Shown here: positions 1 to 64,000 of the stretch, in pieces
Layout of the letters: every line of letters begins with the position of its first letter
Position numbering within the stretch: position 1 is the first letter of the stretch
Source: an uncultured Eubacteriales bacterium
GTDB taxonomy: Bacteria > Bacillota > Clostridia > TANB77 > CAG-508
Direction: 5' to 3'
Assembly: GCA_949287075.1 (NCBI GenBank)
Contig: CASEEU010000012.1
Coordinates: 17,009-81,008 of the forward strand
Length of the DNA stretch: 64,000 nucleotides
Program-made: the position numbers and the translations under genes
The notes under the pieces: model-generated
Told to the model about the DNA's origin: nothing
The model's database searches: none
What the model saw: only the letters and a program-made list of their open reading frames with translations

Positions 1-1
1 A

Positions 2-340
2 GGACACAAATATGACCAAATAGGATATAGACACCTTACAGATGTCTATGATGCTGAAGAAGCTAAAGAATTGAAGCATATAAGAGCAATATATGAAAAA
101 GTATATTTTAAAGATAATACAATTACGTACTTTGATTATATTACTAAAACCTCTAAAAACTTTTGCATTGATAATACTGTAGAAATGCAATATATGGTTC
201 TGAACTTATATGCAAAGGCATATACAGAATCTGTATTATGGCTAAAAAAGGAAGATCCCACTGGTCAATGGTGTCCTGTAACACCTTGGCAGCTTATAAG
301 AAAGCTAGATGTGATGATTCCGGATTATTTTCTATATTAA
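2..340 (+). CDS. Hypothetical protein, 5' end outside the window
   Basis: The reading frame is open from base 2 of the window to a TAA at 338-340, so this is the C-terminal 112 residues of a longer protein; the TTG at 71 has no ribosome binding site and need not be the start. The visible part is rich in Tyr, Lys and aromatic residues, has no membrane segment, and ends in PDYFLY. I do not recognise the family. A hairpin terminator follows directly, so it is the last gene of its unit. Confidence 0.6.
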   Translation, partial: GHKYDQIGYRHLTDVYDAEEAKELKHIRAIYEKVYFKDNTITYFDYITKTSKNFCIDNTVEMQYMVLNLYAKAYTESVLWLKKEDPTGQWCPVTPWQLIRKLDVMIPDYFLY

Positions 341-346
341 GTAGAG

Positions 347-376
347 AAGAAGTCAGCAATGGCTTCTTTTCCTTTA
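347..376 (+). terminator. Rho-independent terminator after the partial gene
   Basis: Eight-base stem, 347-354 with 361-368, around a six-base loop, followed by a T-rich tail. It lies seven bases after the stop codon of the upstream gene. Confidence 0.6.
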
Positions 377-448
377 TAATAATGATATATCTATTATTCT
401 TTCTTTTTTGAAAAAGTAGAGTGTATTTAATGGTTAGGTAACAAAGCA

Positions 449-470
449 AAGGTCGTAATTAGCGACCTAT
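449..470 (-). terminator. Possible terminator of asnB
   Basis: On the minus strand GGTCG (463-467 as complement) pairs with CGACC (451-455) and is followed by TTTGCTTTGTT. It lies about 50 bases downstream of the asnB stop. The stem is short, so this is a weak call. Confidence 0.35.
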
Positions 471-518
471 GAAACATTTTATAACTCAATTTTAGGTTCA
501 TACTTCTCAAGCCACATA

Positions 519-2330
519 TTAACCTGGCACAAATATGCCATAAGTTGAGGCCCGAGTCATCAACTGACCAAACCAAGGTCTAGTAAAACTAGAACCATTT
601 GTATCTAAGATTTCTAGAATATATTTTCTATTTAATAGATCATTAATCGGTGCATTTGGATTTTGCATAATATTTATTAGCATATCTTTTACTTTAGCTA
701 AATACGTAGGATTATGTGTCTTAGGATATGGTGATTTTTTTCTATCGACAATTTCAGCAGGTAAAAAGTCTTTACAAATATAACGAAGTAATCCTTTTTC
801 TCTGCCATTTAAAGCCTTCATTTCCCAAGGAATATTCCATACATATTGTGCTAATCTGTAATCACAGAAAGGAACACGAAGTTCAAATCCATTATACATA
901 GCCATTCGATCAGAACGATCTAGCAATGTTTGCATAAACCAATTTAAAGTTAAATAAGAAATTTTTCGTTTTTCAGCAGTTTCCTTAGAATCTGTATCTA
1001 ATATTTCAACCTCTTCTAAGTTTTCGTTATAACGATAATCAATATATTCTTTTAAATGTACTTTTTTACTTAAATCAGGATGCAACAATGTTTGCCTTTC
1101 ACTAATAGCAATTGACCAAGGGAACGTACCACTGTTTAAAGCATCTTCTCTAAAAAACCATGGATAGCCTCCAAAAATTTCATCAGCACATTCACCAGTT
1201 AATGCGACAGTTTGCTCTGGTTTTACATTTTTGCAGAACAATAATAAGGAAGAGTCAATGTCAGCCATACCAGGCATATCTCTTGCAATCATACTATCAT
1301 ATAAATAAGAAGCAAGTTCTGGGGTGTCAATCACAATCCTATGATGTTTGGTATGCAAATTTTTACACATTAAGTTTATATAATAATTATCCGAATTTGG
1401 CTGAAAATCGCTTTTAACAAAATTTTTATCATTATCTACATAATCAATCGAATAAGTATCTAAAAGTGGTAATTTTTCTTTTTCGTAATAATCAGCAGCA
1501 AATTTTGTAATGATACTAGAGTCTAAACCGCCAGAAAGAAATGTACATAAAGGAACATCTGAAACCAATTGACGTTCGATGGCATCTTTTAGTAAGTCAC
1601 GAACGTTATTACAAGTTTGTTTTAAATTATCCATATGTTCTTCTGAATGTAATTTCCAATATCGTTTGATTTTTAGACCATACTCATTAAATACTGCAAA
1701 ATGGGCAGGTTTTAATTCATAGATGTTTTTAAAAATTGTTGTACCAGGTGTATGACTAGGACCAATACCTAATAACTCAGATATACCTTGACTATCTAAG
1801 ATTTTTTCAATTCCAGGATATTGGAATAGAGCTTTTATTTCCGAACCAAATACTAAGGTGTTATGGAATATAGAATAAAATAATGGTTTTACACCAAAAT
1901 GATCTCTTGCCATAAATAATTCCTTATCTTTGGTATTCCAAATAGCAAAAGCAAAGATACCATTTAAGTAATGCACAATCTCTTTTCCAAAATAAATATA
2001 TCCTTTTAAAATAACCTCTGTATCACAATGTCCTTTAAAGGTAAACCCATTTTGAATTAAAATCTCTCTAAGTTCTTTTGTATTATATACCTGCCCATTG
2101 TAGCAAATAACATAATCTCCATAGGATGTATGTTCTATCATTGGTTGTTTACCACCATCAGGATCGATGACAATTAATCGCTTATGTGCTAAATAAGCAT
2201 TATCTGAAACAAAGTAACCATCTTCATCAGGTCCTCTTTTTGATAATGTATCATTCATATTTTCCAAAATTGTTTTAGAAATTTCTTTTAACTTTTTTTT
2301 TATATTCACAAATCCAGTAAAACCACACAT
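519..2330 (-). CDS. asnB: Asparagine synthase (glutamine-hydrolysing)
   Basis: Cytosolic enzyme that makes asparagine from aspartate, ATP and glutamine. The 603 residues begin MCGFTGF, which places the class II glutaminase nucleophile Cys2 right after the initiator Met; RGPDEDG and YNGQVYN belong to the same Ntn-hydrolase domain (about residues 1-190). The synthetase half carries the PP-loop SGGLDSS near residue 260 and GECADEIFGGY further on. Length fits the AsnB family. The start is fixed by Cys2 and by a GGAGGT ribosome binding site (complement of 2340-2345). It is monocistronic and divergent from the DUF5662 remnant; no T-box leader is evident upstream. Confidence 0.95.
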   Translation of the reverse strand: MCGFTGFVNIKKKLKEISKTILENMNDTLSKRGPDEDGYFVSDNAYLAHKRLIVIDPDGGKQPMIEHTSYGDYVICYNGQVYNTKELREILIQNGFTFKGHCDTEVILKGYIYFGKEIVHYLNGIFAFAIWNTKDKELFMARDHFGVKPLFYSIFHNTLVFGSEIKALFQYPGIEKILDSQGISELLGIGPSHTPGTTIFKNIYELKPAHFAVFNEYGLKIKRYWKLHSEEHMDNLKQTCNNVRDLLKDAIERQLVSDVPLCTFLSGGLDSSIITKFAADYYEKEKLPLLDTYSIDYVDNDKNFVKSDFQPNSDNYYINLMCKNLHTKHHRIVIDTPELASYLYDSMIARDMPGMADIDSSLLLFCKNVKPEQTVALTGECADEIFGGYPWFFREDALNSGTFPWSIAISERQTLLHPDLSKKVHLKEYIDYRYNENLEEVEILDTDSKETAEKRKISYLTLNWFMQTLLDRSDRMAMYNGFELRVPFCDYRLAQYVWNIPWEMKALNGREKGLLRYICKDFLPAEIVDRKKSPYPKTHNPTYLAKVKDMLINIMQNPNAPINDLLNRKYILEILDTNGSSFTRPWFGQLMTRASTYGIFVPG

Positions 2331-2487
2331 GTATTTTGTACCTCCAATCTATATATCATATGCAAAAAAAGAAATAAAATTTATTGATTTTCAAAAAAAA
2401 GTATAGTAGACTTAACAAAGAAAAATTTACTATTATAAAAGAAAAACTAGATTTCGGATACTTTGATAAGGAAGGACTGAAGATAAA

Positions 2488-2947
2488 ATGAAACGAAAAG
2501 TAAAAATAAAAAATGTAATAAAACATTTCATATTAATTACCAAACATAAATGGGTAGTTTTTAAATTATGTTGCAAGCTTAGATTATTTTGGAGAGGATT
2601 AGTACATGATTTATCAAAATATTCTCCAACAGAATTTTGGGAAAGTGTAAAATATTATGAAGGAAATCGTTCACCAATTGTAAGTTGCAAACAAGATAAA
2701 GGATATTCTGAATCATGGTTACATCACAAAGGGAGAAATAAGCATCATAGTGAATATTGGGTAGATATGAATGCACCAGAAAAGACACACATATTGGAAA
2801 AAAGAAAGAGAAAAATTATTAATCAATGAAAAATTAAAAGATATGTTAACAGATTTTTTTACCCAGATCAGTATAGAGGGAATAAATAGGGTATTAACGA
2901 AGAAAAAAGTACAAGAATTGTATAAAAAATATTGTGGCAATAGTTGA
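2488..2947 (+). pseudogene. Decayed DUF5662 family gene
   Basis: The first frame (2488-2829) encodes a recognisable DUF5662 N-terminus: GLVHDLSKYSPTEFWES, YYEGNRSP and the HHKGRNKHHSEYWVD segment. It then reads nonsense (EKRKRKIINQ) to a stop. From about 2788 a second frame runs to a TGA at 2945-2947 and reads YWKKEREKLLINEKL then KKKVQELYKKYCGNS, which resembles the family's C-terminal end. The middle of the family (expected between EYWVD and the YWKK helix) is missing, so the gene has an internal deletion plus a frame change. Family function is unknown to me. Confidence 0.75.
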
Positions 2948-2972
2948 CAAAAAATGAAAATGCTTGTATAAT
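2944..2972 (+). promoter_or_regulatory. Sigma-A promoter of rpmF
   Basis: Consensus TTGACA (2944-2949), a 17-base spacer and consensus TATAAT (2967-2972). The -35 overlaps the last codons of the decayed DUF5662 gene. It gives a leader of about 65 bases before rpmF. Confidence 0.85.
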
Positions 2973-3044
2973 CTTATAGTGACTAAAATATCGATAAAAT
3001 AAACAATAGATATATACATATATCTTAAGCAAGGAGGGATTGAG

Positions 3045-3236
3045 ATGGCACAACCAAAAAGAAGATGGTCTAAAGCAAGAACACATGCTAAAAGATCAAC
3101 ATGGAAAAAAGAACAACCAGCATATACTACTTGTCCACATTGTCATGAACCAGTAATGCCACATAGAGTATGCAAAAACTGCGGATATTATGATGGAAAA
3201 GAAGTAATTGCTAAAAAAGAAAATAAAGATGCATAA
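3045..3236 (+). CDS. rpmF: 50S ribosomal protein L32
   Basis: Structural protein of the large ribosomal subunit. The 63 residues begin MAQPKRRWSKARTHAKRS, the usual basic L32 start, and contain two zinc-binding pairs, CPHC and CKNC, so this is the zinc-binding (C+) form. The start follows an AGGAGGG ribosome binding site (3032-3038). Unlike many Firmicutes it is not preceded by a yceD (DUF177) gene; it has its own consensus promoter and its own terminator, so it is monocistronic. Confidence 0.96.
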   Translation: MAQPKRRWSKARTHAKRSTWKKEQPAYTTCPHCHEPVMPHRVCKNCGYYDGKEVIAKKENKDA

Positions 3237-3248
3237 TGAAGGGGAAAG

Positions 3249-3276
3249 TAGTGCTTTATAGAAGTACTATTTTTTG
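3249..3276 (+). terminator. Terminator of rpmF
   Basis: Eight-base stem (3249-3256 with 3262-3269, one G-U pair), five-base loop, then TTTTTT. Confidence 0.8.
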
Positions 3277-3305
3277 TTATTTAATAATGTATATGGAGGT
3301 GTGTG

Positions 3306-3926
3306 ATGCCAAAATCTACGTTTTATAATTTAAATAAAGAAAAAAGAGAAAAAATAGAAAAAGCATTGAAAAATGAATTTACAAAACATACTTTTGAAAA
3401 AGCATCTATTAGTAATATTATAGAAGAAGCCAAAATACCGAGAGGAAGTTTTTATCAATATTTTGAAGACAAAGAAGATGCTTTGAAATATATTATAGAA
3501 GATTTCGTAAATGATGAAAAGGAAAAAATCAAAGAATTGTTAATACAGAATAAAGGAGATATATTTTTAACAACATTGGATTTATATTCTTATTTTGTGG
3601 ATAAAAATTATCATGAAAAAGAAGTAAAATTATTTCAAAATATTATTAATAAATTAAGAAATGAAAATGTAAATATTTATAAAAACATAAAGTTGAAGAA
3701 ATTTACGGATTTAAAAGATAATGAAAAAAGGAATTGTTATATAAATACAAGTTTATTGGCAATTGAAAATGAAGAGGATATACAATATATGTTAAGAATA
3801 TTAACATGTATTTTAAGAGCCGAAATTATGGATGTAATGCAGAAAAAAGTGTCAAAAGAAAAACGGAAAAGAAGAATTATCGAAACAAATAGAAATTTTA
3901 AAAAGAGGAATGAAGAAATAAAGTAA
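3306..3926 (+). CDS. TetR/AcrR family transcriptional regulator
   Basis: 206 residues. The N-terminal 55 residues form a TetR helix-turn-helix: FEKASISNIIEEAKIPRGSFYQYF is the classic recognition-helix region, followed by EDKEDALKYIIEDF. The rest is a variable helical ligand-binding domain rich in Lys and Glu. ATG 3306 is chosen because GGAGG at 3296-3300 then has a five-base spacing; the GTG at 3303 would be too close. It has a strong terminator behind it and no co-transcribed target, so the regulated gene cannot be named. Confidence 0.88.
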   Translation: MPKSTFYNLNKEKREKIEKALKNEFTKHTFEKASISNIIEEAKIPRGSFYQYFEDKEDALKYIIEDFVNDEKEKIKELLIQNKGDIFLTTLDLYSYFVDKNYHEKEVKLFQNIINKLRNENVNIYKNIKLKKFTDLKDNEKRNCYINTSLLAIENEEDIQYMLRILTCILRAEIMDVMQKKVSKEKRKRRIIETNRNFKKRNEEIK

Positions 3927-3974
3927 GAACCTAAAATATTAGACAAATGTTTAATATTTTAGGTTCATTTTTTT
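3927..3974 (+). terminator. Strong terminator after the TetR gene
   Basis: Perfect 15-base stem, 3927-3941 with 3952-3966, then a run of seven T (3968-3974). The stem begins on the base after the stop codon. Confidence 0.9.
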
Positions 3975-3988
3975 AGAAATTTTTCATC

Positions 3989-4017
3989 TTGACATACACC
4001 CCTGTGGGGTATATAAT
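3989..4017 (+). promoter_or_regulatory. Copper-regulated promoter with CsoR-type operator in its spacer
   Basis: TTGACA (3989-3994), 17-base spacer, TATAAT (4012-4017). Inside the spacer is the palindrome ACCCC-TGT-GGGGT (3998-4010), a G/C block that stands out in AT-rich DNA and matches the style of known CsoR operators. A repressor bound there would block RNA polymerase directly. The gene behind it is csoR, which implies autoregulation. Confidence 0.85.
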
Positions 4018-4037
4018 ATCTTCGAGAGGTGAGAAAA

Positions 4038-4337
4038 ATGGAAGAGAATTGTTGTGATTCTAAAAAGAAAACATATAGGGATAAAGAAGAAAAGAAACAA
4101 TTAACAAAAAGATTAAATATCATTGAAGGACAGATTAGAGGAATTAAGCAAATGATAGAAGATGACCGATATTGTGATGATGTTTTAACACAAATGTTAG
4201 CTGTGAACAAAGCTTTAGAAAGTCTAGAAAATGTTATTTTAGAAAAACATTTAGAAAGATGTATAGCTAAACAGATTAAAGAGGGAAATGTAGAAGTAAC
4301 AGAAGAGATTATGAACTTGTTTAAAAAAATGAGATAG
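4038..4337 (+). CDS. csoR: Copper-sensing transcriptional repressor CsoR
   Basis: 99 residues, all-helical CsoR/RcnR fold. The Cu(I) ligands Cys46 (DRYCDD), His71 and Cys75 (KHLERC) are all present, which separates CsoR from RcnR- and FrmR-type members. IIEGQIRGIKQMI is the DNA-binding helix region. In the apo form it represses; Cu(I) binding releases DNA. ATG 4038 is preferred over the GTG at 4031 or 4029 because of the AGGTGAG ribosome binding site before it. Two extra Cys (5 and 6) at the N-terminus are unusual. It heads the copper operon with copZ and copA downstream. Confidence 0.93.
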   Translation: MEENCCDSKKKTYRDKEEKKQLTKRLNIIEGQIRGIKQMIEDDRYCDDVLTQMLAVNKALESLENVILEKHLERCIAKQIKEGNVEVTEEIMNLFKKMR

Positions 4338-4438
4338 AGAAGTAAGCGAGCAGAATGTTAGTTTTTACAATTTTTGCTAAGACGTAATAAAATTTTGATA
4401 AAAGTACACCATTAAAAAAGAAAGGAAAGGGATTAAAA

Positions 4439-4648
4439 ATGAAGAAAGTAGAAATTAAAATTGAAGGAATGCATTGTGAAGGATGTTCAAAACGATTAAC
4501 AAAAGTATTAAGTAATGTAGAAGGAGTAAATATGGTAGATGTTAGTTTAGAAAATAAATTAGCACATATAGAGTATGATGAGGCAATTGCAAAACTAGAA
4601 GACTTTTATGAAGTAATCGAGGATGCTGGATTTGAAGTTGTAAAATAA
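4439..4648 (+). CDS. copZ: Copper chaperone CopZ (HMA domain)
   Basis: 69-residue single heavy-metal-associated domain with the MHCEGC metal-binding loop near residue 11-16. It carries Cu(I) in the cytosol to CopA and to CsoR. It lies 101 bases after csoR and 56 bases before copA; no separate promoter or terminator is evident between them, so the three are probably one operon. Confidence 0.92.
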   Translation: MKKVEIKIEGMHCEGCSKRLTKVLSNVEGVNMVDVSLENKLAHIEYDEAIAKLEDFYEVIEDAGFEVVK

Positions 4649-4704
4649 GAAAGGCATGCGTTAGCAAAATTAAATATTTCGATACACAGAAGGAGGAATG
4701 TAGC

Positions 4705-6927
4705 TTGAAAAAGGTTCTCTTAAAAATAGATGGAATGACTTGTAGTGCTTGTTCAAATGGACTAGAAAAGTATTTAAATAAACAAGAAGGCATTAAACAA
4801 GCATCTGTCAATCTCGTTATGAATAATGCAAGTATTGAATATGATGAAAAATTGTTAGATATTCCACAAATAGAAAAATTTGTCGAAAAAGCAGGATTTG
4901 AAAGTTTAGGGATTGACAAATTAGAAAAAGAAAAAAAGAAAGCATCAAATGAAAAATACAAATTGATTGGTTTAACCATACTTGCTATTTTAATTTTATA
5001 TATTTCTATGGGACAAATGATAGGATTACCTATTTTTGAAATTTTGAATATGCATCATCATCCAATCTATTTTTCCATTGTGCAATTTATCTTATCCATC
5101 ATTGCTATATATTTAGGAAAAGATATTATACGAAATGGATATAAAAATTTAGTGCATAAAACACCTAATATGGATACATTAGTTGGATTAGGGGTTATTA
5201 GTAGTTTATTATATAGTATGTATAATACCTATCAAATTTTTATAGGAAATGAGGAAGCTGTTCATCATTTATATTATGAATCTATTGTTATCATCCTCTT
5301 CTTTATAAAAATTGGAAAATATATAGAAGGAAGAAATAAAGATAAAACAAAAGAAGCCATACAAGATTTAATGATGATTACACCAAATTTGGCTACTATT
5401 GAAAAAGATGGAAAACAAAAGCAAGTGACATTAGATGAGATTCAAAAAGGAGATATCGTCATTTGCAAACCGGGAGAGAAAATTGCAGTAGATGGTGAAA
5501 TCATGGAAGGAACAACACATATTGATGAATCTTTTATCACAGGAGAAAGTGTACCAGTAAAGAAAACAACAGGAAATAAAGTGATTGCTGGAAGTATGAA
5601 TTATGATGGTATGATAAAATACAAGGCAGAAAAAATAGGAAAAGAATCTACTGTATCAGAAATTGTCAGAATGGTTGTGGAAGCAACCAATACCAAAGCA
5701 CCAATTGCGAAAATTGCAGATACCATCAGTGGGTATTTTGTTCCAGGTATCATCTTAATTGCGGTTTTAGCAAGTATCATATGGGCAATATTAGGAGAAG
5801 ATATTGGCTTCATTATAAATATCTTTATTACTGTATTAGTGGTAGCTTGTCCTTGTAGTTTAGGATTGGCAACTCCACTTGCGATTGTCATGGCTTCAGG
5901 ATTGGCAAGCAGAAAAGGAATATTAGTAAAATCAAGTGAAGCCTTAGAAAATGCACATAAAATAAAAACAATTGTATTTGATAAAACAGGAACATTAACA
6001 AAAGGACATTTAAGTGTATCTCAAATATTTAATTATTCTGCTCTAAAAGAAGATGAAATTATAGAAGTAGTAGCCAACATAGAAAATCATTCAGAACATC
6101 CAATTGCAAGAGGAATTGTTAAATATGCAGAAGAAAGAAATATACCAATAGATTCTAAAAAAGTGACAGAGTTTAAAAATATTTCTGGATATGGTATACA
6201 AGCAAAATATAATGGAATAAATTACCTTATTGGAAATAAAAAGCTAATGTTAGAAAATCATATCCATATTGATAAAATCATAAAAGAAAATGAAATGAAT
6301 GATGATGAAACATTAGAAAATGATGGAAATAGTCTTTTATTCATAGCAAAAGAAAATACATTAATTGCTTTAATTGGTGTAAAAGATATTATAAAAGAAA
6401 ATGCAAAAGAAGTGATTGATAAATTGAAACAACAAAATATATCAACAGTTATGCTAACAGGAGATAATGAAAAAACAGCCAAAGCAATCGGAAAAATAAT
6501 TGGTATAGAAAACGTGATTGCAGGTGTTATACCAAAACAAAAAGCAGAAGAAATTACAAAACTAAAAGAAAACGGATTAGTCATGATGTGTGGAGATGGT
6601 ATTAATGATAGTATTAGTTTAGTAAAAGCAGATATTGGAGTTTCTGTTGGAAGTGGTACAGATATTGCGATGGATAGTAGTGATGTGGTTCTAATGAAAG
6701 ATAATTTAGATAAAATTAATGATTTGATAAATATAAGTAAAAAAACGATGCGAATTATTAAACAAAATCTATTTTGGGCATTTTTCTACAATATTTGTAT
6801 GATACCAATTGCAGCAGGTGTATTAATCCCATTAGGTATAACCATGAATCCCATGTTTGCAGCTTTTAGTATGACGATTAGTAGTGTGACAGTTACCCTA
6901 AATAGTTTAAGATTAAAGAAAATATGA
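4705..6927 (+). CDS. copA: Copper-exporting P1B-type ATPase
   Basis: 740 residues. One N-terminal HMA domain (MTCSAC near residue 12), then membrane helices, the actuator TGES motif, the metal-transport CPC at Cys382-Pro383-Cys384, the phosphorylated Asp426 in DKTGT, the SEHP His motif of the nucleotide-binding domain, TGDN, and GDGIND at 630-635. C-terminal helices keep the YN and MxxSS residues of Cu(I) transporters. It pumps Cu(I) out of the cell. The start is a TTG at 4705 because AGGAGG (4691-4696) sits eight bases before it. Odd: the residues after GDGIND read SISL, not the usual APAL. Confidence 0.94.
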   Translation: MKKVLLKIDGMTCSACSNGLEKYLNKQEGIKQASVNLVMNNASIEYDEKLLDIPQIEKFVEKAGFESLGIDKLEKEKKKASNEKYKLIGLTILAILILYISMGQMIGLPIFEILNMHHHPIYFSIVQFILSIIAIYLGKDIIRNGYKNLVHKTPNMDTLVGLGVISSLLYSMYNTYQIFIGNEEAVHHLYYESIVIILFFIKIGKYIEGRNKDKTKEAIQDLMMITPNLATIEKDGKQKQVTLDEIQKGDIVICKPGEKIAVDGEIMEGTTHIDESFITGESVPVKKTTGNKVIAGSMNYDGMIKYKAEKIGKESTVSEIVRMVVEATNTKAPIAKIADTISGYFVPGIILIAVLASIIWAILGEDIGFIINIFITVLVVACPCSLGLATPLAIVMASGLASRKGILVKSSEALENAHKIKTIVFDKTGTLTKGHLSVSQIFNYSALKEDEIIEVVANIENHSEHPIARGIVKYAEERNIPIDSKKVTEFKNISGYGIQAKYNGINYLIGNKKLMLENHIHIDKIIKENEMNDDETLENDGNSLLFIAKENTLIALIGVKDIIKENAKEVIDKLKQQNISTVMLTGDNEKTAKAIGKIIGIENVIAGVIPKQKAEEITKLKENGLVMMCGDGINDSISLVKADIGVSVGSGTDIAMDSSDVVLMKDNLDKINDLINISKKTMRIIKQNLFWAFFYNICMIPIAAGVLIPLGITMNPMFAAFSMTISSVTVTLNSLRLKKI

Positions 6928-6939
6928 AAGAAAAAAGAT

Positions 6940-6963
6940 AAGACCTCTTCTAAAAGAGGTCTT
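6940..6963 (+). terminator. Hairpin after copA, possible terminator
   Basis: Nine-base stem, 6940-6948 with 6955-6963. It is followed by AAAACG, not by T, so it is not a canonical intrinsic terminator; it may stabilise the 3' end of the copper operon mRNA. Confidence 0.4.
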
Positions 6964-7152
6964 AAAACGTATTAAAACGAAATAATTACATTTAATGTAA
7001 AATTAAATGTTAATGATAGTATATGCTAAAAACAGATATTTATACATGAACAGCAACTATAAATCGATAATTTTTATAAAATTTATACAAAACTAGATAC
7101 ATATTATAAAATACATGATATACTAATGTAAGATAAATGAAGGAGAAATGTT

Positions 7153-7725
7153 ATGCAAAAGATATATATTATTTTAACACATACAGGAACACTACTTTCA
7201 AAGATTATTAGAAAATGGACAAAAGATGAATTTACGCATATTTCAATTGCATTAGATGAGGACTTGAATCAAATGTATAGTTTTGGAAGATTAAATGCAT
7301 ATAATCCTTTTTGGGGAGGATTTGTAAAAGAAGGGATATATACAGGAACATTTAAGAGATTTAAGAAAACAGAAGCATTTATTTATTCTTTAGATATAAC
7401 TCAGAAACAATATATCATGATAAAAAATGAAATCAAAAAAATAGAAAAACATAAAGAGAAATATCGCTTTAATATATTAGGGTTATTAGCTGTAGGGTTT
7501 CATAAAAAAATACAACCAGACCATTCTTTTTATTGTGCAGAATTTGTAAAACATATTCTAGAATCAGCAAATATATCAATTGATTTACCAATAATTGTGA
7601 GACCAGAAAATTTTAAAAATATTAAAAATTATACGGTTGTTTACAAAGGAAAATTAAGAAAATATAATAAAGAGAAAAAAAGAGAATATAGTATTATTAA
7701 TAATTATAAATTTAAATTAACATAA
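7153..7725 (+). CDS. Permuted papain-like (YiiX/NlpC-P60 type) amidase-like protein
   Basis: 190 residues, cytosolic by sequence. Two motifs of the circularly permuted NlpC/P60 fold are in the right order: an early His29 in FTHISIALD and a late Cys128 in FYCAEFVKHIL. These are the expected catalytic His and Cys of the YiiX/DUF830-like group, whose members cleave amide or ester bonds in lipids or peptidoglycan. The rest of the protein is basic, and the C-terminus is Lys/Tyr-rich. Substrate is not evident. It has a clear GGAG-type ribosome binding site and no tightly linked partner. Confidence 0.6.
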   Translation: MQKIYIILTHTGTLLSKIIRKWTKDEFTHISIALDEDLNQMYSFGRLNAYNPFWGGFVKEGIYTGTFKRFKKTEAFIYSLDITQKQYIMIKNEIKKIEKHKEKYRFNILGLLAVGFHKKIQPDHSFYCAEFVKHILESANISIDLPIIVRPENFKNIKNYTVVYKGKLRKYNKEKKREYSIINNYKFKLT

Positions 7726-7844
7726 AGATGGTAAATGGGAAAGATAAAAATTTTCACAGAATGTTCACAAAATTAATTTTATATGATACACTTGTAGAAA
7801 AACAGGTTGAAAATACGCAAAACAGTTATAAAGGGGGATTTTAT

Positions 7845-8513
7845 ATGAAAAAATCAAGTAGCAACAGAAAAAGTAATGCAGTCATTTGGGCAATCGTAGG
7901 AATCGTCGTTATTATTATAGGAATAACATGTTTAATTGCATCTGGTCAAGAGGCAGAACCAACTACAGAATCAAGTGATGGATGGAAAATAACATCTCGA
8001 GAAGAAGCACAAGAAGAATTAGATAATATGGGAGTAATAGGAGGTATTCTATTAGTTGTAGGAATAGGATTAGAAATTTTTGCATTTATAAGTAATCAAT
8101 CAAATTCAAATGCAGTTGCAAATGAAACAGAAATCTTAAATCGCCATGAAAATAGATTAAAAGAATTAAATAATGAGTTTAAAGAAAATAAAATAACAAA
8201 AGAAGAATTTGAAGAAAGAAAAACCAAGATTTTAGAGAGCATTATTGCAGACATAAATACACTAGATTTATTAAAAAAGAGAATAAAGGAAATGGCTATT
8301 GATGGATTCATTACAGAAGAGGAAAGCAGAAATATATTAGAAAAAGTAGATACAGACATTAAAAAAACGAAAGGTAAAAGAAAAGGCATTATATTTATAG
8401 TTATCATAGCATGTATTGTCATTGGTACTATTGTTGGAATCGTAACTTCTAGCACAAAACCAAGCAATAATAGTAGAGATTTATTAAAATATACGAACAC
8501 AGAGAGTAATTAA
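7845..8513 (+). CDS. Membrane protein with SHOCT-like segment
   Basis: 222 residues. Three hydrophobic segments: about residues 13-33, 62-82 and 190-212. Between the second and third is a charged helical stretch, RLKELNNEFKENKITKEEF, which looks like the short SHOCT motif that often sits at protein termini and aids oligomerisation. A second similar helix-turn follows (IDGFITEEESRNILEK). Start ATG 7845 is set by AAGGGGG at 7831-7837; the frame is open further upstream but without a binding site. Function unknown. Confidence 0.65.
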   Translation: MKKSSSNRKSNAVIWAIVGIVVIIIGITCLIASGQEAEPTTESSDGWKITSREEAQEELDNMGVIGGILLVVGIGLEIFAFISNQSNSNAVANETEILNRHENRLKELNNEFKENKITKEEFEERKTKILESIIADINTLDLLKKRIKEMAIDGFITEEESRNILEKVDTDIKKTKGKRKGIIFIVIIACIVIGTIVGIVTSSTKPSNNSRDLLKYTNTESN

Positions 8514-8573
8514 TGGAATAAATAATCTATCTTTGATATAGCTAATAGAAAAATAAAGAAAGGGGAATTTAAT

Positions 8574-9272
8574 ATGAAAAAAGCAATTATTGGAGTGATA
8601 ATAGCCATTGTACTAGTAGCAATTGTAGGTATTGGTATTTTGGTAGTCAATGACTTTAAACAAGAGGACATTTTAAGACAAGAAATGTTAGAATTTGAAA
8701 ATCTAACACGCGCAGAAAATATTGACTTTGACAAAATAGATCAAAAAATACGAGAAATAAAAACAACAGGAGATTATGGTGTTTTAGAAAAAGCAATGAA
8801 AGATTATTTAGCAGATGTTGTCAATGCTACAGTTAGCATTGCAGATGTACTAAATGATGAAAAAATTGTAAATGCATTAACACCTGAAAACTACATGGAA
8901 GATGGACCAGATTTTGTTCAAACCAAACAATTTTTAGAAGAAGCAAAAGGAGAGATTGAGAAAAATAAAACAGAAGTATTAAAACTATTATCAAATGAAG
9001 GTGCTATGTCATATATAGAAAATAAAAATCTAGATCAATACTATATAGACTTATATAAAGAAATTGCTCTATCAGAGGATACAGCAATCGAAGAGGATAA
9101 TGCCGAATTAGAAGATTCTTTAAATGAAGTAGCAAGAATATTAGATATAGAAACACATGTAATTAATCTTCTTTCAGAAAATAAAAATGGTTGGGAAATT
9201 CAAGACCAAAATATTGTATTTAATAATGAAACATTGCAAAATCAATATAATGAATATATTAGTCAACTATAA
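8574..9272 (+). CDS. Hypothetical membrane-anchored extracytoplasmic protein
   Basis: 232 residues. A single N-terminal hydrophobic segment (residues 4-26) acts as signal anchor; the rest is an acidic helical domain outside the membrane with no Cys. It has a good ribosome binding site (AAAGGGG) and is 60 bases downstream of the SHOCT-like membrane protein, so the two may be co-transcribed. I do not recognise a family. Confidence 0.6.
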   Translation: MKKAIIGVIIAIVLVAIVGIGILVVNDFKQEDILRQEMLEFENLTRAENIDFDKIDQKIREIKTTGDYGVLEKAMKDYLADVVNATVSIADVLNDEKIVNALTPENYMEDGPDFVQTKQFLEEAKGEIEKNKTEVLKLLSNEGAMSYIENKNLDQYYIDLYKEIALSEDTAIEEDNAELEDSLNEVARILDIETHVINLLSENKNGWEIQDQNIVFNNETLQNQYNEYISQL

Positions 9273-9290
9273 GAAATCTATATACTGAAA

Positions 9291-9316
9291 AAGACCCCTC
9301 CGAAGAGGGGCCTTTC
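9291..9316 (-). terminator. Bidirectional terminator with UUCG-type loop
   Basis: On the minus strand GGCCCCTC-TTCG-GAGGGGTC is followed by TTTTTC: a textbook intrinsic terminator for the minus-strand ORFan. On the plus strand the same hairpin has one A-C mismatch and a shorter TTT tail, so it may also serve the gene ending at 9272. Confidence 0.8.
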
Positions 9317-9556
9317 TCATTTGAGAGATTTGTACCGCAAGTCCTCAAGAGAGATGACAGGAAACCTCTCAATCCCGTTGGTAATAATCCTCCTTTCGGA
9401 GTCATAAAGGTATCCTTCCGGAAATACAGTGGTCTCCAAAGCAAGATTGCTTACGATGAAGAACTCACTGTCAGTTGTGCAGGGAAACAGATGTCCCCTG
9501 TAGTTGTTGAGCCTTTTAAGCTCAGCACACACCTGCTGAATACCTAAACATACCAT
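9317..9556 (-). CDS. Small ORFan of foreign base composition
   Basis: 79 residues (start MVCLGIQQVC). ATG 9556 is chosen because GGAGGT (complement of 9561-9566) lies just before it; an in-frame ATG at 9595 has no such site. It has its own promoter and a strong terminator, so it looks like a real, self-contained gene. Its codons are far richer in G and C than the neighbours (many CTC, CCC, GAG-type codons). No membrane segment and no recognised domain. Confidence 0.6.
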   Translation of the reverse strand: MVCLGIQQVCAELKRLNNYRGHLFPCTTDSEFFIVSNLALETTVFPEGYLYDSERRIITNGIERFPVISLEDLRYKSLK

Positions 9557-9616
9557 AAGAACCTCCAAACAAAATGGGGGCAACAATGCATACAACCCTA
9601 ACAGAGTTGTGTATAA

Positions 9617-9645
9617 AGTATATCACAATTAACATAATTTTGCAA
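9617..9645 (-). promoter_or_regulatory. Promoter of the minus-strand ORFan
   Basis: Minus strand: TTGCAA (9640-9645), 17-base spacer, TATACT (9617-9622). It is back to back with the promoter of the acetyltransferase gene. Confidence 0.6.
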
Positions 9646-9664
9646 GAAAGGTAATAAATAAGAA

Positions 9665-9693
9665 TTGCATTTAAATGATAATTTTGATATGAT
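9665..9693 (+). promoter_or_regulatory. Promoter of the acetyltransferase gene
   Basis: TTGCAT (9665-9670), 17-base spacer, TATGAT (9688-9693) with an extended -10 TG one base upstream. Confidence 0.65.
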
Positions 9694-9732
9694 AGTTAAT
9701 AATAAGAATAGATAATGAAAAAGGAGGAAATT

Positions 9733-10287
9733 ATGGCAGAAAAAGAAAAGAGAGATAAAGGAGAATTATATAATTTAGCAAATAGCGAAGAATTGATGTT
9801 AGAAATTAGAAACTGCAAAAAAATGTGTTACGAATATAATCACATAACTCCAGATAAAATAGAAGAAAGAAAAGAATTTATCAAGAAAATATTAGGAAGT
9901 ACAGGAGATAATTTACAAGTAGAATCCAATTTTTATTGTGACTATGGATATAATACACATGTAGGAGAAAATTTCTATGTAAATCATAATTGCGTGATAT
10001 TAGATGTGGCAAAAGTAGAATTTGGGGACAATGTATTTATTGGACCAAATTGTGGCTTTTATACTGCAGGACATCCACTAGATGTAGAAACAAGAAATCA
10101 AGGATTAGAATTCGGCAAACCAATCAAAGTGGGAAATAATGTATGGATTGGTGGAAATGTGGTTGTATTACCAGGTGTGACTATAGGAGATAATGTAACA
10201 ATAGGAGCGGGAAGTGTAGTGACAAAAGATATTCCGTCAAATACAGTAGCACATGGAAATCCATGTAGAGTGGTTAAGACTATATAA
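9733..10287 (+). CDS. Maltose/galactoside-type O-acetyltransferase (left-handed beta-helix)
   Basis: 184 residues. An N-terminal helical maltose-acetyltransferase segment (MCYEYNHITPDKIEERKE) precedes a hexapeptide-repeat beta-helix: GDNVFIGPNCGF, then VGNNVWIGGNVVVLPGVTI and GDNVTIGAGSVVTKDIP. The catalytic His is in TAGHPLD. Such enzymes transfer acetyl from acetyl-CoA to sugar hydroxyls. Start ATG 9733 follows AAAGGAGG; an in-frame ATG at 9715 lacks a site. Substrate not determined by sequence. Confidence 0.9.
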   Translation: MAEKEKRDKGELYNLANSEELMLEIRNCKKMCYEYNHITPDKIEERKEFIKKILGSTGDNLQVESNFYCDYGYNTHVGENFYVNHNCVILDVAKVEFGDNVFIGPNCGFYTAGHPLDVETRNQGLEFGKPIKVGNNVWIGGNVVVLPGVTIGDNVTIGAGSVVTKDIPSNTVAHGNPCRVVKTI

Positions 10288-10321
10288 GAAAATAAAATGA
10301 TAAAACAAAGGAGAAAGATAA

Positions 10322-10703
10322 ATGTTACGGACTAGTTTATTTGATAATTTTCGTTGTTAGTTTAGTTTATTTGTTTTCATTGACAACTAAATTTAAAGGT
10401 GTAAAAAAAATAGCAGTCATATTTGGAATACTAATTTTATATAGTGTATGTCTAATATTGGGTAGTTTTTTAGGATACTTAGCAGGAGATATATATGCCC
10501 AAAAGAATAATATATTTGATCCAGGAATAGGTCATACACTAGCAATGGCATTGGAAACTGTAACATTTGTTCCTGGAATAGTAAGCATATTTATCGGATT
10601 ATATAAAAAGAAAAAAATAGGAAAAGTATTAACAATTATATGTATGTTAGGAACAATATTTCTATTCCAAACAGCATTTTTTCTATTACTGGTTAGTATG
10701 TAA
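10322..10703 (+). pseudogene. Small membrane protein with probable one-base frameshift at its start
   Basis: The main frame, from about 10326 to 10703, encodes about 125 residues with four hydrophobic segments. It has no ATG, GTG or TTG near the ribosome binding site AAGGAGA (10308-10314). An ATG sits at the right distance (10322) but in another frame, which stops after 13 codons. Removing one T at 10325-10326 would give an intact start reading MYGLVYLIIF. So the gene is either freshly frameshifted, mis-sequenced, or starts at a distant TTG (10341). No family recognised. Confidence 0.5.
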
Positions 10704-10733
10704 AATGTAATTAAAGTAAATAATAAATTTATA

Positions 10734-10764
10734 AATCACTGAATTTATCAGTGATTTTGTTTTA
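10734..10764 (+). terminator. Terminator after the small membrane gene
   Basis: Perfect nine-base stem, 10734-10742 with 10748-10756, five-base loop, tail TTGTTTT. Confidence 0.75.
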
Positions 10765-10789
10765 CAATTTGAAAAAAGCGGTATATAAT
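10761..10789 (+). promoter_or_regulatory. Promoter of the Pr6Pr gene
   Basis: TTTACA (10761-10766), 17-base spacer, TATAAT (10784-10789). Confidence 0.6.
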
Positions 10790-10814
10790 GAGGATAGAAA
10801 AGGAGGCAGGCGTT

Positions 10815-11471
10815 ATGAAAGAAAGAAAAGTTTCTATTATTTTTAAATTGCTTGTGATATTAAGCCTTCTTACAGGAATACTATTAAATGTTATTCACAC
10901 AATATCAATCAGTGCGATATTATCTTATTATACACTTCTAAGCAATGTGATTTGCTTAGTAATGTTTGTAGAAATCATGATATCCATAAAACGAAAGATA
11001 GATTACCGGTCAAATAGTGGATACTATCTTTTAAAAGGAGCTGTAGTAGTAGCGATATTAGTTACAGCAATTACCTATCAAGTATCATTAGCTCCCAATA
11101 ACTTTCAAATGGAAATATCTTATACCATACGACCAGAAAGATATTGGGCAAATATATTTGTTCATATTATTTCTCCCATTATGGTTGTAGGAGATTATTT
11201 ATTATTTGATGAAAAAGGTAATTTTAAATATTCTTATCCATTTATCTGGATGTGTATTCCTTGGGGGTATGTAATATATGTATACATATATCATGCTTTG
11301 GGAGGAAGATTCTTTGGAATAGGAGGTTCTAGAGAATATGCATATAGTTTCTTAGATTACAAACAAATAGGTTATCTAGGAGTTATCAAGTGGATTGGGG
11401 TATTTACAATATTGATTTTTGTGTTATCAAACATCTTAGTATTTTTAGACAGAAGGAAAAAGCGCAAGTGA
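10815..11471 (+). CDS. Pr6Pr family membrane protein
   Basis: 218 residues with six predicted membrane helices. The pattern of an early SYYTLLSNVICL helix, a central FVHIISPIMVVGDYLLFD helix with conserved His, Pro and Asp, and a later IWMCIPWGYVIYV helix matches the Pr6Pr (putative six-helix) family. Function is unknown. ATG 10815 follows AAGGAGG at 10800-10806. Own promoter and terminator, so a single-gene unit. Confidence 0.75.
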   Translation: MKERKVSIIFKLLVILSLLTGILLNVIHTISISAILSYYTLLSNVICLVMFVEIMISIKRKIDYRSNSGYYLLKGAVVVAILVTAITYQVSLAPNNFQMEISYTIRPERYWANIFVHIISPIMVVGDYLLFDEKGNFKYSYPFIWMCIPWGYVIYVYIYHALGGRFFGIGGSREYAYSFLDYKQIGYLGVIKWIGVFTILIFVLSNILVFLDRRKKRK

Positions 11472-11486
11472 TTTGAAAGAAAAATA

Positions 11487-11516
11487 GGGTGAGGAGAGTT
11501 CCTTACCCGTTTTTCT
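11487..11516 (+). terminator. Terminator of the Pr6Pr gene
   Basis: Eight-base stem, 11487-11494 with 11501-11508 (one G-U), then GTTTTTCTT. Confidence 0.75.
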
Positions 11517-11624
11517 TATATTATTCTATATAAATAGGAAATAAATACTTAAATTACATTGATTTTCTTATATGAAAATGTTAAAATATGGCATATAATA
11601 AGTATTTTTGTAGGAGAGAGTTTT

Positions 11625-13358
11625 ATGAAAAAACAGAATAGTAATAATAAGAAAAAAATTTTAATTGTAACAGCTTTTCCAACACATGGAGCAGGAAGTG
11701 GTGCATTAATTACAACACAAGCAAAATCATATGTAGAAAATGGAGATGAAGTTGTCATCATAACTGGCAATAATAGAACGAATTTTGACAAATTAGATGG
11801 TGTTAGATACCATGTCGTACCGTTTACAGCTGAAACTGAAAATCCAGAAAAGATAGAAGGGCAATGTCCATTTAATTATTTAATGTTTACTACACATACA
11901 GAAAGTACGGCAAATTTTTGGAATATTAGTTTAGAACAATTAGAAGAATATAATAAAGCATTTGAAAAAGCAATCAGAAAAGAGATAAGAGAATTTCATC
12001 CAGATATTATACATGCACAACACAACTGGTTAACAAGTAGTATTTGTAATAATTTTAATTTACCAGTTGCTCTTACAATTCATGGAACAGATTTAATGGG
12101 ATACATAAAAGCAGGAGAAGAATTAAAAAAAGTTAAAGAACAAATTACAGAAAAGAAAAAACAATTAGAGAAATCTGGGGATAAAAAAGGATTAAATAAT
12201 ATAAGAAATATTGAAGAAATATATATGAGATCTACTTCAAAATCCGAAATTATGAAACAATTAAAAGAAGCAATAAAATCAAAAAAGATAGATATTACAA
12301 AGGGAGAATTAGCAGAACTTATTAGTTTATATGACTCTAAAACTATATATGAACAATATAAAAGAGAAGCAGAAAAATCAGCCAAAGAATCAGAAAGAAT
12401 TATTGTGATTTCTGATGCACAAGAACATCAATTTAATGAATTATTTCCTGGAAATGAAGAGCGAGTTAGATTATTAGAAAATGGTTATGATACAAAAACA
12501 TTTTATCAAGATAAAGATGTTAAAAGAGAAGAAATTATTTCAGATTTAATCGGAAAAGAAAATGCTGATTATGATAATATGGTATTATTCGTTGGAAAGT
12601 TTGCAGATTTTAAAGGAATTGATGCTTTATTAGATGCAGCAAAAATTTATGAGGAAGATAGTCATTATAAAGGTAAAAAAACAGAAACAGTAATTGTTGG
12701 TTCTGGAGTATTAGATGAAAAATTAAGACAACAAGCAGAAACTTTACAATTGAAAAATACGCATTTTGTAGGAAGAAAAAATCATAAAGAGATTTGCAAA
12801 CTACAAAATTTAACAAATGTTTCATTAATACCATCTAGAAACGAACCATTTGGATTAGTTGTTATTGAAGGAACAGCTTGTGGGCACCCTGTTATTGCAA
12901 CAAATTCAGGTGGAATACCAGGAATATTAAATGTAGGTAAAAAAGATATTTCTGACAAATCCAAAACATATGTAACAGAATTAGGAATTTTAATACCACC
13001 ATTGCCAGACAGACCAAATGAGTTAGATAATCAAGGAAAAGAAAAATTAGATGAAATAACTACTCTATATTCTATGATAGATGATGAAGATCAAAAAATG
13101 ATGTTTATAAAAGAAAAATCCAAAGAATTACAAATAAAAGAAAGTGTGTTGAAGAAATATCTAAGTGAATATATGAGAACAGTAAATGCTTTAAGTGCTT
13201 CTGTTATTGATATTTGTGATAAAAAATTAGAATTTAATAATGATAAAATTGCACAATATACAAAAAATACATATTCACAAGAAATTATAAGAGACAAATT
13301 ATTAGGCATATTTGACGAAGCAGAAGAAGAACATCAAAAAAAAATAGAGAGTAGATAA
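11625..13358 (+). CDS. Glycosyltransferase family 4 protein
   Basis: 577 residues, two Rossmann domains of the GT-B fold. N-terminal: KILIVTAFPTHGAGSGALITT, with DIIHAQHNWLTSS and LTIHGTDLMGY. C-terminal: LFVGKFADFKGIDALLDAA and the sugar-nucleotide binding EX7E region in IPSRNEPFGLVVIEGTACG followed by ATNSGGIPGIL. A charged helical insertion of about 80 residues between the domains and a helical C-terminal tail make it longer than most GT4 enzymes. Retaining transferase; acceptor unknown. Start ATG 11625 is set by AGGAGAG (11612-11618). Confidence 0.88.
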   Translation: MKKQNSNNKKKILIVTAFPTHGAGSGALITTQAKSYVENGDEVVIITGNNRTNFDKLDGVRYHVVPFTAETENPEKIEGQCPFNYLMFTTHTESTANFWNISLEQLEEYNKAFEKAIRKEIREFHPDIIHAQHNWLTSSICNNFNLPVALTIHGTDLMGYIKAGEELKKVKEQITEKKKQLEKSGDKKGLNNIRNIEEIYMRSTSKSEIMKQLKEAIKSKKIDITKGELAELISLYDSKTIYEQYKREAEKSAKESERIIVISDAQEHQFNELFPGNEERVRLLENGYDTKTFYQDKDVKREEIISDLIGKENADYDNMVLFVGKFADFKGIDALLDAAKIYEEDSHYKGKKTETVIVGSGVLDEKLRQQAETLQLKNTHFVGRKNHKEICKLQNLTNVSLIPSRNEPFGLVVIEGTACGHPVIATNSGGIPGILNVGKKDISDKSKTYVTELGILIPPLPDRPNELDNQGKEKLDEITTLYSMIDDEDQKMMFIKEKSKELQIKESVLKKYLSEYMRTVNALSASVIDICDKKLEFNNDKIAQYTKNTYSQEIIRDKLLGIFDEAEEEHQKKIESR

Positions 13359-13422
13359 GTAGATAGACATGTTTTATTAAGAATAGGATAAAATATAAAA
13401 ATAATATAAAGGAGGAATCAGT

Positions 13423-14415
13423 ATGGAAAAGCTAATACCAGAGAAATTAAAAAAAGGTGATGAAATTCGAGTAATTGCACCTTCTAGAAGTATGACAATC
13501 TTAGGAAAGGATTGTATAGAACTCGCAACAAAACGTTTAGAAGATGAAGGATTTAAAGTTACATTTGCAGAACATGTCATGGATTCTTTTGATGATGACT
13601 ATAATTGTGCTAAAATAGAAGATAGAGTAAAAGATTTAGAAGATGCTTTTAAAGATAAAAATGTAAAAGCCATATTAACGGTTATTGGTGGATACAATTC
13701 TAATCAATTATTACGATATATAGATTATAATATTATAAAAGAAAATCCTAAAATTTTATGTGGTTATTCCGATATTACAGCTTTATTAGATTCTATTTAT
13801 GCAAAAACTGGACTAGTAACCTATTATGGACCACATTATTCAAGTTTTGGTATGAAAAAAGGATTTGAATATACTTTAGAATATTTTAGAAAAATGTTCA
13901 TAGAAGAAAATGAAGAAATTGATATATTATCATCTAAAGAATGGAGTGACGATGCTTGGTTTATTGACCAAGAAAATAGAGAATTTATTGAAAATAAAGG
14001 TTATTTAACTATCAATGAAGGAAAAGCAGAAGGAGAAATTGTTGGTGGTAATTTATGCACATTAAATTTATTGCAAGGTACAGAATATATGCCAGACGTA
14101 GAAAACAAAATCTTATTTTTAGAAGATGATGGAATGGCAGGCAATACTTTTCTAATGGAATTTGATAGAAACTTACAATCTTTATTACACACATTAAAAA
14201 ATGTAAAAGGAATTGTGATAGGAAGAGCACAGAAAAACTGCAATATGGCAGATGAGAAATGGATAAAATTAATCAAAAATAAAGCAGAATTAAATGGTAT
14301 ACCTGTGATAGCTAATGTAGACTTTGGCCATACAACACCAATTTGTACATTCCCAATTGGAGGATATGCCAAAATAGAAGCCAAGGATGGAAAAGCAAGT
14401 ATACAAATAAGGTAA
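13423..14415 (+). CDS. S66 family LD-carboxypeptidase (MccF/LdcA-like)
   Basis: 330 residues. The S66 serine nucleophile is Ser116 in GYSDIT, with GGYNSNQLLRYID before it and the general-base His303 in DFGHTTP near the C-terminus; the acidic member is likely in LFLEDDG. The family includes LD-carboxypeptidases that trim tetrapeptide stems in peptidoglycan recycling and MccF-type enzymes that cleave peptide-nucleotide antibiotics. The sequence alone does not separate the two. Ribosome binding site AAAGGAGG, start ATG 13423. Confidence 0.88.
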   Translation: MEKLIPEKLKKGDEIRVIAPSRSMTILGKDCIELATKRLEDEGFKVTFAEHVMDSFDDDYNCAKIEDRVKDLEDAFKDKNVKAILTVIGGYNSNQLLRYIDYNIIKENPKILCGYSDITALLDSIYAKTGLVTYYGPHYSSFGMKKGFEYTLEYFRKMFIEENEEIDILSSKEWSDDAWFIDQENREFIENKGYLTINEGKAEGEIVGGNLCTLNLLQGTEYMPDVENKILFLEDDGMAGNTFLMEFDRNLQSLLHTLKNVKGIVIGRAQKNCNMADEKWIKLIKNKAELNGIPVIANVDFGHTTPICTFPIGGYAKIEAKDGKASIQIR

Positions 14416-14435
14416 CTTTAAAAGTTGTGAAAAAT

Positions 14436-14470
14436 GGAGAAAATCTATATATTGATTTTCTCCTATATTA
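14436..14470 (+). terminator. Terminator after the S66 peptidase
   Basis: Perfect ten-base stem, 14436-14445 with 14454-14463, then a T/A-rich tail. Confidence 0.55.
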
Positions 14471-14637
14471 ATATAGTCTAATATGATATTGTAACCTTTC
14501 TGGGAAAAATGGTAATATATAAATAGATAAAATGGAAAATACTGTTGTTGCCAATATTTATAAAGTTATGCTAAAATATATTTGAGGTAAAGAACAACGA
14601 ATGAATAAATGATAAGTGAAGAGTAAAGGAAAAGTAT

Positions 14638-15474
14638 ATGAAAAAAATAAAAGAAGATGGAATAAGAAATATCATACATACAAATATTTGTATCATATTA
14701 ATGATACTTATTGTGTTGGTTCTTACCATTGTATATAAATATATTACATATAAAAATGAAATACAGGCATCGTTAGAAACAAGTGTAAATGTAGAAGAGT
14801 TATATAATACATCAAAAATAGAAGAAGCAGAAGTAATAGAAGAGGAAAATAAAAGAGATATTGATAGTCATACATCTGATTGGGAATTATTATTAGTAAA
14901 TAAAAAGCATGAAGTCCCAGAAGGATATATTCTAGAATTAGAGGAAGTGGAAAGTGGTCATCAAGTAGACAAAAGAATTGCTAAATCATTAGAGCAAATG
15001 TTATCTGATGCTAGAAAAGAAGGATTATCTCCTATTATTTGTTCAAGTTATCGAACAAATGCCAAACAACAAAAGTTATATAATAATAAAGTTAGAGAAT
15101 ATAAAAGATGGGGATGTAGTTCAGAAGAAGCCGAAGAACTTGCATCTTATTGGGTAGCAATTCCAGGAACAGGAGAACATGAAACAGGACTGGCAGTTGA
15201 TATTGTATCTAGAGATTATCAAATATTAGATGAGAAACAAGAACAGACAGATGTACAAAAATGGTTAATAGATAATTCATATAAATATGGATTTGCTTTA
15301 AGGTATCCAACAGATAAAAAAGACATTACAATGATAAATTATGAACCATGGCATTACAGATACGTTGGAGTCGACAATGCAACATATATGAAAGAACATG
15401 ATATGTGTTTAGAAGAATATATTGAGTATTTAAAGCAATTAGAAGAAGAGGATTATAATGAAATTGTTTTATAG
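14638..15474 (+). CDS. VanY-type D-Ala-D-Ala carboxypeptidase (M15B)
   Basis: 278 residues. An N-terminal membrane anchor (about residues 15-37) is followed by an acidic linker and the zinc peptidase domain. Motifs: SSYRTNAKQQKLY, the zinc ligands in GEHETGLAVDI (SxHxxGxAxD type) and EPWHYRYVG near residue 238-246. It trims the terminal D-Ala of peptidoglycan stems outside the membrane. The first S of the usual SxHxxG is E here, which many VanY-like proteins tolerate. Nearby S66 peptidase suggests a small cell-wall cluster. Confidence 0.9.
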   Translation: MKKIKEDGIRNIIHTNICIILMILIVLVLTIVYKYITYKNEIQASLETSVNVEELYNTSKIEEAEVIEEENKRDIDSHTSDWELLLVNKKHEVPEGYILELEEVESGHQVDKRIAKSLEQMLSDARKEGLSPIICSSYRTNAKQQKLYNNKVREYKRWGCSSEEAEELASYWVAIPGTGEHETGLAVDIVSRDYQILDEKQEQTDVQKWLIDNSYKYGFALRYPTDKKDITMINYEPWHYRYVGVDNATYMKEHDMCLEEYIEYLKQLEEEDYNEIVL

Positions 15475-15480
15475 CAAAAG

Positions 15481-15511
15481 GTACAATAATGTAATTTATT
15501 GTGCTTTTTTT
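15481..15511 (+). terminator. Terminator of the VanY-type gene
   Basis: Nine-base stem, 15481-15489 with 15496-15504 (one T-G), then seven T. Confidence 0.85.
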
Positions 15512-15573
15512 GTTGTAATCCAATAATTGTTATGATAGAATTTTTTTGAAATAACAATAGAAAGGTGAAAAAT

Positions 15574-16371
15574 ATGTATAAAATTATTTTTATTGATATA
15601 GATGGAACATTAAGAAATGATAGAAAGGAAATAACAGAAAAAACTAAAGAAGCAATACATAAAGTTGTAGAAAAAGGAATGCATGTAGCCATCTGTTCAG
15701 GAAGACCAGGGAAATATGTAGAAGAGGTAAGCAAAGAAGCATTAGCTAGTAGTTATGTGATTGGTTGTAATGGTGGAGAAATCTATGATTATGAAGAAAA
15801 GAAAATGATATATGTAAATGCTTTAGAAAATGAAGAAGTAATAACATTATGGCATATGGCTGAAAGATATGATGTGCAGCTTATCATGGTTTCTAATGGA
15901 AAAAGAATTGTAAGAAAACAAACAGATGATGAAACAGATATTATTTTAGAAGAATCAATAGAAAATTTTGTAATAGATAATCCAGTTACACAATGTGTTT
16001 TTTCAAGTATGGAATTGGAAAGTATACAAAGCATTAAAGAAGAAATAAACTTGAAAAATTTAGGAATTGTCAATTTATCAAAATGTTTAATAAATAATGA
16101 GCTACCAAAAGAAAGGCCCTTTTTCCTAGACGTTACTTGTAAGGGTACAAGTAAAGGAGAAGCAATTAAAAAATTGTGTAAATATTTAAAGATAGATTTG
16201 AAAGATAGTGTGGCAATAGGAGATAGCTATAATGATATAACCATGTTTGAAGCTGTAGGACATTCTGTAGCTATGGGAAATGCACCAGAAGATATAAAAA
16301 GAATTGTAGACGAAGTGACAGATACTAATAATGAAGATGGTGTAGCAAAGTTTTTAGAAAAATTAAATTGA
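15574..16371 (+). CDS. Cof-type HAD-IIB family phosphatase
   Basis: 265 residues. HAD motif I IFIDIDGTLRND (nucleophile Asp and acid Asp), motif II in ICSGRPG, the C2B cap in the middle, motif III Lys in KGTSKGEAIKKL and motif IV GDSYNDITMFEA. Members dephosphorylate sugar phosphates, flavin or PLP intermediates; substrate unknown. The ATG at 15574 is preferred over the in-frame GTG at 15565 by analogy to the sister gene that starts MYKMICLDLDG. Confidence 0.9.
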   Translation: MYKIIFIDIDGTLRNDRKEITEKTKEAIHKVVEKGMHVAICSGRPGKYVEEVSKEALASSYVIGCNGGEIYDYEEKKMIYVNALENEEVITLWHMAERYDVQLIMVSNGKRIVRKQTDDETDIILEESIENFVIDNPVTQCVFSSMELESIQSIKEEINLKNLGIVNLSKCLINNELPKERPFFLDVTCKGTSKGEAIKKLCKYLKIDLKDSVAIGDSYNDITMFEAVGHSVAMGNAPEDIKRIVDEVTDTNNEDGVAKFLEKLN

Positions 16372-16441
16372 GAATATATATAAATTTTACTAAATACAGT
16401 AAATCCTTTAAGGATAAACTAAATAAAAGGAGAGGAATCAT

Positions 16442-17302
16442 ATGTATAAAATGATTTGTTTAGATTTAGATGGTACTGTACTAAATGATTGCAAAGAAAT
16501 TAGTAAAGAGAATATAAATCTTATCAGAAGAGCATGTAATGAAAAAGGAATTATATGTGTATTTGCAACTGGTAGACCATTAGAATATGTAAATAAAATA
16601 TGCAATTCATCTGATAGCTTTTTGACTAATTATATAATTGCAAGTAATGGTGCTATTATAAAAGATAATAAAAATAATGAAGTTATTTATAAAGCTTCTA
16701 TTACAAATGCACAATTATTAGACCTTAAGAATATCTTTTCAGAGGAAAATGCAGATTATATGATAGTTTATACAGATACGCAACAAATAATGAGAGAAGC
16801 AAGAAACGCTAAGGCGTTAAAAGATTCAGCAATAATAGTCAATAAAAAAGATTCAGAACTTAAACATATAGAAGATGCAATAAAAAACAATCCTAATCTT
16901 TCAAGCTTGCTATGTATGATAGGAGGAGATACTTCAGTATTAGAAAACATTATTTCCAGATTAAAAGAAATAAAAGGGCTAGAAACACCTGGTATTGGTA
17001 ATTATTTACATAAAACAGAAACATACTCATTTGAGTCTAAATTTATAGATGTCATGAAAAAAGGTTGTAGTAAAAAGAATGCTATATATTTTTTAGCAGA
17101 TAAATTAAAAATAAAAAAAGAGGAAATTATTGTAATGGGAGATGGAAGCAATGATTTGTCAATGTTTGAGTGCGCAGGATTAAAAATAGCAATGGAAAAT
17201 GCTGATGAAAAATTAAAAGAGAAGGCAGACTTTATTACAGCAAGTAATAATGATGATGGTGTTGCAAAAGCAATTCAAAAATTTGTATTTAATGAAGCAT
17301 AA
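16442..17302 (+). CDS. Cof-type HAD-IIB family phosphatase
   Basis: 286 residues; paralogue of the gene just upstream. Motif I CLDLDGTVLND, motif II FATGRP, motif III in KGCSKKNAIYFLAD and motif IV GDGSNDLSMFECAG. The spacing of 70 bases and the shared domain order suggest tandem duplication. Ribosome binding site AAAAGGAGAGG. Substrate unknown. Confidence 0.9.
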   Translation: MYKMICLDLDGTVLNDCKEISKENINLIRRACNEKGIICVFATGRPLEYVNKICNSSDSFLTNYIIASNGAIIKDNKNNEVIYKASITNAQLLDLKNIFSEENADYMIVYTDTQQIMREARNAKALKDSAIIVNKKDSELKHIEDAIKNNPNLSSLLCMIGGDTSVLENIISRLKEIKGLETPGIGNYLHKTETYSFESKFIDVMKKGCSKKNAIYFLADKLKIKKEEIIVMGDGSNDLSMFECAGLKIAMENADEKLKEKADFITASNNDDGVAKAIQKFVFNEA

Positions 17303-17314
17303 TAAATTTAAGAT

Positions 17315-17344
17315 TTAAAGAGGTTGCTTTCACAACCTCTTTAA
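17315..17344. terminator. Hairpin between convergent genes
   Basis: Twelve-base stem, 17315-17326 with 17333-17344, six-base loop. It lies between the HAD gene (+) and the unknown gene (-) and probably ends both, though neither side has a long T run. Confidence 0.55.
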
Positions 17345-17353
17345 CAGTATCAA

Positions 17354-17902
17354 TCATTTTTTATTATAATATTCTTTCAGCCATTTTTTTAAGACTTTGT
17401 TATACAAGAAATTGACCCATTCGTAATCAACATCCCATATGCAGGTATGCAAGTCACTAAACCAATACTCTACTTCACGGTTTCTGGTACTTTTAGATTT
17501 CATTCTAACATACAGTTTACCATCTATAAAACATTTGGAAAGGACCTGCCATTTTGCATGTTTGTGATCAATCTGTTCCAAAAAAGCAGAAAGTTGTTTT
17601 TCTGAAATGCTATTTACAATCTGATTTTCATCTCCAAGTCCACAACTGTCACTATCCATATAGTAAATAGTAGAGCAATTTTTTAGATCAGAAGGTATCA
17701 TAGACTGATTTCCAAAGGATTCCAATAAGAAAATAGAATCTTTGATTTCAATTAACTTTATTTGTATAGGCTTTGACTTTAGTCTTATAAATGTAGCTAA
17801 TTCAGCATTTTTAATAAGTATGATTGAATTTTTTTCACAAATTTGCGTAAAATCTGAAAGTGAATAATTATAACCTCCAATGTTTACACGTCTAATTATC
17901 AT
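17354..17902 (-). CDS. Hypothetical protein
   Basis: 182 residues, soluble, with many aromatic residues in the C-terminal half (EYWFSDLHTCIWDVDYEW). The start is taken at 17902 because AAGGAGG (complement of 17908-17914) lies five bases before it; an ATG at 17926 is in frame but has no site. No family is recognised. It stands alone on the minus strand. Confidence 0.6.
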   Translation of the reverse strand: MIIRRVNIGGYNYSLSDFTQICEKNSIILIKNAELATFIRLKSKPIQIKLIEIKDSIFLLESFGNQSMIPSDLKNCSTIYYMDSDSCGLGDENQIVNSISEKQLSAFLEQIDHKHAKWQVLSKCFIDGKLYVRMKSKSTRNREVEYWFSDLHTCIWDVDYEWVNFLYNKVLKKWLKEYYNKK

Positions 17903-18110
17903 ATTATCCTCCTTGTCATTTGACATATCTAATCATTTTCCAATAGTTGCATATATATAAACTGTCCATAAATCAGAACAGGATAAATAAGAAAATTTGC
18001 ATATATTTTATCATATTTTTAATAAAATAACAATTAAAAGTAGATTATTTACATATTTTATAGTATTATGGAGAAGGCAGGTTTAAATGTAAACAAAGGA
18101 GATGTTTGAT

Positions 18111-18809
18111 ATGAAATTAGTTGTAAAAAATTTAAAGAAAAATTTTGAGAAAAAAGAAGTACTAAAAGATATTAATTTTGAATTTGAAAAAGGAAAAATA
18201 TATGGTTTATTAGGGAGAAATGGAGCAGGAAAGACCACCTTTTTTAATTGCTTAAATGAAGATTTAGATATTGATGCAGGAGAATTTTATATTGAAGACA
18301 ATAACAATAGAAGAAAAATGGAAACTGAAGATATAGGATATGTTTTATCAACACCAAATGTTCCAGAATTTTTAACAGCAAGAGAATTTCTAAAGTTCTT
18401 CATAGACATTAATAAAAAAAGAATCAAAGACTTAAAAACAATAGATGAATATTTTGATTTTATGAAAATTGAAGAAGAGGATAGAGATAGATTATTAAAA
18501 GATTATTCACATGGTATGAAGAACAAAATGCAAATGCTAGTGAATATTATTGCAAATCCAAATGTATTGTTACTTGATGAACCTTTAACTTCTTTTGATG
18601 TAGTCGTTGCAGAAGAGATGAAACAAATGTTAAGAGAAATAAAGCAAAACCACATTATCATATTTTCAACTCATATTATGGAACTAGCATTAGACCTATG
18701 TGATGAAATTGTTATCTTAAATAAAGGTATTCTAGAAGAGGTTGATAAAAACAATTTGGATAATGAACAATTCAAAAATAAAATCATAGAAGCATTAAAG
18801 GAGGAATAG
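18111..18809 (+). CDS. ABC transporter ATP-binding protein
   Basis: 232 residues. Walker A GRNGAGKTT, Walker B LLLDEPLTSFD, H-loop STHIMELA. The signature reads YSHGMKNKMQ, the SxGM(K/R) form common in exporters of the DrrA/BcrA/YxlF type. ATG 18111 is chosen: the RBS AAAGGAG overlaps the earlier ATG at 18102. It is followed four bases later by the membrane subunit, so the pair forms one exporter. Confidence 0.92.
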   Translation: MKLVVKNLKKNFEKKEVLKDINFEFEKGKIYGLLGRNGAGKTTFFNCLNEDLDIDAGEFYIEDNNNRRKMETEDIGYVLSTPNVPEFLTAREFLKFFIDINKKRIKDLKTIDEYFDFMKIEEEDRDRLLKDYSHGMKNKMQMLVNIIANPNVLLLDEPLTSFDVVVAEEMKQMLREIKQNHIIIFSTHIMELALDLCDEIVILNKGILEEVDKNNLDNEQFKNKIIEALKEE

Positions 18810-18813
18810 AAAA

Positions 18814-20391
18814 ATGATAGAAACATTTATAACTTCCTTTAAATTGCAAAATACATATAGAACAAATAGTATTATTTATTCTTTAAAACAATTACCTATT
18901 ATAAAAAGAATATTGCCAAATAGTTTGTACAAAAATAGGGGATTAAAAATATTTGCAAATATCATTAGTATCTTGTGGGAAATAGTTAATGTTTTTATAG
19001 GAAAAATTATATATATTTCAGCAATGATATTTATGGCATTATCTTGGTATCATACAAATCAAGCAGATACATTTATACACCTATTTGTATTTCTAACATT
19101 TGCAGGAGGCGTATTAAATACATATATGTTAAATTCTACAAAGGATAAATATTATGCAATCATTTTAATGAATATAAATGCTAGAGAATATGGGTTATCT
19201 AATTATTATTATCAATTAATAAAATTAGTTGTTGGATCTTTACCATTTACAATACTTTTTGGAATGATAGCAGGTGTTTCATTATGGATTCAAATAGCAA
19301 TACCATTTTTTGTAGTAGCAATAAAATTAATTGTAATGAATTATTGTATATATGATTTTAAGAAAACAAATAAAGCATCAAATGAAAATCTACCAACGAA
19401 ATTTGTCTGGGGATTTGTAGGAGTATGTTTATTACTTGCTTATGGCTTACCTGCAATTCATATTACAATAAATCAAACTATTTTCTTATGTGTATTTATT
19501 GTTGCAATCATATTAGGAATATATAGCTTGATAAAAATACATCATTTCAAAGAGTATAGAAAAATGTATAAACAATTATTAACAGAATCAAATGTATATG
19601 TGCAAGAAAGAAATACCGGTACACAAGTGTTGAAAGATACAAGTTTAAAACAAATAGAATTAGATAAAAATTATACAAGTAATAAATCTGGATTTGCATA
19701 TTTTCACGATTTATTTGTAAAAAGACATAGAAAGATATTAACAACAGCTGTAAAAAAACAATCAGTTATTATATTAGTAATATTTATTGCAATGGTTATT
19801 GGAATAACTGTAAATAATGATTTTAAAAGTAAAACAAATGAAATATTGATGGTATATTTACCATACTTTGTATTTATCATGTATTGCATAAACAGGAGTT
19901 CATCAGTTACACAAGCAATGTTCATGAATTGCGATCATAGTATGCTAACTTATAGGATATATAGAACACCAAAAGTTATTTTGGGAATATTTAAAGAAAG
20001 ATTAAAAACCTTGATAACAATTAATTTGTTACCTGCAACATTAATAGGATTAGGCTTAGTATTATTGCTATATTTATCTGGAGGTACAGATAATCCAATT
20101 AATTATGCAATTTTATTTGTATCAATTATAGCAATGAGTATATTCTTTTCAGTTCATTATTTGGTAATGTATTATTTATTACAACCATATAATGTGAGTA
20201 CGGAAATGAAAAGTAGTACATATAAAGTAGTTCAAGGATTAACGTATATTGTATGTTGGTATATGATACAAATTAGATTACCAATATTTTCTTTTGGTAT
20301 AGCAACAATTGTTTTTTGTATAGCATATTGTTTAATTTCATTATTCTTGGCATATAAGTATGCACCTAAAACATTTAAGTTAAGAGTATAA
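18814..20391 (+). CDS. ABC transporter permease subunit
   Basis: 525 residues with about ten to twelve membrane helices and a charged cytosolic loop around residues 245-310. No binding-protein or conserved FtsX-type domain. It begins four bases after its ATPase partner, so translation is probably coupled. Two such subunits or a dimer would be expected. The exported compound is not evident from sequence. Confidence 0.8.
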   Translation: MIETFITSFKLQNTYRTNSIIYSLKQLPIIKRILPNSLYKNRGLKIFANIISILWEIVNVFIGKIIYISAMIFMALSWYHTNQADTFIHLFVFLTFAGGVLNTYMLNSTKDKYYAIILMNINAREYGLSNYYYQLIKLVVGSLPFTILFGMIAGVSLWIQIAIPFFVVAIKLIVMNYCIYDFKKTNKASNENLPTKFVWGFVGVCLLLAYGLPAIHITINQTIFLCVFIVAIILGIYSLIKIHHFKEYRKMYKQLLTESNVYVQERNTGTQVLKDTSLKQIELDKNYTSNKSGFAYFHDLFVKRHRKILTTAVKKQSVIILVIFIAMVIGITVNNDFKSKTNEILMVYLPYFVFIMYCINRSSSVTQAMFMNCDHSMLTYRIYRTPKVILGIFKERLKTLITINLLPATLIGLGLVLLLYLSGGTDNPINYAILFVSIIAMSIFFSVHYLVMYYLLQPYNVSTEMKSSTYKVVQGLTYIVCWYMIQIRLPIFSFGIATIVFCIAYCLISLFLAYKYAPKTFKLRV

Positions 20392-20450
20392 AATTCTATA
20401 ATATTTATGATATTATGACGAAGATAATAAAATTGTGTAGGAGGAAAAAT

Positions 20451-21035
20451 ATGAATATAGGAATAGATATAGATGGAGTATTAACCAATGATGATGATTA
20501 TACAATGGATACAACTACAAAATATATATTTGAAAATAAATTAGAAGGTTTTGAAGATCCTTATAGATATGAATGTCGCAAATTTAACTGGACCAAAGAA
20601 ATCTTAGACGATTATAGAAAAGAATATTTTTGGAATTATATAGAAAATGAACCTGCAAGAAAATATGCAAGTGAAGTGATAAAAAAACTGAAAGAGGAAG
20701 GAAACCATATCTATATTATTACTTCAAGACATAATACTACAAAAGATACAGAAGAAGGAGAAAAAACAAGAAAGACTACAAGAAAATGGCTAAAAGAGAA
20801 TGACATTCCATATGACGACTTATATTTCTCACCAGATAAAACAAAAGAAATTGATTCTTTAAAAATTGATATTATGATAGAAGATAGTCCAGAAACCATA
20901 CCAACATTTGTCAATCATACACATGTATTTTGCTATGATTGCAGATATAATAGAGATATGAAATTAGATAATATGACAAGAGTATTTAGTTGGTATGATA
21001 TATATATGAAAATACAGAAATTTAGAAATATGTAG
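20451..21035 (+). CDS. NT5C-like HAD family hydrolase
   Basis: 194 residues. Starts MNIGIDIDGVLTNDDDY (HAD motif I), has IITSRHN (motif II) and IMIEDSPETI (motif IV), which is the deoxyribonucleotidase-like NT5C group often found in polysaccharide gene clusters. The start is fixed by TAGGAGG at 20438-20444. A close relative with the same architecture lies at 63036-63626. Substrate unknown. Confidence 0.8.
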   Translation: MNIGIDIDGVLTNDDDYTMDTTTKYIFENKLEGFEDPYRYECRKFNWTKEILDDYRKEYFWNYIENEPARKYASEVIKKLKEEGNHIYIITSRHNTTKDTEEGEKTRKTTRKWLKENDIPYDDLYFSPDKTKEIDSLKIDIMIEDSPETIPTFVNHTHVFCYDCRYNRDMKLDNMTRVFSWYDIYMKIQKFRNM

Positions 21036-21056
21036 AAAGAATGGAGTATTATAGAT

Positions 21057-21713
21057 ATGAGAGACCAAGATAAAATTATTATATTTGATTGGGGAGGCGT
21101 TATAGAAAGCCATAAAGAAGGGGAATATTCCATAAATAGAGCTATCATAAATCTTATAAAACATTTTAATAATAAAGAAGATGAAAATACAATTGTAGAA
21201 AGATACTATGCACAATCAATAGAAGAGATAACCTATCATATCTATTTAGAAAATGATAAATGGTTTCAAAAAATAAAGTATGAATTTAATTTAAAATGTA
21301 CTACAGAAGAATTTTATGATTATTACATAAAAGAGTTTGATAAGATTGAATATTACAAAGGTGTCGTAAAATATGCGCACAGTTTAAAAGACAAATGCAA
21401 GATTGGAATTTTATCTAATCTAGGTTCCTTAGATAAACAAAGATTAGATAAACAAGTAGATTTAAAACAATTTGATTATGTATGGCTTTCATTTGAATTA
21501 AATTGTAGAAAACCTAGAGAAAAAATTTATGAGATAGTAGAAAATGATTGTAAAATAAAGCCTAGAAATATCTTATTCATTGATGATAGTAAAGAAAATA
21601 TAGAAGCAGCACAAAAAAGAGGATGGAATACTTGTTTAGCAACAGGACATGAACTAGATAAAATAAAAGAAAATATAAATGATTTTTTTAAGAAAAGATA
21701 TGATGAGATTTAA
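21057..21713 (+). CDS. HAD-IA family hydrolase
   Basis: 218 residues. Motif I is IIFDWGGVIES, with Gly in place of the second Asp as in some YihX-like members; motif II ILSNLG; motif III Lys in CRKPREKIYE; motif IV NILFIDDSKENIEAA. The helical cap lies between residues 20 and 95. It follows the NT5C-like gene by 21 bases and is probably co-transcribed. Substrate unknown. Confidence 0.85.
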   Translation: MRDQDKIIIFDWGGVIESHKEGEYSINRAIINLIKHFNNKEDENTIVERYYAQSIEEITYHIYLENDKWFQKIKYEFNLKCTTEEFYDYYIKEFDKIEYYKGVVKYAHSLKDKCKIGILSNLGSLDKQRLDKQVDLKQFDYVWLSFELNCRKPREKIYEIVENDCKIKPRNILFIDDSKENIEAAQKRGWNTCLATGHELDKIKENINDFFKKRYDEI

Positions 21714-21756
21714 GTATAGAGTCTAATAAGATTGTAAAAAACAGGAGGGCAAACTA

Positions 21757-22881
21757 TTGAATGTAATTTTTCTAGATATAGATGGTGTTTTAAATAGTCC
21801 AAATTATACCAAAAGATATAAAGAAATGCAAACAAAAAAAGAAAGAATATATAAAAATATTGATGATAATGCACTTAATTATCTTCAAAAGCTTCAAAAT
21901 AAATATAATGCTAAAATCGTTTTAATTTCTACTTGGCGTAAGTGGGGAAAATCTATATCAATAGACAAGTTTAAAAAATCTATCAAAGAGGATCCAATTA
22001 CAGAAGATGAAATAACAGAAGATTATGCAAATTTGAGAACATTATATGAAAAATTAAGATTGGAATATGATTTGGATTTAGATGATATGACTGACGATTT
22101 GCAAAATAGAATGTTAGAAATACAATTATACTTATTACTTCATAAAGAAATAGAAAAATTTGTCATTTTAGATGATGATGATGAAAATTTTACAGAAATG
22201 TTTGAAGAACAATTTATTCAATGCTGTACAGAAGGAGGTTCATTTGGAAAAAAAGAATTTGAACAAGCTTGTACCAGCTTTGAACAGCAAGAAAGATATA
22301 TTCCAAAAACAGAAGGCTTAAAAGAATTACAAGATTATTTTGATAAATTAACAGAATCTTATAAAGTTAAGGCTGAGTCAGTCTATGCTTCGATTTTAAA
22401 AGAAAACTTTGAAGGCTTTTCATTTGATATATCAGGTACACAATATAAAAGGTTATATTATTATTTACCAGATGAAATCAAAAATCAAGTAGATATAGAC
22501 TCTTGGAAAAAAGGAAGAATTATAACCAATAATCAAAGAACATTTGAGCAAGCTGTTATCAGTAATGAAGATTATTTTTCTGGTTTAATGTTATTGGAAG
22601 CTGGTTCAGATTCTTTACCATTATATAGTATTGTATTAGAACAAATAGAAATAGACGAAAAAGAAGAAATGCAAATGATGCAAGATTTAATTTCTAAACT
22701 ATCTGAAGAGCAAAAAATGAAATTATTACAATCAGCTAGACGAAAATATGAAGAACTACAAGAAAATAATCTACATGGCTCTGTAAAGAACATAAGAGAA
22801 GTTATTCAATATTTGTTTCATGCAGATATTTCAAAAATACAAATAGAAAAAGAGAGTGACTCAGATAAAGAGTTGTATTAG
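21757..22881 (+). CDS. HAD_SAK_1-type protein (RNA-repair-associated HAD) with extra C-terminal domain
   Basis: 374 residues. The first 190 match the HAD domain found in Swiss Army Knife RNA repair proteins: VIFLDIDGVLNSPNYTKR, ISTWRKWG and FVILDDDDENFTEMF then FIQCC. In that family the HAD acts as a nucleic-acid end phosphatase. The C-terminal 180 residues are a helical region I do not recognise. Start is TTG 21757, eight bases after GGAGGG; the overlapping ATG at 21761 is closed at once. A remnant of a 2H phosphoesterase, another RNA-repair fold, follows. Confidence 0.7.
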   Translation: MNVIFLDIDGVLNSPNYTKRYKEMQTKKERIYKNIDDNALNYLQKLQNKYNAKIVLISTWRKWGKSISIDKFKKSIKEDPITEDEITEDYANLRTLYEKLRLEYDLDLDDMTDDLQNRMLEIQLYLLLHKEIEKFVILDDDDENFTEMFEEQFIQCCTEGGSFGKKEFEQACTSFEQQERYIPKTEGLKELQDYFDKLTESYKVKAESVYASILKENFEGFSFDISGTQYKRLYYYLPDEIKNQVDIDSWKKGRIITNNQRTFEQAVISNEDYFSGLMLLEAGSDSLPLYSIVLEQIEIDEKEEMQMMQDLISKLSEEQKMKLLQSARRKYEELQENNLHGSVKNIREVIQYLFHADISKIQIEKESDSDKELY

Positions 22882-22902
22882 ATTAATAGGAGGCTTTTGT
22901 AT

Positions 22903-23093
22903 ATGTATGATTATGTATTACAATATGGATTTGACAAAGATACAGAACAATTTATCCAAAATATACAGAACTATTTAAAAGAAAATAAAGTTAAAGATGA
23001 AGAAAGAAATTGGTTACCACATATAACATTTCTGATATTGATACATATAGTGAAGAGTCTAGAATACAAAGATTATATAAATTAAGTTTATAA
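22903..23093 (+). pseudogene. Truncated 2H phosphoesterase (2'-5' RNA ligase-like) remnant
   Basis: From ATG 22903 (after TAGGAGG) the frame gives MYDYVLQYGFD and, 40 residues on, WLPHITF, the first HxT motif of the 2H fold, then becomes nonsense and stops at 23085. From 23034 another frame continues the fold plausibly (DIDTYSEESRIQRLYKL) to a TAA at 23091-23093. The second HxT motif and the rest of the usual 170 residues are missing. I read this as frameshifted and truncated. Confidence 0.6.
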
Positions 23094-23127
23094 AGAAAAA
23101 AGGTGAGAATAAAGGAGAGATATAAAA

Positions 23128-23655
23128 TTGAATAAAAATTTAAGCACAGGAATGATAAGAAAATTAACAGAAGAAAACATAGCATTAAAAATTGCTAAAA
23201 TGAGTGATTTAGAAGATATTATAGAATTATATAAAGAAAGAATACAATGGTTCAAAGAAAATGAGATTGATCAATGGAGTCGATATTTAAAAAATCATCC
23301 TAAAAGTGAATTTATAGAAGCAATAGAAAAAGAAAATTATTTTATGCTTATAAAAGATAATCAGATAATTGCAGCTTTTGAACTATCTGAAAAAACTAGT
23401 TTTTGGGAAGATAAAACTACAAAAGCATATTATGTATATAAATTGGTAACAAAAGTAGGATTTAAAAATTTAGGGGGAATTATTTTTGATATATGTAAAG
23501 AATTAGCAAAACAAAATGATAAAAATTATTTACGTTTGGAATGTTTAAGTACAAATGAAAAGTTGAATCAGATATATGAAGATTATCATTTTAAATTAAT
23601 AAGACAAGGTATTGGATATTATCCATATAATTTAAGGGAGTGCGAAATAAGATGA
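23128..23655 (+). CDS. GNAT family N-acetyltransferase
   Basis: 175 residues. The fold is recognisable from KIAKMSDLEDIIELYKERI at the start, YFMLIKDNQIIAAFEL in the middle beta-strands, YYVYKLVTKVGFKNLGG as the acetyl-CoA strand and loop, and LRLECLSTNEKLNQIYEDYHF at the end. Start is TTG 23128 with AAAGGAG 7 bases before it. It overlaps the next gene by four bases (ATGA), so they are coupled. Confidence 0.8.
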   Translation: MNKNLSTGMIRKLTEENIALKIAKMSDLEDIIELYKERIQWFKENEIDQWSRYLKNHPKSEFIEAIEKENYFMLIKDNQIIAAFELSEKTSFWEDKTTKAYYVYKLVTKVGFKNLGGIIFDICKELAKQNDKNYLRLECLSTNEKLNQIYEDYHFKLIRQGIGYYPYNLRECEIR

Positions 23656-24341
23656 GTCAAGTTATCATAGGAATCATAGCAAAACATAAAGAAAATAGAC
23701 AAACGAAAATCGATTCTTTGATTCGTGATGAAGTAAAACAAGCCATATTTGATAATGATGGAATAGCTATTGGAATTTTATCCCCAAATGAGAATATTCT
23801 ATATACAGGAAACGATTGGAAAAATTATGAAGAAAAAATAAGAAAAGATGAGATTATTGCTCAATTAAATTTGTGTGATGGTATTATTTTACAAGGTGGA
23901 ACTACTTGTGAAGCATATGAAAGTTGGATTGCAAAATATTGTTATGATAATAATATTCCCATACTTGGAATATGTGCAGGACAAAATAATATTGCTAGAG
24001 GATTAGGTGGTACAACTTTTAAAATCAATAATCCAGAAAAACATGATAGAAGTTTTGATAAATATGTACATAGTATAAAGATTGATAAAGACTCAAAATT
24101 TTATTCCATTATACAAAAGGATAAAATTATGGTAAATTCAAGACATAAGAATTCCATAAAAAATTGTCCAGGATTAAATAAAGTAGCTTTTTGTGAAGAT
24201 GGATATCCAGATGTTATTGAGGATTCTAACAAGAGTTTCTATATAGGTGTAAGATTTCATCCAGAAAGTTTGTATAAAAAAGATGAAAATATGAATAATA
24301 TTTTTAAAGCTTTTCTAGAAGCATGTAAAGAAAATAAATAA
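23652..24341 (+). CDS. Gamma-glutamyl-gamma-aminobutyrate hydrolase-like peptidase C26
   Basis: 229 residues, class I glutamine amidotransferase fold. Nucleophile Cys108 in GICAGQN, catalytic His203 and Glu205 in RFHPESLY; ILQGGTTCEAYE is the oxyanion strand region. Members hydrolyse gamma-glutamyl bonds (PuuD-like) or glutamyl tails. The start ATG 23652 overlaps the GNAT stop. Substrate not determined. Confidence 0.85.
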   Translation: MSQVIIGIIAKHKENRQTKIDSLIRDEVKQAIFDNDGIAIGILSPNENILYTGNDWKNYEEKIRKDEIIAQLNLCDGIILQGGTTCEAYESWIAKYCYDNNIPILGICAGQNNIARGLGGTTFKINNPEKHDRSFDKYVHSIKIDKDSKFYSIIQKDKIMVNSRHKNSIKNCPGLNKVAFCEDGYPDVIEDSNKSFYIGVRFHPESLYKKDENMNNIFKAFLEACKENK

Positions 24342-24369
24342 ACTTAATTTAGCAGTAACCAAACAAAAC

Positions 24370-24422
24370 CATAATCCATAAAATATATAAAAATGAAAGG
24401 AGACTATATTTTATGGATTATG
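24370..24422 (+). promoter_or_regulatory. Hairpin that encloses the ribosome binding site and start codon of the peroxiredoxin gene
   Basis: CATAATCCATAAAATATA (24370-24387) is perfectly complementary to 24405-24422. The 17-base loop contains AAAGGAG, and the ATG at 24413 lies inside the right arm. In RNA the start codon would be paired. It could be a translational switch or, as DNA, a palindromic operator. Confidence 0.75.
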
Positions 24423-25102
24423 AGTTAATGATGAATGGAAATGTCAAAATAGGACAACGAGCACCAGAGTTCGAAGCCAATACAACAATGGGAAAAGTAT
24501 CCTTAAATAATTATGCAGGAAAATGGCTAATTTTATTTTCTCATCCAGGAGATTTTACCCCAGTATGTACAACAGAAATGATAGCTTTTACAAAAGCACA
24601 TACATATTTTAAACAATTGAATACAGAATTGTTAGGTTTAAGTGTAGACAGTAATTCTTCACACTTAGCATGGGTATATGATATATACTGCAGAACAGGC
24701 ATAAAAATATCTTTCCCAATCATTGCTGATAGAAACGGAGAAATTGCCAGAAGATATGGGATGATTTCAAATGATATTAGTAACACAGAAACTGTCAGAA
24801 ATGTTTACATTATTGACGATAAAGGAATTATTAGAACTATTTTAATTTATCCAATGAATGTGGGAAGGTTTATACCAGAAATTATCAGAGTTGTGCAGGC
24901 ATTACAAATGGCAGATTGTGCACAAGGTTCAACGGCAGCCAATTGGATTCCTAATCAACCAGTCATTGTTTCACCACCAAAAACTTATGAAGAACTTGTA
25001 GAACGTGTAAGTGAGATAGAGAATAATAGAAATGGAATTAGTTGGTACTTGAGTTTTAAAGAACCACCCCAGAATTGTATAAATGATACATGTGATACAT
25101 AA
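24413..25102 (+). CDS. 1-Cys/AhpC-type peroxiredoxin (Prx6-like)
   Basis: 229 residues. The peroxidatic Cys52 sits in PGDFTPVCTTE; the family's C-terminal domain is present (ADCAQGSTAANWIPN and the PPKTYEELVERV helix), as in the Prx6/AhpC long group. It reduces hydrogen and organic peroxides in the cytosol. Further Cys residues near the C-terminus (EPPQNC, DTCDT) could resolve the sulfenic acid. Start ATG 24413 is inside a perfect hairpin. Confidence 0.9.
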   Translation: MDYELMMNGNVKIGQRAPEFEANTTMGKVSLNNYAGKWLILFSHPGDFTPVCTTEMIAFTKAHTYFKQLNTELLGLSVDSNSSHLAWVYDIYCRTGIKISFPIIADRNGEIARRYGMISNDISNTETVRNVYIIDDKGIIRTILIYPMNVGRFIPEIIRVVQALQMADCAQGSTAANWIPNQPVIVSPPKTYEELVERVSEIENNRNGISWYLSFKEPPQNCINDTCDT

Positions 25103-25153
25103 CTTTAAGAAAGTAAGTTTGATAAATTTAAAGTTCTTTGAAAAAATGTGTAA

Positions 25154-25255
25154 TATGCAGTAAAACTTATGAAAGAATCTGCTAATTTTATAACAGATAC
25201 CAATATGAATGAAGGTGTTGCCAAATATTTAAAAGAATATATTCTCCAAAAATAG
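25154..25255 (+). pseudogene. C-terminal remnant of a Cof-type HAD phosphatase
   Basis: A 33-codon stretch reads AVKLMKESANFITDT then NMNEGVAKYLKEYI and stops. This matches the last 30 residues of the HAD-IIB proteins at 15574 and 16442 (ADFITASNNDDGVAKAI). Everything before it is missing, so it is a gene scar. Confidence 0.6.
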
Positions 25256-25334
25256 AATACAAATAAAAAAATTTCACATAATAATAGTATGAACAAAAAA
25301 TGATGTTCATATACAAATTTTTGGAGGTAATGAA

Positions 25335-25502
25335 ATGCAAGGAAATCAAAAGATACATTGTACTGTAGGTACTTGTAAATATAATGAAACAAATCAAAAC
25401 TTATGTAAATTACAAGCAATCCAAGTAGAGCCAACTAAAAATTGTAATACAAAACAACCAGAAGAATCTATGTGTTCAAGTTATATTTATGGGAAGGAAT
25501 AA
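25335..25502 (+). CDS. DUF1540 domain small Cys-rich protein
   Basis: 55 residues starting MQGNQKIHCTVGTCKYNE. The pattern CxxxxCxYN followed by LCKLQAIQV and later Cys in NCNTKQ and MCSSY is the DUF1540 metal-binding-like motif common in Clostridia. Ribosome binding site GGAGGT at 25323-25328. Function unknown. Confidence 0.85.
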   Translation: MQGNQKIHCTVGTCKYNETNQNLCKLQAIQVEPTKNCNTKQPEESMCSSYIYGKE

Positions 25503-25520
25503 TTTTCTTCTCATTTTTTC

Positions 25521-25549
25521 TTGACATATCTGTGATTTAGAAATAAAAT
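25521..25549 (+). promoter_or_regulatory. Promoter of fba
   Basis: TTGACA (25521-25526), 17-base spacer, TAAAAT (25544-25549). Confidence 0.75.
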
Positions 25550-25598
25550 AGCCTTAGCAAAATCAATAGGGGAGTATCCCCAAAAAGGAGGAAAAGAT

Positions 25599-26528
25599 AT
25601 GTTAGTTACAACAAAAGAAATGTTTGAAAAATCAATGAAAGAAGGGTTTGCAGTAGGTGCATTTAACGTAAATAATATGGAAATTGTACAAGCAATCACA
25701 GATGCAGCTCACGAAACACAATCACCAGTTATATTACAAGCATCAGCAAGCGCTATAAAATATGCAAGAATAGGGTATTTAATGAAAATGGTACAAGCAG
25801 CAGTGGAAGAATATCCAGAAGTTCCAATTGCCATTCACTTAGATCATGGACCAGACTTCGAAACAGCAAAAATGTGTATTGACAATGGATTTACATCTGT
25901 TATGATAGATGGTTCAAAATATGATTTTGAAGAAAATATAGCATTGACAAAACAAGTAGTAGATTATGCACATTCTAAAGGTGTAGTCGTTGAAGCTGAA
26001 CTTGGAAAATTAGCAGGCATAGAAGATGATGTCAATGTATCAGCATCAGATGCTATGTATACAGATCCAGCGCAAGCGGAAGAATTTGTAAAAAGAACAG
26101 GTTGTGATTCTTTAGCTATTGCTATAGGAACAAGCCATGGAGCATATAAATTTAAAGGAGAAGCAAAATTAAGATTTGATATTTTAAAAGAAATCAAAGA
26201 AAGAATACCAAATACACCAATTGTATTACATGGTGCTTCTACAGTTATACCAGAATTAGTTGAAATGTGTAATCAATATGGAGGAAATATACCTGGAGCA
26301 AAAGGTGTACCAGATGAAATGTTACATGAAGCAAGTATATCTGGTGTTTCTAAAATTAATGTAGATACAGATTTAAGATTAGCTATGACAGCAGGAATTA
26401 GAAAAGTATTTGTAGAAGATCCAAGTGCATTTGATCCTAGAAAATACTTAACACCAGCAAGAGATTTAATAAAAGAAACAGTTGCACATAAAATGAGAGA
26501 TGTATTTGGTTCAGCTGGTAAAATATAA
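25599..26528 (+). CDS. fba: Class II fructose-1,6-bisphosphate aldolase
   Basis: 309 residues. Zinc and catalytic motifs HLDHGPDFE, AIGTSHGAY and LHGAS, plus GVSKINVDTDLR at the substrate phosphate site. It cleaves fructose bisphosphate to DHAP and glyceraldehyde-3-phosphate in glycolysis. Ribosome binding site AAAGGAGG, own promoter. The insertion around MCNQYGGNIPGAKG resembles the FbaA long-loop subclass seen in Clostridia. Confidence 0.95.
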   Translation: MLVTTKEMFEKSMKEGFAVGAFNVNNMEIVQAITDAAHETQSPVILQASASAIKYARIGYLMKMVQAAVEEYPEVPIAIHLDHGPDFETAKMCIDNGFTSVMIDGSKYDFEENIALTKQVVDYAHSKGVVVEAELGKLAGIEDDVNVSASDAMYTDPAQAEEFVKRTGCDSLAIAIGTSHGAYKFKGEAKLRFDILKEIKERIPNTPIVLHGASTVIPELVEMCNQYGGNIPGAKGVPDEMLHEASISGVSKINVDTDLRLAMTAGIRKVFVEDPSAFDPRKYLTPARDLIKETVAHKMRDVFGSAGKI

Positions 26529-26542
26529 TGGGAGCGTAAAAT

Positions 26543-26752
26543 ATGGCAAAATTGTCTAGAGAAGAAATTATTAATTTATATAAGAAACCAAAATCCATGA
26601 CACCTATGGAAATATGGAGACATAGTGGTTATTTTAATTCTATTACTACAATAAGAAAATATATAAAGGAAGCAATAGAATCAGGAGAAGTTACAAATGA
26701 AGATGAAGAAGTTTTTAGGCAAAAAAAGGAAGTAAGTAGGAACTATGATTGA
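26543..26752 (+). CDS. Small hypothetical protein, possible DNA-binding
   Basis: 69 residues, charged. The segment MTPMEIWRHSGYFNSITTIRKYIKEAI could form a helix-turn-helix, but this is a guess. It starts 15 bases after fba with GGGAG as binding site and overlaps the next small gene by eight bases, so it rides on the fba transcript. Confidence 0.5.
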   Translation: MAKLSREEIINLYKKPKSMTPMEIWRHSGYFNSITTIRKYIKEAIESGEVTNEDEEVFRQKKEVSRNYD

Positions 26753-26888
26753 GCAATTGATTCAAGAAAAGCAATTGACAGAAGAAGAATATAAAGGTAT
26801 TTTAACTGAAGTTAGGAAAAATACAATTAAAAAAGTAGCTTTAACCAAACAAGGTAAAAGAAGTGAAAAAGAAGGACTGGAGTTATAA
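26745..26888 (+). CDS. Small hypothetical protein overlapping the previous gene
   Basis: 47 residues starting MIEQLIQEKQLTEEEYKG, charged and helical. Its ATG at 26745 overlaps the upstream stop by eight bases and GGAAG/AAGGAAG lies about ten bases before it. The stop codon lies in the loop of the terminator hairpin. No family recognised. Confidence 0.45.
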   Translation: MIEQLIQEKQLTEEEYKGILTEVRKNTIKKVALTKQGKRSEKEGLEL

Positions 26889-26903
26889 GCCAGTCCTTTT
26901 TTA
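26872..26903. terminator. Bidirectional terminator between fba operon and smpB
   Basis: Nine-base stem, 26872-26880 with 26890-26898, T run on the plus side (26899-26902) and CTTTTTC on the minus side. It serves both convergent units. Confidence 0.85.
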
Positions 26904-26920
26904 ATTGCAAAAAGATATTA

Positions 26921-27379
26921 TCAAAATGATTGCTTATTTTTTAGATTGATAGCGATTTGTTTTTGTGCATCCTTTTTAGCAATATCTTGTCGTTTATCAT
27001 ATAATTTTTTACCTTTTCCTATACCTAATTCTAGTTTAACAAAATTTCCTTTAAAATAGATGCTAATAGGAATTAAGGTATATCCCTTTTGTTTGGTAAG
27101 ACCAATTAATCGATTAATTTCCCTTTTGTTTAATAAAAGTTTTCTATCTCTTAGCGGGTTTTTATTAAAAATATTTCCATGTTCATATGGACTAATATGC
27201 ATACCAGATATGTAGACTTCACCATTTTTGATATTGGCATAACTATCTTTTAAATTGACTTTACCAGATCGAATAGATTTAATTTCTGTTCCAAATAAGA
27301 CAATACCAGTTTCTATTTTATCTTCAATAAAATAATTATGATAGGCTGTTGGATTTTTTGCAATTAACTTTATATTCAT
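26921..27379 (-). CDS. smpB: SsrA-binding protein SmpB
   Basis: 152 residues. Carries the OB-fold motifs [21 protein letters not shown] and [11 protein letters not shown], and the C-terminal basic tail [17 protein letters not shown] that enters the ribosomal mRNA channel. It brings tmRNA to stalled ribosomes. No tmRNA gene is visible in this window. Confidence 0.96.
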
Positions 27380-27429
27380 ATCATTACCTCTTTATTTTTT
27401 GAATATTATATCATAGATTATTTAATAAT

Positions 27430-27467
27430 AAAATAGAACAGATAGAAATATTCATAATTTCTATCTG
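27430..27467 (-). terminator. Terminator downstream of the helical membrane-anchored protein
   Basis: Eleven-base stem, 27439-27449 with 27457-27467; on the minus strand it is followed by TTCTATTTTATT. Confidence 0.65.
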
Positions 27468-27495
27468 CTATGTGTAATTTTTTATTCAATAAAAA

Positions 27496-27966
27496 TTAGT
27501 CTCTTCTTGAATGATTATTTTCAGAAGTAATTTGCATTGAATAATACCAAACGACTGCGATAATTGCAATTGCGGCAATACCTAAGATTAACCAAGTCCA
27601 AGCAGTTGCGTTCATTCCCATGAAGGTTGCATTTCCATTAGTAGATGTTCTTGTTGCTGTATACCCATCATTATTAGTGTTTGTAACTCTAGAAGTTGTA
27701 TTTTTCATATCATTTTCTAAATTGTTTCCAGTACTTTCAATTTTATTTCCTGCATTTTCCATTGTATTTTTTGCTTTTTCGGTAGAATCTTGTATAGCTT
27801 CACCCGTATTATGCATAGCACCTTCAACAGCGTCTTCTGTATTATTAACAGCATCTCTAACTGTATTTGTTGCATCTTTTAAAAGATCTTCTGCTGCAAA
27901 ACATACAGAAAATGAAAATACAATAGCAATGATGATTGCAAATATTGTAAATAGTTTCTTTTGCAT
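27496..27966 (-). CDS. Secreted apolipoprotein-like helical repeat protein with C-terminal anchor
   Basis: 156 residues. Signal peptide of 24 residues ending in CFA-A; then amphipathic heptad/11-mer-like repeats (DATNTVRDAVNNTEDAVEG, DSTEKAKNTMENAGNKIES) resembling YtxH/LEA or apolipoprotein-type helices; a Thr/Asn-rich linker; and a C-terminal membrane helix (TWLILGIAAIAIIAVVWYY). It should be anchored at the cell surface with both ends near the membrane. Function unknown. Confidence 0.7.
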   Translation of the reverse strand: MQKKLFTIFAIIIAIVFSFSVCFAAEDLLKDATNTVRDAVNNTEDAVEGAMHNTGEAIQDSTEKAKNTMENAGNKIESTGNNLENDMKNTTSRVTNTNNDGYTATRTSTNGNATFMGMNATAWTWLILGIAAIAIIAVVWYYSMQITSENNHSRRD

Positions 27967-28102
27967 AGTTAAAACGCCTCCTTTAAAATATTAGAAAATA
28001 TTATTAGACAATATATTCTCATTAATATTATCTAAAAAAGTTAAAGAATTATACATGAAAAAATTACAAAACTAAGATAATATAAAATCTTTTTTTATAA
28101 AA

Positions 28103-28135
28103 CAAAAAAAGATTTTAACTAAAAAGTTAAAATCT
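28103..28135 (-). terminator. Terminator of the Thr/Ser/Asn-rich gene
   Basis: On the minus strand a ten-base stem (28126-28135 with 28110-28119), six-base loop, then seven T. Confidence 0.85.
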
Positions 28136-28152
28136 GAAAATTTAATAAATTA

Positions 28153-28578
28153 TTATTTACCAAGTCTAATTAAAATTGCAATTGCTAATAATATTAATAA
28201 TACACCGATTGCAATTAAAATAATTGACAAAATATTTGAAATTCCTAAACTACTTTCAGGTAATCCTCCTTGCACAGTTACTGGGTTTGTGTTACTAGAA
28301 GATGTACTTGTTGAAGATGTATTTGTTGAACTACTCGTATTAGAAGTATTTCTTGAATTTGATGTATTCGCGGTATTAGTCGTATTAGATGTATTAGTAC
28401 TATTAGATGTGTTTGTTGTATTTGTTGTGTTCGAATTATTAGATGTATTAGAGCTATTAGATGTATTTAATGTACTTGTATCAGTAATATTCATATCTAC
28501 AGCAAAAACATTTGTTGTGAGTGATAATAAGATTAATGACATCCCTATAATAAAAAATATTTTTAAATTCTTAATCAT
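28153..28578 (-). CDS. Thr/Ser/Asn-rich low-complexity surface protein
   Basis: 141 residues. Signal peptide (ends NVFA-V), about 70 residues built almost only of Asn, Thr and Ser in NTSN-type repeats, and a C-terminal membrane helix (SIILIAIGVLLILLAIAIL) with a basic end. The stretch is probably an extended, perhaps glycosylated stalk. The same kind of NTTN tract ends the penicillin-binding protein at 36089. Confidence 0.7.
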   Translation of the reverse strand: MIKNLKIFFIIGMSLILLSLTTNVFAVDMNITDTSTLNTSNSSNTSNNSNTTNTTNTSNSTNTSNTTNTANTSNSRNTSNTSSSTNTSSTSTSSSNTNPVTVQGGLPESSLGISNILSIILIAIGVLLILLAIAILIRLGK

Positions 28579-28734
28579 ATTTTATACCTCCATTAAAAAC
28601 AAAAAAATTTATCTTAAGTTCTTTTCTATGATATCACAAACATGGAAAATATGTCCAGTATTTTTGAAAAAATGTAAAAAATATATATATTTTTTTTGGT
28701 TTTATGATATGATATGAGACAAAGGGGGAAAAGG

Positions 28735-30750
28735 ATGAAAAAATTTTTGAAAAAAATATTGATAATGGTTATTATATCAGCTGTTATTTCTATATTTTTT
28801 GTTATGGCAATGACAGGGGATAGCAGAAATGAAAAAATACAATACTTAAATCATCTAGATTATAATGTATCATTAAATCAGGATGGAAGTATTAATGTTA
28901 TAGAAACATGGGACGTATATGTTAAAAATACAGGAACGTTATTTAAGAACTTTTCACTTTCTAATTATTTATATGGAAACATTACAGATGTAAAAGTGAA
29001 AGATTTAGAAAATAATTTAGAATTGACAGAAATGTATCAAGAGACATATCATGTGGGAAATAATTTATTTTATGCATTAGATATTGGAGGAAATGTATTT
29101 GAAATAGCCTGGGGAACTGGTATGAGTACATCTTCAGGAACTCGAAAATATCAAGTTTCATATAAAATTGAAGATGTTATAACAAGTTATTATGATTGTC
29201 AAGAATTTTATTGGAAATTTATCGAGGAAGGTAAAAATGCAATTCCTGTAAAATCTTTAACTGGAAAAATCACATTACCACAAAGTGTTCAGGATATAGA
29301 GAATTTAAAAGTATGGGGACATGGTCAAGTTAACGGAAATATTGAAAGAACTTCTAATGATATAGTAGAATTTGAAATTAATAATCTTAGACCAGGTGCG
29401 ATGTTAGAAGTCAGAGTGGTAACAACAGAGGATATATTTCATGTATCAGAAAATAAAGAAAGAAGATATCATAATATAGACAAAATTATAGAAGAAGAAA
29501 CACAATGGTCAAATGAAACGAATAGACAATCTATGATAACCAAAATTGTTTTAATTGCAATTTATGGAATTATATTAATTGTTTATATTGTAAAAATTGT
29601 AAAATACAGAAAAATTAATAAAAAAGAAAATGATGGTATTATTCAAAAAGACTTAAAATATTATAGAGAAATTCCTAGAGAAGGAGATTCAACACCTAAT
29701 GAAGCTGTTTACCTTTATCATTTTGAAAAAGAAAAATTAGAAACATCAACTGTACAGTCACAAATGGTTGCTTCTACTATACTAAATTTATGCTTAAAAA
29801 AGATAATTACATTAGAAACAGAAGGAGAAAATATCTATATTTCTATAATAGGAGATGGAAAATCTTTAAAGAAAGAAGAATATGAAGTATATAAATTATT
29901 ATCAGAAGCAAGTAAAGGAAAAGATAAATTAGAAATTAAAGAATTAAATGATTATGCGAAAGAACATTATTCAAATTATAGTGTATATATAAACCGAATG
30001 GTAAATGAAACTAGAGATGAATTATATCATATGCAATATATAGATAAAAAAGAAGAAAAAACATATAGACAATCTAGATCTGCAAGTATGTTTTTCAATG
30101 GAATTTTATGCATTTATGTTTTTCTATTAACTTTTGTAGCAATCATCCATATTCCAAGTTTCCAAATACCTGTTGATATTTCTTTAGCTGTCGGCTGGAG
30201 GGAAAGTTTAACAGTATTTACAATTGGAATATTACCATTAATGATTGTTATCTTATATTCTTTACACTTAAAATCTAAAATAGAAGATAAAATAGCAGTT
30301 ATCACACAAAAAGGCTATGATGAAAAAATACAGTGGAGAGCATTAAAAAGATTTTTAGAAGAGTATTCTTTATTAAATGAAAAAGAAGTGCCTCAATTAG
30401 CTATTTGGGAAAAATATCTTGTTTACGCAACTGCTTTTGGAATTGCCAATAAAGTAATTGATCAAATGAAAGCAAAATATCCAACAGTATTTCTCGAAGA
30501 CACTTGGGATGCAGAAATGAAAAAGAATTATCCAATTATCTATTTCTCAGCAAATCCGATTTACTATTCAACACATCCAATTGCCATATCAACCATATCT
30601 ATGCTAGATCAAGGTGTATCTAGAGCATATTCAACATCAGTTGCACAAATTGCAATCCATAGTGCATCTAGCGGTTCTGGAGGAGGCGGAGGCTTCTCTG
30701 GAGGTGGCGGACGGCGGAGGAGGCCGGAGGCCGGAATGGGTGGAAGATAA
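28735..30750 (+). CDS. DUF2207 domain membrane protein
   Basis: 671 residues. N-terminal membrane helix, an extracytoplasmic beta-rich DUF2207 domain (YNVSLNQDGSINVIETWDV onwards), a membrane helix near residue 275, a cytosolic region with LYHFEKEKLETS and ATAFGIANKVIDQM, two more helices around 460-515, and a glycine-rich end. Such proteins are predicted membrane proteins of unknown role. ATG 28735 follows AAAGGGGG. The glycine tail turns into RRRRPEAG, which is unlike the pure-Gly tails usual in the family. Confidence 0.85.
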   Translation: MKKFLKKILIMVIISAVISIFFVMAMTGDSRNEKIQYLNHLDYNVSLNQDGSINVIETWDVYVKNTGTLFKNFSLSNYLYGNITDVKVKDLENNLELTEMYQETYHVGNNLFYALDIGGNVFEIAWGTGMSTSSGTRKYQVSYKIEDVITSYYDCQEFYWKFIEEGKNAIPVKSLTGKITLPQSVQDIENLKVWGHGQVNGNIERTSNDIVEFEINNLRPGAMLEVRVVTTEDIFHVSENKERRYHNIDKIIEEETQWSNETNRQSMITKIVLIAIYGIILIVYIVKIVKYRKINKKENDGIIQKDLKYYREIPREGDSTPNEAVYLYHFEKEKLETSTVQSQMVASTILNLCLKKIITLETEGENIYISIIGDGKSLKKEEYEVYKLLSEASKGKDKLEIKELNDYAKEHYSNYSVYINRMVNETRDELYHMQYIDKKEEKTYRQSRSASMFFNGILCIYVFLLTFVAIIHIPSFQIPVDISLAVGWRESLTVFTIGILPLMIVILYSLHLKSKIEDKIAVITQKGYDEKIQWRALKRFLEEYSLLNEKEVPQLAIWEKYLVYATAFGIANKVIDQMKAKYPTVFLEDTWDAEMKKNYPIIYFSANPIYYSTHPIAISTISMLDQGVSRAYSTSVAQIAIHSASSGSGGGGGFSGGGGRRRRPEAGMGGR

Positions 30751-30760
30751 CAAAAAATAA

Positions 30761-30790
30761 AACTGTTCAATTTTTATTGGGCAGTTTTTT
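30761..30790 (+). terminator. Terminator of the DUF2207 gene
   Basis: Eleven-base stem, 30761-30771 with 30776-30786 (two T-G pairs), four-base loop, TTTT. Confidence 0.85.
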
Positions 30791-30867
30791 GTATGATATA
30801 TTTACATAAAGCTTGATAAAATGATAAAAATACATTATAATATACATCGAAGAAAGAAGGTAAAACA

Positions 30868-31905
30868 TTGGAGAATTATTTAGATTTAAAAAATACAACA
30901 GATTATTCTAAATTAAAGGTAGCAGGAGAAATTATAAAAGATGGAGGACTTGTTTTATTTCCAACAGAAACTGTATATGGATTAGGTGCTAATGGATTAG
31001 ATGAAAATGCTGTAAAAAAAATATACAAAGCAAAAGGAAGAGCACAAGACAATCCTTTGATTTTGCATGTTTCTAATTTTGATATGATACCTAAAATTGC
31101 TCAAAATATATCTGATATAGAATATACATTAATGAAAACATTTTGGCCAGGACCATTTACGATTATTTTAGAAAGAACAGACATTGTTCCTGATATTGTT
31201 ACTGCTGGATTAGATACAGTAGGTATTCGTATGCCAAGTGGAATCATTGCTAATAAATTAATTTCTTATGCAGATGTTCCAATTGCTGCGCCAAGTGCCA
31301 ATGTTTCAGGAAGACCAAGTGGAACCAATATTTCAGACGTTTTTGAAGAATTATCTGATAAAGTGGATTATATTGTAGATGGAGGAGAATGCGAAGTTGG
31401 CTTAGAATCAACTGTAGTAAGGGTGGTTGATGGTATTCCAAATATTTTAAGACCTGGTAAGATTTCCCCAGAAGATATAAAGAAAGCAGTAGGAACTGTA
31501 AAAATAGATGAACATATTTTAAAAGATATTGAAACTGATGAAAAAGTATTATCTCCAGGAATGAAATATAGACATTATGCACCAAAAGCAGATTGTATAT
31601 TAGTATATAGTGAAGATAATGAAAAAATGATTAAAAAAATCCAAGAGATTACCCAAAAGTATACCAATCCATTAGTCATTTCTTGTAATGAAAATGCGAA
31701 ATATTATGATGTAAAAAACAAGATTCTATATGGTTCTAAAGAAAATCTAAATGAAATTGCACAAAATATATTTAAAGATTTAAGAAAAGTAGATTCATTC
31801 AAACCAGATATTGTCATTATTGAAGGGGTTAAAAATGATGGAATAGGACTTGCCATTATGAATCGATTAATTCGTGCATGTGAATATCATTTTATAAAAG
31901 CATAA
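30868..31905 (+). CDS. tsaC: L-threonylcarbamoyladenylate synthase (Sua5/YwlC type)
   Basis: 345 residues, so the long form with a C-terminal Sua5 domain. TsaC motifs: LVLFPTETVYGLGANG, KGRAQDNPLILH, GIRMPSG and APSANVSGRPSGT; the linker SPGMKYRHYAPKA joins the Sua5 domain. It makes the activated intermediate for the t6A37 tRNA modification. Start is TTG 30868 after AGAAGG. Single gene with its own terminator. Confidence 0.94.
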   Translation: MENYLDLKNTTDYSKLKVAGEIIKDGGLVLFPTETVYGLGANGLDENAVKKIYKAKGRAQDNPLILHVSNFDMIPKIAQNISDIEYTLMKTFWPGPFTIILERTDIVPDIVTAGLDTVGIRMPSGIIANKLISYADVPIAAPSANVSGRPSGTNISDVFEELSDKVDYIVDGGECEVGLESTVVRVVDGIPNILRPGKISPEDIKKAVGTVKIDEHILKDIETDEKVLSPGMKYRHYAPKADCILVYSEDNEKMIKKIQEITQKYTNPLVISCNENAKYYDVKNKILYGSKENLNEIAQNIFKDLRKVDSFKPDIVIIEGVKNDGIGLAIMNRLIRACEYHFIKA

Positions 31906-31938
31906 AAGACAATACAAAAATTATGTATTGTCTTTTTA
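31905..31938 (+). terminator. Terminator of tsaC
   Basis: Perfect twelve-base stem, 31905-31916 with 31924-31935, then T-rich tail. Confidence 0.8.
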
Positions 31939-32008
31939 TATAATTTTTTAAAATAATTGTAACAAAAAGAAAGATTTTTACACTAATAAAGTGAAAGGGG
32001 GAAAGGTT

Positions 32009-32509
32009 ATGCAGAATATGGAAGAAGTATATAATAAATATTCAAAAATTGTATATAAATATATATTCTGCTTAACAGGAAAAGAAGAAATAGCTGAAGA
32101 AATCGTACAAGAAACATTTTTAGTAGCTATCGAAAATATTGATAAATTTGAATATAAATGTAAACTATCTACTTGGCTATGTCAGATAGCGAAATATATT
32201 TGGTTTAATCGATATAAAAAGGAAAAAAAGAGAAAAGAAATTTCAATGGACACTTTAGAAAATACATTATTTACAGAAGAATCCATAGAGGAAATGGTTA
32301 GTCAAAAAGAAGAAAAATTGGAATTATTAAAAAACATACAAAAATTAAATGAAGAAACTAGAAATGTGATGTATTTACGAATATTAGGAAATTTAGAATA
32401 TGAAGAAATAGGGGAGATAATGGGAAAAACCTCTAATTGGGCTAGAGTTACTTTTTTTCGTGGAAAGCAAAAAATGAAAGGAGATAGAGAAAATGAAAAA
32501 GGAATGTGA
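32009..32509 (+). CDS. ECF-type RNA polymerase sigma factor
   Basis: 166 residues. Region 2 at the N-terminus (EEIVQETFLVAIENIDKF, then STWLCQIAKYIWFNRYKKE) and region 4 at the C-terminus (LNEETRNVMYLRILGNLEYEEIGEIMGKTSNWARVTFFRGK). It directs RNA polymerase to a stress regulon. ATG 32009 follows AAAGGGGG/GAAAGG. It overlaps the anti-sigma gene by 17 bases. A TTGTAAC at 31957-31963 upstream could be an ECF -35 element and so point to autoregulation, but this is weak. Confidence 0.9.
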   Translation: MQNMEEVYNKYSKIVYKYIFCLTGKEEIAEEIVQETFLVAIENIDKFEYKCKLSTWLCQIAKYIWFNRYKKEKKRKEISMDTLENTLFTEESIEEMVSQKEEKLELLKNIQKLNEETRNVMYLRILGNLEYEEIGEIMGKTSNWARVTFFRGKQKMKGDRENEKGM

Positions 32510-33185
32510 AATTGTGCAAGATTTAATTTTTGGATATTGTGATGGAATATTAAATCCAGCTTCTAAAGAACTGGTAGAAAAACATTTAGTAAAATGTGAA
32601 GAGTGTAAAAAGGTTTATGAAGAAATCAAAAAAGACAAGAAAATTGAAGATGATGATAAAATTGAAATTGACTATTTAAAAAGAGTCAATAAAAAATTGA
32701 AAAGAAAAAAAATCATAATCGTGATTTCTAGTGTATTCATTATATTACTTGTTATTTTACATATTATTGCATTTATTAGTTATTATCATGATCAAACAAC
32801 CATGGAAATTTTTATGAATAAAGATATATCTGAAGAACAAATGACAAATATTCAAAATCAGATAAAAAATCAAGCTGAAGATGTTGAAATTACATATGTT
32901 TCACCAGAGGAACAATTAGAAAAAATGAAACAAAGATTTAACGATAATCAAGATTTATTAGCAGGATATGAAGGAGAAAACAATATATTTCCAGCAGAGT
33001 TTATTATAAAAACGAAATCTGTACAAGATATAGAAAAAATAGAAAAAAGTTTAGTAAATGTTGAAGGAATTCAAAAAATCCAATCTTCTTCAATTAATAA
33101 TCCATATATGGCTTTAGCAAGTGATTTTATGACATGGTATATAGACATGCGTGGACCAGTAAGTAATGGTGAAACGAAAAATTAG
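32493..33185 (+). CDS. Transmembrane anti-sigma factor with FtsX-like extracytoplasmic domain
   Basis: 230 residues. The cytosolic part is a zinc anti-sigma domain with His31, Cys35 and Cys38 (HLVKCEEC) plus an earlier Cys16. A membrane helix spans about residues 73-93. The outside part resembles the FtsX extracellular domain: FMNKDISEEQMTNIQNQI, ITYVSPEEQLEKMKQRF, a LLAGYEG turn, FPAEFIIKTKS and VEGIQKI. It should hold the upstream ECF sigma factor and release it on an envelope signal. AAAGGAGA precedes its ATG. Confidence 0.85.
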   Translation: MKKECEIVQDLIFGYCDGILNPASKELVEKHLVKCEECKKVYEEIKKDKKIEDDDKIEIDYLKRVNKKLKRKKIIIVISSVFIILLVILHIIAFISYYHDQTTMEIFMNKDISEEQMTNIQNQIKNQAEDVEITYVSPEEQLEKMKQRFNDNQDLLAGYEGENNIFPAEFIIKTKSVQDIEKIEKSLVNVEGIQKIQSSSINNPYMALASDFMTWYIDMRGPVSNGETKN

Positions 33186-33305
33186 GCACACAATATGATC
33201 AATTTTATTACAATATAAAAACTTTAATAAAATATTAATTGATAAAATTCTTATGTTATGATATATAATTAGTAGAATAAATATAGAAAAAGTTGGAGGA
33301 ATTCT

Positions 33306-33512
33306 ATGAGATGTCCAAATTGTGGAAGTAATAATATATCTAGTATTGTTGATACAAAAACCAAGACAAAAGGCTTTGATGGAGGAGATGCTTGTTGTGG
33401 CTATTTATTATTTGGATGGCCAGGAATCTTATGTGGATTATGCAACACAGGAGATACAACAACAGAAACCAGAACAACCAATATTTGTAATGATTGTGGA
33501 AGAAGATTTTAA
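33306..33512 (+). CDS. Small zinc-ribbon protein
   Basis: 68 residues. Two CxxC knuckles: RCPNCGSN at the start and CNDCGRRF at the end, bracketing a Gly/Cys-rich middle (GDACCGYLLFGWPGILCGLC). The hydrophobic middle is short and may insert in the membrane. Ribosome binding site GGAGGA. Its stop TAA shares its last base with the next ATG. Confidence 0.75.
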   Translation: MRCPNCGSNNISSIVDTKTKTKGFDGGDACCGYLLFGWPGILCGLCNTGDTTTETRTTNICNDCGRRF

Positions 33513-33877
33513 TGAAAAAGAGTACAAAAATAAAAATTTGGGCGTTTTTCATGAGATTAGGAAATCGATGTGGTTGTCATCAAAGAGAAGATAGAAGTTT
33601 TAAAATAGAAGGGTGGCAATTTCCAATTTGTAGTAGATGTACAGGAATATTAATTGGACAGTTATTAGGAATTTTAATATATATTTTTCAGTTTCGAATT
33701 CCTATTTATATATCTTGCATATTTCTACTGATTATGTTTTTGGATTGGTATATCCAATATAAAAAGATTAAAGAATCAACAAATATCAGAAGATTTATAA
33801 CAGGAACTCTAGCTGGAGTTGCACAAGTTGCCATTTTTATTGAAATTATTTTCATATTCATTGGAATTTTTATGTAA
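33512..33877 (+). CDS. DUF2085 family membrane protein
   Basis: 121 residues. The family's Cys-rich motif is clear: RCGCHQREDRSFKIEG then FPICSRCTGILIG; three membrane helices follow. ATG 33512 overlaps the previous stop by one base (TAATG), so it is translationally coupled to the zinc-ribbon gene; both are Cys-rich. Function unknown. Confidence 0.85.
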   Translation: MKKSTKIKIWAFFMRLGNRCGCHQREDRSFKIEGWQFPICSRCTGILIGQLLGILIYIFQFRIPIYISCIFLLIMFLDWYIQYKKIKESTNIRRFITGTLAGVAQVAIFIEIIFIFIGIFM

Positions 33878-33903
33878 AAGAAAATATAGAAAAGAAGGAA
33901 AGT

Positions 33904-34803
33904 ATGGATAGAAATTGTTTAGAATTAACAGATGAAGATTTAAAAGAAATCTTTAAAGAAAGAGAAAAAGATAGTCATAAAGGAACTTATGGATATGTAG
34001 GCATCATAGGAGGTTGTATAGAATATACAGGAGCTGTTAAATTGGCTAATATGAGTTCGACCGCATTACGAGCAGGATGTGGTGTGATAAGAGTCATTGT
34101 TCCCAAAAGTATAGAAACTAGTGTTGCTCCATATTTGCTAGAACAGACTATTTTCCCAATAGAAAATGATGAAGAACAAAAAATGAAATTTAGCAAAGAA
34201 GAAATTGATAAAGCATTAGAAAAATTAAAAGCAGTCGCAATTGGAATGGGATGGGGGAAAGGTAGAGATAATGAAAAAATTTTAGAATATATATTACAGA
34301 CAAAAGCAATTCCTTGTGTGATTGATGCAGATGGCTTAAATACTTTATCTCAAATGAATTTAGATATTTTACAAAAAACAAAATGTGAAGTGATTTTAAC
34401 GCCACATTTAAAAGAATTTGAACGATTGTCGAAAATACCAATAGAAGATATAAAGAAAGATTCCATTGAAATTGCTAGAAATTTTGCTAACAAATATCAA
34501 GTTATCTTACTATTAAAAGGAAATACAACCATTGTTACAGATGGCACAACTACCTATTTGGTAAAAAGAGGTTGCCCAGGAATGGCAACAGCAGGAAGTG
34601 GAGATGTATTATCAGGTGCCTTAGTAGGTATGTTAGGTTATCATGAAGCAAATGCAAAGATAGTAGCAGCAGGTAGTTATTTAGCAGGTATGGCAGGAGA
34701 ATTGGCTCAAGAAAAATATACAGATATTAGTATGAAAGCATCTGATACAATTGAAATGATTCCAGAAGCTATAAAAAGAATACGATGTTTAAAAGAATAT
34801 TAA
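33904..34803 (+). CDS. nnrD: ADP-dependent NAD(P)H-hydrate dehydratase
   Basis: 299 residues, ribokinase-like fold. YGYVGIIGGCIEYTGA at the start, AIGMGWGKG, VIDADGLNTL, LTPHLKEFERL and GMATAGSGDVLSG are the NnrD signatures, the last carrying the catalytic Asp. It repairs hydrated NAD(P)H. Only the dehydratase half is present; the NnrE epimerase domain that is often fused is absent here. It starts 26 bases after the DUF2085 gene. Confidence 0.92.
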   Translation: MDRNCLELTDEDLKEIFKEREKDSHKGTYGYVGIIGGCIEYTGAVKLANMSSTALRAGCGVIRVIVPKSIETSVAPYLLEQTIFPIENDEEQKMKFSKEEIDKALEKLKAVAIGMGWGKGRDNEKILEYILQTKAIPCVIDADGLNTLSQMNLDILQKTKCEVILTPHLKEFERLSKIPIEDIKKDSIEIARNFANKYQVILLLKGNTTIVTDGTTTYLVKRGCPGMATAGSGDVLSGALVGMLGYHEANAKIVAAGSYLAGMAGELAQEKYTDISMKASDTIEMIPEAIKRIRCLKEY

Positions 34804-34812
34804 ATTTTAAAT

Positions 34813-34933
34813 TAATCTCCAAGCTATTCTATAGTATTTTTTATGAAATTACGAATGTAAATGGAAGAATTTGTATATTCTGCAATGCAACCGAGTAATG
34901 AATAAAAAATACTATAGAATAGCTTGGAGATTA
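34813..34933. repeat. Long palindromic element A
   Basis: Perfect 32-base inverted repeat, 34813-34844 with 34902-34933, around a 57-base core. The core holds ACGAATGTAAATGGA on the left and CCGAGTAATGA on the right, and a short inner stem (AGAAT/ATTCT). It lies between convergent nnrD and the Xer recombinase gene. Element B at 51442-51679 shares the core motifs but not the arms. No T run follows either side, so a plain terminator is unlikely. Confidence 0.85.
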
Positions 34934-34948
34934 TTATATAATAATATT

Positions 34949-35932
34949 TTATAAATTTGCTAAAGGATTACTTTCCACTGCATTTCTTACTTGAGAATTA
35001 TCAACATGTGTATAAATCTCTGTGGTAGAAATACTCTCATGTCCTAAAAGTACCTGCAAGGCTCTAATATCGACATTGCCATACTGATACATTAATGTGG
35101 CAGCTGTATGTCTTAATTTATGTACAGAATATTTATTGGTATCAAGTCCAGCAGCCTGTAATTCTTTATTAACAATATATTGTACGGTTCTTTTACTAAT
35201 TCTTTCACGGCGTTCACTTAAAAATAAGGCTTTATGAGAATTTAATTTGTCCACTTTAACACCTTCTTTAGGGCGTACTTGCAAATATTCACTAATTGCT
35301 CTTAAACATGCTTGGTTCAAATAAATGGTTCTTTCTTTATTTCCTTTACCAATCACATTTAATTTTGCTTCACTGAAATCAATATCTTTAATATCAATTC
35401 CAACCAATTCTGATAAACGAAGGCCACAATTTAAAAATAATGTGATAATGGCATAATCTCTTTGATAATTACGATTGTCTTCATTTTCTGTAACATTTAA
35501 TAATCGTTTGCTTTCTTCTAAATTTAAATATTTAGGAAGTCTTTTATCTGCTTTTGGTGTTTCTAAATTTTGAGCAGGATTGATATCTATTAAATTTGCT
35601 TTTTGAGAAAGATATTTAAAAAAGATTCTAATAGTCGATACCTTTCTAGCTCTTGTAGCAGCTTTGCTTCTAAGTTCTATTGCCATATAACTGATAAATG
35701 CATGAATATCTTCTAAAGTAATTTTTTTAACAACACTAATAGGAATATCTTTAATTTCAATTTTTGCAAAATCGGTTTCATCTGTCATATGAAAATGAAT
35801 TTTTATAAATCGAAAAAACATTACTAAATCATAATTATATTCTTTAATACTATTTGGGGATTTATTTAAAATCGTGGCACTATAATCTAAAAAAGAATTG
35901 ATATAGTCAGGATTTTCTTCTCTTTTGAACAT
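34949..35932 (-). CDS. Xer-type tyrosine recombinase
   Basis: 327 residues. N-terminal SAM-like core-binding domain (about 1-125), catalytic domain with Arg in CGLRLSELVG, Lys in VIGKGNKER, HKLRH, LGHE and the nucleophile Tyr in IYTHV. Length and pattern fit XerC/XerD-type enzymes, either for chromosome dimer resolution or element mobility. It lies 15 bases from long palindrome A and alone on the minus strand, which leaves both roles open. Confidence 0.9.
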   Translation of the reverse strand: MFKREENPDYINSFLDYSATILNKSPNSIKEYNYDLVMFFRFIKIHFHMTDETDFAKIEIKDIPISVVKKITLEDIHAFISYMAIELRSKAATRARKVSTIRIFFKYLSQKANLIDINPAQNLETPKADKRLPKYLNLEESKRLLNVTENEDNRNYQRDYAIITLFLNCGLRLSELVGIDIKDIDFSEAKLNVIGKGNKERTIYLNQACLRAISEYLQVRPKEGVKVDKLNSHKALFLSERRERISKRTVQYIVNKELQAAGLDTNKYSVHKLRHTAATLMYQYGNVDIRALQVLLGHESISTTEIYTHVDNSQVRNAVESNPLANL

Positions 35933-36026
35933 ATAAAATTCACACTCCTTTGGTATATATAGTATTATATCTCAATACATTTAAAAAAGAAATAGAAATT
36001 AAAAAGTTTTGCGCAAAGTTTTTATT

Positions 36027-36054
36027 TTGATTTTTCTAGATATTGTGATATACT
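36027..36054 (+). promoter_or_regulatory. Promoter of the penicillin-binding protein gene
   Basis: TTGATT (36027-36032), 16-base spacer, TATACT (36049-36054) with extended TG. Confidence 0.65.
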
Positions 36055-36088
36055 ATTGATGAAATTCATAATAAAGGAAAGTGAATAT

Positions 36089-38662
36089 ATGTTTAATTTT
36101 GATAAAGATGAAGAAGAACTTCCTAGGGCCATGAGAAAAATGCAAAAGGAAAAAGAAGAACGAGAAAAATTCATGGAGGAAGAAAATAAAAAGAAATCTA
36201 GAAATAAACATGGAAGAAATAGAAAAAGCAAACACAGTAAAAAAAAGAATGAAGAAACCGATGTCGATTATAAAAAAGCCATTAGAAAAAAGAGAGTGAA
36301 AAAAATCATTATTACGGTTGTTATTATTGTCATTATTATCTTAGCAATTATTTTGGGGATTTCTGCCTATAATTGGAAACAAATAACAACAGATATGTTT
36401 TTAAACGAAAATTCTATTGTGATGGATTCTGATGGAAATGTCATTGCAGAACTTGGTAGTGAACGAAAGAAAATAAAAGTCGAAAATGAAGATATGCCTG
36501 AAAATTTAAAAGATGCTTATGTATCTATTGAAGATGAAAGATATTATAAGCATCACGGCGTAGATATAAAAAGAACAGGTTCAGCCATTATTAATTATGT
36601 CATACACCTAGGAAATTCTTCTTTTGGAGGAAGTACCATAACACAACAATTGGTAAAAAATTTAACAGGAGATAATAGTGGATCGATTACTAGAAAGGTA
36701 AAAGAATGGTGGAAAGCATATTTACTAGAATGTTATTTTTCAAAAGAAGAAATACTTGACATGTATCTTAACATTATCTATGTTGGACCAAATATATATG
36801 GTGTAGGTGCTGGTAGTCAGTATTATTTTAGTAAAGATATTCAAAGCTTGACACTTGCAGAATGTGCATTTTTAGCAGGAATTAATAATTCACCAAATTC
36901 ATATAATCCATTTGATAATGAAACAGACAATACAGAGAAAATTACAAAGAGAACAATAACGGTATTAGATAAGATGTTAGAATTAGAATATATTACTCAA
37001 GAAGAATATGATACAGCCGTGTCAGAAGTTAATAATGGATTAAAATTTGAGCAAGGAACAGTAGAATCAAATGATGGAATCTATTCTTACCACACAGATG
37101 CGTTAATTAATGAGATAACCCAAGATATAGCAGATAAGAAAAATATAACAGAAGATTTTGCTACAAACTATTTATATCTAGGTGGATTAACCATTAATAG
37201 TACACAGAATTCAAGCATTCAAGATGAAACAGAAACAGAATTTAATAAACGTCAATATCAAATTGCTTCAAGAGAAGGTGGAGATCCAGCCCAAGCAGCA
37301 ATGGTCATTATAGATCATCAAACAGGTCAAGTAGTTGCTTGTGTTGGAGGCTTAGGAGAAAAAGATACAGCACGAGGATTAAATAGAGCAATACAAAGTA
37401 CAAGACAAACAGGTTCTTCTATCAAACCATTAGCTGTATTGGCACCTGGAATTGATAAGAAAAAATTTACAGCGGCAACTATATATGCAGATGAAGAAAC
37501 AACTTTTGCTGGAAACTACAAACCTGTAAATTATGATGGATATTTAGGAGATATAACAGTTAGAAGAGCAGTAGAGTCTTCTCAAAATATTCCGTTTGTG
37601 GAAATGATGGAACAAATAGGAGTAAAAACATCTATATCATATTTAAAAGATATGGGAATCACTTCTTTAACAGAAAAAGATGAGAGTTTATCACTAGCTT
37701 TAGGAGGATTAGATAAAGGAATTACACCTTTAGAAATGGCTGCAGCTTATGCAACGATTGCTAATGACGGTGAATATATAGAACCTACTTTTTATACAGA
37801 AATAACAAATCAAGCAGGAAAAACAGTTGTAAAAGCAAAACCTGAATCACATCGTGTATTTTCAAAACAAGTAGCCTATATTTTAAAGGAAATATTAACA
37901 CAACCTGTTACAGGAAGTAATGGAACAGCTACATATTGTGCAATTTCAGGAATGGACGTAGCAGCGAAAACAGGAACAACAGATGAAAACTATGATAGAT
38001 GGCTATGTGGATTTACCCCATATTATACAGCTGCAACTTGGTTTGGATATGATCAAAATGAAACAATATATTTTAATAGACAAAATCCAGCAGGAATTAT
38101 TTGGGCAAATGTTATGAAAAATATTCATTCTGGATTAGGGAATGCAACATTTGAGAAACCTAGTTGGATACAAACAGAAACTATATGTGCAGATTCTGGA
38201 GAAATTGCAAATAGTGGTTGTACAAATACTTATGAAGAATATTTCTTGTTAGGAACGAAACCAGATAATTGTACAGAGCATTCTGGAAATAGAATTACAA
38301 CAAATAATAATCAGAATAGACAAAACGAACAACCAAATCAAAATGTATTTAATGAAGACTTAACATTAGATCCAAGTTTAGAAAATGAAATTCCAGAAAC
38401 AAATACACAAGCAAACACAACAAATACAACAACAAATAATAGTAGAACAAATACAACGACTGATAATAGTCGAACCAATACAACAAATACAAATAGAAAT
38501 AATACAACTTCATCAAATACAACAAATTCTACTACAAGTAATACGACCAATAGTGCTGGAAGTACAAATACATCAGGTAATACAACAACGTCAAGACCAA
38601 GCACAAATACAAGCACACCTAGTAATACATCTAGAACAGAAGATAATGATGAGGTTGAATAA
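36089..38662 (+). CDS. ponA: Class A penicillin-binding protein (PBP1A type)
   Basis: 857 residues. Lys-rich cytosolic N-terminus, membrane helix at about 80-100, GT51 glycosyltransferase domain with catalytic Glu148 (EDERYYKHHGVD) and GGSTITQQLVKNL, then the transpeptidase domain with Ser443 in TGSSIKP (SxxK), SSQN (SxN) and KTGTT (KTG). The last 100 residues are a low-complexity Asn/Thr tract. It polymerises and crosslinks peptidoglycan. ATG 36089 is chosen because AAAGGAAAG precedes it; an upstream ATG/TTG at 36056 lacks a site. Confidence 0.95.
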   Translation: MFNFDKDEEELPRAMRKMQKEKEEREKFMEEENKKKSRNKHGRNRKSKHSKKKNEETDVDYKKAIRKKRVKKIIITVVIIVIIILAIILGISAYNWKQITTDMFLNENSIVMDSDGNVIAELGSERKKIKVENEDMPENLKDAYVSIEDERYYKHHGVDIKRTGSAIINYVIHLGNSSFGGSTITQQLVKNLTGDNSGSITRKVKEWWKAYLLECYFSKEEILDMYLNIIYVGPNIYGVGAGSQYYFSKDIQSLTLAECAFLAGINNSPNSYNPFDNETDNTEKITKRTITVLDKMLELEYITQEEYDTAVSEVNNGLKFEQGTVESNDGIYSYHTDALINEITQDIADKKNITEDFATNYLYLGGLTINSTQNSSIQDETETEFNKRQYQIASREGGDPAQAAMVIIDHQTGQVVACVGGLGEKDTARGLNRAIQSTRQTGSSIKPLAVLAPGIDKKKFTAATIYADEETTFAGNYKPVNYDGYLGDITVRRAVESSQNIPFVEMMEQIGVKTSISYLKDMGITSLTEKDESLSLALGGLDKGITPLEMAAAYATIANDGEYIEPTFYTEITNQAGKTVVKAKPESHRVFSKQVAYILKEILTQPVTGSNGTATYCAISGMDVAAKTGTTDENYDRWLCGFTPYYTAATWFGYDQNETIYFNRQNPAGIIWANVMKNIHSGLGNATFEKPSWIQTETICADSGEIANSGCTNTYEEYFLLGTKPDNCTEHSGNRITTNNNQNRQNEQPNQNVFNEDLTLDPSLENEIPETNTQANTTNTTTNNSRTNTTTDNSRTNTTNTNRNNTTSSNTTNSTTSNTTNSAGSTNTSGNTTTSRPSTNTSTPSNTSRTEDNDEVE

Positions 38663-38667
38663 ATCAA

Positions 38668-38698
38668 AAGAGGGAAACATAGGATTTCTCTCTTTTTT
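38668..38698 (+). terminator. Terminator of ponA
   Basis: Ten-base stem, 38668-38677 with 38685-38694, then TTTT. Confidence 0.8.
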
Positions 38699-38725
38699 GA
38701 AATTTATGTTAATTTGTGGTATAAT
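38697..38725 (+). promoter_or_regulatory. Promoter of the foreign ORFan
   Basis: TTGAAA (38697-38702), 17-base spacer, TATAAT (38720-38725) with extended TG. Confidence 0.75.
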
Positions 38726-38773
38726 AAAAAGTGAACTGTAAATACAGTATCATTACGAAAAGGAGGCTCTATT

Positions 38774-39223
38774 ATGAAAAGAGCAAATACAAAAGAAGTA
38801 AAAAGATACGCAAAGGAAATTTGCCGGAATGCAGATTTAGTCGAAGAAGTAGGAATAGTAATTTCCTGTGTAACTGGAGTTCCCACACTTTGTGAATTTC
38901 CTGAAAAGATTCAGGAGGCCTACTATAAGGCAATGAATCAGAAAAAGTTTTTGGAGAATTTACGAAAATCTGTGAAAGATGAGATATTGGAAATGCTTGC
39001 TGTTAGAGAAGTAAGTACAATAAAGTTGGTAAAATACTATTTCATCTTTAATGTACAGGAACTGAATGCTCTGTTTTCGAAAAATACGGCACTTTCTAGT
39101 AACGTAAAAAGGCTTATGATTATACATGAGCTCGAAAAGCTACTGGAAAATACAGTGCAGACAGAAGATGAAGACAGAAAAGTAGCAAAGGCAGTTAATA
39201 GAATTTACAAGTCTTTGCAGTAA
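38774..39223 (+). CDS. Helical ORFan of foreign base composition
   Basis: 149 residues, all-helical by pattern, with no membrane segment. AAAAGGAGG precedes the ATG. It has its own promoter and strong terminator and a clearly higher G+C and different codon choice (CTG, CTT, GAG, CGG) than its neighbours, like the gene at 9317-9556. Family unknown. The self-contained layout suggests recent arrival. Confidence 0.6.
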   Translation: MKRANTKEVKRYAKEICRNADLVEEVGIVISCVTGVPTLCEFPEKIQEAYYKAMNQKKFLENLRKSVKDEILEMLAVREVSTIKLVKYYFIFNVQELNALFSKNTALSSNVKRLMIIHELEKLLENTVQTEDEDRKVAKAVNRIYKSLQ

Positions 39224-39239
39224 AATTTCCAGAAACAAA

Positions 39240-39287
39240 AACGCGGAGGAAGGTGTAAAATCCTTTCTCCACGTTTTTGTTTTTTTA
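39240..39287 (+). terminator. Terminator of the foreign ORFan
   Basis: Fourteen-base stem with one mismatch, 39240-39253 with 39262-39275, then TTTTGTTTTTTT. Confidence 0.85.
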
Positions 39288-39316
39288 AGTATATTTTTAT
39301 TCAAAATTAATATTTT

Positions 39317-40228
39317 TTAGTTTATACAACTTTTAGAAGGGTTTACTACAGCAGGAGGAATTTCATATTTAACATCAAAAAATTGAAAATCATCTAAGGT
39401 ATTATCTTCTAAACAAGCCAAATAAATGTCTAATTCATTTAAAGACTTACAAGCTGTAATAATAGCAGGGTGCAAATTATAATTGAAAAACAACTCTATA
39501 CCAAGACCTATCGCTTTTAATTTAGAACCTTTTTCTTTTTCTGTAACAAGTTTATAAGCTTCTCTAAATCTTGCAATAGCTGCGAATTTATAATCGCTAA
39601 GTGATTTTGTATAAAGATGATCAATAACACTTTGTATTGTTTTATATTCAGAGCGATTACTTAATAATAATTCCTTAATTTCATTTATTGTAAAAGGAAG
39701 GAATACTTTTTGTTGAAATTCTGAAATTATCAAGCTTTTTTCAAGATAAAAGTTTGATAAAATTTCATTGTCAATAATATTTGTTTGTTTATTTTCGGTT
39801 TTGGTAGTTAAATTTTTTGCTAATTCTGATAAATCTATTGTTGTTATTCTATGAACAAAGTTTTCTATTATTTCTGTACTTTCGTATATAGAATTTATAT
39901 TATCTTTAAAAAATTGATTATATTCATTTATTTGTCCTTCTATATTTTCAGTATTATCATTTATTTTATCTAGAGATTTCAATAAATTTTTTAAAATGGT
40001 AATATTGGAATTAGACTTTGTTAAAGCATTTGTTGATTCATTTAAATAATAAAACGCTTTATCATTAGGATTAATATCATATGAAAAAGTAACATCTGAC
40101 ATAAAATTTTTAATAAACATTAAAATTTGTTTATTTAGATTTTTTTGAATTTCTAATGTAGATGTTAAAGAAATTTTTTCTAATTCAATTAATTTTTTCA
40201 TATTTTCTTTATCTGAAAAGTTTATCAT
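39317..40228 (-). CDS. Hypothetical helical protein at the edge of the surface locus
   Basis: 303 residues, cytosolic, with coiled-coil-like heptads at 60-140 (LLKSLDKINDNTENIEGQI). The C-terminal half is a compact helical domain (SDYKFAAIARFREAYKLV, IGLGIELFFNYNLHP). GGAGGATAC lies before the ATG. It is divergent from the surface locus and shares its upstream region, so it may belong to it. No family recognised. Confidence 0.6.
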   Translation of the reverse strand: MINFSDKENMKKLIELEKISLTSTLEIQKNLNKQILMFIKNFMSDVTFSYDINPNDKAFYYLNESTNALTKSNSNITILKNLLKSLDKINDNTENIEGQINEYNQFFKDNINSIYESTEIIENFVHRITTIDLSELAKNLTTKTENKQTNIIDNEILSNFYLEKSLIISEFQQKVFLPFTINEIKELLLSNRSEYKTIQSVIDHLYTKSLSDYKFAAIARFREAYKLVTEKEKGSKLKAIGLGIELFFNYNLHPAIITACKSLNELDIYLACLEDNTLDDFQFFDVKYEIPPAVVNPSKSCIN

Positions 40229-40323
40229 TTGTATCCTCCACAGTAAATTTATTTTATTATAACATTAGCATGAAAAATTGTAAATGAAAATATAAAAAAA
40301 ATATCGAAACTAATAAAAAAAAG

Positions 40324-40352
40324 TTGAAAAAAAAAATCTAGTATGATATATT
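40324..40352 (+). promoter_or_regulatory. Promoter of the surface locus
   Basis: TTGAAA (40324-40329), 17-base spacer, TATATT (40347-40352) with extended TG. It lies 36 bases before the first ATG of the locus. Confidence 0.7.
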
Positions 40353-40387
40353 GGCACTAGAATTTTTTGTTATACAAGGGGGAAAAA

Positions 40388-40960
40388 ATGAAGAGAGTAT
40401 TTTTTAATATCATTTTTATGATTTATTTAGTAATCGCAATATTTGTAACGGTTTGCTTATTGTCATACAATGACTATAAAGTATCAGAGTTTGGAACAAT
40501 ATCATTTGTTATTGTACCAGATAATAAATTGAATCCAGATTTTAACAAAGGTGATTTAGCAATTATAGATAAAGCGGACAGATTAGAAAAAGGAGATAAA
40601 TTTCTATACTATGATGTATATAATGAACAAGTTATTATAAGATTAGGAACAGTTAATGATATAGATGATTCAAATGAATTTGATGTAAAATACTTAATAG
40701 ATGATGGAGAATATGAAATTTCAGATGAATATGTCATAGGGCCTACATCAACAGCAACAGTAATGCAAAATGTAGGAACAGTCTTAGGAATTATAGAATC
40801 AAGATGGGGATTTCTATTTTTAATTGTATTACCAGCATTAATCGCATTTGTTAATCAAATCATGGTTGTTGCTACTGGAATAAAACAAGCAAAAAAAGAA
40901 ATTAAAGAAGAAGCAAAAGAAGATAAAAAAGAAACTAAGGAAAAGGAAAAAAATGACTGA
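40388..40960 (+). CDS. Signal peptidase I-like protein without catalytic residues
   Basis: 190 residues. It has the topology of SipW-type signal peptidases: N-terminal membrane helix, a beta domain with NKGDLAIIDKA and EKGDKFLYYD, and a C-terminal membrane helix, then a Lys/Glu-rich tail. Aligned on the GD(V/L)xI motif, the position of the catalytic Ser is Lys47 and the dyad His (THR motif) is replaced by IR. So it should be an inactive paralogue, perhaps a scaffold or a substrate-binding subunit. First gene of the locus; overlaps the next by eight bases. Confidence 0.65.
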   Translation: MKRVFFNIIFMIYLVIAIFVTVCLLSYNDYKVSEFGTISFVIVPDNKLNPDFNKGDLAIIDKADRLEKGDKFLYYDVYNEQVIIRLGTVNDIDDSNEFDVKYLIDDGEYEISDEYVIGPTSTATVMQNVGTVLGIIESRWGFLFLIVLPALIAFVNQIMVVATGIKQAKKEIKEEAKEDKKETKEKEKND

Positions 40961-41585
40961 TTTAGGTAAAAAAAACACAAAAAAAGCATTGATTTTTTTG
41001 TGTTTATGTATCATTTTACTAATTATATATGGAGTTATAAGAATATATGCACTTTTTCATAGTGAACTAGGAGCAATCGTTCAGCTTGAAAATGGAACAT
41101 GGAATATTCATGTCAATGGAACAGACATAACGAAAGGAACAGATATTAAATTTGATGTAAACAATGTTACTGTGGAAGAAAATGAACATGTTAAACCAGG
41201 GAATATAGCACCTGGTTTAACCGGTATTTTTAAAATCAATATTGATCCTAAAAATACGAATGTTTCAACCAGATATGATATCCATTTAGATGAAGAAAAA
41301 CTTACAAATCCAAATATACAAATAAAATCCATAAAAGAAACATTAAATGGAAATGAATTAGTAAAAACAGATAAAAATACATATACAGGAATCATACCAT
41401 TAGAAAAAATACAAGAGGGAACCACAAATGAAATTACAGTAGAAGTAGAATGGATGGAAAATGAAAATAATCATGAAGAAGATATTGAATTAGGAACAAC
41501 ATGGGAGGCAGAATATCAAATTTCAATTACTGTGCATGTTTGCCAATATTTAGGAGAAGAGTTAAATCAGTACACTAGTGAATAA
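40953..41585 (+). CDS. TasA/camelysin-like secreted protein
   Basis: 210 residues. One hydrophobic N-terminal segment (about 13-35), then a beta-rich domain: NGTWNIHVNGTDIT, VKPGNIAPGLTGIFKINIDP, RYDIHLDEEKL. The motif 'P-G-x-G/S-G-x-F-x-x-x-I/V' after a strand is typical of TasA-like repeat proteins that are cut by SipW-type peptidase. It lies between two such peptidase genes and overlaps the first, so it is probably processed by the locus' own enzymes. Confidence 0.6.
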   Translation: MTDLGKKNTKKALIFLCLCIILLIIYGVIRIYALFHSELGAIVQLENGTWNIHVNGTDITKGTDIKFDVNNVTVEENEHVKPGNIAPGLTGIFKINIDPKNTNVSTRYDIHLDEEKLTNPNIQIKSIKETLNGNELVKTDKNTYTGIIPLEKIQEGTTNEITVEVEWMENENNHEEDIELGTTWEAEYQISITVHVCQYLGEELNQYTSE

Positions 41586-41596
41586 CAGGAGAAAAA

Positions 41597-42136
41597 ATGT
41601 CAAATCATAAGAAAAAGAAAACAATTAGTATCATAATAGGACATATTCTTAATGTATTATTGCTTATCGTTTTTATTTTAATCATGATAGGTATTTATTA
41701 TATAGTACAAATTAAAGTATTCCAAAATGATTATGCGAATCTATTTGGATATACGTTTTTTGAAGTAGCAACAGGCAGTATGTCAGGTACAATAGAAGTA
41801 GGAGATGTTGTGATTGTCAAAATTACAAAAGATGTAAATAAAGGAGAAGTCATTGTATATAAAGAAGGAGACAATTTTATTACACATAGATTAGTAGAAA
41901 AAGATGCTAATCACTTAGTAGCAAAGGGAGATGCTAATAATAGTGAAGATAAACCTATTACAGAAGATCAGATTTTAGGAAGAGTAATTTATATGCTTCC
42001 TAAATTAGGAGTGTGGAGAAAAATCTTTTTGTCACCAGAAATCATAGGACTTATTTTACTTTTGCTTTTCCTTTTAGGAATTGTTGTGCAATTTATTTCT
42101 AAAAATGATAAAGCAAATAAAGAGGATGAAAAATAA
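41597..42136 (+). CDS. sipW: SipW-type signal peptidase I
   Basis: 179 residues. Two membrane helices flank the ER/SipW-type catalytic domain. Ser61 in ATGSMSGT and His97 in FITHRL form the Ser-His dyad; KGDANNSED carries the conserved Asp112 and Asp118. It removes signal peptides of TasA-like proteins on the outer face of the membrane. The usual SMEP is SMSG. Ribosome binding site AGGAG, eleven bases after the previous gene. Confidence 0.88.
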   Translation: MSNHKKKKTISIIIGHILNVLLLIVFILIMIGIYYIVQIKVFQNDYANLFGYTFFEVATGSMSGTIEVGDVVIVKITKDVNKGEVIVYKEGDNFITHRLVEKDANHLVAKGDANNSEDKPITEDQILGRVIYMLPKLGVWRKIFLSPEIIGLILLLLFLLGIVVQFISKNDKANKEDEK

Positions 42137-42194
42137 GAAATACAATTACAGCAATTTTATTAAAATTATGACTAAAGAAAGGAATGATAAACGA

Positions 42195-42767
42195 ATGAAT
42201 AAAAAACTGAAAAGATTATATGCAAAATTTGTCATTCTTATATTATGTCTATTAATTCTCATTAGGATCGTCGTTCTTGTTTTATCAAAATATGAAAGTA
42301 TAGCAAATTCAACAGCTAATGTGGATATTGCATTTTACTTATTAAACGAAGATTATAAAACAATGACATTAAATCTAGCATCATTATTTCCACAAGATGA
42401 TGCATATGTATATACATTTTCAATAGGAAATCAAGATGGAGAAAAAACAGCTGAAATTGATTTAGCATATAATTTAACGATTCGAACAACGACAAATTTA
42501 CCATTAACATATGAATTATATAAAAATCAAAAATATACAGATTCAGGAGCAGGGAATATTATAAAAACAAATACTGTAGAACCAGATGAATATGGTACAT
42601 ATTTTAGAAATATGACCACACAAGAAGAAAATTTATATTATAAAGAACCAAAAACAAATATATATGAATTGGTTATCCATTTTCCAGAAAATTATAATAC
42701 AACAAATTATCAAAATATTATAGAAGCTTTAGAAATCCAAGTTGATTCACATCAAATAACATCTTAA
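42195..42767 (+). CDS. TasA-like secreted protein
   Basis: 190 residues. Basic start, a membrane helix at about 11-30, then a beta domain (ANVDIAFYLLNEDYKTMTLN, ENLYYKEPKTNIYELVIHF). The region after the helix, SKYESIANSTANVDIAFY, is the kind of mature N-terminus found in SipW substrates. ATG 42195 follows AAAGGAA. Weak family assignment from pattern and context. Confidence 0.55.
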   Translation: MNKKLKRLYAKFVILILCLLILIRIVVLVLSKYESIANSTANVDIAFYLLNEDYKTMTLNLASLFPQDDAYVYTFSIGNQDGEKTAEIDLAYNLTIRTTTNLPLTYELYKNQKYTDSGAGNIIKTNTVEPDEYGTYFRNMTTQEENLYYKEPKTNIYELVIHFPENYNTTNYQNIIEALEIQVDSHQITS

Positions 42768-42786
42768 AAATAAAAAGAGGAGTCAT

Positions 42787-43740
42787 ATGCAAAAGAAAAT
42801 AGGAAATTTTATAAGCAAAAATATAAAATATAAAAAAAATCAAATAATCATTGCTACACTCATTGCACTTAGTCTTTTGTCATTTATGATTATTTTTGGT
42901 AGATATTTAACAAGTAATGTCAGCAATTTTTTTGTAAGGAGTAAAGAATTTTATTTTTTCAGTGATAAATTATCAGAAGATAATTCTGTTTATCAAGTTG
43001 ACAATTGGTCAGGTGTAGATGATTATACAATTACCATTAATATGAATAGTCGTTTAAATAATATAGAATCTGCAACTTATGATATCGGATATGATATTTC
43101 ATATACATGTAGTGATAATGCCATTTGTCAGTTAAGTAAAACACAAGGAATTATTAAAGCAGATACCAATTCAGATTTTTTTAATTTAACCATTACGCCA
43201 AATACACAATTAAAAGATGGAGACAAAGTCGTTGTTGATGTAGTTGTTCATTCAACTGCACCATATAAAAAGACTTTAAAAGGAAGATTTACATTTGTTG
43301 TAGGAAAAGAGAAACTTACTTATCAAATCACAGACAAATCACAAGATCCATATATGTTATTAAGTATCACAAATACGTTAACCTATTATATGATTAAAGA
43401 AGCATTTGATTCTTTTCATGTAGGAGATAGGATAGATATAGATACCTATTTATCATTATCAGAGGATAAAAAAGCAAAATGTTATTCTGCAGAAGTTAAA
43501 ATTGAATTTAATCCAAGGGAAGTGTTGTTTGATGTAACAAATAGTGTTTATTCAGATGCAACAAATGTAACAACGACCAATATAGATGGTAAAACATATA
43601 TAAATGGGTTTACTATCAAAATAGATGCTATCTCTAGTAGAGAAATTAGATTTTATAAGGTGGATGTCAATCAAGATTATACATATCCTAATGGTAGTAA
43701 TGATAAATCTATTATAACTATTAGCAATAAAGAGATATAA
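42787..43740 (+). CDS. Secreted protein of the surface locus, beta-rich
   Basis: 317 residues with an N-terminal membrane helix at 24-43 and a long extracytoplasmic region of strand-like segments (YTITINMNSRLNNIE, KLTYQITDKSQDPYMLLSI, GFTIKIDAISSREIRFYKVDV). Two Cys (YTCSDNAICQ) could form a disulfide. Its N-terminus matches the TasA-like neighbours. Start ATG 42787 follows AGAGGAG. Confidence 0.55.
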   Translation: MQKKIGNFISKNIKYKKNQIIIATLIALSLLSFMIIFGRYLTSNVSNFFVRSKEFYFFSDKLSEDNSVYQVDNWSGVDDYTITINMNSRLNNIESATYDIGYDISYTCSDNAICQLSKTQGIIKADTNSDFFNLTITPNTQLKDGDKVVVDVVVHSTAPYKKTLKGRFTFVVGKEKLTYQITDKSQDPYMLLSITNTLTYYMIKEAFDSFHVGDRIDIDTYLSLSEDKKAKCYSAEVKIEFNPREVLFDVTNSVYSDATNVTTTNIDGKTYINGFTIKIDAISSREIRFYKVDVNQDYTYPNGSNDKSIITISNKEI

Positions 43741-43767
43741 TGATTTTAAAGAAAGGAAATATATAAA

Positions 43768-44769
43768 ATGACAATCAATATTATGAATGAATACATTACA
43801 CTAACGAAAAAACAAATTACAACATATTTAAAACTTGTATTTGAAAACACATATGATAAAAGATATGATGATATGTATTCTGAAAAATACATAAATGCAA
43901 GATATTATAATTTCTTTAAAGGAAGTGAAAATGCGACAATCAGAAGAACAATACTAGAAGAATTGAAAAAAACATATGAATATGCCATCTCAGAAAATTT
44001 CAATGATAAAGATTTTTTAGATAAATTACATGTTTTTTTCTGTTATGTTTTATATTTTGACAATGTTGTATATTATAAAGATTTAAGAAATAAGATATTT
44101 CAAATAACAAAACTTAGAAAAAAACTTTTAAATAGAGAAAATGATGGTTTTGAAGAAAATTTATATAATGAAATGACAAAAATAAGTGATGAAAAAGAAA
44201 GATTATTAACAAAGTTTAACACAAATCAATTTTTCTTAAAGATATCAAACTATAAGAATATTGCAAATGTATATAGAGTAAACTTAAAATTCGAATTAAA
44301 ATTTCCTATGGAATATAGTGAAATGGCCATTCATAAAGTGTTTAATTCAGGAATTACAAATGAAGACAAATTAGTGATAGAATATTACTTAATTACTGTT
44401 CAAATTATAAGAGATGTGATTAAGCAAAATTTTAAAAAACAATATATTGTTGAATTTGCAGAAACATTATTGGCAAAACCCAAAAAAATAAAAAGTATAT
44501 TAAATGTTATAGACAATGCAGCGATTCAGGATAAACTATGTTTAAAAATAAGACATGAATATTTTATAGAAAATAAAGAAGCTGTATATGAACTTATGAG
44601 AGAGGGATATAGATTTGCTATTATTTTAGATAATTCTTTTGAAGCAAATTATAAAAATATGGAAAATTTAAAAATGTTTAAATATGTCATACTTAATAGA
44701 GAGTCAAAACAATATGGACAAGTTATGCAATTTAATCAAGAAGTGAAAAACAATATTATAGAAATATAG
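43768..44769 (+). CDS. Cytosolic helical protein of the surface locus
   Basis: 333 residues, no membrane segment. Entirely helical and rich in Lys and Tyr. I recognise no domain. It sits between secreted proteins and the McrB-like ATPase, 18 bases before the latter, so it may be a cytosolic part of that complex. Ribosome binding site AAAGGAAA. Confidence 0.55.
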   Translation: MTINIMNEYITLTKKQITTYLKLVFENTYDKRYDDMYSEKYINARYYNFFKGSENATIRRTILEELKKTYEYAISENFNDKDFLDKLHVFFCYVLYFDNVVYYKDLRNKIFQITKLRKKLLNRENDGFEENLYNEMTKISDEKERLLTKFNTNQFFLKISNYKNIANVYRVNLKFELKFPMEYSEMAIHKVFNSGITNEDKLVIEYYLITVQIIRDVIKQNFKKQYIVEFAETLLAKPKKIKSILNVIDNAAIQDKLCLKIRHEYFIENKEAVYELMREGYRFAIILDNSFEANYKNMENLKMFKYVILNRESKQYGQVMQFNQEVKNNIIEI

Positions 44770-44787
44770 AAAGGAAATATAATAAAT

Positions 44788-46308
44788 ATGGAGACATTTT
44801 CAAAATTTTTGTATGAATTTTTAAAACAATTCTTTTCAGGAATTACAACCGTTATGAAAGCAATTGGGGCAGGTTTTAGTCAAATGTTTGATTTTGATTC
44901 TTACCAAAATATTATAGATACTTACAAAGGAGATTTATCAGCACCTGAGTGGATTTTGGTTGTTGTATCTATTTTATGTATTTTAATATTTGTAGGATTA
45001 ATTATAGCATTGATTTATTTATTATGTAGAAAATATATAAAATTTAGAAAAAAAGCAGTGGATCAAGATGCTTTATTAGAAGAAGTGGCTTCATTAAATA
45101 AGCAAGTAGAAACTTTAATGAAGGAAAAAGAAAATATTATGGCAATGAAGATATCACAATTGGGGCTAAAACCAGATGAATCACCAGAAATTGATGAACA
45201 AGAGCAAGAAGAAGACTCCAATAACCCAGATATCCGTTTTGCAAAATTGCATGAAATTGATTTAAAATATGAAGATTATGAACAACCAGATTATGAAAAT
45301 TCATTTACATTACCAGAATTATGTGAAAATTTTAGAAATTTTTCTGCTTCAAAATTGAAATTATATTATAAACCAGAAATGGTCAGAATATTTATTTCAG
45401 CTTTAGCTTCTACTAAACTCATTATTTTACAAGGTATTTCTGGAACTGGTAAAACATCTCTTGCATATGCATGGGGAAAATTTATGAGACATGACTCATG
45501 TATTGCATCTGTTCAACCCTCATGGAGAGATAGAACAGATATGTTCGGATATTTTAATGAATTCACAAAAAAATTCAATGAAACAGAAATGTTAAAAGAA
45601 ATGTATACAGCTGGCTATGTAGATGAAGTATTTACAGTTATTTTAGATGAGATGAACCTATCACGTGTGGAATATTATTTTGCAGAAATGCTTTCTATTT
45701 TGGAAATGCCAAATAGAGATGAATGGATTATCGAATTAGTTCCTAATAGCTGGAAAACTGACCCCAAATATATTGAAGGAGGAAAGATAAAAGTACCAGC
45801 TAATATGTGGTATATTGGTACCATCAATAATGATGATTCTACATTTGCTGTAACAGACAAGGTATATGATAGAGCAATGCCGATAGATATCAATGAAAAA
45901 AGTGTTGCATTTGAACCAGTTTATACAGAAGCGCAAGGAATTAATTTTACATATTTAGATAAGTTATTTGAAACAGCAATACAGGAAAATCCAATTTCAG
46001 AAGAAGCAATGGATAAAATAGAACAAATGGATAATTATGTTATACAACATTTTCGTATTGCATTTGGTAATCGTATTGTTGCACACATGAAAAAATTTGT
46101 ACCTGTATATGTAGCTTGTGGTGGAGATGAAATTAGTGGTGTAGATTATTTCATTGCCAAAAAAATATTAAGAAAATTTGAACAATTGAATATGTCAGCT
46201 ATTAGAGATGAAATAGATCCATATATTCAATTTTTAAATACAACCTTTGGTAAAAATAAAATGAAAGAATGTATAGACTATCTATTAAGATTGAAAAAGA
46301 TGGCATAG
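44788..46308 (+). CDS. Membrane-anchored McrB-like AAA+ ATPase
   Basis: 506 residues. N-terminal region with one membrane helix (about 52-75), a coiled coil (84-115), then an AAA+ module of the McrB clade: Walker A GISGTGKTS with Lys222, Walker B VILDEMNLSRVEYYFAE with Asp287-Glu288, and the sensor IGTINNDDS around Asn347-Asn348, followed by the arginine-finger region DKVYDRAM. The usual McrB sensor MNTxD is TINNDD. Classical McrB hydrolyses GTP and drives a nuclease; here there is a membrane anchor and no DNA-binding domain. Partner: the DUF2357-like gene 17 bases downstream. Confidence 0.85.
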   Translation: METFSKFLYEFLKQFFSGITTVMKAIGAGFSQMFDFDSYQNIIDTYKGDLSAPEWILVVVSILCILIFVGLIIALIYLLCRKYIKFRKKAVDQDALLEEVASLNKQVETLMKEKENIMAMKISQLGLKPDESPEIDEQEQEEDSNNPDIRFAKLHEIDLKYEDYEQPDYENSFTLPELCENFRNFSASKLKLYYKPEMVRIFISALASTKLIILQGISGTGKTSLAYAWGKFMRHDSCIASVQPSWRDRTDMFGYFNEFTKKFNETEMLKEMYTAGYVDEVFTVILDEMNLSRVEYYFAEMLSILEMPNRDEWIIELVPNSWKTDPKYIEGGKIKVPANMWYIGTINNDDSTFAVTDKVYDRAMPIDINEKSVAFEPVYTEAQGINFTYLDKLFETAIQENPISEEAMDKIEQMDNYVIQHFRIAFGNRIVAHMKKFVPVYVACGGDEISGVDYFIAKKILRKFEQLNMSAIRDEIDPYIQFLNTTFGKNKMKECIDYLLRLKKMA

Positions 46309-46325
46309 AGGGGAGAGAATAACAG

Positions 46326-47465
46326 TTGGAAAACTTAGAAGTTATAGAACTATATGAAAATTCAAATCATGAGAAAACAAAAACATTTATAGATAGTGCT
46401 GAGTCTACTCTGAAAGTGCAAACAGAAAAAAAGTATATAACAAGAGATATAGAGTGGATAAATATGATGGAAGAAGTTATGCCACATATAGATTCCATTT
46501 TTAGGACTCCAAATCGTTTTATAAAAAATGAAGAAGAAACTGTAAAAATAGAACAAGCAAGAAAAGTATCAGTAGAAACGATAAAGCATTTATCTAAACA
46601 TACAAATTTTATACAAGATATTGATAATGAAACAGGAGATGTTATACCATCCAAATTATTAAATGTAAGAAAAGAAGAAACCTATGAGACATACGAAAAT
46701 CGTTTAATATATACATTAATTCAAAATATGAAGTATTTTGTCAATATAAGAAAAAATTCATTATTGCAACCAATAGGTAGTGATAATAAAGAAGAAAACA
46801 AAGATAATAAACAATTAGAATATAATGCAAAATCTAAACTAAATGATGAAGAAGTAGATATTAATGTTTCTATTAACTCCAAGCTAGATACTGAGCAAAA
46901 AGATGATAAAGAAAGAAATAAAAGCTTATTGTTACGAATAGAAGAAATAGAAAGAAAAATATCAGATATTGAATCAACTGAAGTATACAAAGTACTTGAT
47001 AAAGCAAATATAACACTTGTAAAAGAACCAATTAGAAAAACAAATGTTGTTTTGAAGAATGTTCATTTTCAATATGCTATGAAATTATGGGAATTTTTAA
47101 AGGTCAATTTTGATGAACAAACCATAGAATCAGAAGATAATAAAGACTACATGGACAATGGACAATTAAAGAAGATGATGGACGAAGCATTTTTATTACA
47201 ATTTTTAGCAATGAAAACTTTAGACGAAGATACTATGGAAAAACAAGATATAAAAAAAGAAATAAAAGGTATTGTAGTAGAGCAAATGCTAGATAAAATG
47301 TTAGATATTGATGAAGATATAACTGAAGAACAATTAAGACAAATGGTAGCTGAAAAATATGAAGTGATAAAATATAAGAAAATGGCAGTTTTACAAGATA
47401 TACAAAAGATATTTAAAAAACACATTGACCAATACGAAGAAATGGTTGAGATAAAGGGGAATTAA
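46326..47465 (+). CDS. DUF2357-like (McrC-related) partner lacking a visible nuclease domain
   Basis: 379 residues, cytosolic, helical. The N-terminal third resembles the DUF2357/DUF524 partners of McrB ATPases: KVSVETIKHLSKHTNFI, then LLNVRKEETYETYENRLIYTL. A charged coiled-coil linker follows, then helices up to the end. No PD-(D/E)xK nuclease motif can be seen. It starts with TTG 46326 after GAGGGGAGAG and follows the ATPase by 17 bases, so the two form a pair. Confidence 0.65.
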   Translation: MENLEVIELYENSNHEKTKTFIDSAESTLKVQTEKKYITRDIEWINMMEEVMPHIDSIFRTPNRFIKNEEETVKIEQARKVSVETIKHLSKHTNFIQDIDNETGDVIPSKLLNVRKEETYETYENRLIYTLIQNMKYFVNIRKNSLLQPIGSDNKEENKDNKQLEYNAKSKLNDEEVDINVSINSKLDTEQKDDKERNKSLLLRIEEIERKISDIESTEVYKVLDKANITLVKEPIRKTNVVLKNVHFQYAMKLWEFLKVNFDEQTIESEDNKDYMDNGQLKKMMDEAFLLQFLAMKTLDEDTMEKQDIKKEIKGIVVEQMLDKMLDIDEDITEEQLRQMVAEKYEVIKYKKMAVLQDIQKIFKKHIDQYEEMVEIKGN

Positions 47466-47468
47466 AAA

Positions 47469-48080
47469 ATGGGAGAAAAAATACAAAAACTAAAAAATAA
47501 TAAAATACTAAAGATTATTGCAAATATTATATATATCATTATTTTTATCATAGTTTTATTTATATTAATGATTGCAATTTTACAAAGAACGACAAATAAT
47601 GAAATAACATTATTTGGATATAGAATCTTTGTTGTTGCAACAGGAAGTATGACACCTAAATATGAAGTAGGAGATGTTTTGATTTCAAAAGAAGTCGATC
47701 CAGAAACGATTCAAGTAGGAGATGACATTGTGTATGAAGGAAAAGAAGGAACTTTCAAAGACAAGATTGTAACTCACCAAGTCATTATGGTAGAAAAAGA
47801 AAATGAAAACTATAGAATTCAAACAAAAGGTATTGCAAATACAAAAGCAGATCCAGAAATAACTCAAAATGAAGTAATCGGAAAAGTTATTTATAAAATG
47901 GGAGTATTATCACTTTTGCAAAGAGCAATGTCAAATAACTATGTTTTCTATTTTGTCGTATTTGTTCCTATTGTATTAATTACGTTTAGACAAGTTCTAA
48001 AGTCAAGATTCGATGATGATGATGATAATGAAGATGACGACAATGAAGATGGAGAAGAAAAAAGCAATGATAAAAAGTAG
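47469..48080 (+). CDS. sipW: SipW-type signal peptidase I
   Basis: 203 residues. Membrane helix at 16-39; Ser60 in ATGSMTPK and His103 in IVTHQV; the KGD motif is KGIANTKAD, so the first Asp is Ile but the second is present. C-terminal membrane helix and an acidic Asp/Glu-rich tail (DDDDDNEDD). Likely active, but with a modified active-site rim. Three bases after the DUF2357-like gene. Confidence 0.82.
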   Translation: MGEKIQKLKNNKILKIIANIIYIIIFIIVLFILMIAILQRTTNNEITLFGYRIFVVATGSMTPKYEVGDVLISKEVDPETIQVGDDIVYEGKEGTFKDKIVTHQVIMVEKENENYRIQTKGIANTKADPEITQNEVIGKVIYKMGVLSLLQRAMSNNYVFYFVVFVPIVLITFRQVLKSRFDDDDDNEDDDNEDGEEKSNDKK

Positions 48081-48148
48081 AGATAATAAGACAAAAAGAA
48101 ATAAGAAACATATATAATAAATTGCAGAAATTAATGAAGGGAAGAAAT

Positions 48149-48748
48149 ATGCATACATTTATTAAGATTATTAAAAAAGTTAAGATAAAAAACATGCTCA
48201 TTTTAATTTTATTAATACTATTTAATGCATATGCTTGGTTTATATATGCTACAAGGGTTTCTACCGATATTACAGCCCATGTTAGTTCTTGGAATGTAGA
48301 ATTTATTGGAGAGGATGGAGGAATAACAACAAATTTATTAGTTAGTATTGGTAGGATTTATCCTGGCATGGAAAGATTTGAAAAAATAGTAGAAGTGCAT
48401 AATAAAGGTGAAACACCTGCTGTTTTGGATTATGAAATTAAAGAATTAAAAGTTATGGGAGAGACATTTACTGTAGACGAAGAAAATGGTCCAACAACTC
48501 AAGATATAATGAACAAAATGAATACGGAATATCCATTTAAAATCAATATAGAAAAAGATGATAAACAATTAAGTGAAGGAACAGGTAATGGAAAATTTAC
48601 AATTAGTTTAGATTGGAATTTTGAATCAGGAGATGATGAAGCAGATACCACATGGGGAAACAAGGCTTATGAGTTTTATGAATTGCATCCAGATGAAAAT
48701 AGTATAGAATTGAAATTGACATTGATTGCGACACAAAGTGGTGATTAA
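48149..48748 (+). CDS. TasA-like secreted protein
   Basis: 199 residues. Signal segment LILILLILFNAYAWFIYATRV carries the AYAWF motif also found in the subunit at 50369. The rest is a beta-sandwich-like domain with RIYPGMERFEKIVEVHNKGETPAVLDYEI, which fits a TasA/CalY-type subunit, and ends LKLTLIATQSGD. Acidic. Start ATG 48149 follows GAAGGGAAG. Confidence 0.65.
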   Translation: MHTFIKIIKKVKIKNMLILILLILFNAYAWFIYATRVSTDITAHVSSWNVEFIGEDGGITTNLLVSIGRIYPGMERFEKIVEVHNKGETPAVLDYEIKELKVMGETFTVDEENGPTTQDIMNKMNTEYPFKINIEKDDKQLSEGTGNGKFTISLDWNFESGDDEADTTWGNKAYEFYELHPDENSIELKLTLIATQSGD

Positions 48749-48764
48749 AATTGCTACATTTTAA
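48745..48764. terminator. Small hairpin between convergent TasA-like genes
   Basis: Seven-base AT stem (48745-48751 with 48758-48764) spanning both stop codons. Weak but symmetric. Confidence 0.35.
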
Positions 48765-49354
48765 TCTGCCACTTGTGTGAATGAAATATTAACATTTAAA
48801 AGAGCAGGATTATCTTGTTTAGTAGATTGTGTATCATCATCATCTGTCATTTGTGCTGTATTTTCGTCATCATTCCAAAGAATGTACACACGTATTTTTC
48901 TATGGTCAATATTATCTCCTAATGAAATGGTACCTGTTATTGGTTGATTAAATTCATCAAACGTAATTTTTTCGCCATCATCTTGAGAATATCCAGTTGC
49001 TACTAGGTCTGTAACAGAGCTATTTTCATTTGCAGAAACATTAATTTCATATTGAAAAGATACATCTACATCTGTAAAATCAAAATTCAAATCAAAATAT
49101 CCTTCTGCAGTGGGGGCTATGATGTCAGATGCTATATTTTTGTTTCCAGTGAATATAGGTTGTATAGCAGATGATATATCTGTATTATTTTTTATAGACT
49201 TATCATTTACAATGATATTCCATCTTGCAATACTGATATCTGTTTGACCATCTGCAGACGAAAGATATTTTGCATAAATTAAAACAATGGAAAATAATAA
49301 AAGACATATAAAGATTCCAACTAATAATATGAATAATTTTTTATTATTTTTCAT
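48761..49354 (-). CDS. TasA-like secreted protein on the opposite strand
   Basis: 197 residues. Signal-anchor helix at 7-28, then YAKYLSSADGQTDISIARWNIIVNDKSI and IIAPTAEGYFDLNFDFTDVDV, the same 'xxP(G/T)xxGxFxxxxD' arrangement as the gene at 40953. AGGTG-type binding site on the minus strand (complement of ~49360-49366). It is the only surface-protein gene of the locus on the minus strand, and it lacks an obvious partner there. Confidence 0.65.
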   Translation of the reverse strand: MKNNKKLFILLVGIFICLLLFSIVLIYAKYLSSADGQTDISIARWNIIVNDKSIKNNTDISSAIQPIFTGNKNIASDIIAPTAEGYFDLNFDFTDVDVSFQYEINVSANENSSVTDLVATGYSQDDGEKITFDEFNQPITGTISLGDNIDHRKIRVYILWNDDENTAQMTDDDDTQSTKQDNPALLNVNISFTQVAD

Positions 49355-49439
49355 TTCTACACCTCTTTTGTTTTTTGTTCATTTTAACATATGTGATTTT
49401 TAAAAGCAAGAGATAGATTTTTAAGAAAGGAATTTTTAA

Positions 49440-50177
49440 GTGAAGGATAAAGTAAAAAAAGAAAAAACAAAGGTAAATAAAAAAGAGAAAGTTAAATTAA
49501 ATTCGGAAAAAATTAGAGAAAGAGATAAAAGAATAGAGGTTATAAAAACAGGGTTATTAATTATGACATTGTTTTTAATTATTACATATTTTCTATTAGT
49601 AACTTTTTATGAAGGTGGTAATTTTACAATTTCATTAGATCCAGAATTTGCACAAAAAAGTGGATTAGTTATTTATGAAAATGACAGTGAAGATGATAAA
49701 AGAATACTAAAAGCAACAAGCGCAGATTTTATAGATAATATCTCTGTTAAATGGCTACCAAAAGATATACATCAAAGAGGTGGAGGAAGCTTAAACGGAG
49801 AAAATTATTTTGCATATAGTTTTTATATAGAGAATAAAGGAAGTAATGTCGTCAATTACTGGTATGAAATTTTGATTGATGATGTGATTAAAAATGCAGA
49901 TGAAGCTGTGAGAGTTATGATATATAGAAATGATGATATGAAATTATATGCGAAAGTAAATAGCAAAACTGGTGAACCAGAAGAAGGAACAACTCCATTT
50001 TATTCTGACAAGGAAGTTGCGGTAGAGCAAAGAAGTGCTTTTCAACCAGGTGATATTGATAAAATGACAATTGTTGTGTTTGTAGAAGGAGACGATCCAG
50101 ATTGTTTAGATAATATTATTGGTGGAGAAATGAAAATGCACATGGATATTAAGGAAGAACATATAAAGCAAGAATAA
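49440..50177 (+). CDS. Secreted protein of the surface locus
   Basis: 245 residues. Basic N-terminus (about 35 Lys/Glu residues), one membrane helix at 37-57, then a beta-rich region with NYFAYSFYIENKGSNVVNYWYEI, and an acidic end (EGDDPDCLDNIIGGEMKM). The last part is echoed in the subunit at 50369 (IEGQDVDCENNASGS), so the two share a C-terminal strand pair. Start GTG 49440 after AAGAAAGG. Confidence 0.6.
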   Translation: MKDKVKKEKTKVNKKEKVKLNSEKIRERDKRIEVIKTGLLIMTLFLIITYFLLVTFYEGGNFTISLDPEFAQKSGLVIYENDSEDDKRILKATSADFIDNISVKWLPKDIHQRGGGSLNGENYFAYSFYIENKGSNVVNYWYEILIDDVIKNADEAVRVMIYRNDDMKLYAKVNSKTGEPEEGTTPFYSDKEVAVEQRSAFQPGDIDKMTIVVFVEGDDPDCLDNIIGGEMKMHMDIKEEHIKQE

Positions 50178-50220
50178 TGCAAAGCAAAATACATAAAAAT
50201 GAATATCAACAACAAAAAAT

Positions 50221-50266
50221 ATTACAAAAATATTACAAAAAAGTTAAAAAATTACAATTATATTAC
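50221..50266 (+). repeat. Spaced ATTAC repeats upstream of the major subunit promoter
   Basis: Four ATTAC motifs at 50221, 50232, 50251 and 50262, in two pairs each 11 bases apart. They lie 15-60 bases before the -35 of the next promoter and could be regulator binding sites. Confidence 0.45.
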
Positions 50267-50280
50267 TTTTTTGATATGAA

Positions 50281-50309
50281 TTGACACTAAAATAATATTG
50301 TGATATTCT
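50281..50309 (+). promoter_or_regulatory. Promoter of the probable major subunit
   Basis: TTGACA (50281-50286), 17-base spacer, TATTCT (50304-50309) with extended TG. Confidence 0.75.
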
Positions 50310-50368
50310 ATGAACAGTAAATAAAAAAACAACGAATGATAAGTTGTAAGATAAAAGGAGAGGGGAAA

Positions 50369-51382
50369 ATGAGTAAAAAAAGCAAAAGAAAAATTGATTT
50401 AAAAACAGCGATACTAATATTATTACTATTAGCAGCATTATTATTTGCATCAACATATGCATGGTTTACGGCCAATAGGGTTGTATCTGTTAGCGATATT
50501 GATGTACGTATTGAGGCACAAAGTGGTTTACAGATTTCAGCAGATGGTGAACACTGGAAATCTACGCTTACTGTAGATGATTTAAAAACTGCAGCATATG
50601 CAGGTAATTCAAATCAACTACCAAGTACAATGGAACCTGTATCAACTGTAGGAGAAGTTGATACATCTACAGGATTTATGAAAATGTTTTATGGAACAGT
50701 AGACTCAAAAGATAACAGATTTGCTTTAACTGCTACAGCAGAACCAGCAGAAACAGATGGGGAAACAGGAAGATTTGTAGCATTTGATATCTTCTTACAA
50801 GTTAACCAAGATGAAGATAATGTTATCTTGGGAAAAAATTCTACAGTAACATTTAAAGGAACTGCTGGTAATGAAGGTCTACAAAACGCAGCACGTGTGG
50901 CATTTTTGAAACAAGGACATGCAGCAATTGGTTCGCCAGCAGCATCATTTACAGGATTACATGGAGCTGAGTCATTTTTAACACAATCTGGAGACACAAC
51001 AGAGCTTTGGGAGCCAAATAGTGATGTACATACTGCAGCAGCTGTAACAGCAGCAAAAAGTTATTATGACATTACAATTGCACAAACAGAAGAAGATCCA
51101 GTTGATTATTATGGAATCAATCAAGCAATTGCTAGTGGAGTTGATTTAGGAGATACAAATGATGGTACAGATGCAACACATTTCACAAAAGTTACACCAT
51201 CAATCATTACAGATGCTGCAATGACAGATTATGATAATGCATTTTCACTACAAGAAGGAATTACAAAGATGAGGGTTTATATGTGGATAGAAGGCCAAGA
51301 TGTTGACTGTGAAAACAATGCATCAGGATCAAATATTACATTCAAACTAGAATTTAAAGTTCCAGAACCGCCAGTAGCATAG
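50369..51382 (+). CDS. Probable major TasA-like surface subunit
   Basis: 337 residues. Signal segment LLALLFASTYAWFTANRVVSV has the SipW-type AYAWFT cleavage region; the mature protein is acidic, Ala/Thr/Gly-rich, with few Lys, and codons use more G+C than the neighbours. Domain pattern: SDIDVRIEAQSGLQISADG, FVAFDIFLQVNQDED, TKMRVYMWIEGQDVDCENN, which matches the TasA-like 'x-F-D-x-x-L-x-V' subunit style. It has its own extended promoter, a strong RBS (AAAAGGAG), and a strong terminator, so it is probably made in bulk. Confidence 0.7.
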   Translation: MSKKSKRKIDLKTAILILLLLAALLFASTYAWFTANRVVSVSDIDVRIEAQSGLQISADGEHWKSTLTVDDLKTAAYAGNSNQLPSTMEPVSTVGEVDTSTGFMKMFYGTVDSKDNRFALTATAEPAETDGETGRFVAFDIFLQVNQDEDNVILGKNSTVTFKGTAGNEGLQNAARVAFLKQGHAAIGSPAASFTGLHGAESFLTQSGDTTELWEPNSDVHTAAAVTAAKSYYDITIAQTEEDPVDYYGINQAIASGVDLGDTNDGTDATHFTKVTPSIITDAAMTDYDNAFSLQEGITKMRVYMWIEGQDVDCENNASGSNITFKLEFKVPEPPVA

Positions 51383-51398
51383 AGTAAAATAAAATTTT

Positions 51399-51429
51399 AA
51401 AAGAGCAGACCAAAATCTGTTCTTTTTTG
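51399..51429 (+). terminator. Terminator of the major subunit gene
   Basis: Eleven-base stem, 51399-51409 with 51416-51426 (one G-T), then T run. Confidence 0.85.
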
Positions 51430-51441
51430 ACTTACAGTACA

Positions 51442-51679
51442 TGACAGTTTAATAATGCAGTTCCTTGTATATGTATGTATTTCGAATAAATGACGAATGT
51501 GATTGGAGAATGATTAGAAACTTTTAAATAATTTTATGGAAAATGTTCGCGTCGAGCGTAGCGAGGACTAAGTGAAAGGGTGCCATAAAATTATTTTAGA
51601 GTTTCTTATCAGTCGTATTGAGCCGAGAAATTTATAAGAAATACATACATATACAAGGAACTGCATTATTAAACTATCA
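51442..51679. repeat. Long palindromic element B with nested hairpin
   Basis: Outer inverted repeat of 42 bases with one mismatch, 51442-51483 with 51638-51679. Inside: left motif ACGAATGTGATTGGA, a second imperfect inverted repeat (51511-51539 with 51583-51611), a G/C-rich tip (GTCGAGCGTAGCGAGGAC at 51551-51568), and right motif CCGAGAAATTTATAA. The core motifs match element A. No open reading frame of note. It fills most of the 51383-51800 gap; the rest of that gap holds the terminator and a promoter region. Confidence 0.85.
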
Positions 51680-51800
51680 CTATAAAGCACAATAAAAAAG
51701 TCAAAACTTGTCAAAAATTCATAGACTTTTTATATGGTTTATGATATGATACAAATGTTAAAAACTGTGAAAATATAAATAAAAAAGGAGCAAAAGAAAA

Positions 51801-51923
51801 ATGGATTTAAAGGATGTAAAAACAGGAGAATTAATAGAATTTTATAAAAAAATTGATGAATTTTTAAAATATTTAGAAAAAGAAAAGCAAGGTATTGAAA
51901 AAGCAAATTCTTCAAACGAGTAA
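51801..51923 (+). CDS. 40-residue helical small protein
   Basis: MDLKDVKTGELIEFYKKIDE then FLKYLEKEKQGIEKA: an amphipathic helix of about 30 residues, acidic/basic alternation, no membrane segment. AAAAAAGGAGC precedes the ATG. The next gene, a coiled-coil protein, starts 46 bases later and may be co-transcribed. Family not recognised, but it is compact and well formed. Confidence 0.6.
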   Translation: MDLKDVKTGELIEFYKKIDEFLKYLEKEKQGIEKANSSNE

Positions 51924-51969
51924 ATTTATTAAAAAATCATTATACAAATATAGAAAGTAGGAGGCTATT

Positions 51970-53544
51970 ATGTCTATAAAAACAGAAGAAATACTAGAAA
52001 AAATTGTGGCAAGCAAAGAAATTTTATCTACAATGCCAAAGAACAATCCTAAAAATTTAGAGATTTATAAAGATAAATTAGAAGAATTAGAAAATGAATA
52101 TAAAATATATCAAGAAAATATATCTAATGAATTAAAGAAAAGATATGAAAATGTAACTAAAAAAGTGGAAAATAAAGAAATAGAAAATTTAAAAACAAGA
52201 ATAAAAACAGTTAATCATATATTGGAATTATTAAATAAAGAAAAAACTTCTTATGAAAAGATGGGCTTAGATAGATCAATTTTTACGATTTCTAGATATT
52301 ATAAAGAAAACTTTGAAAGTATCAATGAACAAATACAAATATGTATTGATAAATTTTTAAAAGTAGGAATTGAACTTTCTTTAGAGGATTTTAATTATAG
52401 TATATACGTAAAAGATTATATGAAAACGTTTTTTCAAGAACTAGGAAAAGGTGATATTCATTCTGAAAAAATAAAAGAAAAATTTGAAGAAATATATTGG
52501 AAATGTCCAGAAATTATGATTCATATCGAATTAAATATGAGAAACATCTATTTTAAGAATGAGTCCATAATTGATAAATATTTTGAAAAAGAAAAAAGTG
52601 AAAAATTAAAAAATGCAAATATTACATTAAATGAAATAAATAAAACTTATATAGATTTAAAAAAACAACTGATGGAAAAAACGGCAATTGAACCTGGAAT
52701 TATACAAGAAAAATTTTTAAGTGGAGAATGTAATATTAATAATCTTGAAAGTGAAAAATTGAAAACAGATATTGCAAAACTCTTACCAAAAGATATCGCT
52801 GAAAACATAGAAGGAAATGAAGAAGTAGAAGGAAATATTATTAATTTTCTAAATAGTTTGAAAGAATATCAAAATTATTTAAAATTTCAATTTATCATTG
52901 ATGATATAAAACAATATTATGAAGAAAAAGAAAATTACAAAAAAGTGTATTTAGAAACAAAAAAAGAAATAGAAAATTTAGAGAAAAAATTAAATAAATT
53001 AAATAAAAAGGCTAACAAAAAAGGATTGTTTGGAATTAAAAAGGTCGAGGATAGACAAACACAAGATATAAAAGAGCTAATTCAGACGATTAAGGAAAAA
53101 TATAAAGAATTAGACATGAACAAATTTTATAATAAAATATATGCAGATATTCATAAAAATTCTACTATATATGACATCTTAAATCTTGCAAATTCATACT
53201 ATGTATATTTAACAACATGCCTTATTAATCATTTTAAAAATATTAAACCAGAGGAAATCAATGAGAAAGTAAATGAATTAGATGAATTTCTAAATAATCC
53301 ATATAATGCAATGATTAAACATACATCTTTTATAGAAGAAAATGATTTAGCACTCATTATTGCAGATAAATATAAATTATTACATTTTACTATTGATAAA
53401 CAAGATTTGGATGCAAAACATCTTGGAGCGCTAATTACAAAACTTGAAAATATAGAAATGGCTATTCATATTAGAAAAGCAAATCTAAAAATTGAAGATA
53501 TCAAAGAATTATGTGAGATAAAAAAGTTATTAGATATAAATTAA
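51970..53544 (+). CDS. Large cytosolic coiled-coil protein of the surface locus
   Basis: 524 residues, no membrane segment. Coiled coils at about 25-70 and 315-365 (LEKKLNKLNKKANKKGLFGIK), otherwise helical. AGTAGGAGG precedes the ATG. It lies directly upstream of the giant protein gene. I do not recognise a family; it may form part of a cytosolic platform with the McrB-like ATPase. Confidence 0.55.
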   Translation: MSIKTEEILEKIVASKEILSTMPKNNPKNLEIYKDKLEELENEYKIYQENISNELKKRYENVTKKVENKEIENLKTRIKTVNHILELLNKEKTSYEKMGLDRSIFTISRYYKENFESINEQIQICIDKFLKVGIELSLEDFNYSIYVKDYMKTFFQELGKGDIHSEKIKEKFEEIYWKCPEIMIHIELNMRNIYFKNESIIDKYFEKEKSEKLKNANITLNEINKTYIDLKKQLMEKTAIEPGIIQEKFLSGECNINNLESEKLKTDIAKLLPKDIAENIEGNEEVEGNIINFLNSLKEYQNYLKFQFIIDDIKQYYEEKENYKKVYLETKKEIENLEKKLNKLNKKANKKGLFGIKKVEDRQTQDIKELIQTIKEKYKELDMNKFYNKIYADIHKNSTIYDILNLANSYYVYLTTCLINHFKNIKPEEINEKVNELDEFLNNPYNAMIKHTSFIEENDLALIIADKYKLLHFTIDKQDLDAKHLGALITKLENIEMAIHIRKANLKIEDIKELCEIKKLLDIN

Positions 53545-53571
53545 TTTTACAAAATTGTGGAGATTATGCAA

Positions 53572-56500
53572 ATGAAAAAAACAAATAAAAGAAGGAATAT
53601 ATTTATACTAATTTTATTAATGATATTCATAATTATATTACTGAGAGCTTTTAGTAATTCTAGAGCAAATAAAGTAATAGAAATCACTGCTAATATAAAA
53701 GATAATAGCAGTCTATTAGTTGATGAAAAAACTACATTAGAAGCTATAAATGAAGGTGAAAGTGGTTTTTCAATCACACTTCCTGATGTTATTAATACAA
53801 AAAAAGTCACGAAATATATTGTTACACAAAAAGAAATTATAGAAAATGAGGAGAAAGAAAAACAGGAAAATGTAACTAACACAACAAATGAAACTACAAA
53901 TGATATAAGAAATAATGAAGGAATAGATACAATAGATGTTAAACAAGCAGATGTGACAAATCCACAAACCGTAGAAAAAACTTCTAAAGTTGAAAAGTTA
54001 CCAGGAGAAAAAATTTACTTAACTCAAGAAGAACGTGAAAATTCAAGTATAACATTAACAGTAGAATATGATAAAAAAGTAATTAAGGGAGAAACATTAT
54101 ATCATAAAAAATTAGTTTTAGAAGACAATGAAAACGAAGAACAGAATCAAAATATAACCAATAGAGAAAAAGCTATAGATAATGAAGATTCTGCAGATAA
54201 TGAAATTTTATCTGTTTCTGGATATATGCCACATGATACAGAGTTAGAAGCAGCAGAACTAGAAATTGATAAATTTGAAAATGAAATATCAGAAAAATAT
54301 CCAAATCATTTGATTACAGAAAATTTTGATATAAAACTAATGTCACAACAAAAAGAATATTTAACTGAAGAATTTGATCAAACTTTAGACATTGAAATAA
54401 CTATACCAAATCAAGATAAAGCGTATACAATACTTGAAATTCAAGAAGATTCCACACAAGAAGAAAAGATACAAGAAAATACAGAACAAAAAGACACAAA
54501 GCAAGGTATGACACAAGACAATGTGCTAGAACAAACAAATACAATAAAAGAATTACAAGACATCAAAGTAGAAGATAATAAACTTCAATTTGAAGTAAAA
54601 GAATTACAGTCATATATACTTTTAGAATTACAAGAATCTCAAAATGCTATATCATCACAAAATAATATGGCCACTCAAAACACACCTTCAAATGATGGGA
54701 TTTCTTTAATGGCAGTAGAAGGAGAAAATACAACATTAAAGATAGATGATTATGAATCAGATAAGAACTATTATTTAGGTTTAAATTATACAGAAAATAT
54801 GTCTAAAACAAATTCTGGAAAATATACAGAAAGTAATTTAAAAGAAGTTACTATCAATTATTATGGATATGATTATGATTTAACAGAATTGGTTACACCA
54901 GAAAAATATGATATCACATTAAATGCTACTGCTAGAAGAACATCTACAGGTAGTGTTCAACAAGGAGGTAGCGGATGGAATAGATATTATACCAGAACAG
55001 ATACTATTACTTGCACAGTTAGTGGCATTCAGAATTTAAAAGACCAATATCCAGAATTTCATGCAAATTCTGGTTGGACAATGGAAATGCAAGTTCCAAA
55101 TACGAATTTTTCAAACTATTTTAATGAATCAGAAACTTCAAATGATAATTCTTCAAATGGAATCAATGTTAGTATTAGTAATGGAAACATGATAATAACG
55201 GGAATAGATACATCTGGTTTGCAAGGTAATAGTGATACATGGACATTTACATTTTATGTTTCATTTAGGGGAAATAATCGAAATACCATTAATAATATAT
55301 CTTATAACAATCTATCTGTAAATTCTTTTAAAACAACGATTACGATAGGAGATGAATACACGCCTTATGGAACGATTTCTGATACAGAACCACAAACATT
55401 AGTGTCATATAGAAAATGTGTCCCAGTAGATAGTAATGGAAATATATCTATAGAATTAATTGATAATCCATTTATGAATAGACCACTTGAAAAAGGATTT
55501 AATGGTTGGATAACTAATAATACGAATTACGCAAATAGTATTAGTACAAATACCAATACATTTGTTCAAACACTAAATACAAATATAAGTAATATAAGAG
55601 ATAATTCTGGAAATCTTGTAATCAATTTATATCCTGACTGGATTGATGCCAATGTTATCTTTGTTAGTTCCATTGGAAGTGGTTCAAACTCAGGAACCTC
55701 TCCAACAAGTCCAATAAATAACAATTGGAATGTGATTAGTAGTAAATTAAATGCAAACAGGAAAACTTGTACAAATGCTTCTGATAGAGAAGTTAATATT
55801 GTTGTACTCATGAATGGGGTTTTAGATGGTTATGATGTAATGAATCCAAATACAGCTTTTACATTAACCAGTTTATATGATGGTGTCAATTATGGAAACA
55901 CAGGAACATATTTAGACGTACAAGATATGGATATCACTTTAGATAGTGATTTACAATTAGATTATGTATATATTTCTTCTGGTGAATCTTATGCTTCTTC
56001 CTATGCGACAACAGATGGAACAAGAGCTACAACACCATGTATTTATGGAAATATGTATAATTTAAGAATTGCTAGAGGTACTGTTCCTACAAATAGTAGC
56101 AATTGTACTTTTACGCAGGTACAAGGTGGATATTACAATCATAGTAGTTCAGAATATAGAGTGATTGTTGAATCAGGTAAATATTATTCTGCCTTATTAT
56201 ATCGAGCTGGTTCAGGTTCTAACTCATCAAGTTCGACAACAGCAAATGCCACTTTTGTCATAGGCTCTGATATTGATAGAGTTAACAACAACAATGAAAA
56301 TCTTAAAATTTATGATAGAATGGCATCAAAGACTTCGAGTTCAACATGTTCACCATATGGAAATGGTAAAGTCGTAAATACCATTATTAAGAGTGGAACA
56401 ATTGGTGTAGATTTTTTCAATAATGCAAGTACAGCAGATGATAGTGATAGAAATTATGCTGGAATATATGTTGGAGGACATGGACAAACTGGATATGATA

Positions 56501-59500
56501 AATCTGATAGATATTTACTTGTGGAAGGTGGAAATATTGCCAATATTGTCGGTGGGTTAAATGTTACAGAAGAAGATATGTATAAAACATATATGTATAT
56601 TAAAGGTGGTAATATTCTTAATATCACAGGAGGAGCTGGTTATACACATACATATGGAGATAGAATTATCCAAATCACTGGTGGATATGTAAAATATAGT
56701 ATCAGTGGTGGATCTAACGGAGTAGCAGCAAGTTCTGATAGTAACAATGGACAATTAACAGGTGAATCATTTATCTATGTAGGTGGAAATGCACAAATTG
56801 GTGCATCATCAACAATAAGTAGCAATGGAAATGAAACTGTCAATATAACCAATACAGATGAAGTTTTATATGGTGTAAATGCTGGATCTGTTTGTGGTGG
56901 TGCAAATGGAAACACGAGATATGCAGGCCAAACAGATAAATCATGTATTATTATTGATGGAAATGCGGTTGTTCATAATAATGTTTTTGGTGGAGGAAAT
57001 TATGGAATTATTGGTTCATCAAATATTCAAGGACCTGATGTTATAGAATTTCATGATGAGACTTCTAGTTTTACTGAAAATAAAGAATATTTAATAGCAA
57101 CTTCTTCATCTGGAGGAAATGGACTTGTCGTAAGTGGAAATCAATTAGGAAATCAATATATGTCAACAGCAACGATTCCATCAGATACATCAAAATGGAT
57201 ATTTGAAAGAGAAAGTGGAAACAATTATTACATAAAAAATGCATCAACAGGTCAATATATATATATAAGTGATTTTAACGGTTCATTTTTTTCTGGATAT
57301 ACTGCAGAAATCACGTTAAGCACAACAAATAAAACTGCTTTTACTGTTCAAGGTTCAAGCACAAAAACAATTACCTATACATATACAACAACAGGATGGT
57401 TTGGAGAAACTTATACTTTATATTTGGGTTATAATAATGGTTGGGAAATCACCAGTAGTTCTAACACTCGTAATCTACACTTTTTAACATATAAAGAAGT
57501 GGAAACAGAAGACTCCCCAGATCTAGATACCTTAGTTACAATTAAGGTTTTAGGCGGAAGTGTCAATCACAATATATATGGTGGTGCAAACCAAAACCAT
57601 ATATATGGAACTGTTGATATCGATATAGAAAACGGAAATGTGAAAGGAATTGTTTATGGTGGTTCCAATATCAGAGGGGATATTTATGGATCCGTATTGA
57701 TGGACATTTCTGGAGGACAATTAGGAACCAAAGCCTCTACAGATGGATTTGACTATTCCAATACAGATGTTGCCTTTGGAGGCGGTCTTGGAGAAGAGAC
57801 AAATGTTAATGGAAGAATCATATTAAATATTACTGATCAAAAAAATAATGTCCATGTTTATGGAAATATATATGGTGGAAGTTCTCTTGGAAAAGTGAAT
57901 AGTGATATCACTGTTAATATTCAAGATTTACCAAGTATAGCCAATATTATATCTATCAATGGTTATGTATTTGGTGGGGGAGAAGGAGATTCTGATACAC
58001 CAGCTTCTGTATCAGGAAATGTAGCTGTTAATATAGATGGGAGCAATTTAGAAAATTGTAGTATATTTGGCGGAAGCAATATCAATGGAACAATCACTGG
58101 TACAATAGATGTTAATATCGGAAAAACATACGAATCCAAAATTCTTGCTGTATATGGTGGAGGAAATCAAGCCTCTATAACAAGTGAAACGGCAAAAGTA
58201 CATGTTTATTTATTAGACTATGCCAATGTAACAAATGCATTTAATGGTGGTAAATCAGCAGATTTAGTTTCATCTGGCAAAGATGATGAAACAAGAGCTA
58301 TCTATTTACAAGGCGGAACTGTTCAAAATATTTATGGTGGATCTGATTTATCAGGTACTGTTACAGCAAGTCATGTGTATATAGAAAGTGGAAATGCCAC
58401 AAACATATATGGCGGAAATAACCAAGGTGGCATTACGGAAATAACTCATATCATCATAACTGGAGGAAATTCTCAAGACGTATATGGTGGAGGAAATCAA
58501 GCAATTTGCAATGAAACAAATGTCAATATAACAGGAGGAACCCAGTCAAGAATATATGGTGGAGGAGACCAAGCAGGCATTAATACAAATACATATGTAA
58601 ATCTTACAAATGCAAATATTGAAGACACAATATATGGAGGAGGAAACCAAGGAACCGTTACACAAGATACATATGTCCATATAAAAGATTCTATAATAGG
58701 AAATAGTGTATATGCTGGAGGAAACGGAACATCAGCAGTTGTCTATGGCAATACAAATCTTGTCATGGAAGGTCAAAACGAAGTAACCAAAAATGTCTTT
58801 GGTGGTGGAAACCAAGCAGCAACAGGAACAGAAAATGAAAATAATTCTACAAGTACAGTCAATATTGTTGGAGCAAAAATTGGTGGAAATGTATATGGTG
58901 GTGCCAATACATCTGTTGTATATGGTACAACACAAACCAACATAGGATATGATACAGTCGGAGATACCTCACTTGAAATAGGAGATATTGAAATTATAGG
59001 AACTGTATTTGGTGGTGGAGAGGCCAATGCTTCTGGTTCAGAAATATATGACTTTTCATTTATTAGTGTAACAAAAGGGATTGATATACAAATAGATGGA
59101 AACAAACATTCAGAATTTAAAATAACAGGAAGTATATTTGGTTCTGGAAATGCTTCAAGTACAAGTGGAACAAGTTATATCAATATCCAAAATTATGGTA
59201 CAGCAGATGATCCTCAAAGCAATATATCTATTCAAAGAACAGACTGTGTTACCATTAGTAATTCAGCCATATCTTTATCAGGTGCAACAGATAGAACAAA
59301 CGAATATTCTGATACATTTTTCTCTTTAAGTAGAGTAGATCAAGTAAAATTAAAAAATAACTCCACATTGTATTTATGCAATGGAGCAAACTTATTAGAG
59401 AAATTAGACAGTTTAGTAGATATCAATGGAGAGGAAGAAGTTGGAAAAGTTACTATTAACCCAGATACAGGAGAAATGACAGAAAAAAATGTAGATAATA

Positions 59501-61263
59501 GAATATATATGTTAGAAGGTAAAAATCTAAATGTAGCAACAAATGAGCAAGCAACTGCCTATGGACAAGTACATGGAATGTTTTTCTTTGGATTATTTAC
59601 CAATAGTACGAGTCCAAGTACAAGTACTGCTTTTTATCATTATTCATTTGAAAATGGAGATGAAATAACCAATGAAGGTACATTTTCATCTAACTCTTAT
59701 GTAATGGCACAACATATGGTAGACCATAATACAACGATAGATGGATTTTATACCAATTATAAAGATGATGGAAAAATAAAAGTCGATTATGTTGGTACAA
59801 CACCAGAAGATGATGTATATTATATGTGGGTAGTAGGAGATGCCATGAATGTTACAAGATTTGAAGTTTCTTTAACTGCATCTAAATATGCTACTTTAGG
59901 AACATATGAATTATTATTACAAGGATTTTCTGATCCAAACTTAAAAATGTCAGTAAGCGGATTTTCAGCTGGATTAGAAGATGGTGTAACATTAGTAGAC
60001 CAAAATGAAATTAATACCATTGAACCAGATGAAGAAAAAGCAAACACGATATATGGATTAACAATGAGAACAGGAAATGTTGGTTGGCAAACAAAAGGAA
60101 CAACAAATTTCTTAACGCAAAATGGTGGTTCATATACTGGAACAAACAACTATGATAAAGATAATTCATCATATACACCAACATTAAATTTATGTTTATA
60201 CCATTCAGAAAACATAACCGTAGAACAACCTCTGGGAACTGCAACCATTAGATTACAAGTATTAACACCAATAGATGATCTAAATTATGATATTTCGTAT
60301 ATAGACATAGTTATTACATTATCAACCGCATTATATCAAAATGACTTTTATGAGGCTGCTATCACACCAGGTGAAGAATATGGATTATTTACAACAACAG
60401 AAACCTCTATTACAAGTAAAAGTGCATTTTCAGCATATTATTCATTATATGTAGAAGATTTTTCAAATAGTAAATATGTAAATGATTATGAAACATACCA
60501 AAGAGTTTTAATATCAAGAGATTCTAATAATTTGCCATATGTACTACCAGAAAATACAAAAATCACCATGTTAGATATGGTAACCAATACATATTACTAT
60601 TATATTGTAACAAGTGAAGATGTTAGAAATGGTAAATTTGAATATAACTTATCAGACTTTCTATCTATGGGAAGTAGTGATGCTAAATTTAATGAAAAAG
60701 AAGCAAGCAAACAGTATTATCATAGTGAAGAAGATGTTATCTATGAGAACTTTATATTCCATATCAATTTTGCAGAAAGCAATATAACAAATGACATATA
60801 TAATAATTCGCTATTAATGGAATTAAGAGATACTGAAAACGAAACCTTGGTAGGTGTATTAGGAATTCAAAGAGATAGTATGGTGTATAGTGTATATAAA
60901 GATAAAGATGCTACTATAAAATTAAATGGTAATTTATCACCAGAAACTTTATATTTAGGAAATTCATTAAACTTAAATGTTATTACAGAATTTACACAAA
61001 CTATTGTAGACTCAAAAACCATTTATGATACACAATATTTTGATCAAAAATTAGGAATCAAAATTAGCATTTATGATATCAATGGAAACCAACTAGGGTT
61101 AGACAGTTTATTCGGTGTAAATTTTGAATTAGATGGAAATTTATATTATCCTAGAGTTGATGGAACAACAAGAATATGTATAGCAGATAAAGTCACAAAT
61201 GTATTAGCAAAATTAAAAATGAATACAATTGATAACACAACATTAGCAACACGGAGATTATAA
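53572..61263 (+). CDS. Giant secreted beta-solenoid repeat protein, C-terminus frameshifted
   Basis: About 2,563 residues (start ATG 53572; ATG 53566 also possible). Membrane helix at about 9-30; a Glu/Gln/Asn-rich stalk to about 380, including LSVSGYMPHDTELEA; beta domains to about 720; then roughly 1,100 residues of short turns of the type (I/V)(Y/F)GG(G/S)N(Q/I), repeated more than fifteen times, as in a right-handed beta-helix. Around residue 1170-1310 an insert of another type sits in the helix (KEYLIATSSSGGNGL ... YLGYNNGWEI). After 1920 come beta-sandwich-like segments. It stops at 61261, but the frame shifted by one base goes on (see next feature). No LPXTG or other sorting signal is visible. 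Confidence 0.8.
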   Translation: MKKTNKRRNIFILILLMIFIIILLRAFSNSRANKVIEITANIKDNSSLLVDEKTTLEAINEGESGFSITLPDVINTKKVTKYIVTQKEIIENEEKEKQENVTNTTNETTNDIRNNEGIDTIDVKQADVTNPQTVEKTSKVEKLPGEKIYLTQEERENSSITLTVEYDKKVIKGETLYHKKLVLEDNENEEQNQNITNREKAIDNEDSADNEILSVSGYMPHDTELEAAELEIDKFENEISEKYPNHLITENFDIKLMSQQKEYLTEEFDQTLDIEITIPNQDKAYTILEIQEDSTQEEKIQENTEQKDTKQGMTQDNVLEQTNTIKELQDIKVEDNKLQFEVKELQSYILLELQESQNAISSQNNMATQNTPSNDGISLMAVEGENTTLKIDDYESDKNYYLGLNYTENMSKTNSGKYTESNLKEVTINYYGYDYDLTELVTPEKYDITLNATARRTSTGSVQQGGSGWNRYYTRTDTITCTVSGIQNLKDQYPEFHANSGWTMEMQVPNTNFSNYFNESETSNDNSSNGINVSISNGNMIITGIDTSGLQGNSDTWTFTFYVSFRGNNRNTINNISYNNLSVNSFKTTITIGDEYTPYGTISDTEPQTLVSYRKCVPVDSNGNISIELIDNPFMNRPLEKGFNGWITNNTNYANSISTNTNTFVQTLNTNISNIRDNSGNLVINLYPDWIDANVIFVSSIGSGSNSGTSPTSPINNNWNVISSKLNANRKTCTNASDREVNIVVLMNGVLDGYDVMNPNTAFTLTSLYDGVNYGNTGTYLDVQDMDITLDSDLQLDYVYISSGESYASSYATTDGTRATTPCIYGNMYNLRIARGTVPTNSSNCTFTQVQGGYYNHSSSEYRVIVESGKYYSALLYRAGSGSNSSSSTTANATFVIGSDIDRVNNNNENLKIYDRMASKTSSSTCSPYGNGKVVNTIIKSGTIGVDFFNNASTADDSDRNYAGIYVGGHGQTGYDKSDRYLLVEGGNIANIVGGLNVTEEDMYKTYMYIKGGNILNITGGAGYTHTYGDRIIQITGGYVKYSISGGSNGVAASSDSNNGQLTGESFIYVGGNAQIGASSTISSNGNETVNITNTDEVLYGVNAGSVCGGANGNTRYAGQTDKSCIIIDGNAVVHNNVFGGGNYGIIGSSNIQGPDVIEFHDETSSFTENKEYLIATSSSGGNGLVVSGNQLGNQYMSTATIPSDTSKWIFERESGNNYYIKNASTGQYIYISDFNGSFFSGYTAEITLSTTNKTAFTVQGSSTKTITYTYTTTGWFGETYTLYLGYNNGWEITSSSNTRNLHFLTYKEVETEDSPDLDTLVTIKVLGGSVNHNIYGGANQNHIYGTVDIDIENGNVKGIVYGGSNIRGDIYGSVLMDISGGQLGTKASTDGFDYSNTDVAFGGGLGEETNVNGRIILNITDQKNNVHVYGNIYGGSSLGKVNSDITVNIQDLPSIANIISINGYVFGGGEGDSDTPASVSGNVAVNIDGSNLENCSIFGGSNINGTITGTIDVNIGKTYESKILAVYGGGNQASITSETAKVHVYLLDYANVTNAFNGGKSADLVSSGKDDETRAIYLQGGTVQNIYGGSDLSGTVTASHVYIESGNATNIYGGNNQGGITEITHIIITGGNSQDVYGGGNQAICNETNVNITGGTQSRIYGGGDQAGINTNTYVNLTNANIEDTIYGGGNQGTVTQDTYVHIKDSIIGNSVYAGGNGTSAVVYGNTNLVMEGQNEVTKNVFGGGNQAATGTENENNSTSTVNIVGAKIGGNVYGGANTSVVYGTTQTNIGYDTVGDTSLEIGDIEIIGTVFGGGEANASGSEIYDFSFISVTKGIDIQIDGNKHSEFKITGSIFGSGNASSTSGTSYINIQNYGTADDPQSNISIQRTDCVTISNSAISLSGATDRTNEYSDTFFSLSRVDQVKLKNNSTLYLCNGANLLEKLDSLVDINGEEEVGKVTINPDTGEMTEKNVDNRIYMLEGKNLNVATNEQATAYGQVHGMFFFGLFTNSTSPSTSTAFYHYSFENGDEITNEGTFSSNSYVMAQHMVDHNTTIDGFYTNYKDDGKIKVDYVGTTPEDDVYYMWVVGDAMNVTRFEVSLTASKYATLGTYELLLQGFSDPNLKMSVSGFSAGLEDGVTLVDQNEINTIEPDEEKANTIYGLTMRTGNVGWQTKGTTNFLTQNGGSYTGTNNYDKDNSSYTPTLNLCLYHSENITVEQPLGTATIRLQVLTPIDDLNYDISYIDIVITLSTALYQNDFYEAAITPGEEYGLFTTTETSITSKSAFSAYYSLYVEDFSNSKYVNDYETYQRVLISRDSNNLPYVLPENTKITMLDMVTNTYYYYIVTSEDVRNGKFEYNLSDFLSMGSSDAKFNEKEASKQYYHSEEDVIYENFIFHINFAESNITNDIYNNSLLMELRDTENETLVGVLGIQRDSMVYSVYKDKDATIKLNGNLSPETLYLGNSLNLNVITEFTQTIVDSKTIYDTQYFDQKLGIKISIYDINGNQLGLDSLFGVNFELDGNLYYPRVDGTTRICIADKVTNVLAKLKMNTIDNTTLATRRL

Positions 61264-61753
61264 AATACAAATAGAATCATTTGGTTCACCAGATGGAATT
61301 TACTATGGATTAACTGCATCTGACAAGATAGAGTTAGATGTCAGAATTATTAATTCAGCTTTTGGTCTAAAAGTTGTTAATCAAGATTCTAACAAAATAA
61401 TCGACAAAGAAACTGGTACCAATGAATCTAATAGTACGACAGTAGAAAGTATTGTGGAATATTCATCAAAATTGTCAAACCCTAACATTGCAGTATCATT
61501 ATATAGAAGAGATTATGATAAAGAATATGCACAAACCTATACATTAGTTGACTTACAAGAATTTGTATTAAACAATTTAACAAAAACTGCAAGAGAAAAA
61601 GAATATGAAGTATCTACATCACCAACTGAAAAAATAACAAATCATTTTATTTTTAAGCAGAACTTGATGACAGGAACATATAAGCTTGTATATAAATTAT
61701 ATGATGGAGATGTATATGTAGGAGAAGCATTTGATTACTTAGTCATAAAATAA
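61250..61753 (+). pseudogene. Out-of-frame C-terminal continuation of the giant protein
   Basis: Starting at about 61250 a second frame reads GDYKIQIESFGSPDGIYYGL and continues for 168 residues to TAA 61753, ending GEAFDYLVIK. It has no start codon with a binding site near 61264; the internal ATG at 61454 also lacks one. The sequence style fits the preceding beta domains exactly, so one extra base near 61243-61253 has cut it off. Confidence 0.7.
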
Positions 61754-61824
61754 TACATCTTCCAAAAAGACACTGACCAGAAATTCTTTTTCAATTTGTT
61801 AATAGAAAGGGATAACAATAAATT

Positions 61825-62403
61825 ATGAAATATGATGTTAATTCAATCAATAAGAGAAAAAAATATGCAAATACGATAAAGAAAATATTGGCCGTCATTT
61901 TGGTTATTTTAATTTATAACATAATACTAATTTTTATTTCTTCTGAAAATCATGGAATAGGATTATTTGGATATAGAGCATATATTATTACATCAGATAG
62001 CATGGAACCTTCCATTAAACATGGGGATGTTGTTATTGTTAAAAAATCTAAAGAAGAAAATTTACAAACAGGAGATGTTATAACTTTTGAACAAAATCAA
62101 GAGCTAATTACACACCGTATCCAAAAAATAGAAGAAGACCAGACAACTAATGAAAAAACATATATAACAAAAGGTGATAACAACAATATAGAAGATAGTG
62201 AAAATATAAAATTTTCTGCAATTATTGGGAAATGTATCTTAACGATACCATATTTAGGAAACATCATTTCAGTACTTGAAAATAAATTAATTGTTTTAAT
62301 TATAATCCTTATCATTTTAATTTTATTCTTTTTAAAGATACAAAAACAAGAGAAATTAGAAAATAGGAGAGAAAAAAAGAAAATTGAAGAAGAAAAAAGA
62401 TAG
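61825..62403 (+). CDS. sipW: SipW-type signal peptidase I
   Basis: 192 residues. Ser59 in SDSMEPSIKHGD, His97 in LITHRI, and the KGDNNNIED motif: the most canonical of the five. Membrane helices at 20-38 and 150-172; a Lys/Glu tail. Ribosome binding site AAAGGGA. It overlaps the next, degenerate, paralogue by 20 bases. Confidence 0.9.
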   Translation: MKYDVNSINKRKKYANTIKKILAVILVILIYNIILIFISSENHGIGLFGYRAYIITSDSMEPSIKHGDVVIVKKSKEENLQTGDVITFEQNQELITHRIQKIEEDQTTNEKTYITKGDNNNIEDSENIKFSAIIGKCILTIPYLGNIISVLENKLIVLIIILIILILFFLKIQKQEKLENRREKKKIEEEKR

Positions 62404-62971
62404 AAAAATTAAATTTGAACAAAAACGTAAATTGAAAAAAATCATGATAGCGATTATATCTTTTATCATAACAATATGTGTACTATATAATGTACTATTT
62501 CTAATAAATACAACGATATCGCAAAAAGATTATTTTCATGTATGTGGCATCAGTTTTTTTAGAGTCAAAACAGATTTAATGGAAAATGATTTGCACAAGA
62601 ATGATTTCGTAATTGTAAAAGAAGTAACTAATAGTGAATTGCAAGTAGGAGATATTATCGCATATGAAATGAATGATCAAATTCGAATTAATAAAATTGT
62701 AGATAAAAAAGACGGATATACAACAAAGTTTAATCAAAATTATTATCCAGATATTGAAAAAATAACAATGAATGAAATTATCGGAAAAAAGATAGTTAGT
62801 ATACCATTCTTGGGAATTATCTTAGATATTTTGCAATCTAAGATAATTAGTATCCTTGTACTATTATTTTTAATGTTTATTTTCTGGTATAATACATATA
62901 CCCATACTAAAAGAAAAGAACGTGAGAGAAAAAAGAAAAAAAGCGATTTGCAGAAACAAGTAAATCTTTAA
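62384..62971 (+). CDS. Signal peptidase I-like protein without catalytic residues
   Basis: 195 residues from TTG 62384 (or 175 from ATG 62444). Same topology and beta motifs (FFRVKTDLMENDLHKNDFVIV, ELQVGDIIAYE, IIGKKIVSIPFLG) as its neighbour, but the catalytic Ser of SMEP is Leu and the dyad His of THR is missing (IRINKI). It pairs with an active enzyme, as does the inactive copy at 40388. Confidence 0.65.
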   Translation: MKKKKDRKIKFEQKRKLKKIMIAIISFIITICVLYNVLFLINTTISQKDYFHVCGISFFRVKTDLMENDLHKNDFVIVKEVTNSELQVGDIIAYEMNDQIRINKIVDKKDGYTTKFNQNYYPDIEKITMNEIIGKKIVSIPFLGIILDILQSKIISILVLLFLMFIFWYNTYTHTKRKERERKKKKSDLQKQVNL

Positions 62972-63035
62972 AGAAAATTATAATGAGTAAGATTTTGTAT
63001 TTTACAGAAAAATCTAATTAAGGAGAAACAAAAAA

Positions 63036-63626
63036 ATGAAAATAGGAATAGATTTAGATGGTGTTGTAATAGATAGTGAAACAACTTTTAGAACATATGA
63101 AGAAATTTATGATATAGATGTATTAAAAGAAAACAATTTGATAAATGCAGAAGAACCCAAATTTCAAGCAAGATATAACTGGAGTCTTGAGCAACAAAAA
63201 GATTTTACCAATAAATATTTTGTAAAAGTTGCAAAAGAAAGTAATATCATGTCAGGTTTTGTCGGCGTGTATACCAGATTAAAAGAACAAGGACATACAT
63301 TTATAGTTATCACTGCAAGAGGTCTTACCCCTGATGGAAAATTCATGAAAGAAATGGAAGATAATGCAAGAGAATTACTAAATAAAAATGGAATTGTATT
63401 TGACAAATATTATTGGAAACAAAAAGATAAATTAAATGTTTGCTTAGAAGAAAATATAGATGTTATGATTGATGATGATTGGAGAATTATAAAAAAATTA
63501 TCTGATAATGGTATTAAAACTCTATATTTTAGAGATACAAATTTAAAAAAATTAGAAGAAACTGATTATATTTGTGAAGTAAATAATTGGGGAGAGATTT
63601 ATAGAAAAATCAACTCATATTCTTAA
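63036..63626 (+). CDS. NT5C-like HAD family hydrolase
   Basis: 196 residues. MKIGIDLDGVVIDSETTF (motif I), IVITARGLTP (motif II), IDVMIDDDWRII (motif IV). Same family as 20451-21035. Ribosome binding site AAGGAGA. It lies just past the surface locus and is probably not part of it. Confidence 0.85.
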   Translation: MKIGIDLDGVVIDSETTFRTYEEIYDIDVLKENNLINAEEPKFQARYNWSLEQQKDFTNKYFVKVAKESNIMSGFVGVYTRLKEQGHTFIVITARGLTPDGKFMKEMEDNARELLNKNGIVFDKYYWKQKDKLNVCLEENIDVMIDDDWRIIKKLSDNGIKTLYFRDTNLKKLEETDYICEVNNWGEIYRKINSYS

Positions 63627-64000
63627 GGGTAAATAATTATATATAAATACAAACTAAAAATTATACATGTTTTTAAGATATGTATAATTTTTTTGATTTT
63701 TTATACATATTTATCGAATAGCTTTCTTGACATTTCATATACATTTGACTTTTAATATGCATATGATATAAAAAACGTGAATTATGAAAATATATTAAAT
63801 AAAATTTTGTGCAATCTTCTGTTAAACTAATAATAACTTTTATAAATAAAAAATATATAATAAGAAAAAATTATAGATATAAATTTAAAAATATAATAAG
63901 TAAAATAATTATGGTAATGAAATTATATAAGTAAAATAAAAAAATGTCTTAAAATTGATTTTAATAAGTCATAAGAATATTGATATAACTATAATACAAA
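63627..64000. other. AT-rich intergenic region at the window end
   Basis: Holds the terminator at 63658-63700 and a possible promoter TTGACT (63745-63750), 16 bases, TATAAA (63767-63772), preceded by TTGACA at 63727. From 63780 on it is over 80% A+T with no reading frame of note. Confidence 0.5.
63658..63700 (+). terminator. Terminator of the NT5C-like gene
   Basis: Eleven-base stem, 63658-63668 with 63680-63690, then TTTTGATTTTTT. Confidence 0.8.

What the first reader, a model, noticed from the sequence alone, without database searches (positions are those of the whole stretch)
40388..62971. A surface assembly locus that joins SipW-type peptidases, TasA-like subunits, a giant beta-solenoid protein and a McrBC-like ATPase pair
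Seen: five signal peptidase I-like genes, about seven single-helix secreted beta proteins, a 2,560-residue YGGGNQ-repeat protein, and between them a McrB-clade AAA+ gene with its DUF2357-like partner and unknown cytosolic helical proteins, spaced by few bases and nearly all on one strand. Known: SipW processes TasA/TapA amyloid subunits in Bacillus; McrB ATPases normally drive DNA restriction. Inference: an AAA+ pair has been recruited to remodel, export or assemble surface fibres, with each peptidase serving its own subunit set. I know of no described system with this mix.
Basis: partly seen in the sequence, partly recalled or inferred. Interest (0 to 1): 0.85.

Follow-up and report, generated by a model that had tools for sequence, protein, structure and literature searches.

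The report
McrB-type motor wired to surface fibres
A Clostridia genome carries a conserved gene cluster in which a motor related to DNA-restriction enzymes, with a partner that lacks the usual DNA-cutting domain, sits beside enzymes and subunits for secreted surface fibres, probably to build or control those fibres.

Summary
The gene order at 40,388-62,971 recurs across the window's bacterial family and, partly reordered, in a second copy in the same genome. All 53 distinct fetched loci with this AAA+ type have a SipW-type signal-peptidase relative within 3 kb, against 0 of 7 next-nearest AAA+ loci and 0 of 16 ordinary McrB-like loci. The SipW-linked AAA+ genes lie on one side of one branch (94/96). 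No PD-(D/E)xK nuclease was found in their DUF2357 partners, so restriction is unlikely. Refinements: two of the five 'peptidases' are degenerate; secreted protein T6 has the TasA fibre as best structural match (low TM-score); ORF333 has a degenerate EAL-like fold; 9 of 13 distant loci carry an EAL or PilZ gene beside the core, suggesting c-di-GMP control. The association is not unknown: a 2024 eLife paper named such loci CoCoPALM in one paragraph and deferred analysis. Best reading: a CoCoPALM variant, a membrane-anchored McrB-type NTPase that drives or gates assembly of TasA-class surface fibres. The association is shown; the mechanism is inferred. The c-di-GMP link is strong by synteny in distant members and weak in the window's own family.

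The parts
39317..40228 (-). u303: conserved divergent flanking gene (PF17279 DUF5344, just over cut-off); role unknown
   Evidence: Pfam 1.6e-6, 28.9 bits against 27; beside or near the cassette in most near loci
40388..40960 (+). SPa: SipW-like pseudo-peptidase, two hydrophobic helices
   Evidence: SipW profile 7.8e-7, below cut-off; no His at the site in 28 of 28 rows, Ser in 3 of 26 with letters (sites matched by eye)
40953..41585 (+). T1: secreted single-helix protein
   Evidence: hydropathy and synteny
41597..42136 (+). SPb: SipW-type signal peptidase, Ser/His/Asp present
   Evidence: TIGR02228 2.3e-21; triad in 29 of 29 rows
42129..42767 (+). T2: secreted single-helix protein (start uncertain)
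42787..43740 (+). T3: secreted single-helix protein
43768..44769 (+). ORF333: helical N-terminal half plus degenerate EAL-like domain
   Evidence: AlphaFold pLDDT 90.5; Foldseek hits 1-40 are EAL-domain structures, TM-scores under 0.5; Pfam EAL only E 0.037
44788..46308 (+). AAA: McrB-clade AAA+ NTPase with N-terminal hydrophobic helix (from about residue 56)
   Evidence: PDB profile hits only McrB; invariant GISGTGKT, LDEMN, NNDD; hydropathy
46326..47465 (+). D2357: McrC N-terminal-domain homologue, no nuclease domain found
   Evidence: PF09823 1.3e-11, no PF04411; hhalign to an McrC set, probability 93.5% over that domain
47469..48080 (+). SPc: SipW-type peptidase, Ser/His kept, first Asp replaced
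   Evidence: TIGR02228 5.1e-25
48149..48748 (+). T4: secreted single-helix protein (start uncertain)
48761..49354 (-). T5: secreted single-helix protein, on the opposite strand in most near loci
49440..50177 (+). T6: membrane-anchored TasA-like protein, the most widely conserved secreted part
   Evidence: model pLDDT 84.7; best PDB match TasA fibre 8aur, low TM-score; homologues across the class
50369..51382 (+). T7: secreted protein, T6 relative, likely fibre subunit
   Evidence: cross-hits between T6 and T7 profiles; synteny
51970..53544 (+). ORF524: helical protein without predicted TM, unknown role; found by profile only in near loci
53566..61263 (+). SOL: giant secreted Gly-rich repeat protein; homology goes on in another frame to about 61753
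61825..62403 (+). SPd: SipW-type peptidase, triad present
   Evidence: TIGR02228 3e-32
62384..62971 (+). SPe: SipW-like protein without catalytic Ser/His here (start uncertain)
   Evidence: TIGR02228 2e-16

Best explanation
The locus is a CoCoPALM-type system: a McrB-derived NTPase that has left DNA restriction and is anchored in the membrane, with a DUF2357 partner without nuclease that probably stimulates it as McrC's N-terminal domain stimulates McrB. It works with SipW-type peptidases that release TasA-class subunits (T1-T5, T7). A membrane-anchored TasA-like protein (T6) serves as base or starter. Pseudo-peptidases (SPa, SPe) act as platform or chaperone. A degenerate EAL protein (ORF333) acts as cytosolic switch, by analogy with FimX in type IV pili. 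The motor would drive or gate fibre assembly, or release of the giant protein, from the cytosolic side. Shown by sequence: gene association, clade, no detectable nuclease domain, degenerate peptidases. Predicted: EAL-like and TasA-like folds. Inferred: fibre product, energy coupling, roles of T6, SPa and SPe, c-di-GMP control.
For: 53 of 53 distinct loci of this AAA+ type have an SP-family gene within 3 kb, 50 of 53 a D2357 neighbour and 46 of 53 T6 in the fetched stretch; 0 of 7 and 0 of 16 loci of the other groups have an SP gene or T6. 49 such AAA+ rows on one side of one branch, 94/96. A second copy in the genome keeps most of the order. PF04411 absent in 9 of 9 partners tested from the two upper groups (in 6 of them PF09823 was also not detected), against present in 4 of 5 partners of ordinary McrB genes, one of the 4 below cut-off. 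T6 best PDB hit is the TasA fibre. ORF333 Foldseek hits are EAL. 9 of 13 distant loci carry an EAL over cut-off or a PilZ gene just upstream of T6; in three genomes the only EAL found is this one.
Against: No experiment. T1-T7 match no Pfam family over cut-off, so TasA kinship rests on one model with TM-scores 0.34/0.36, and a beta-glucosidase chain scores nearly as well by E-value. ORF333-to-EAL profile comparison is not significant (probability 1.4%) and its TM-scores are under 0.5. One distant genome (G734) has no EAL match at all, and 7 of 10 near genomes have none. GGDEF does not distinguish genomes with and without the locus (28 of 28). The AAA+ matches a PADLOC defence-candidate model, PDC-M26A, at 4.5e-34. 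SipW-type peptidases occur in genomes without this ATPase (61 of 103 family genomes have a TIGR02228 match), so such export does not need it. The tandem-AAA relatives have no SipW neighbour.
Confidence: 0.55

Rival explanations
1. Membrane-stationed anti-phage defence: an McrBC-derived NTPase senses phage at the envelope, and the secreted proteins form a surface barrier or decoy.
For: McrB ancestry; PADLOC PDC-M26A 4.5e-34; patchy distribution, 14 strong of 117 family genomes.
Against: No nuclease, methylase or restriction family over cut-off among the cassette's proteins (Pfam); conserved secretion genes, and EAL genes in distant loci, instead.
Confidence: 0.12
2. The NTPase pair does not touch the fibres but controls the inner machinery, for example remodelling the SipW pseudo-peptidases or regulating expression or secretion in response to c-di-GMP.
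For: EAL/PilZ neighbours; pseudo-peptidases.
Against: No DNA-binding family over cut-off in the cassette; the TM anchor and T6 adjacency fit an assembly role as well.
Confidence: 0.22
3. Chance hitch-hiking: the ATPase pair and the fibre genes are merely carried on one mobile island.
For: Patchy presence within genus and family; a XerC-like recombinase gene at 34949-35932 (below the XerC cut-off).
Against: Order kept at 59-98% AAA+ identity in near genomes, and a core kept across 10 families of the class; 53 of 53 against 0 of 23.
Confidence: 0.03

Closest known systems
CoCoPALM systems (eLife 2024, PMC11090510; passages read)
   Same: McrB-like NTPase with an N-terminal TM part; McrC homologue; association with signal-peptidase family proteins.
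   Different: The paper gives one paragraph and defers analysis; its main text has no TasA, SipW, EAL, diguanylate, biofilm or filament. Added here: nuclease-free partner against nuclease-bearing relatives, pseudo-peptidases, TasA-like T6, EAL-like ORF333 and the long synteny. The paper says that McrC homologues of its wider coiled-coil branch often lack the nuclease.
tapA-sipW-tasA of Bacillus subtilis (PMC9674648, passages read)
   Same: SipW with secreted beta proteins; T6 model's best PDB match is the TasA fibre.
   Different: No ATPase in that operon in the passages read ('ATPase' 0 occurrences); here several peptidases, seven small secreted proteins, a giant protein and an NTPase pair.
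sipW-bsaABCRSD of Clostridium perfringens (PMC7395162, passages read)
   Same: Clostridial SipW with filament-forming BsaA.
   Different: No ATPase reported ('ATPase' 0 occurrences); two-component regulation rather than EAL.
PcdA of Staphylococcus aureus (PMC10602043, passages read)
   Same: McrB-family AAA+ protein moved from restriction to another task, there cell division.
   Different: PcdA has EVE domains, degraded Walker motifs and no McrC; here Walker motifs are intact and a DUF2357 partner is kept.
FimX/type IV pili (structures named; function recalled)
   Same: EAL-fold protein beside an NTPase linked to a surface-filament system.
   Different: No pilin, pilus ATPase or prepilin peptidase family over cut-off among Pfam/NCBIfam hits of the cassette (a few weak pilin-like hits below cut-off).

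Membership tests
CoCoPALM | McrB-like NTPase with NxD motif, usually followed by E or D | tested here: met
   NNDD in every tier-1 copy where the site was found, ungapped to NMDE/NIDE of the ordinary McrB-like relatives; the letters also fit NxxD (ungapped to E. coli McrB NTAD), so the letters alone do not decide
CoCoPALM | fusion to FtsB-like TM and coiled-coil domain | tested here: inconclusive
   TM helix found by hydropathy; coiled coil judged by eye; homology to FtsB not tested
CoCoPALM | signal-peptidase family neighbours | tested here: met
   53 of 53 loci
CoCoPALM | coiled coils in the McrC homologue | not tested
   no coiled-coil prediction run
McrBC type IV restriction | PD-(D/E)xK nuclease in the DUF2357 partner | tested here: not met
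   PF04411 absent in the window protein and in 8 of 8 tier-1/tier-2 partners (PF09823 seen in only 2 of those 8); present in 4 of 5 tier-3 partners
SipW (NF046067 equivalog) | score over 190 bits | tested here: not met
   best 98.8 bits, SPd; the broader TIGR02228 is met by four of five
SipW-type peptidase | catalytic Ser and His | tested here: met
   SPb 29/29 rows, SPc 34/34, SPd 8/8 with letters at Ser; NOT met for SPa and mostly not for SPe (some rows are the same DNA)
TasA/camelysin | Pfam family match over cut-off | tested here: not met
   no Pfam match over cut-off in T1-T7
TasA-class fibre fold | beta-sandwich closest to TasA | tested here: inconclusive
   T6 best hit 8aur E 2.8e-4, prob 1.00, TM 0.34/0.36; rank 2 is a beta-glucosidase at 5.2e-4
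EAL domain | Pfam EAL over cut-off | tested here: not met
   ORF333 E 0.037; structural similarity only. Intermediate L089 protein hits both the ORF333 profile (7.9e-10) and EAL (2.6e-4, below cut-off)

The most novel reading that the evidence does not exclude
A c-di-GMP-gated McrB-type motor assembles TasA-class donor-strand fibres: a Gram-positive, independently evolved counterpart of the type IV pilus machine (motor, membrane base T6, inactive peptidases as platform, FimX-like degenerate EAL switch), derived from a restriction system.
Probability: 0.3. Interest if true: 0.87.

Novelty: new variant of a known kind. Interest (0 to 1): 0.68.

Why it matters
If right, TasA-class matrix fibres, described as assembling by donor-strand exchange with no ATPase mentioned in the passages read, have a powered, second-messenger-controlled form in Clostridia, and a restriction motor has been turned into a surface-assembly machine. 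It gives the named but unanalysed CoCoPALM loci a concrete, testable function and a minimal core (T6, SipW-type peptidase, AAA+, DUF2357, EAL/PilZ).

Tried and rejected
Restriction as the function: set aside, because no nuclease domain was found in the DUF2357 partners tested while ordinary McrB neighbours have it in 4 of 5.

Chance linkage: rejected.

T5 as an invertible segment: inverted repeats in 48400-49800 are short or imperfect and AT-rich, none convincing to me. RNA element: no Rfam match at gathering score in 30000-64000. Promoter scan of 40000-54000 near background, 122 found against 106.1 +/- 9.9 in shuffles. McrC in the PDB for D2357: none; only one weak designed protein. ORF333 against PDB by sequence: none. 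ORF333 profile against the distant EAL set: not significant. ORF524 has only a weak PADLOC JetC hit (0.0014), which I take for coiled-coil similarity. Paper searches for McrB with TasA (13 papers, 10 listed), McrB + signal peptidase + pilus + EAL domain (0), SipW + EAL domain + degenerate (1), SipW + TasA + AAA ATPase (1) gave nothing that, by titles and abstract starts, describes this system.

The 53 are loci, not genomes: some are pieces or copies from one genome (window and L026; L027 and L041; L055 and L057; L109 and L110). Four loci with identical AAA+ sequence (L046, L052, L093, L100) were dropped before the count. Some tier-3 contigs are only 3.5-4 kb (L126, L128). AAA+ rows under 300 aa or without a Walker A match were left out of the tree. 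The catalytic sites of SPa and SPe were matched to the others by eye; L029's SPa has a His one place off the site.
Full report
What is there. The window lies in an unnamed 1.86-Mb genome of 89 contigs; its nearest named relatives in the AAA+ tree are uncultured Clostridia, and two record titles of relatives name goat colon and sheep ileum. In 40,388-62,971 the order is SPa-T1-SPb-T2-T3-ORF333-AAA-D2357-SPc-T4-(T5 on the minus strand)-T6-T7-ORF524-SOL-SPd-SPe. SP are signal-peptidase-like, T1-T7 small secreted proteins each with one N-terminal hydrophobic stretch, SOL the giant protein. Gaps from SPa to SPc are -8 to 27 bases.

Conservation. The AAA+ protein is found with strong scores in 14 of 117 genomes of the same family (16 of 117 at E <= 0.001, two of them weak) and 43 of 385 of the order (46 with three weak ones). 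The genome itself holds a second copy, 60% identical for the AAA+ and 33% for D2357. I fetched flanks and labelled genes by BLAST and by HMMs made from the near loci. In the near loci the same order recurs up to contig or stretch ends, with single genes missing, split or fused in some; T5 lies on the minus strand in most. The second copy keeps most parts with some reordering (SPd, an SPc relative, T4 and T6 follow ORF524).

Wider distribution. The class-wide search (391 genomes, 37 with a match) gave three levels. Tier 1 (480 bits or more for copies that are not cut, nearly all with the N-terminal TM part) occurs in ten families counting f1 and f5. Tier 2 (about 336-454 bits) lacks that part, mostly AAA-D2357-AAA in tandem (5 of 7 loci). 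Tier 3 is McrB-like proteins under about 112 bits. In tier 1 the distant loci keep T6, T7-like proteins, a SipW-type peptidase, AAA and D2357, not every part in every locus. An SP-family gene lies within 3 kb in 53 of 53 distinct tier-1 loci, against 0 of 7 tier-2 and 0 of 16 tier-3 loci; D2357 is a neighbour in 50 of 53; T6 is in the fetched stretch in 46 of 53, the misses being near contig or stretch ends except L037, which lacks it in about 9 kb downstream. A maximum-likelihood tree of 77 rows puts the 49 SipW-linked rows on one side of one branch (94/96; 93% of 200 bootstrap trees), tier 3 on one side of another (97/99), and tier 2 not as one group. The program warns of long branches, mostly in tiers 2 and 3, and near-copies inflate clustering.

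Not restriction. The AAA+ profile's only PDB matches are McrB. Walker A (GISGTGKT), Walker B (LDEMN) and the NNDD sensor are intact. D2357 matches PF09823 (1.3e-11) and aligns with a set of five McrC-like proteins only in that domain (75 columns, probability 93.5%). PF04411 (the nuclease) is absent from the window protein and from 8 of 8 tier-1/2 partners tested; in six of those eight PF09823 itself was not detected either, so absence there is weaker evidence. It is found in 4 of 5 tier-3 partners, one below cut-off.

Peptidases. Catalytic residues, from an alignment of each family (rows include the window and a few duplicates; SPa and SPe sites matched by eye): SPb has Ser, His and Asp in 29 of 29. 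SPc has Ser and His in 34 of 34, but the first Asp is replaced in 33 of 34. SPd has Ser in 8 of 8 with letters there and His in 10 of 10. SPa has His at the site in 0 of 28 and Ser in 3 of 26. SPe lacks Ser in 4 of 5 rows (two of these are the same DNA); L032's SPe has it. So SPa and this SPe are best read as pseudo-enzymes. The 14 AAA+ genomes of the family have 3-11 TIGR02228 matches each; of the 103 others 61 have at least one at E <= 0.001. So SipW-type export exists without the ATPase, while no AAA+ genome here lacks it.

Fibre subunits. T1-T7 match no Pfam family over cut-off. T6, alignment of 28 rows, modelled at pLDDT 84.7, has the TasA fibre (8aur) as best PDB match (E 2.8e-4, probability 1.00), with Pyrobaculum bundling pili at rank 4 and a Sulfolobus filament at rank 41; TM-scores are low (0.34/0.36), and beta-glucosidase chains fill several of the top ranks, the first at rank 2 with 5.2e-4. 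TasA assembles by donor-strand exchange (PMC9674648, passages).

EAL/c-di-GMP. ORF333's model (pLDDT 90.5) has EAL-domain structures as Foldseek hits 1 to 40, led by FimX (E 4.4e-4; only four hits at E <= 0.001; TM-scores under 0.5). By sequence the case is weak (Pfam E 0.037; hhalign probability 1.4%), but a protein at the same place in L089 hits both the ORF333 profile (7.9e-10) and Pfam EAL (2.6e-4, below cut-off). Of 13 distant tier-1 loci, 8 have an EAL gene over cut-off just upstream of T6 (7, plus L110 through), one has PilZ there (L115), L089 has the weak form, L090 only the ORF333-profile match, L109 begins at a contig edge, and L104's genome (G734) has no EAL match at all. In G471, G725 and G409 the only EAL found in the genome is the one in this cassette. 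A crude product of placement chances is about 1e-13, but it was taken over only the eight positive of 12 distant genomes and two are of one genus, so it overstates the case. By eye on an alignment of nine rows, only L114 keeps the usual catalytic letters (motif recalled). In the window's family 7 of 10 genomes searched have no EAL match, and GGDEF occurs in 28 of 28 genomes with or without the locus. So c-di-GMP control is supported by synteny in the distant loci and open in the window's own family.

Prior art. CoCoPALM was named in 2024 (PMC11090510; [quoted passage not shown] A search for the word listed ten papers: that paper, its preprint and eight unrelated by title. I therefore file this as a CoCoPALM variant. 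New here, as far as the searches show in this library: the TasA-like core protein T6, the EAL/PilZ link, the pseudo-peptidases, the contrast with nuclease-linked relatives, and the long conserved synteny. PcdA (PMC10602043, passages) is precedent for a McrB protein moved to another cellular task.

Mechanism and confidence. Shown: association, clade, no detectable nuclease domain, degenerate peptidases. Predicted: folds of ORF333 and T6. Inferred: a membrane-anchored ring stimulated by D2357 that drives or gates assembly of TasA-class fibres, with T6 as base, SPa/SPe as non-catalytic platform and ORF333 as switch.

Noticed in passing
window 61250-61753, also L028 and L137: The giant SOL gene stops at 61263, but homology to relatives' C-termini goes on for about 163 codons in another frame. 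Two near relatives (G042, G149) share the frame change; a third (G329) and six more distant ones read through in one frame. Codon differences downstream between the window and L028 are 30 synonymous to 7 non-synonymous (upstream 7 to 2), so the second part seems still selected or recombined: a shared frameshift or a programmed one.
   Followed up: partly
L112, L116-L119: AAA-DUF2357-AAA tandem relatives without SipW neighbours; in L112 and L118 they lie beside transglutaminase-core proteins with weak AgI/II C2 matches.
   Followed up: partly
window 48761-49354: T5 is on the opposite strand between T4 and T6 in most near loci, though + in L029 and in the second copies L026 and L041. No convincing inverted repeats flank it.
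   Followed up: partly
window 39317-40228: u303 (DUF5344-like) lies divergently beside or near the cassette in most near loci; role unknown.
   Followed up: no
L026 3-19360 (own genome, contig C15): A second, diverged copy of the cassette with four SP genes over the TIGR02228 cut-off, a fifth below it, and a SOL-like protein.
   Followed up: partly
L054 10001-11525, L056 10001-11522: The AAA gene is split into two reading frames in these two bins, with its neighbours present; assembly error or decay.
   Followed up: no
SPc, window 47469-48080: SPc rows keep Ser and His but replace the first Asp of the usual GD motif by Ile, Val or Leu in 33 of 34, keeping a later Asp.
   Followed up: no
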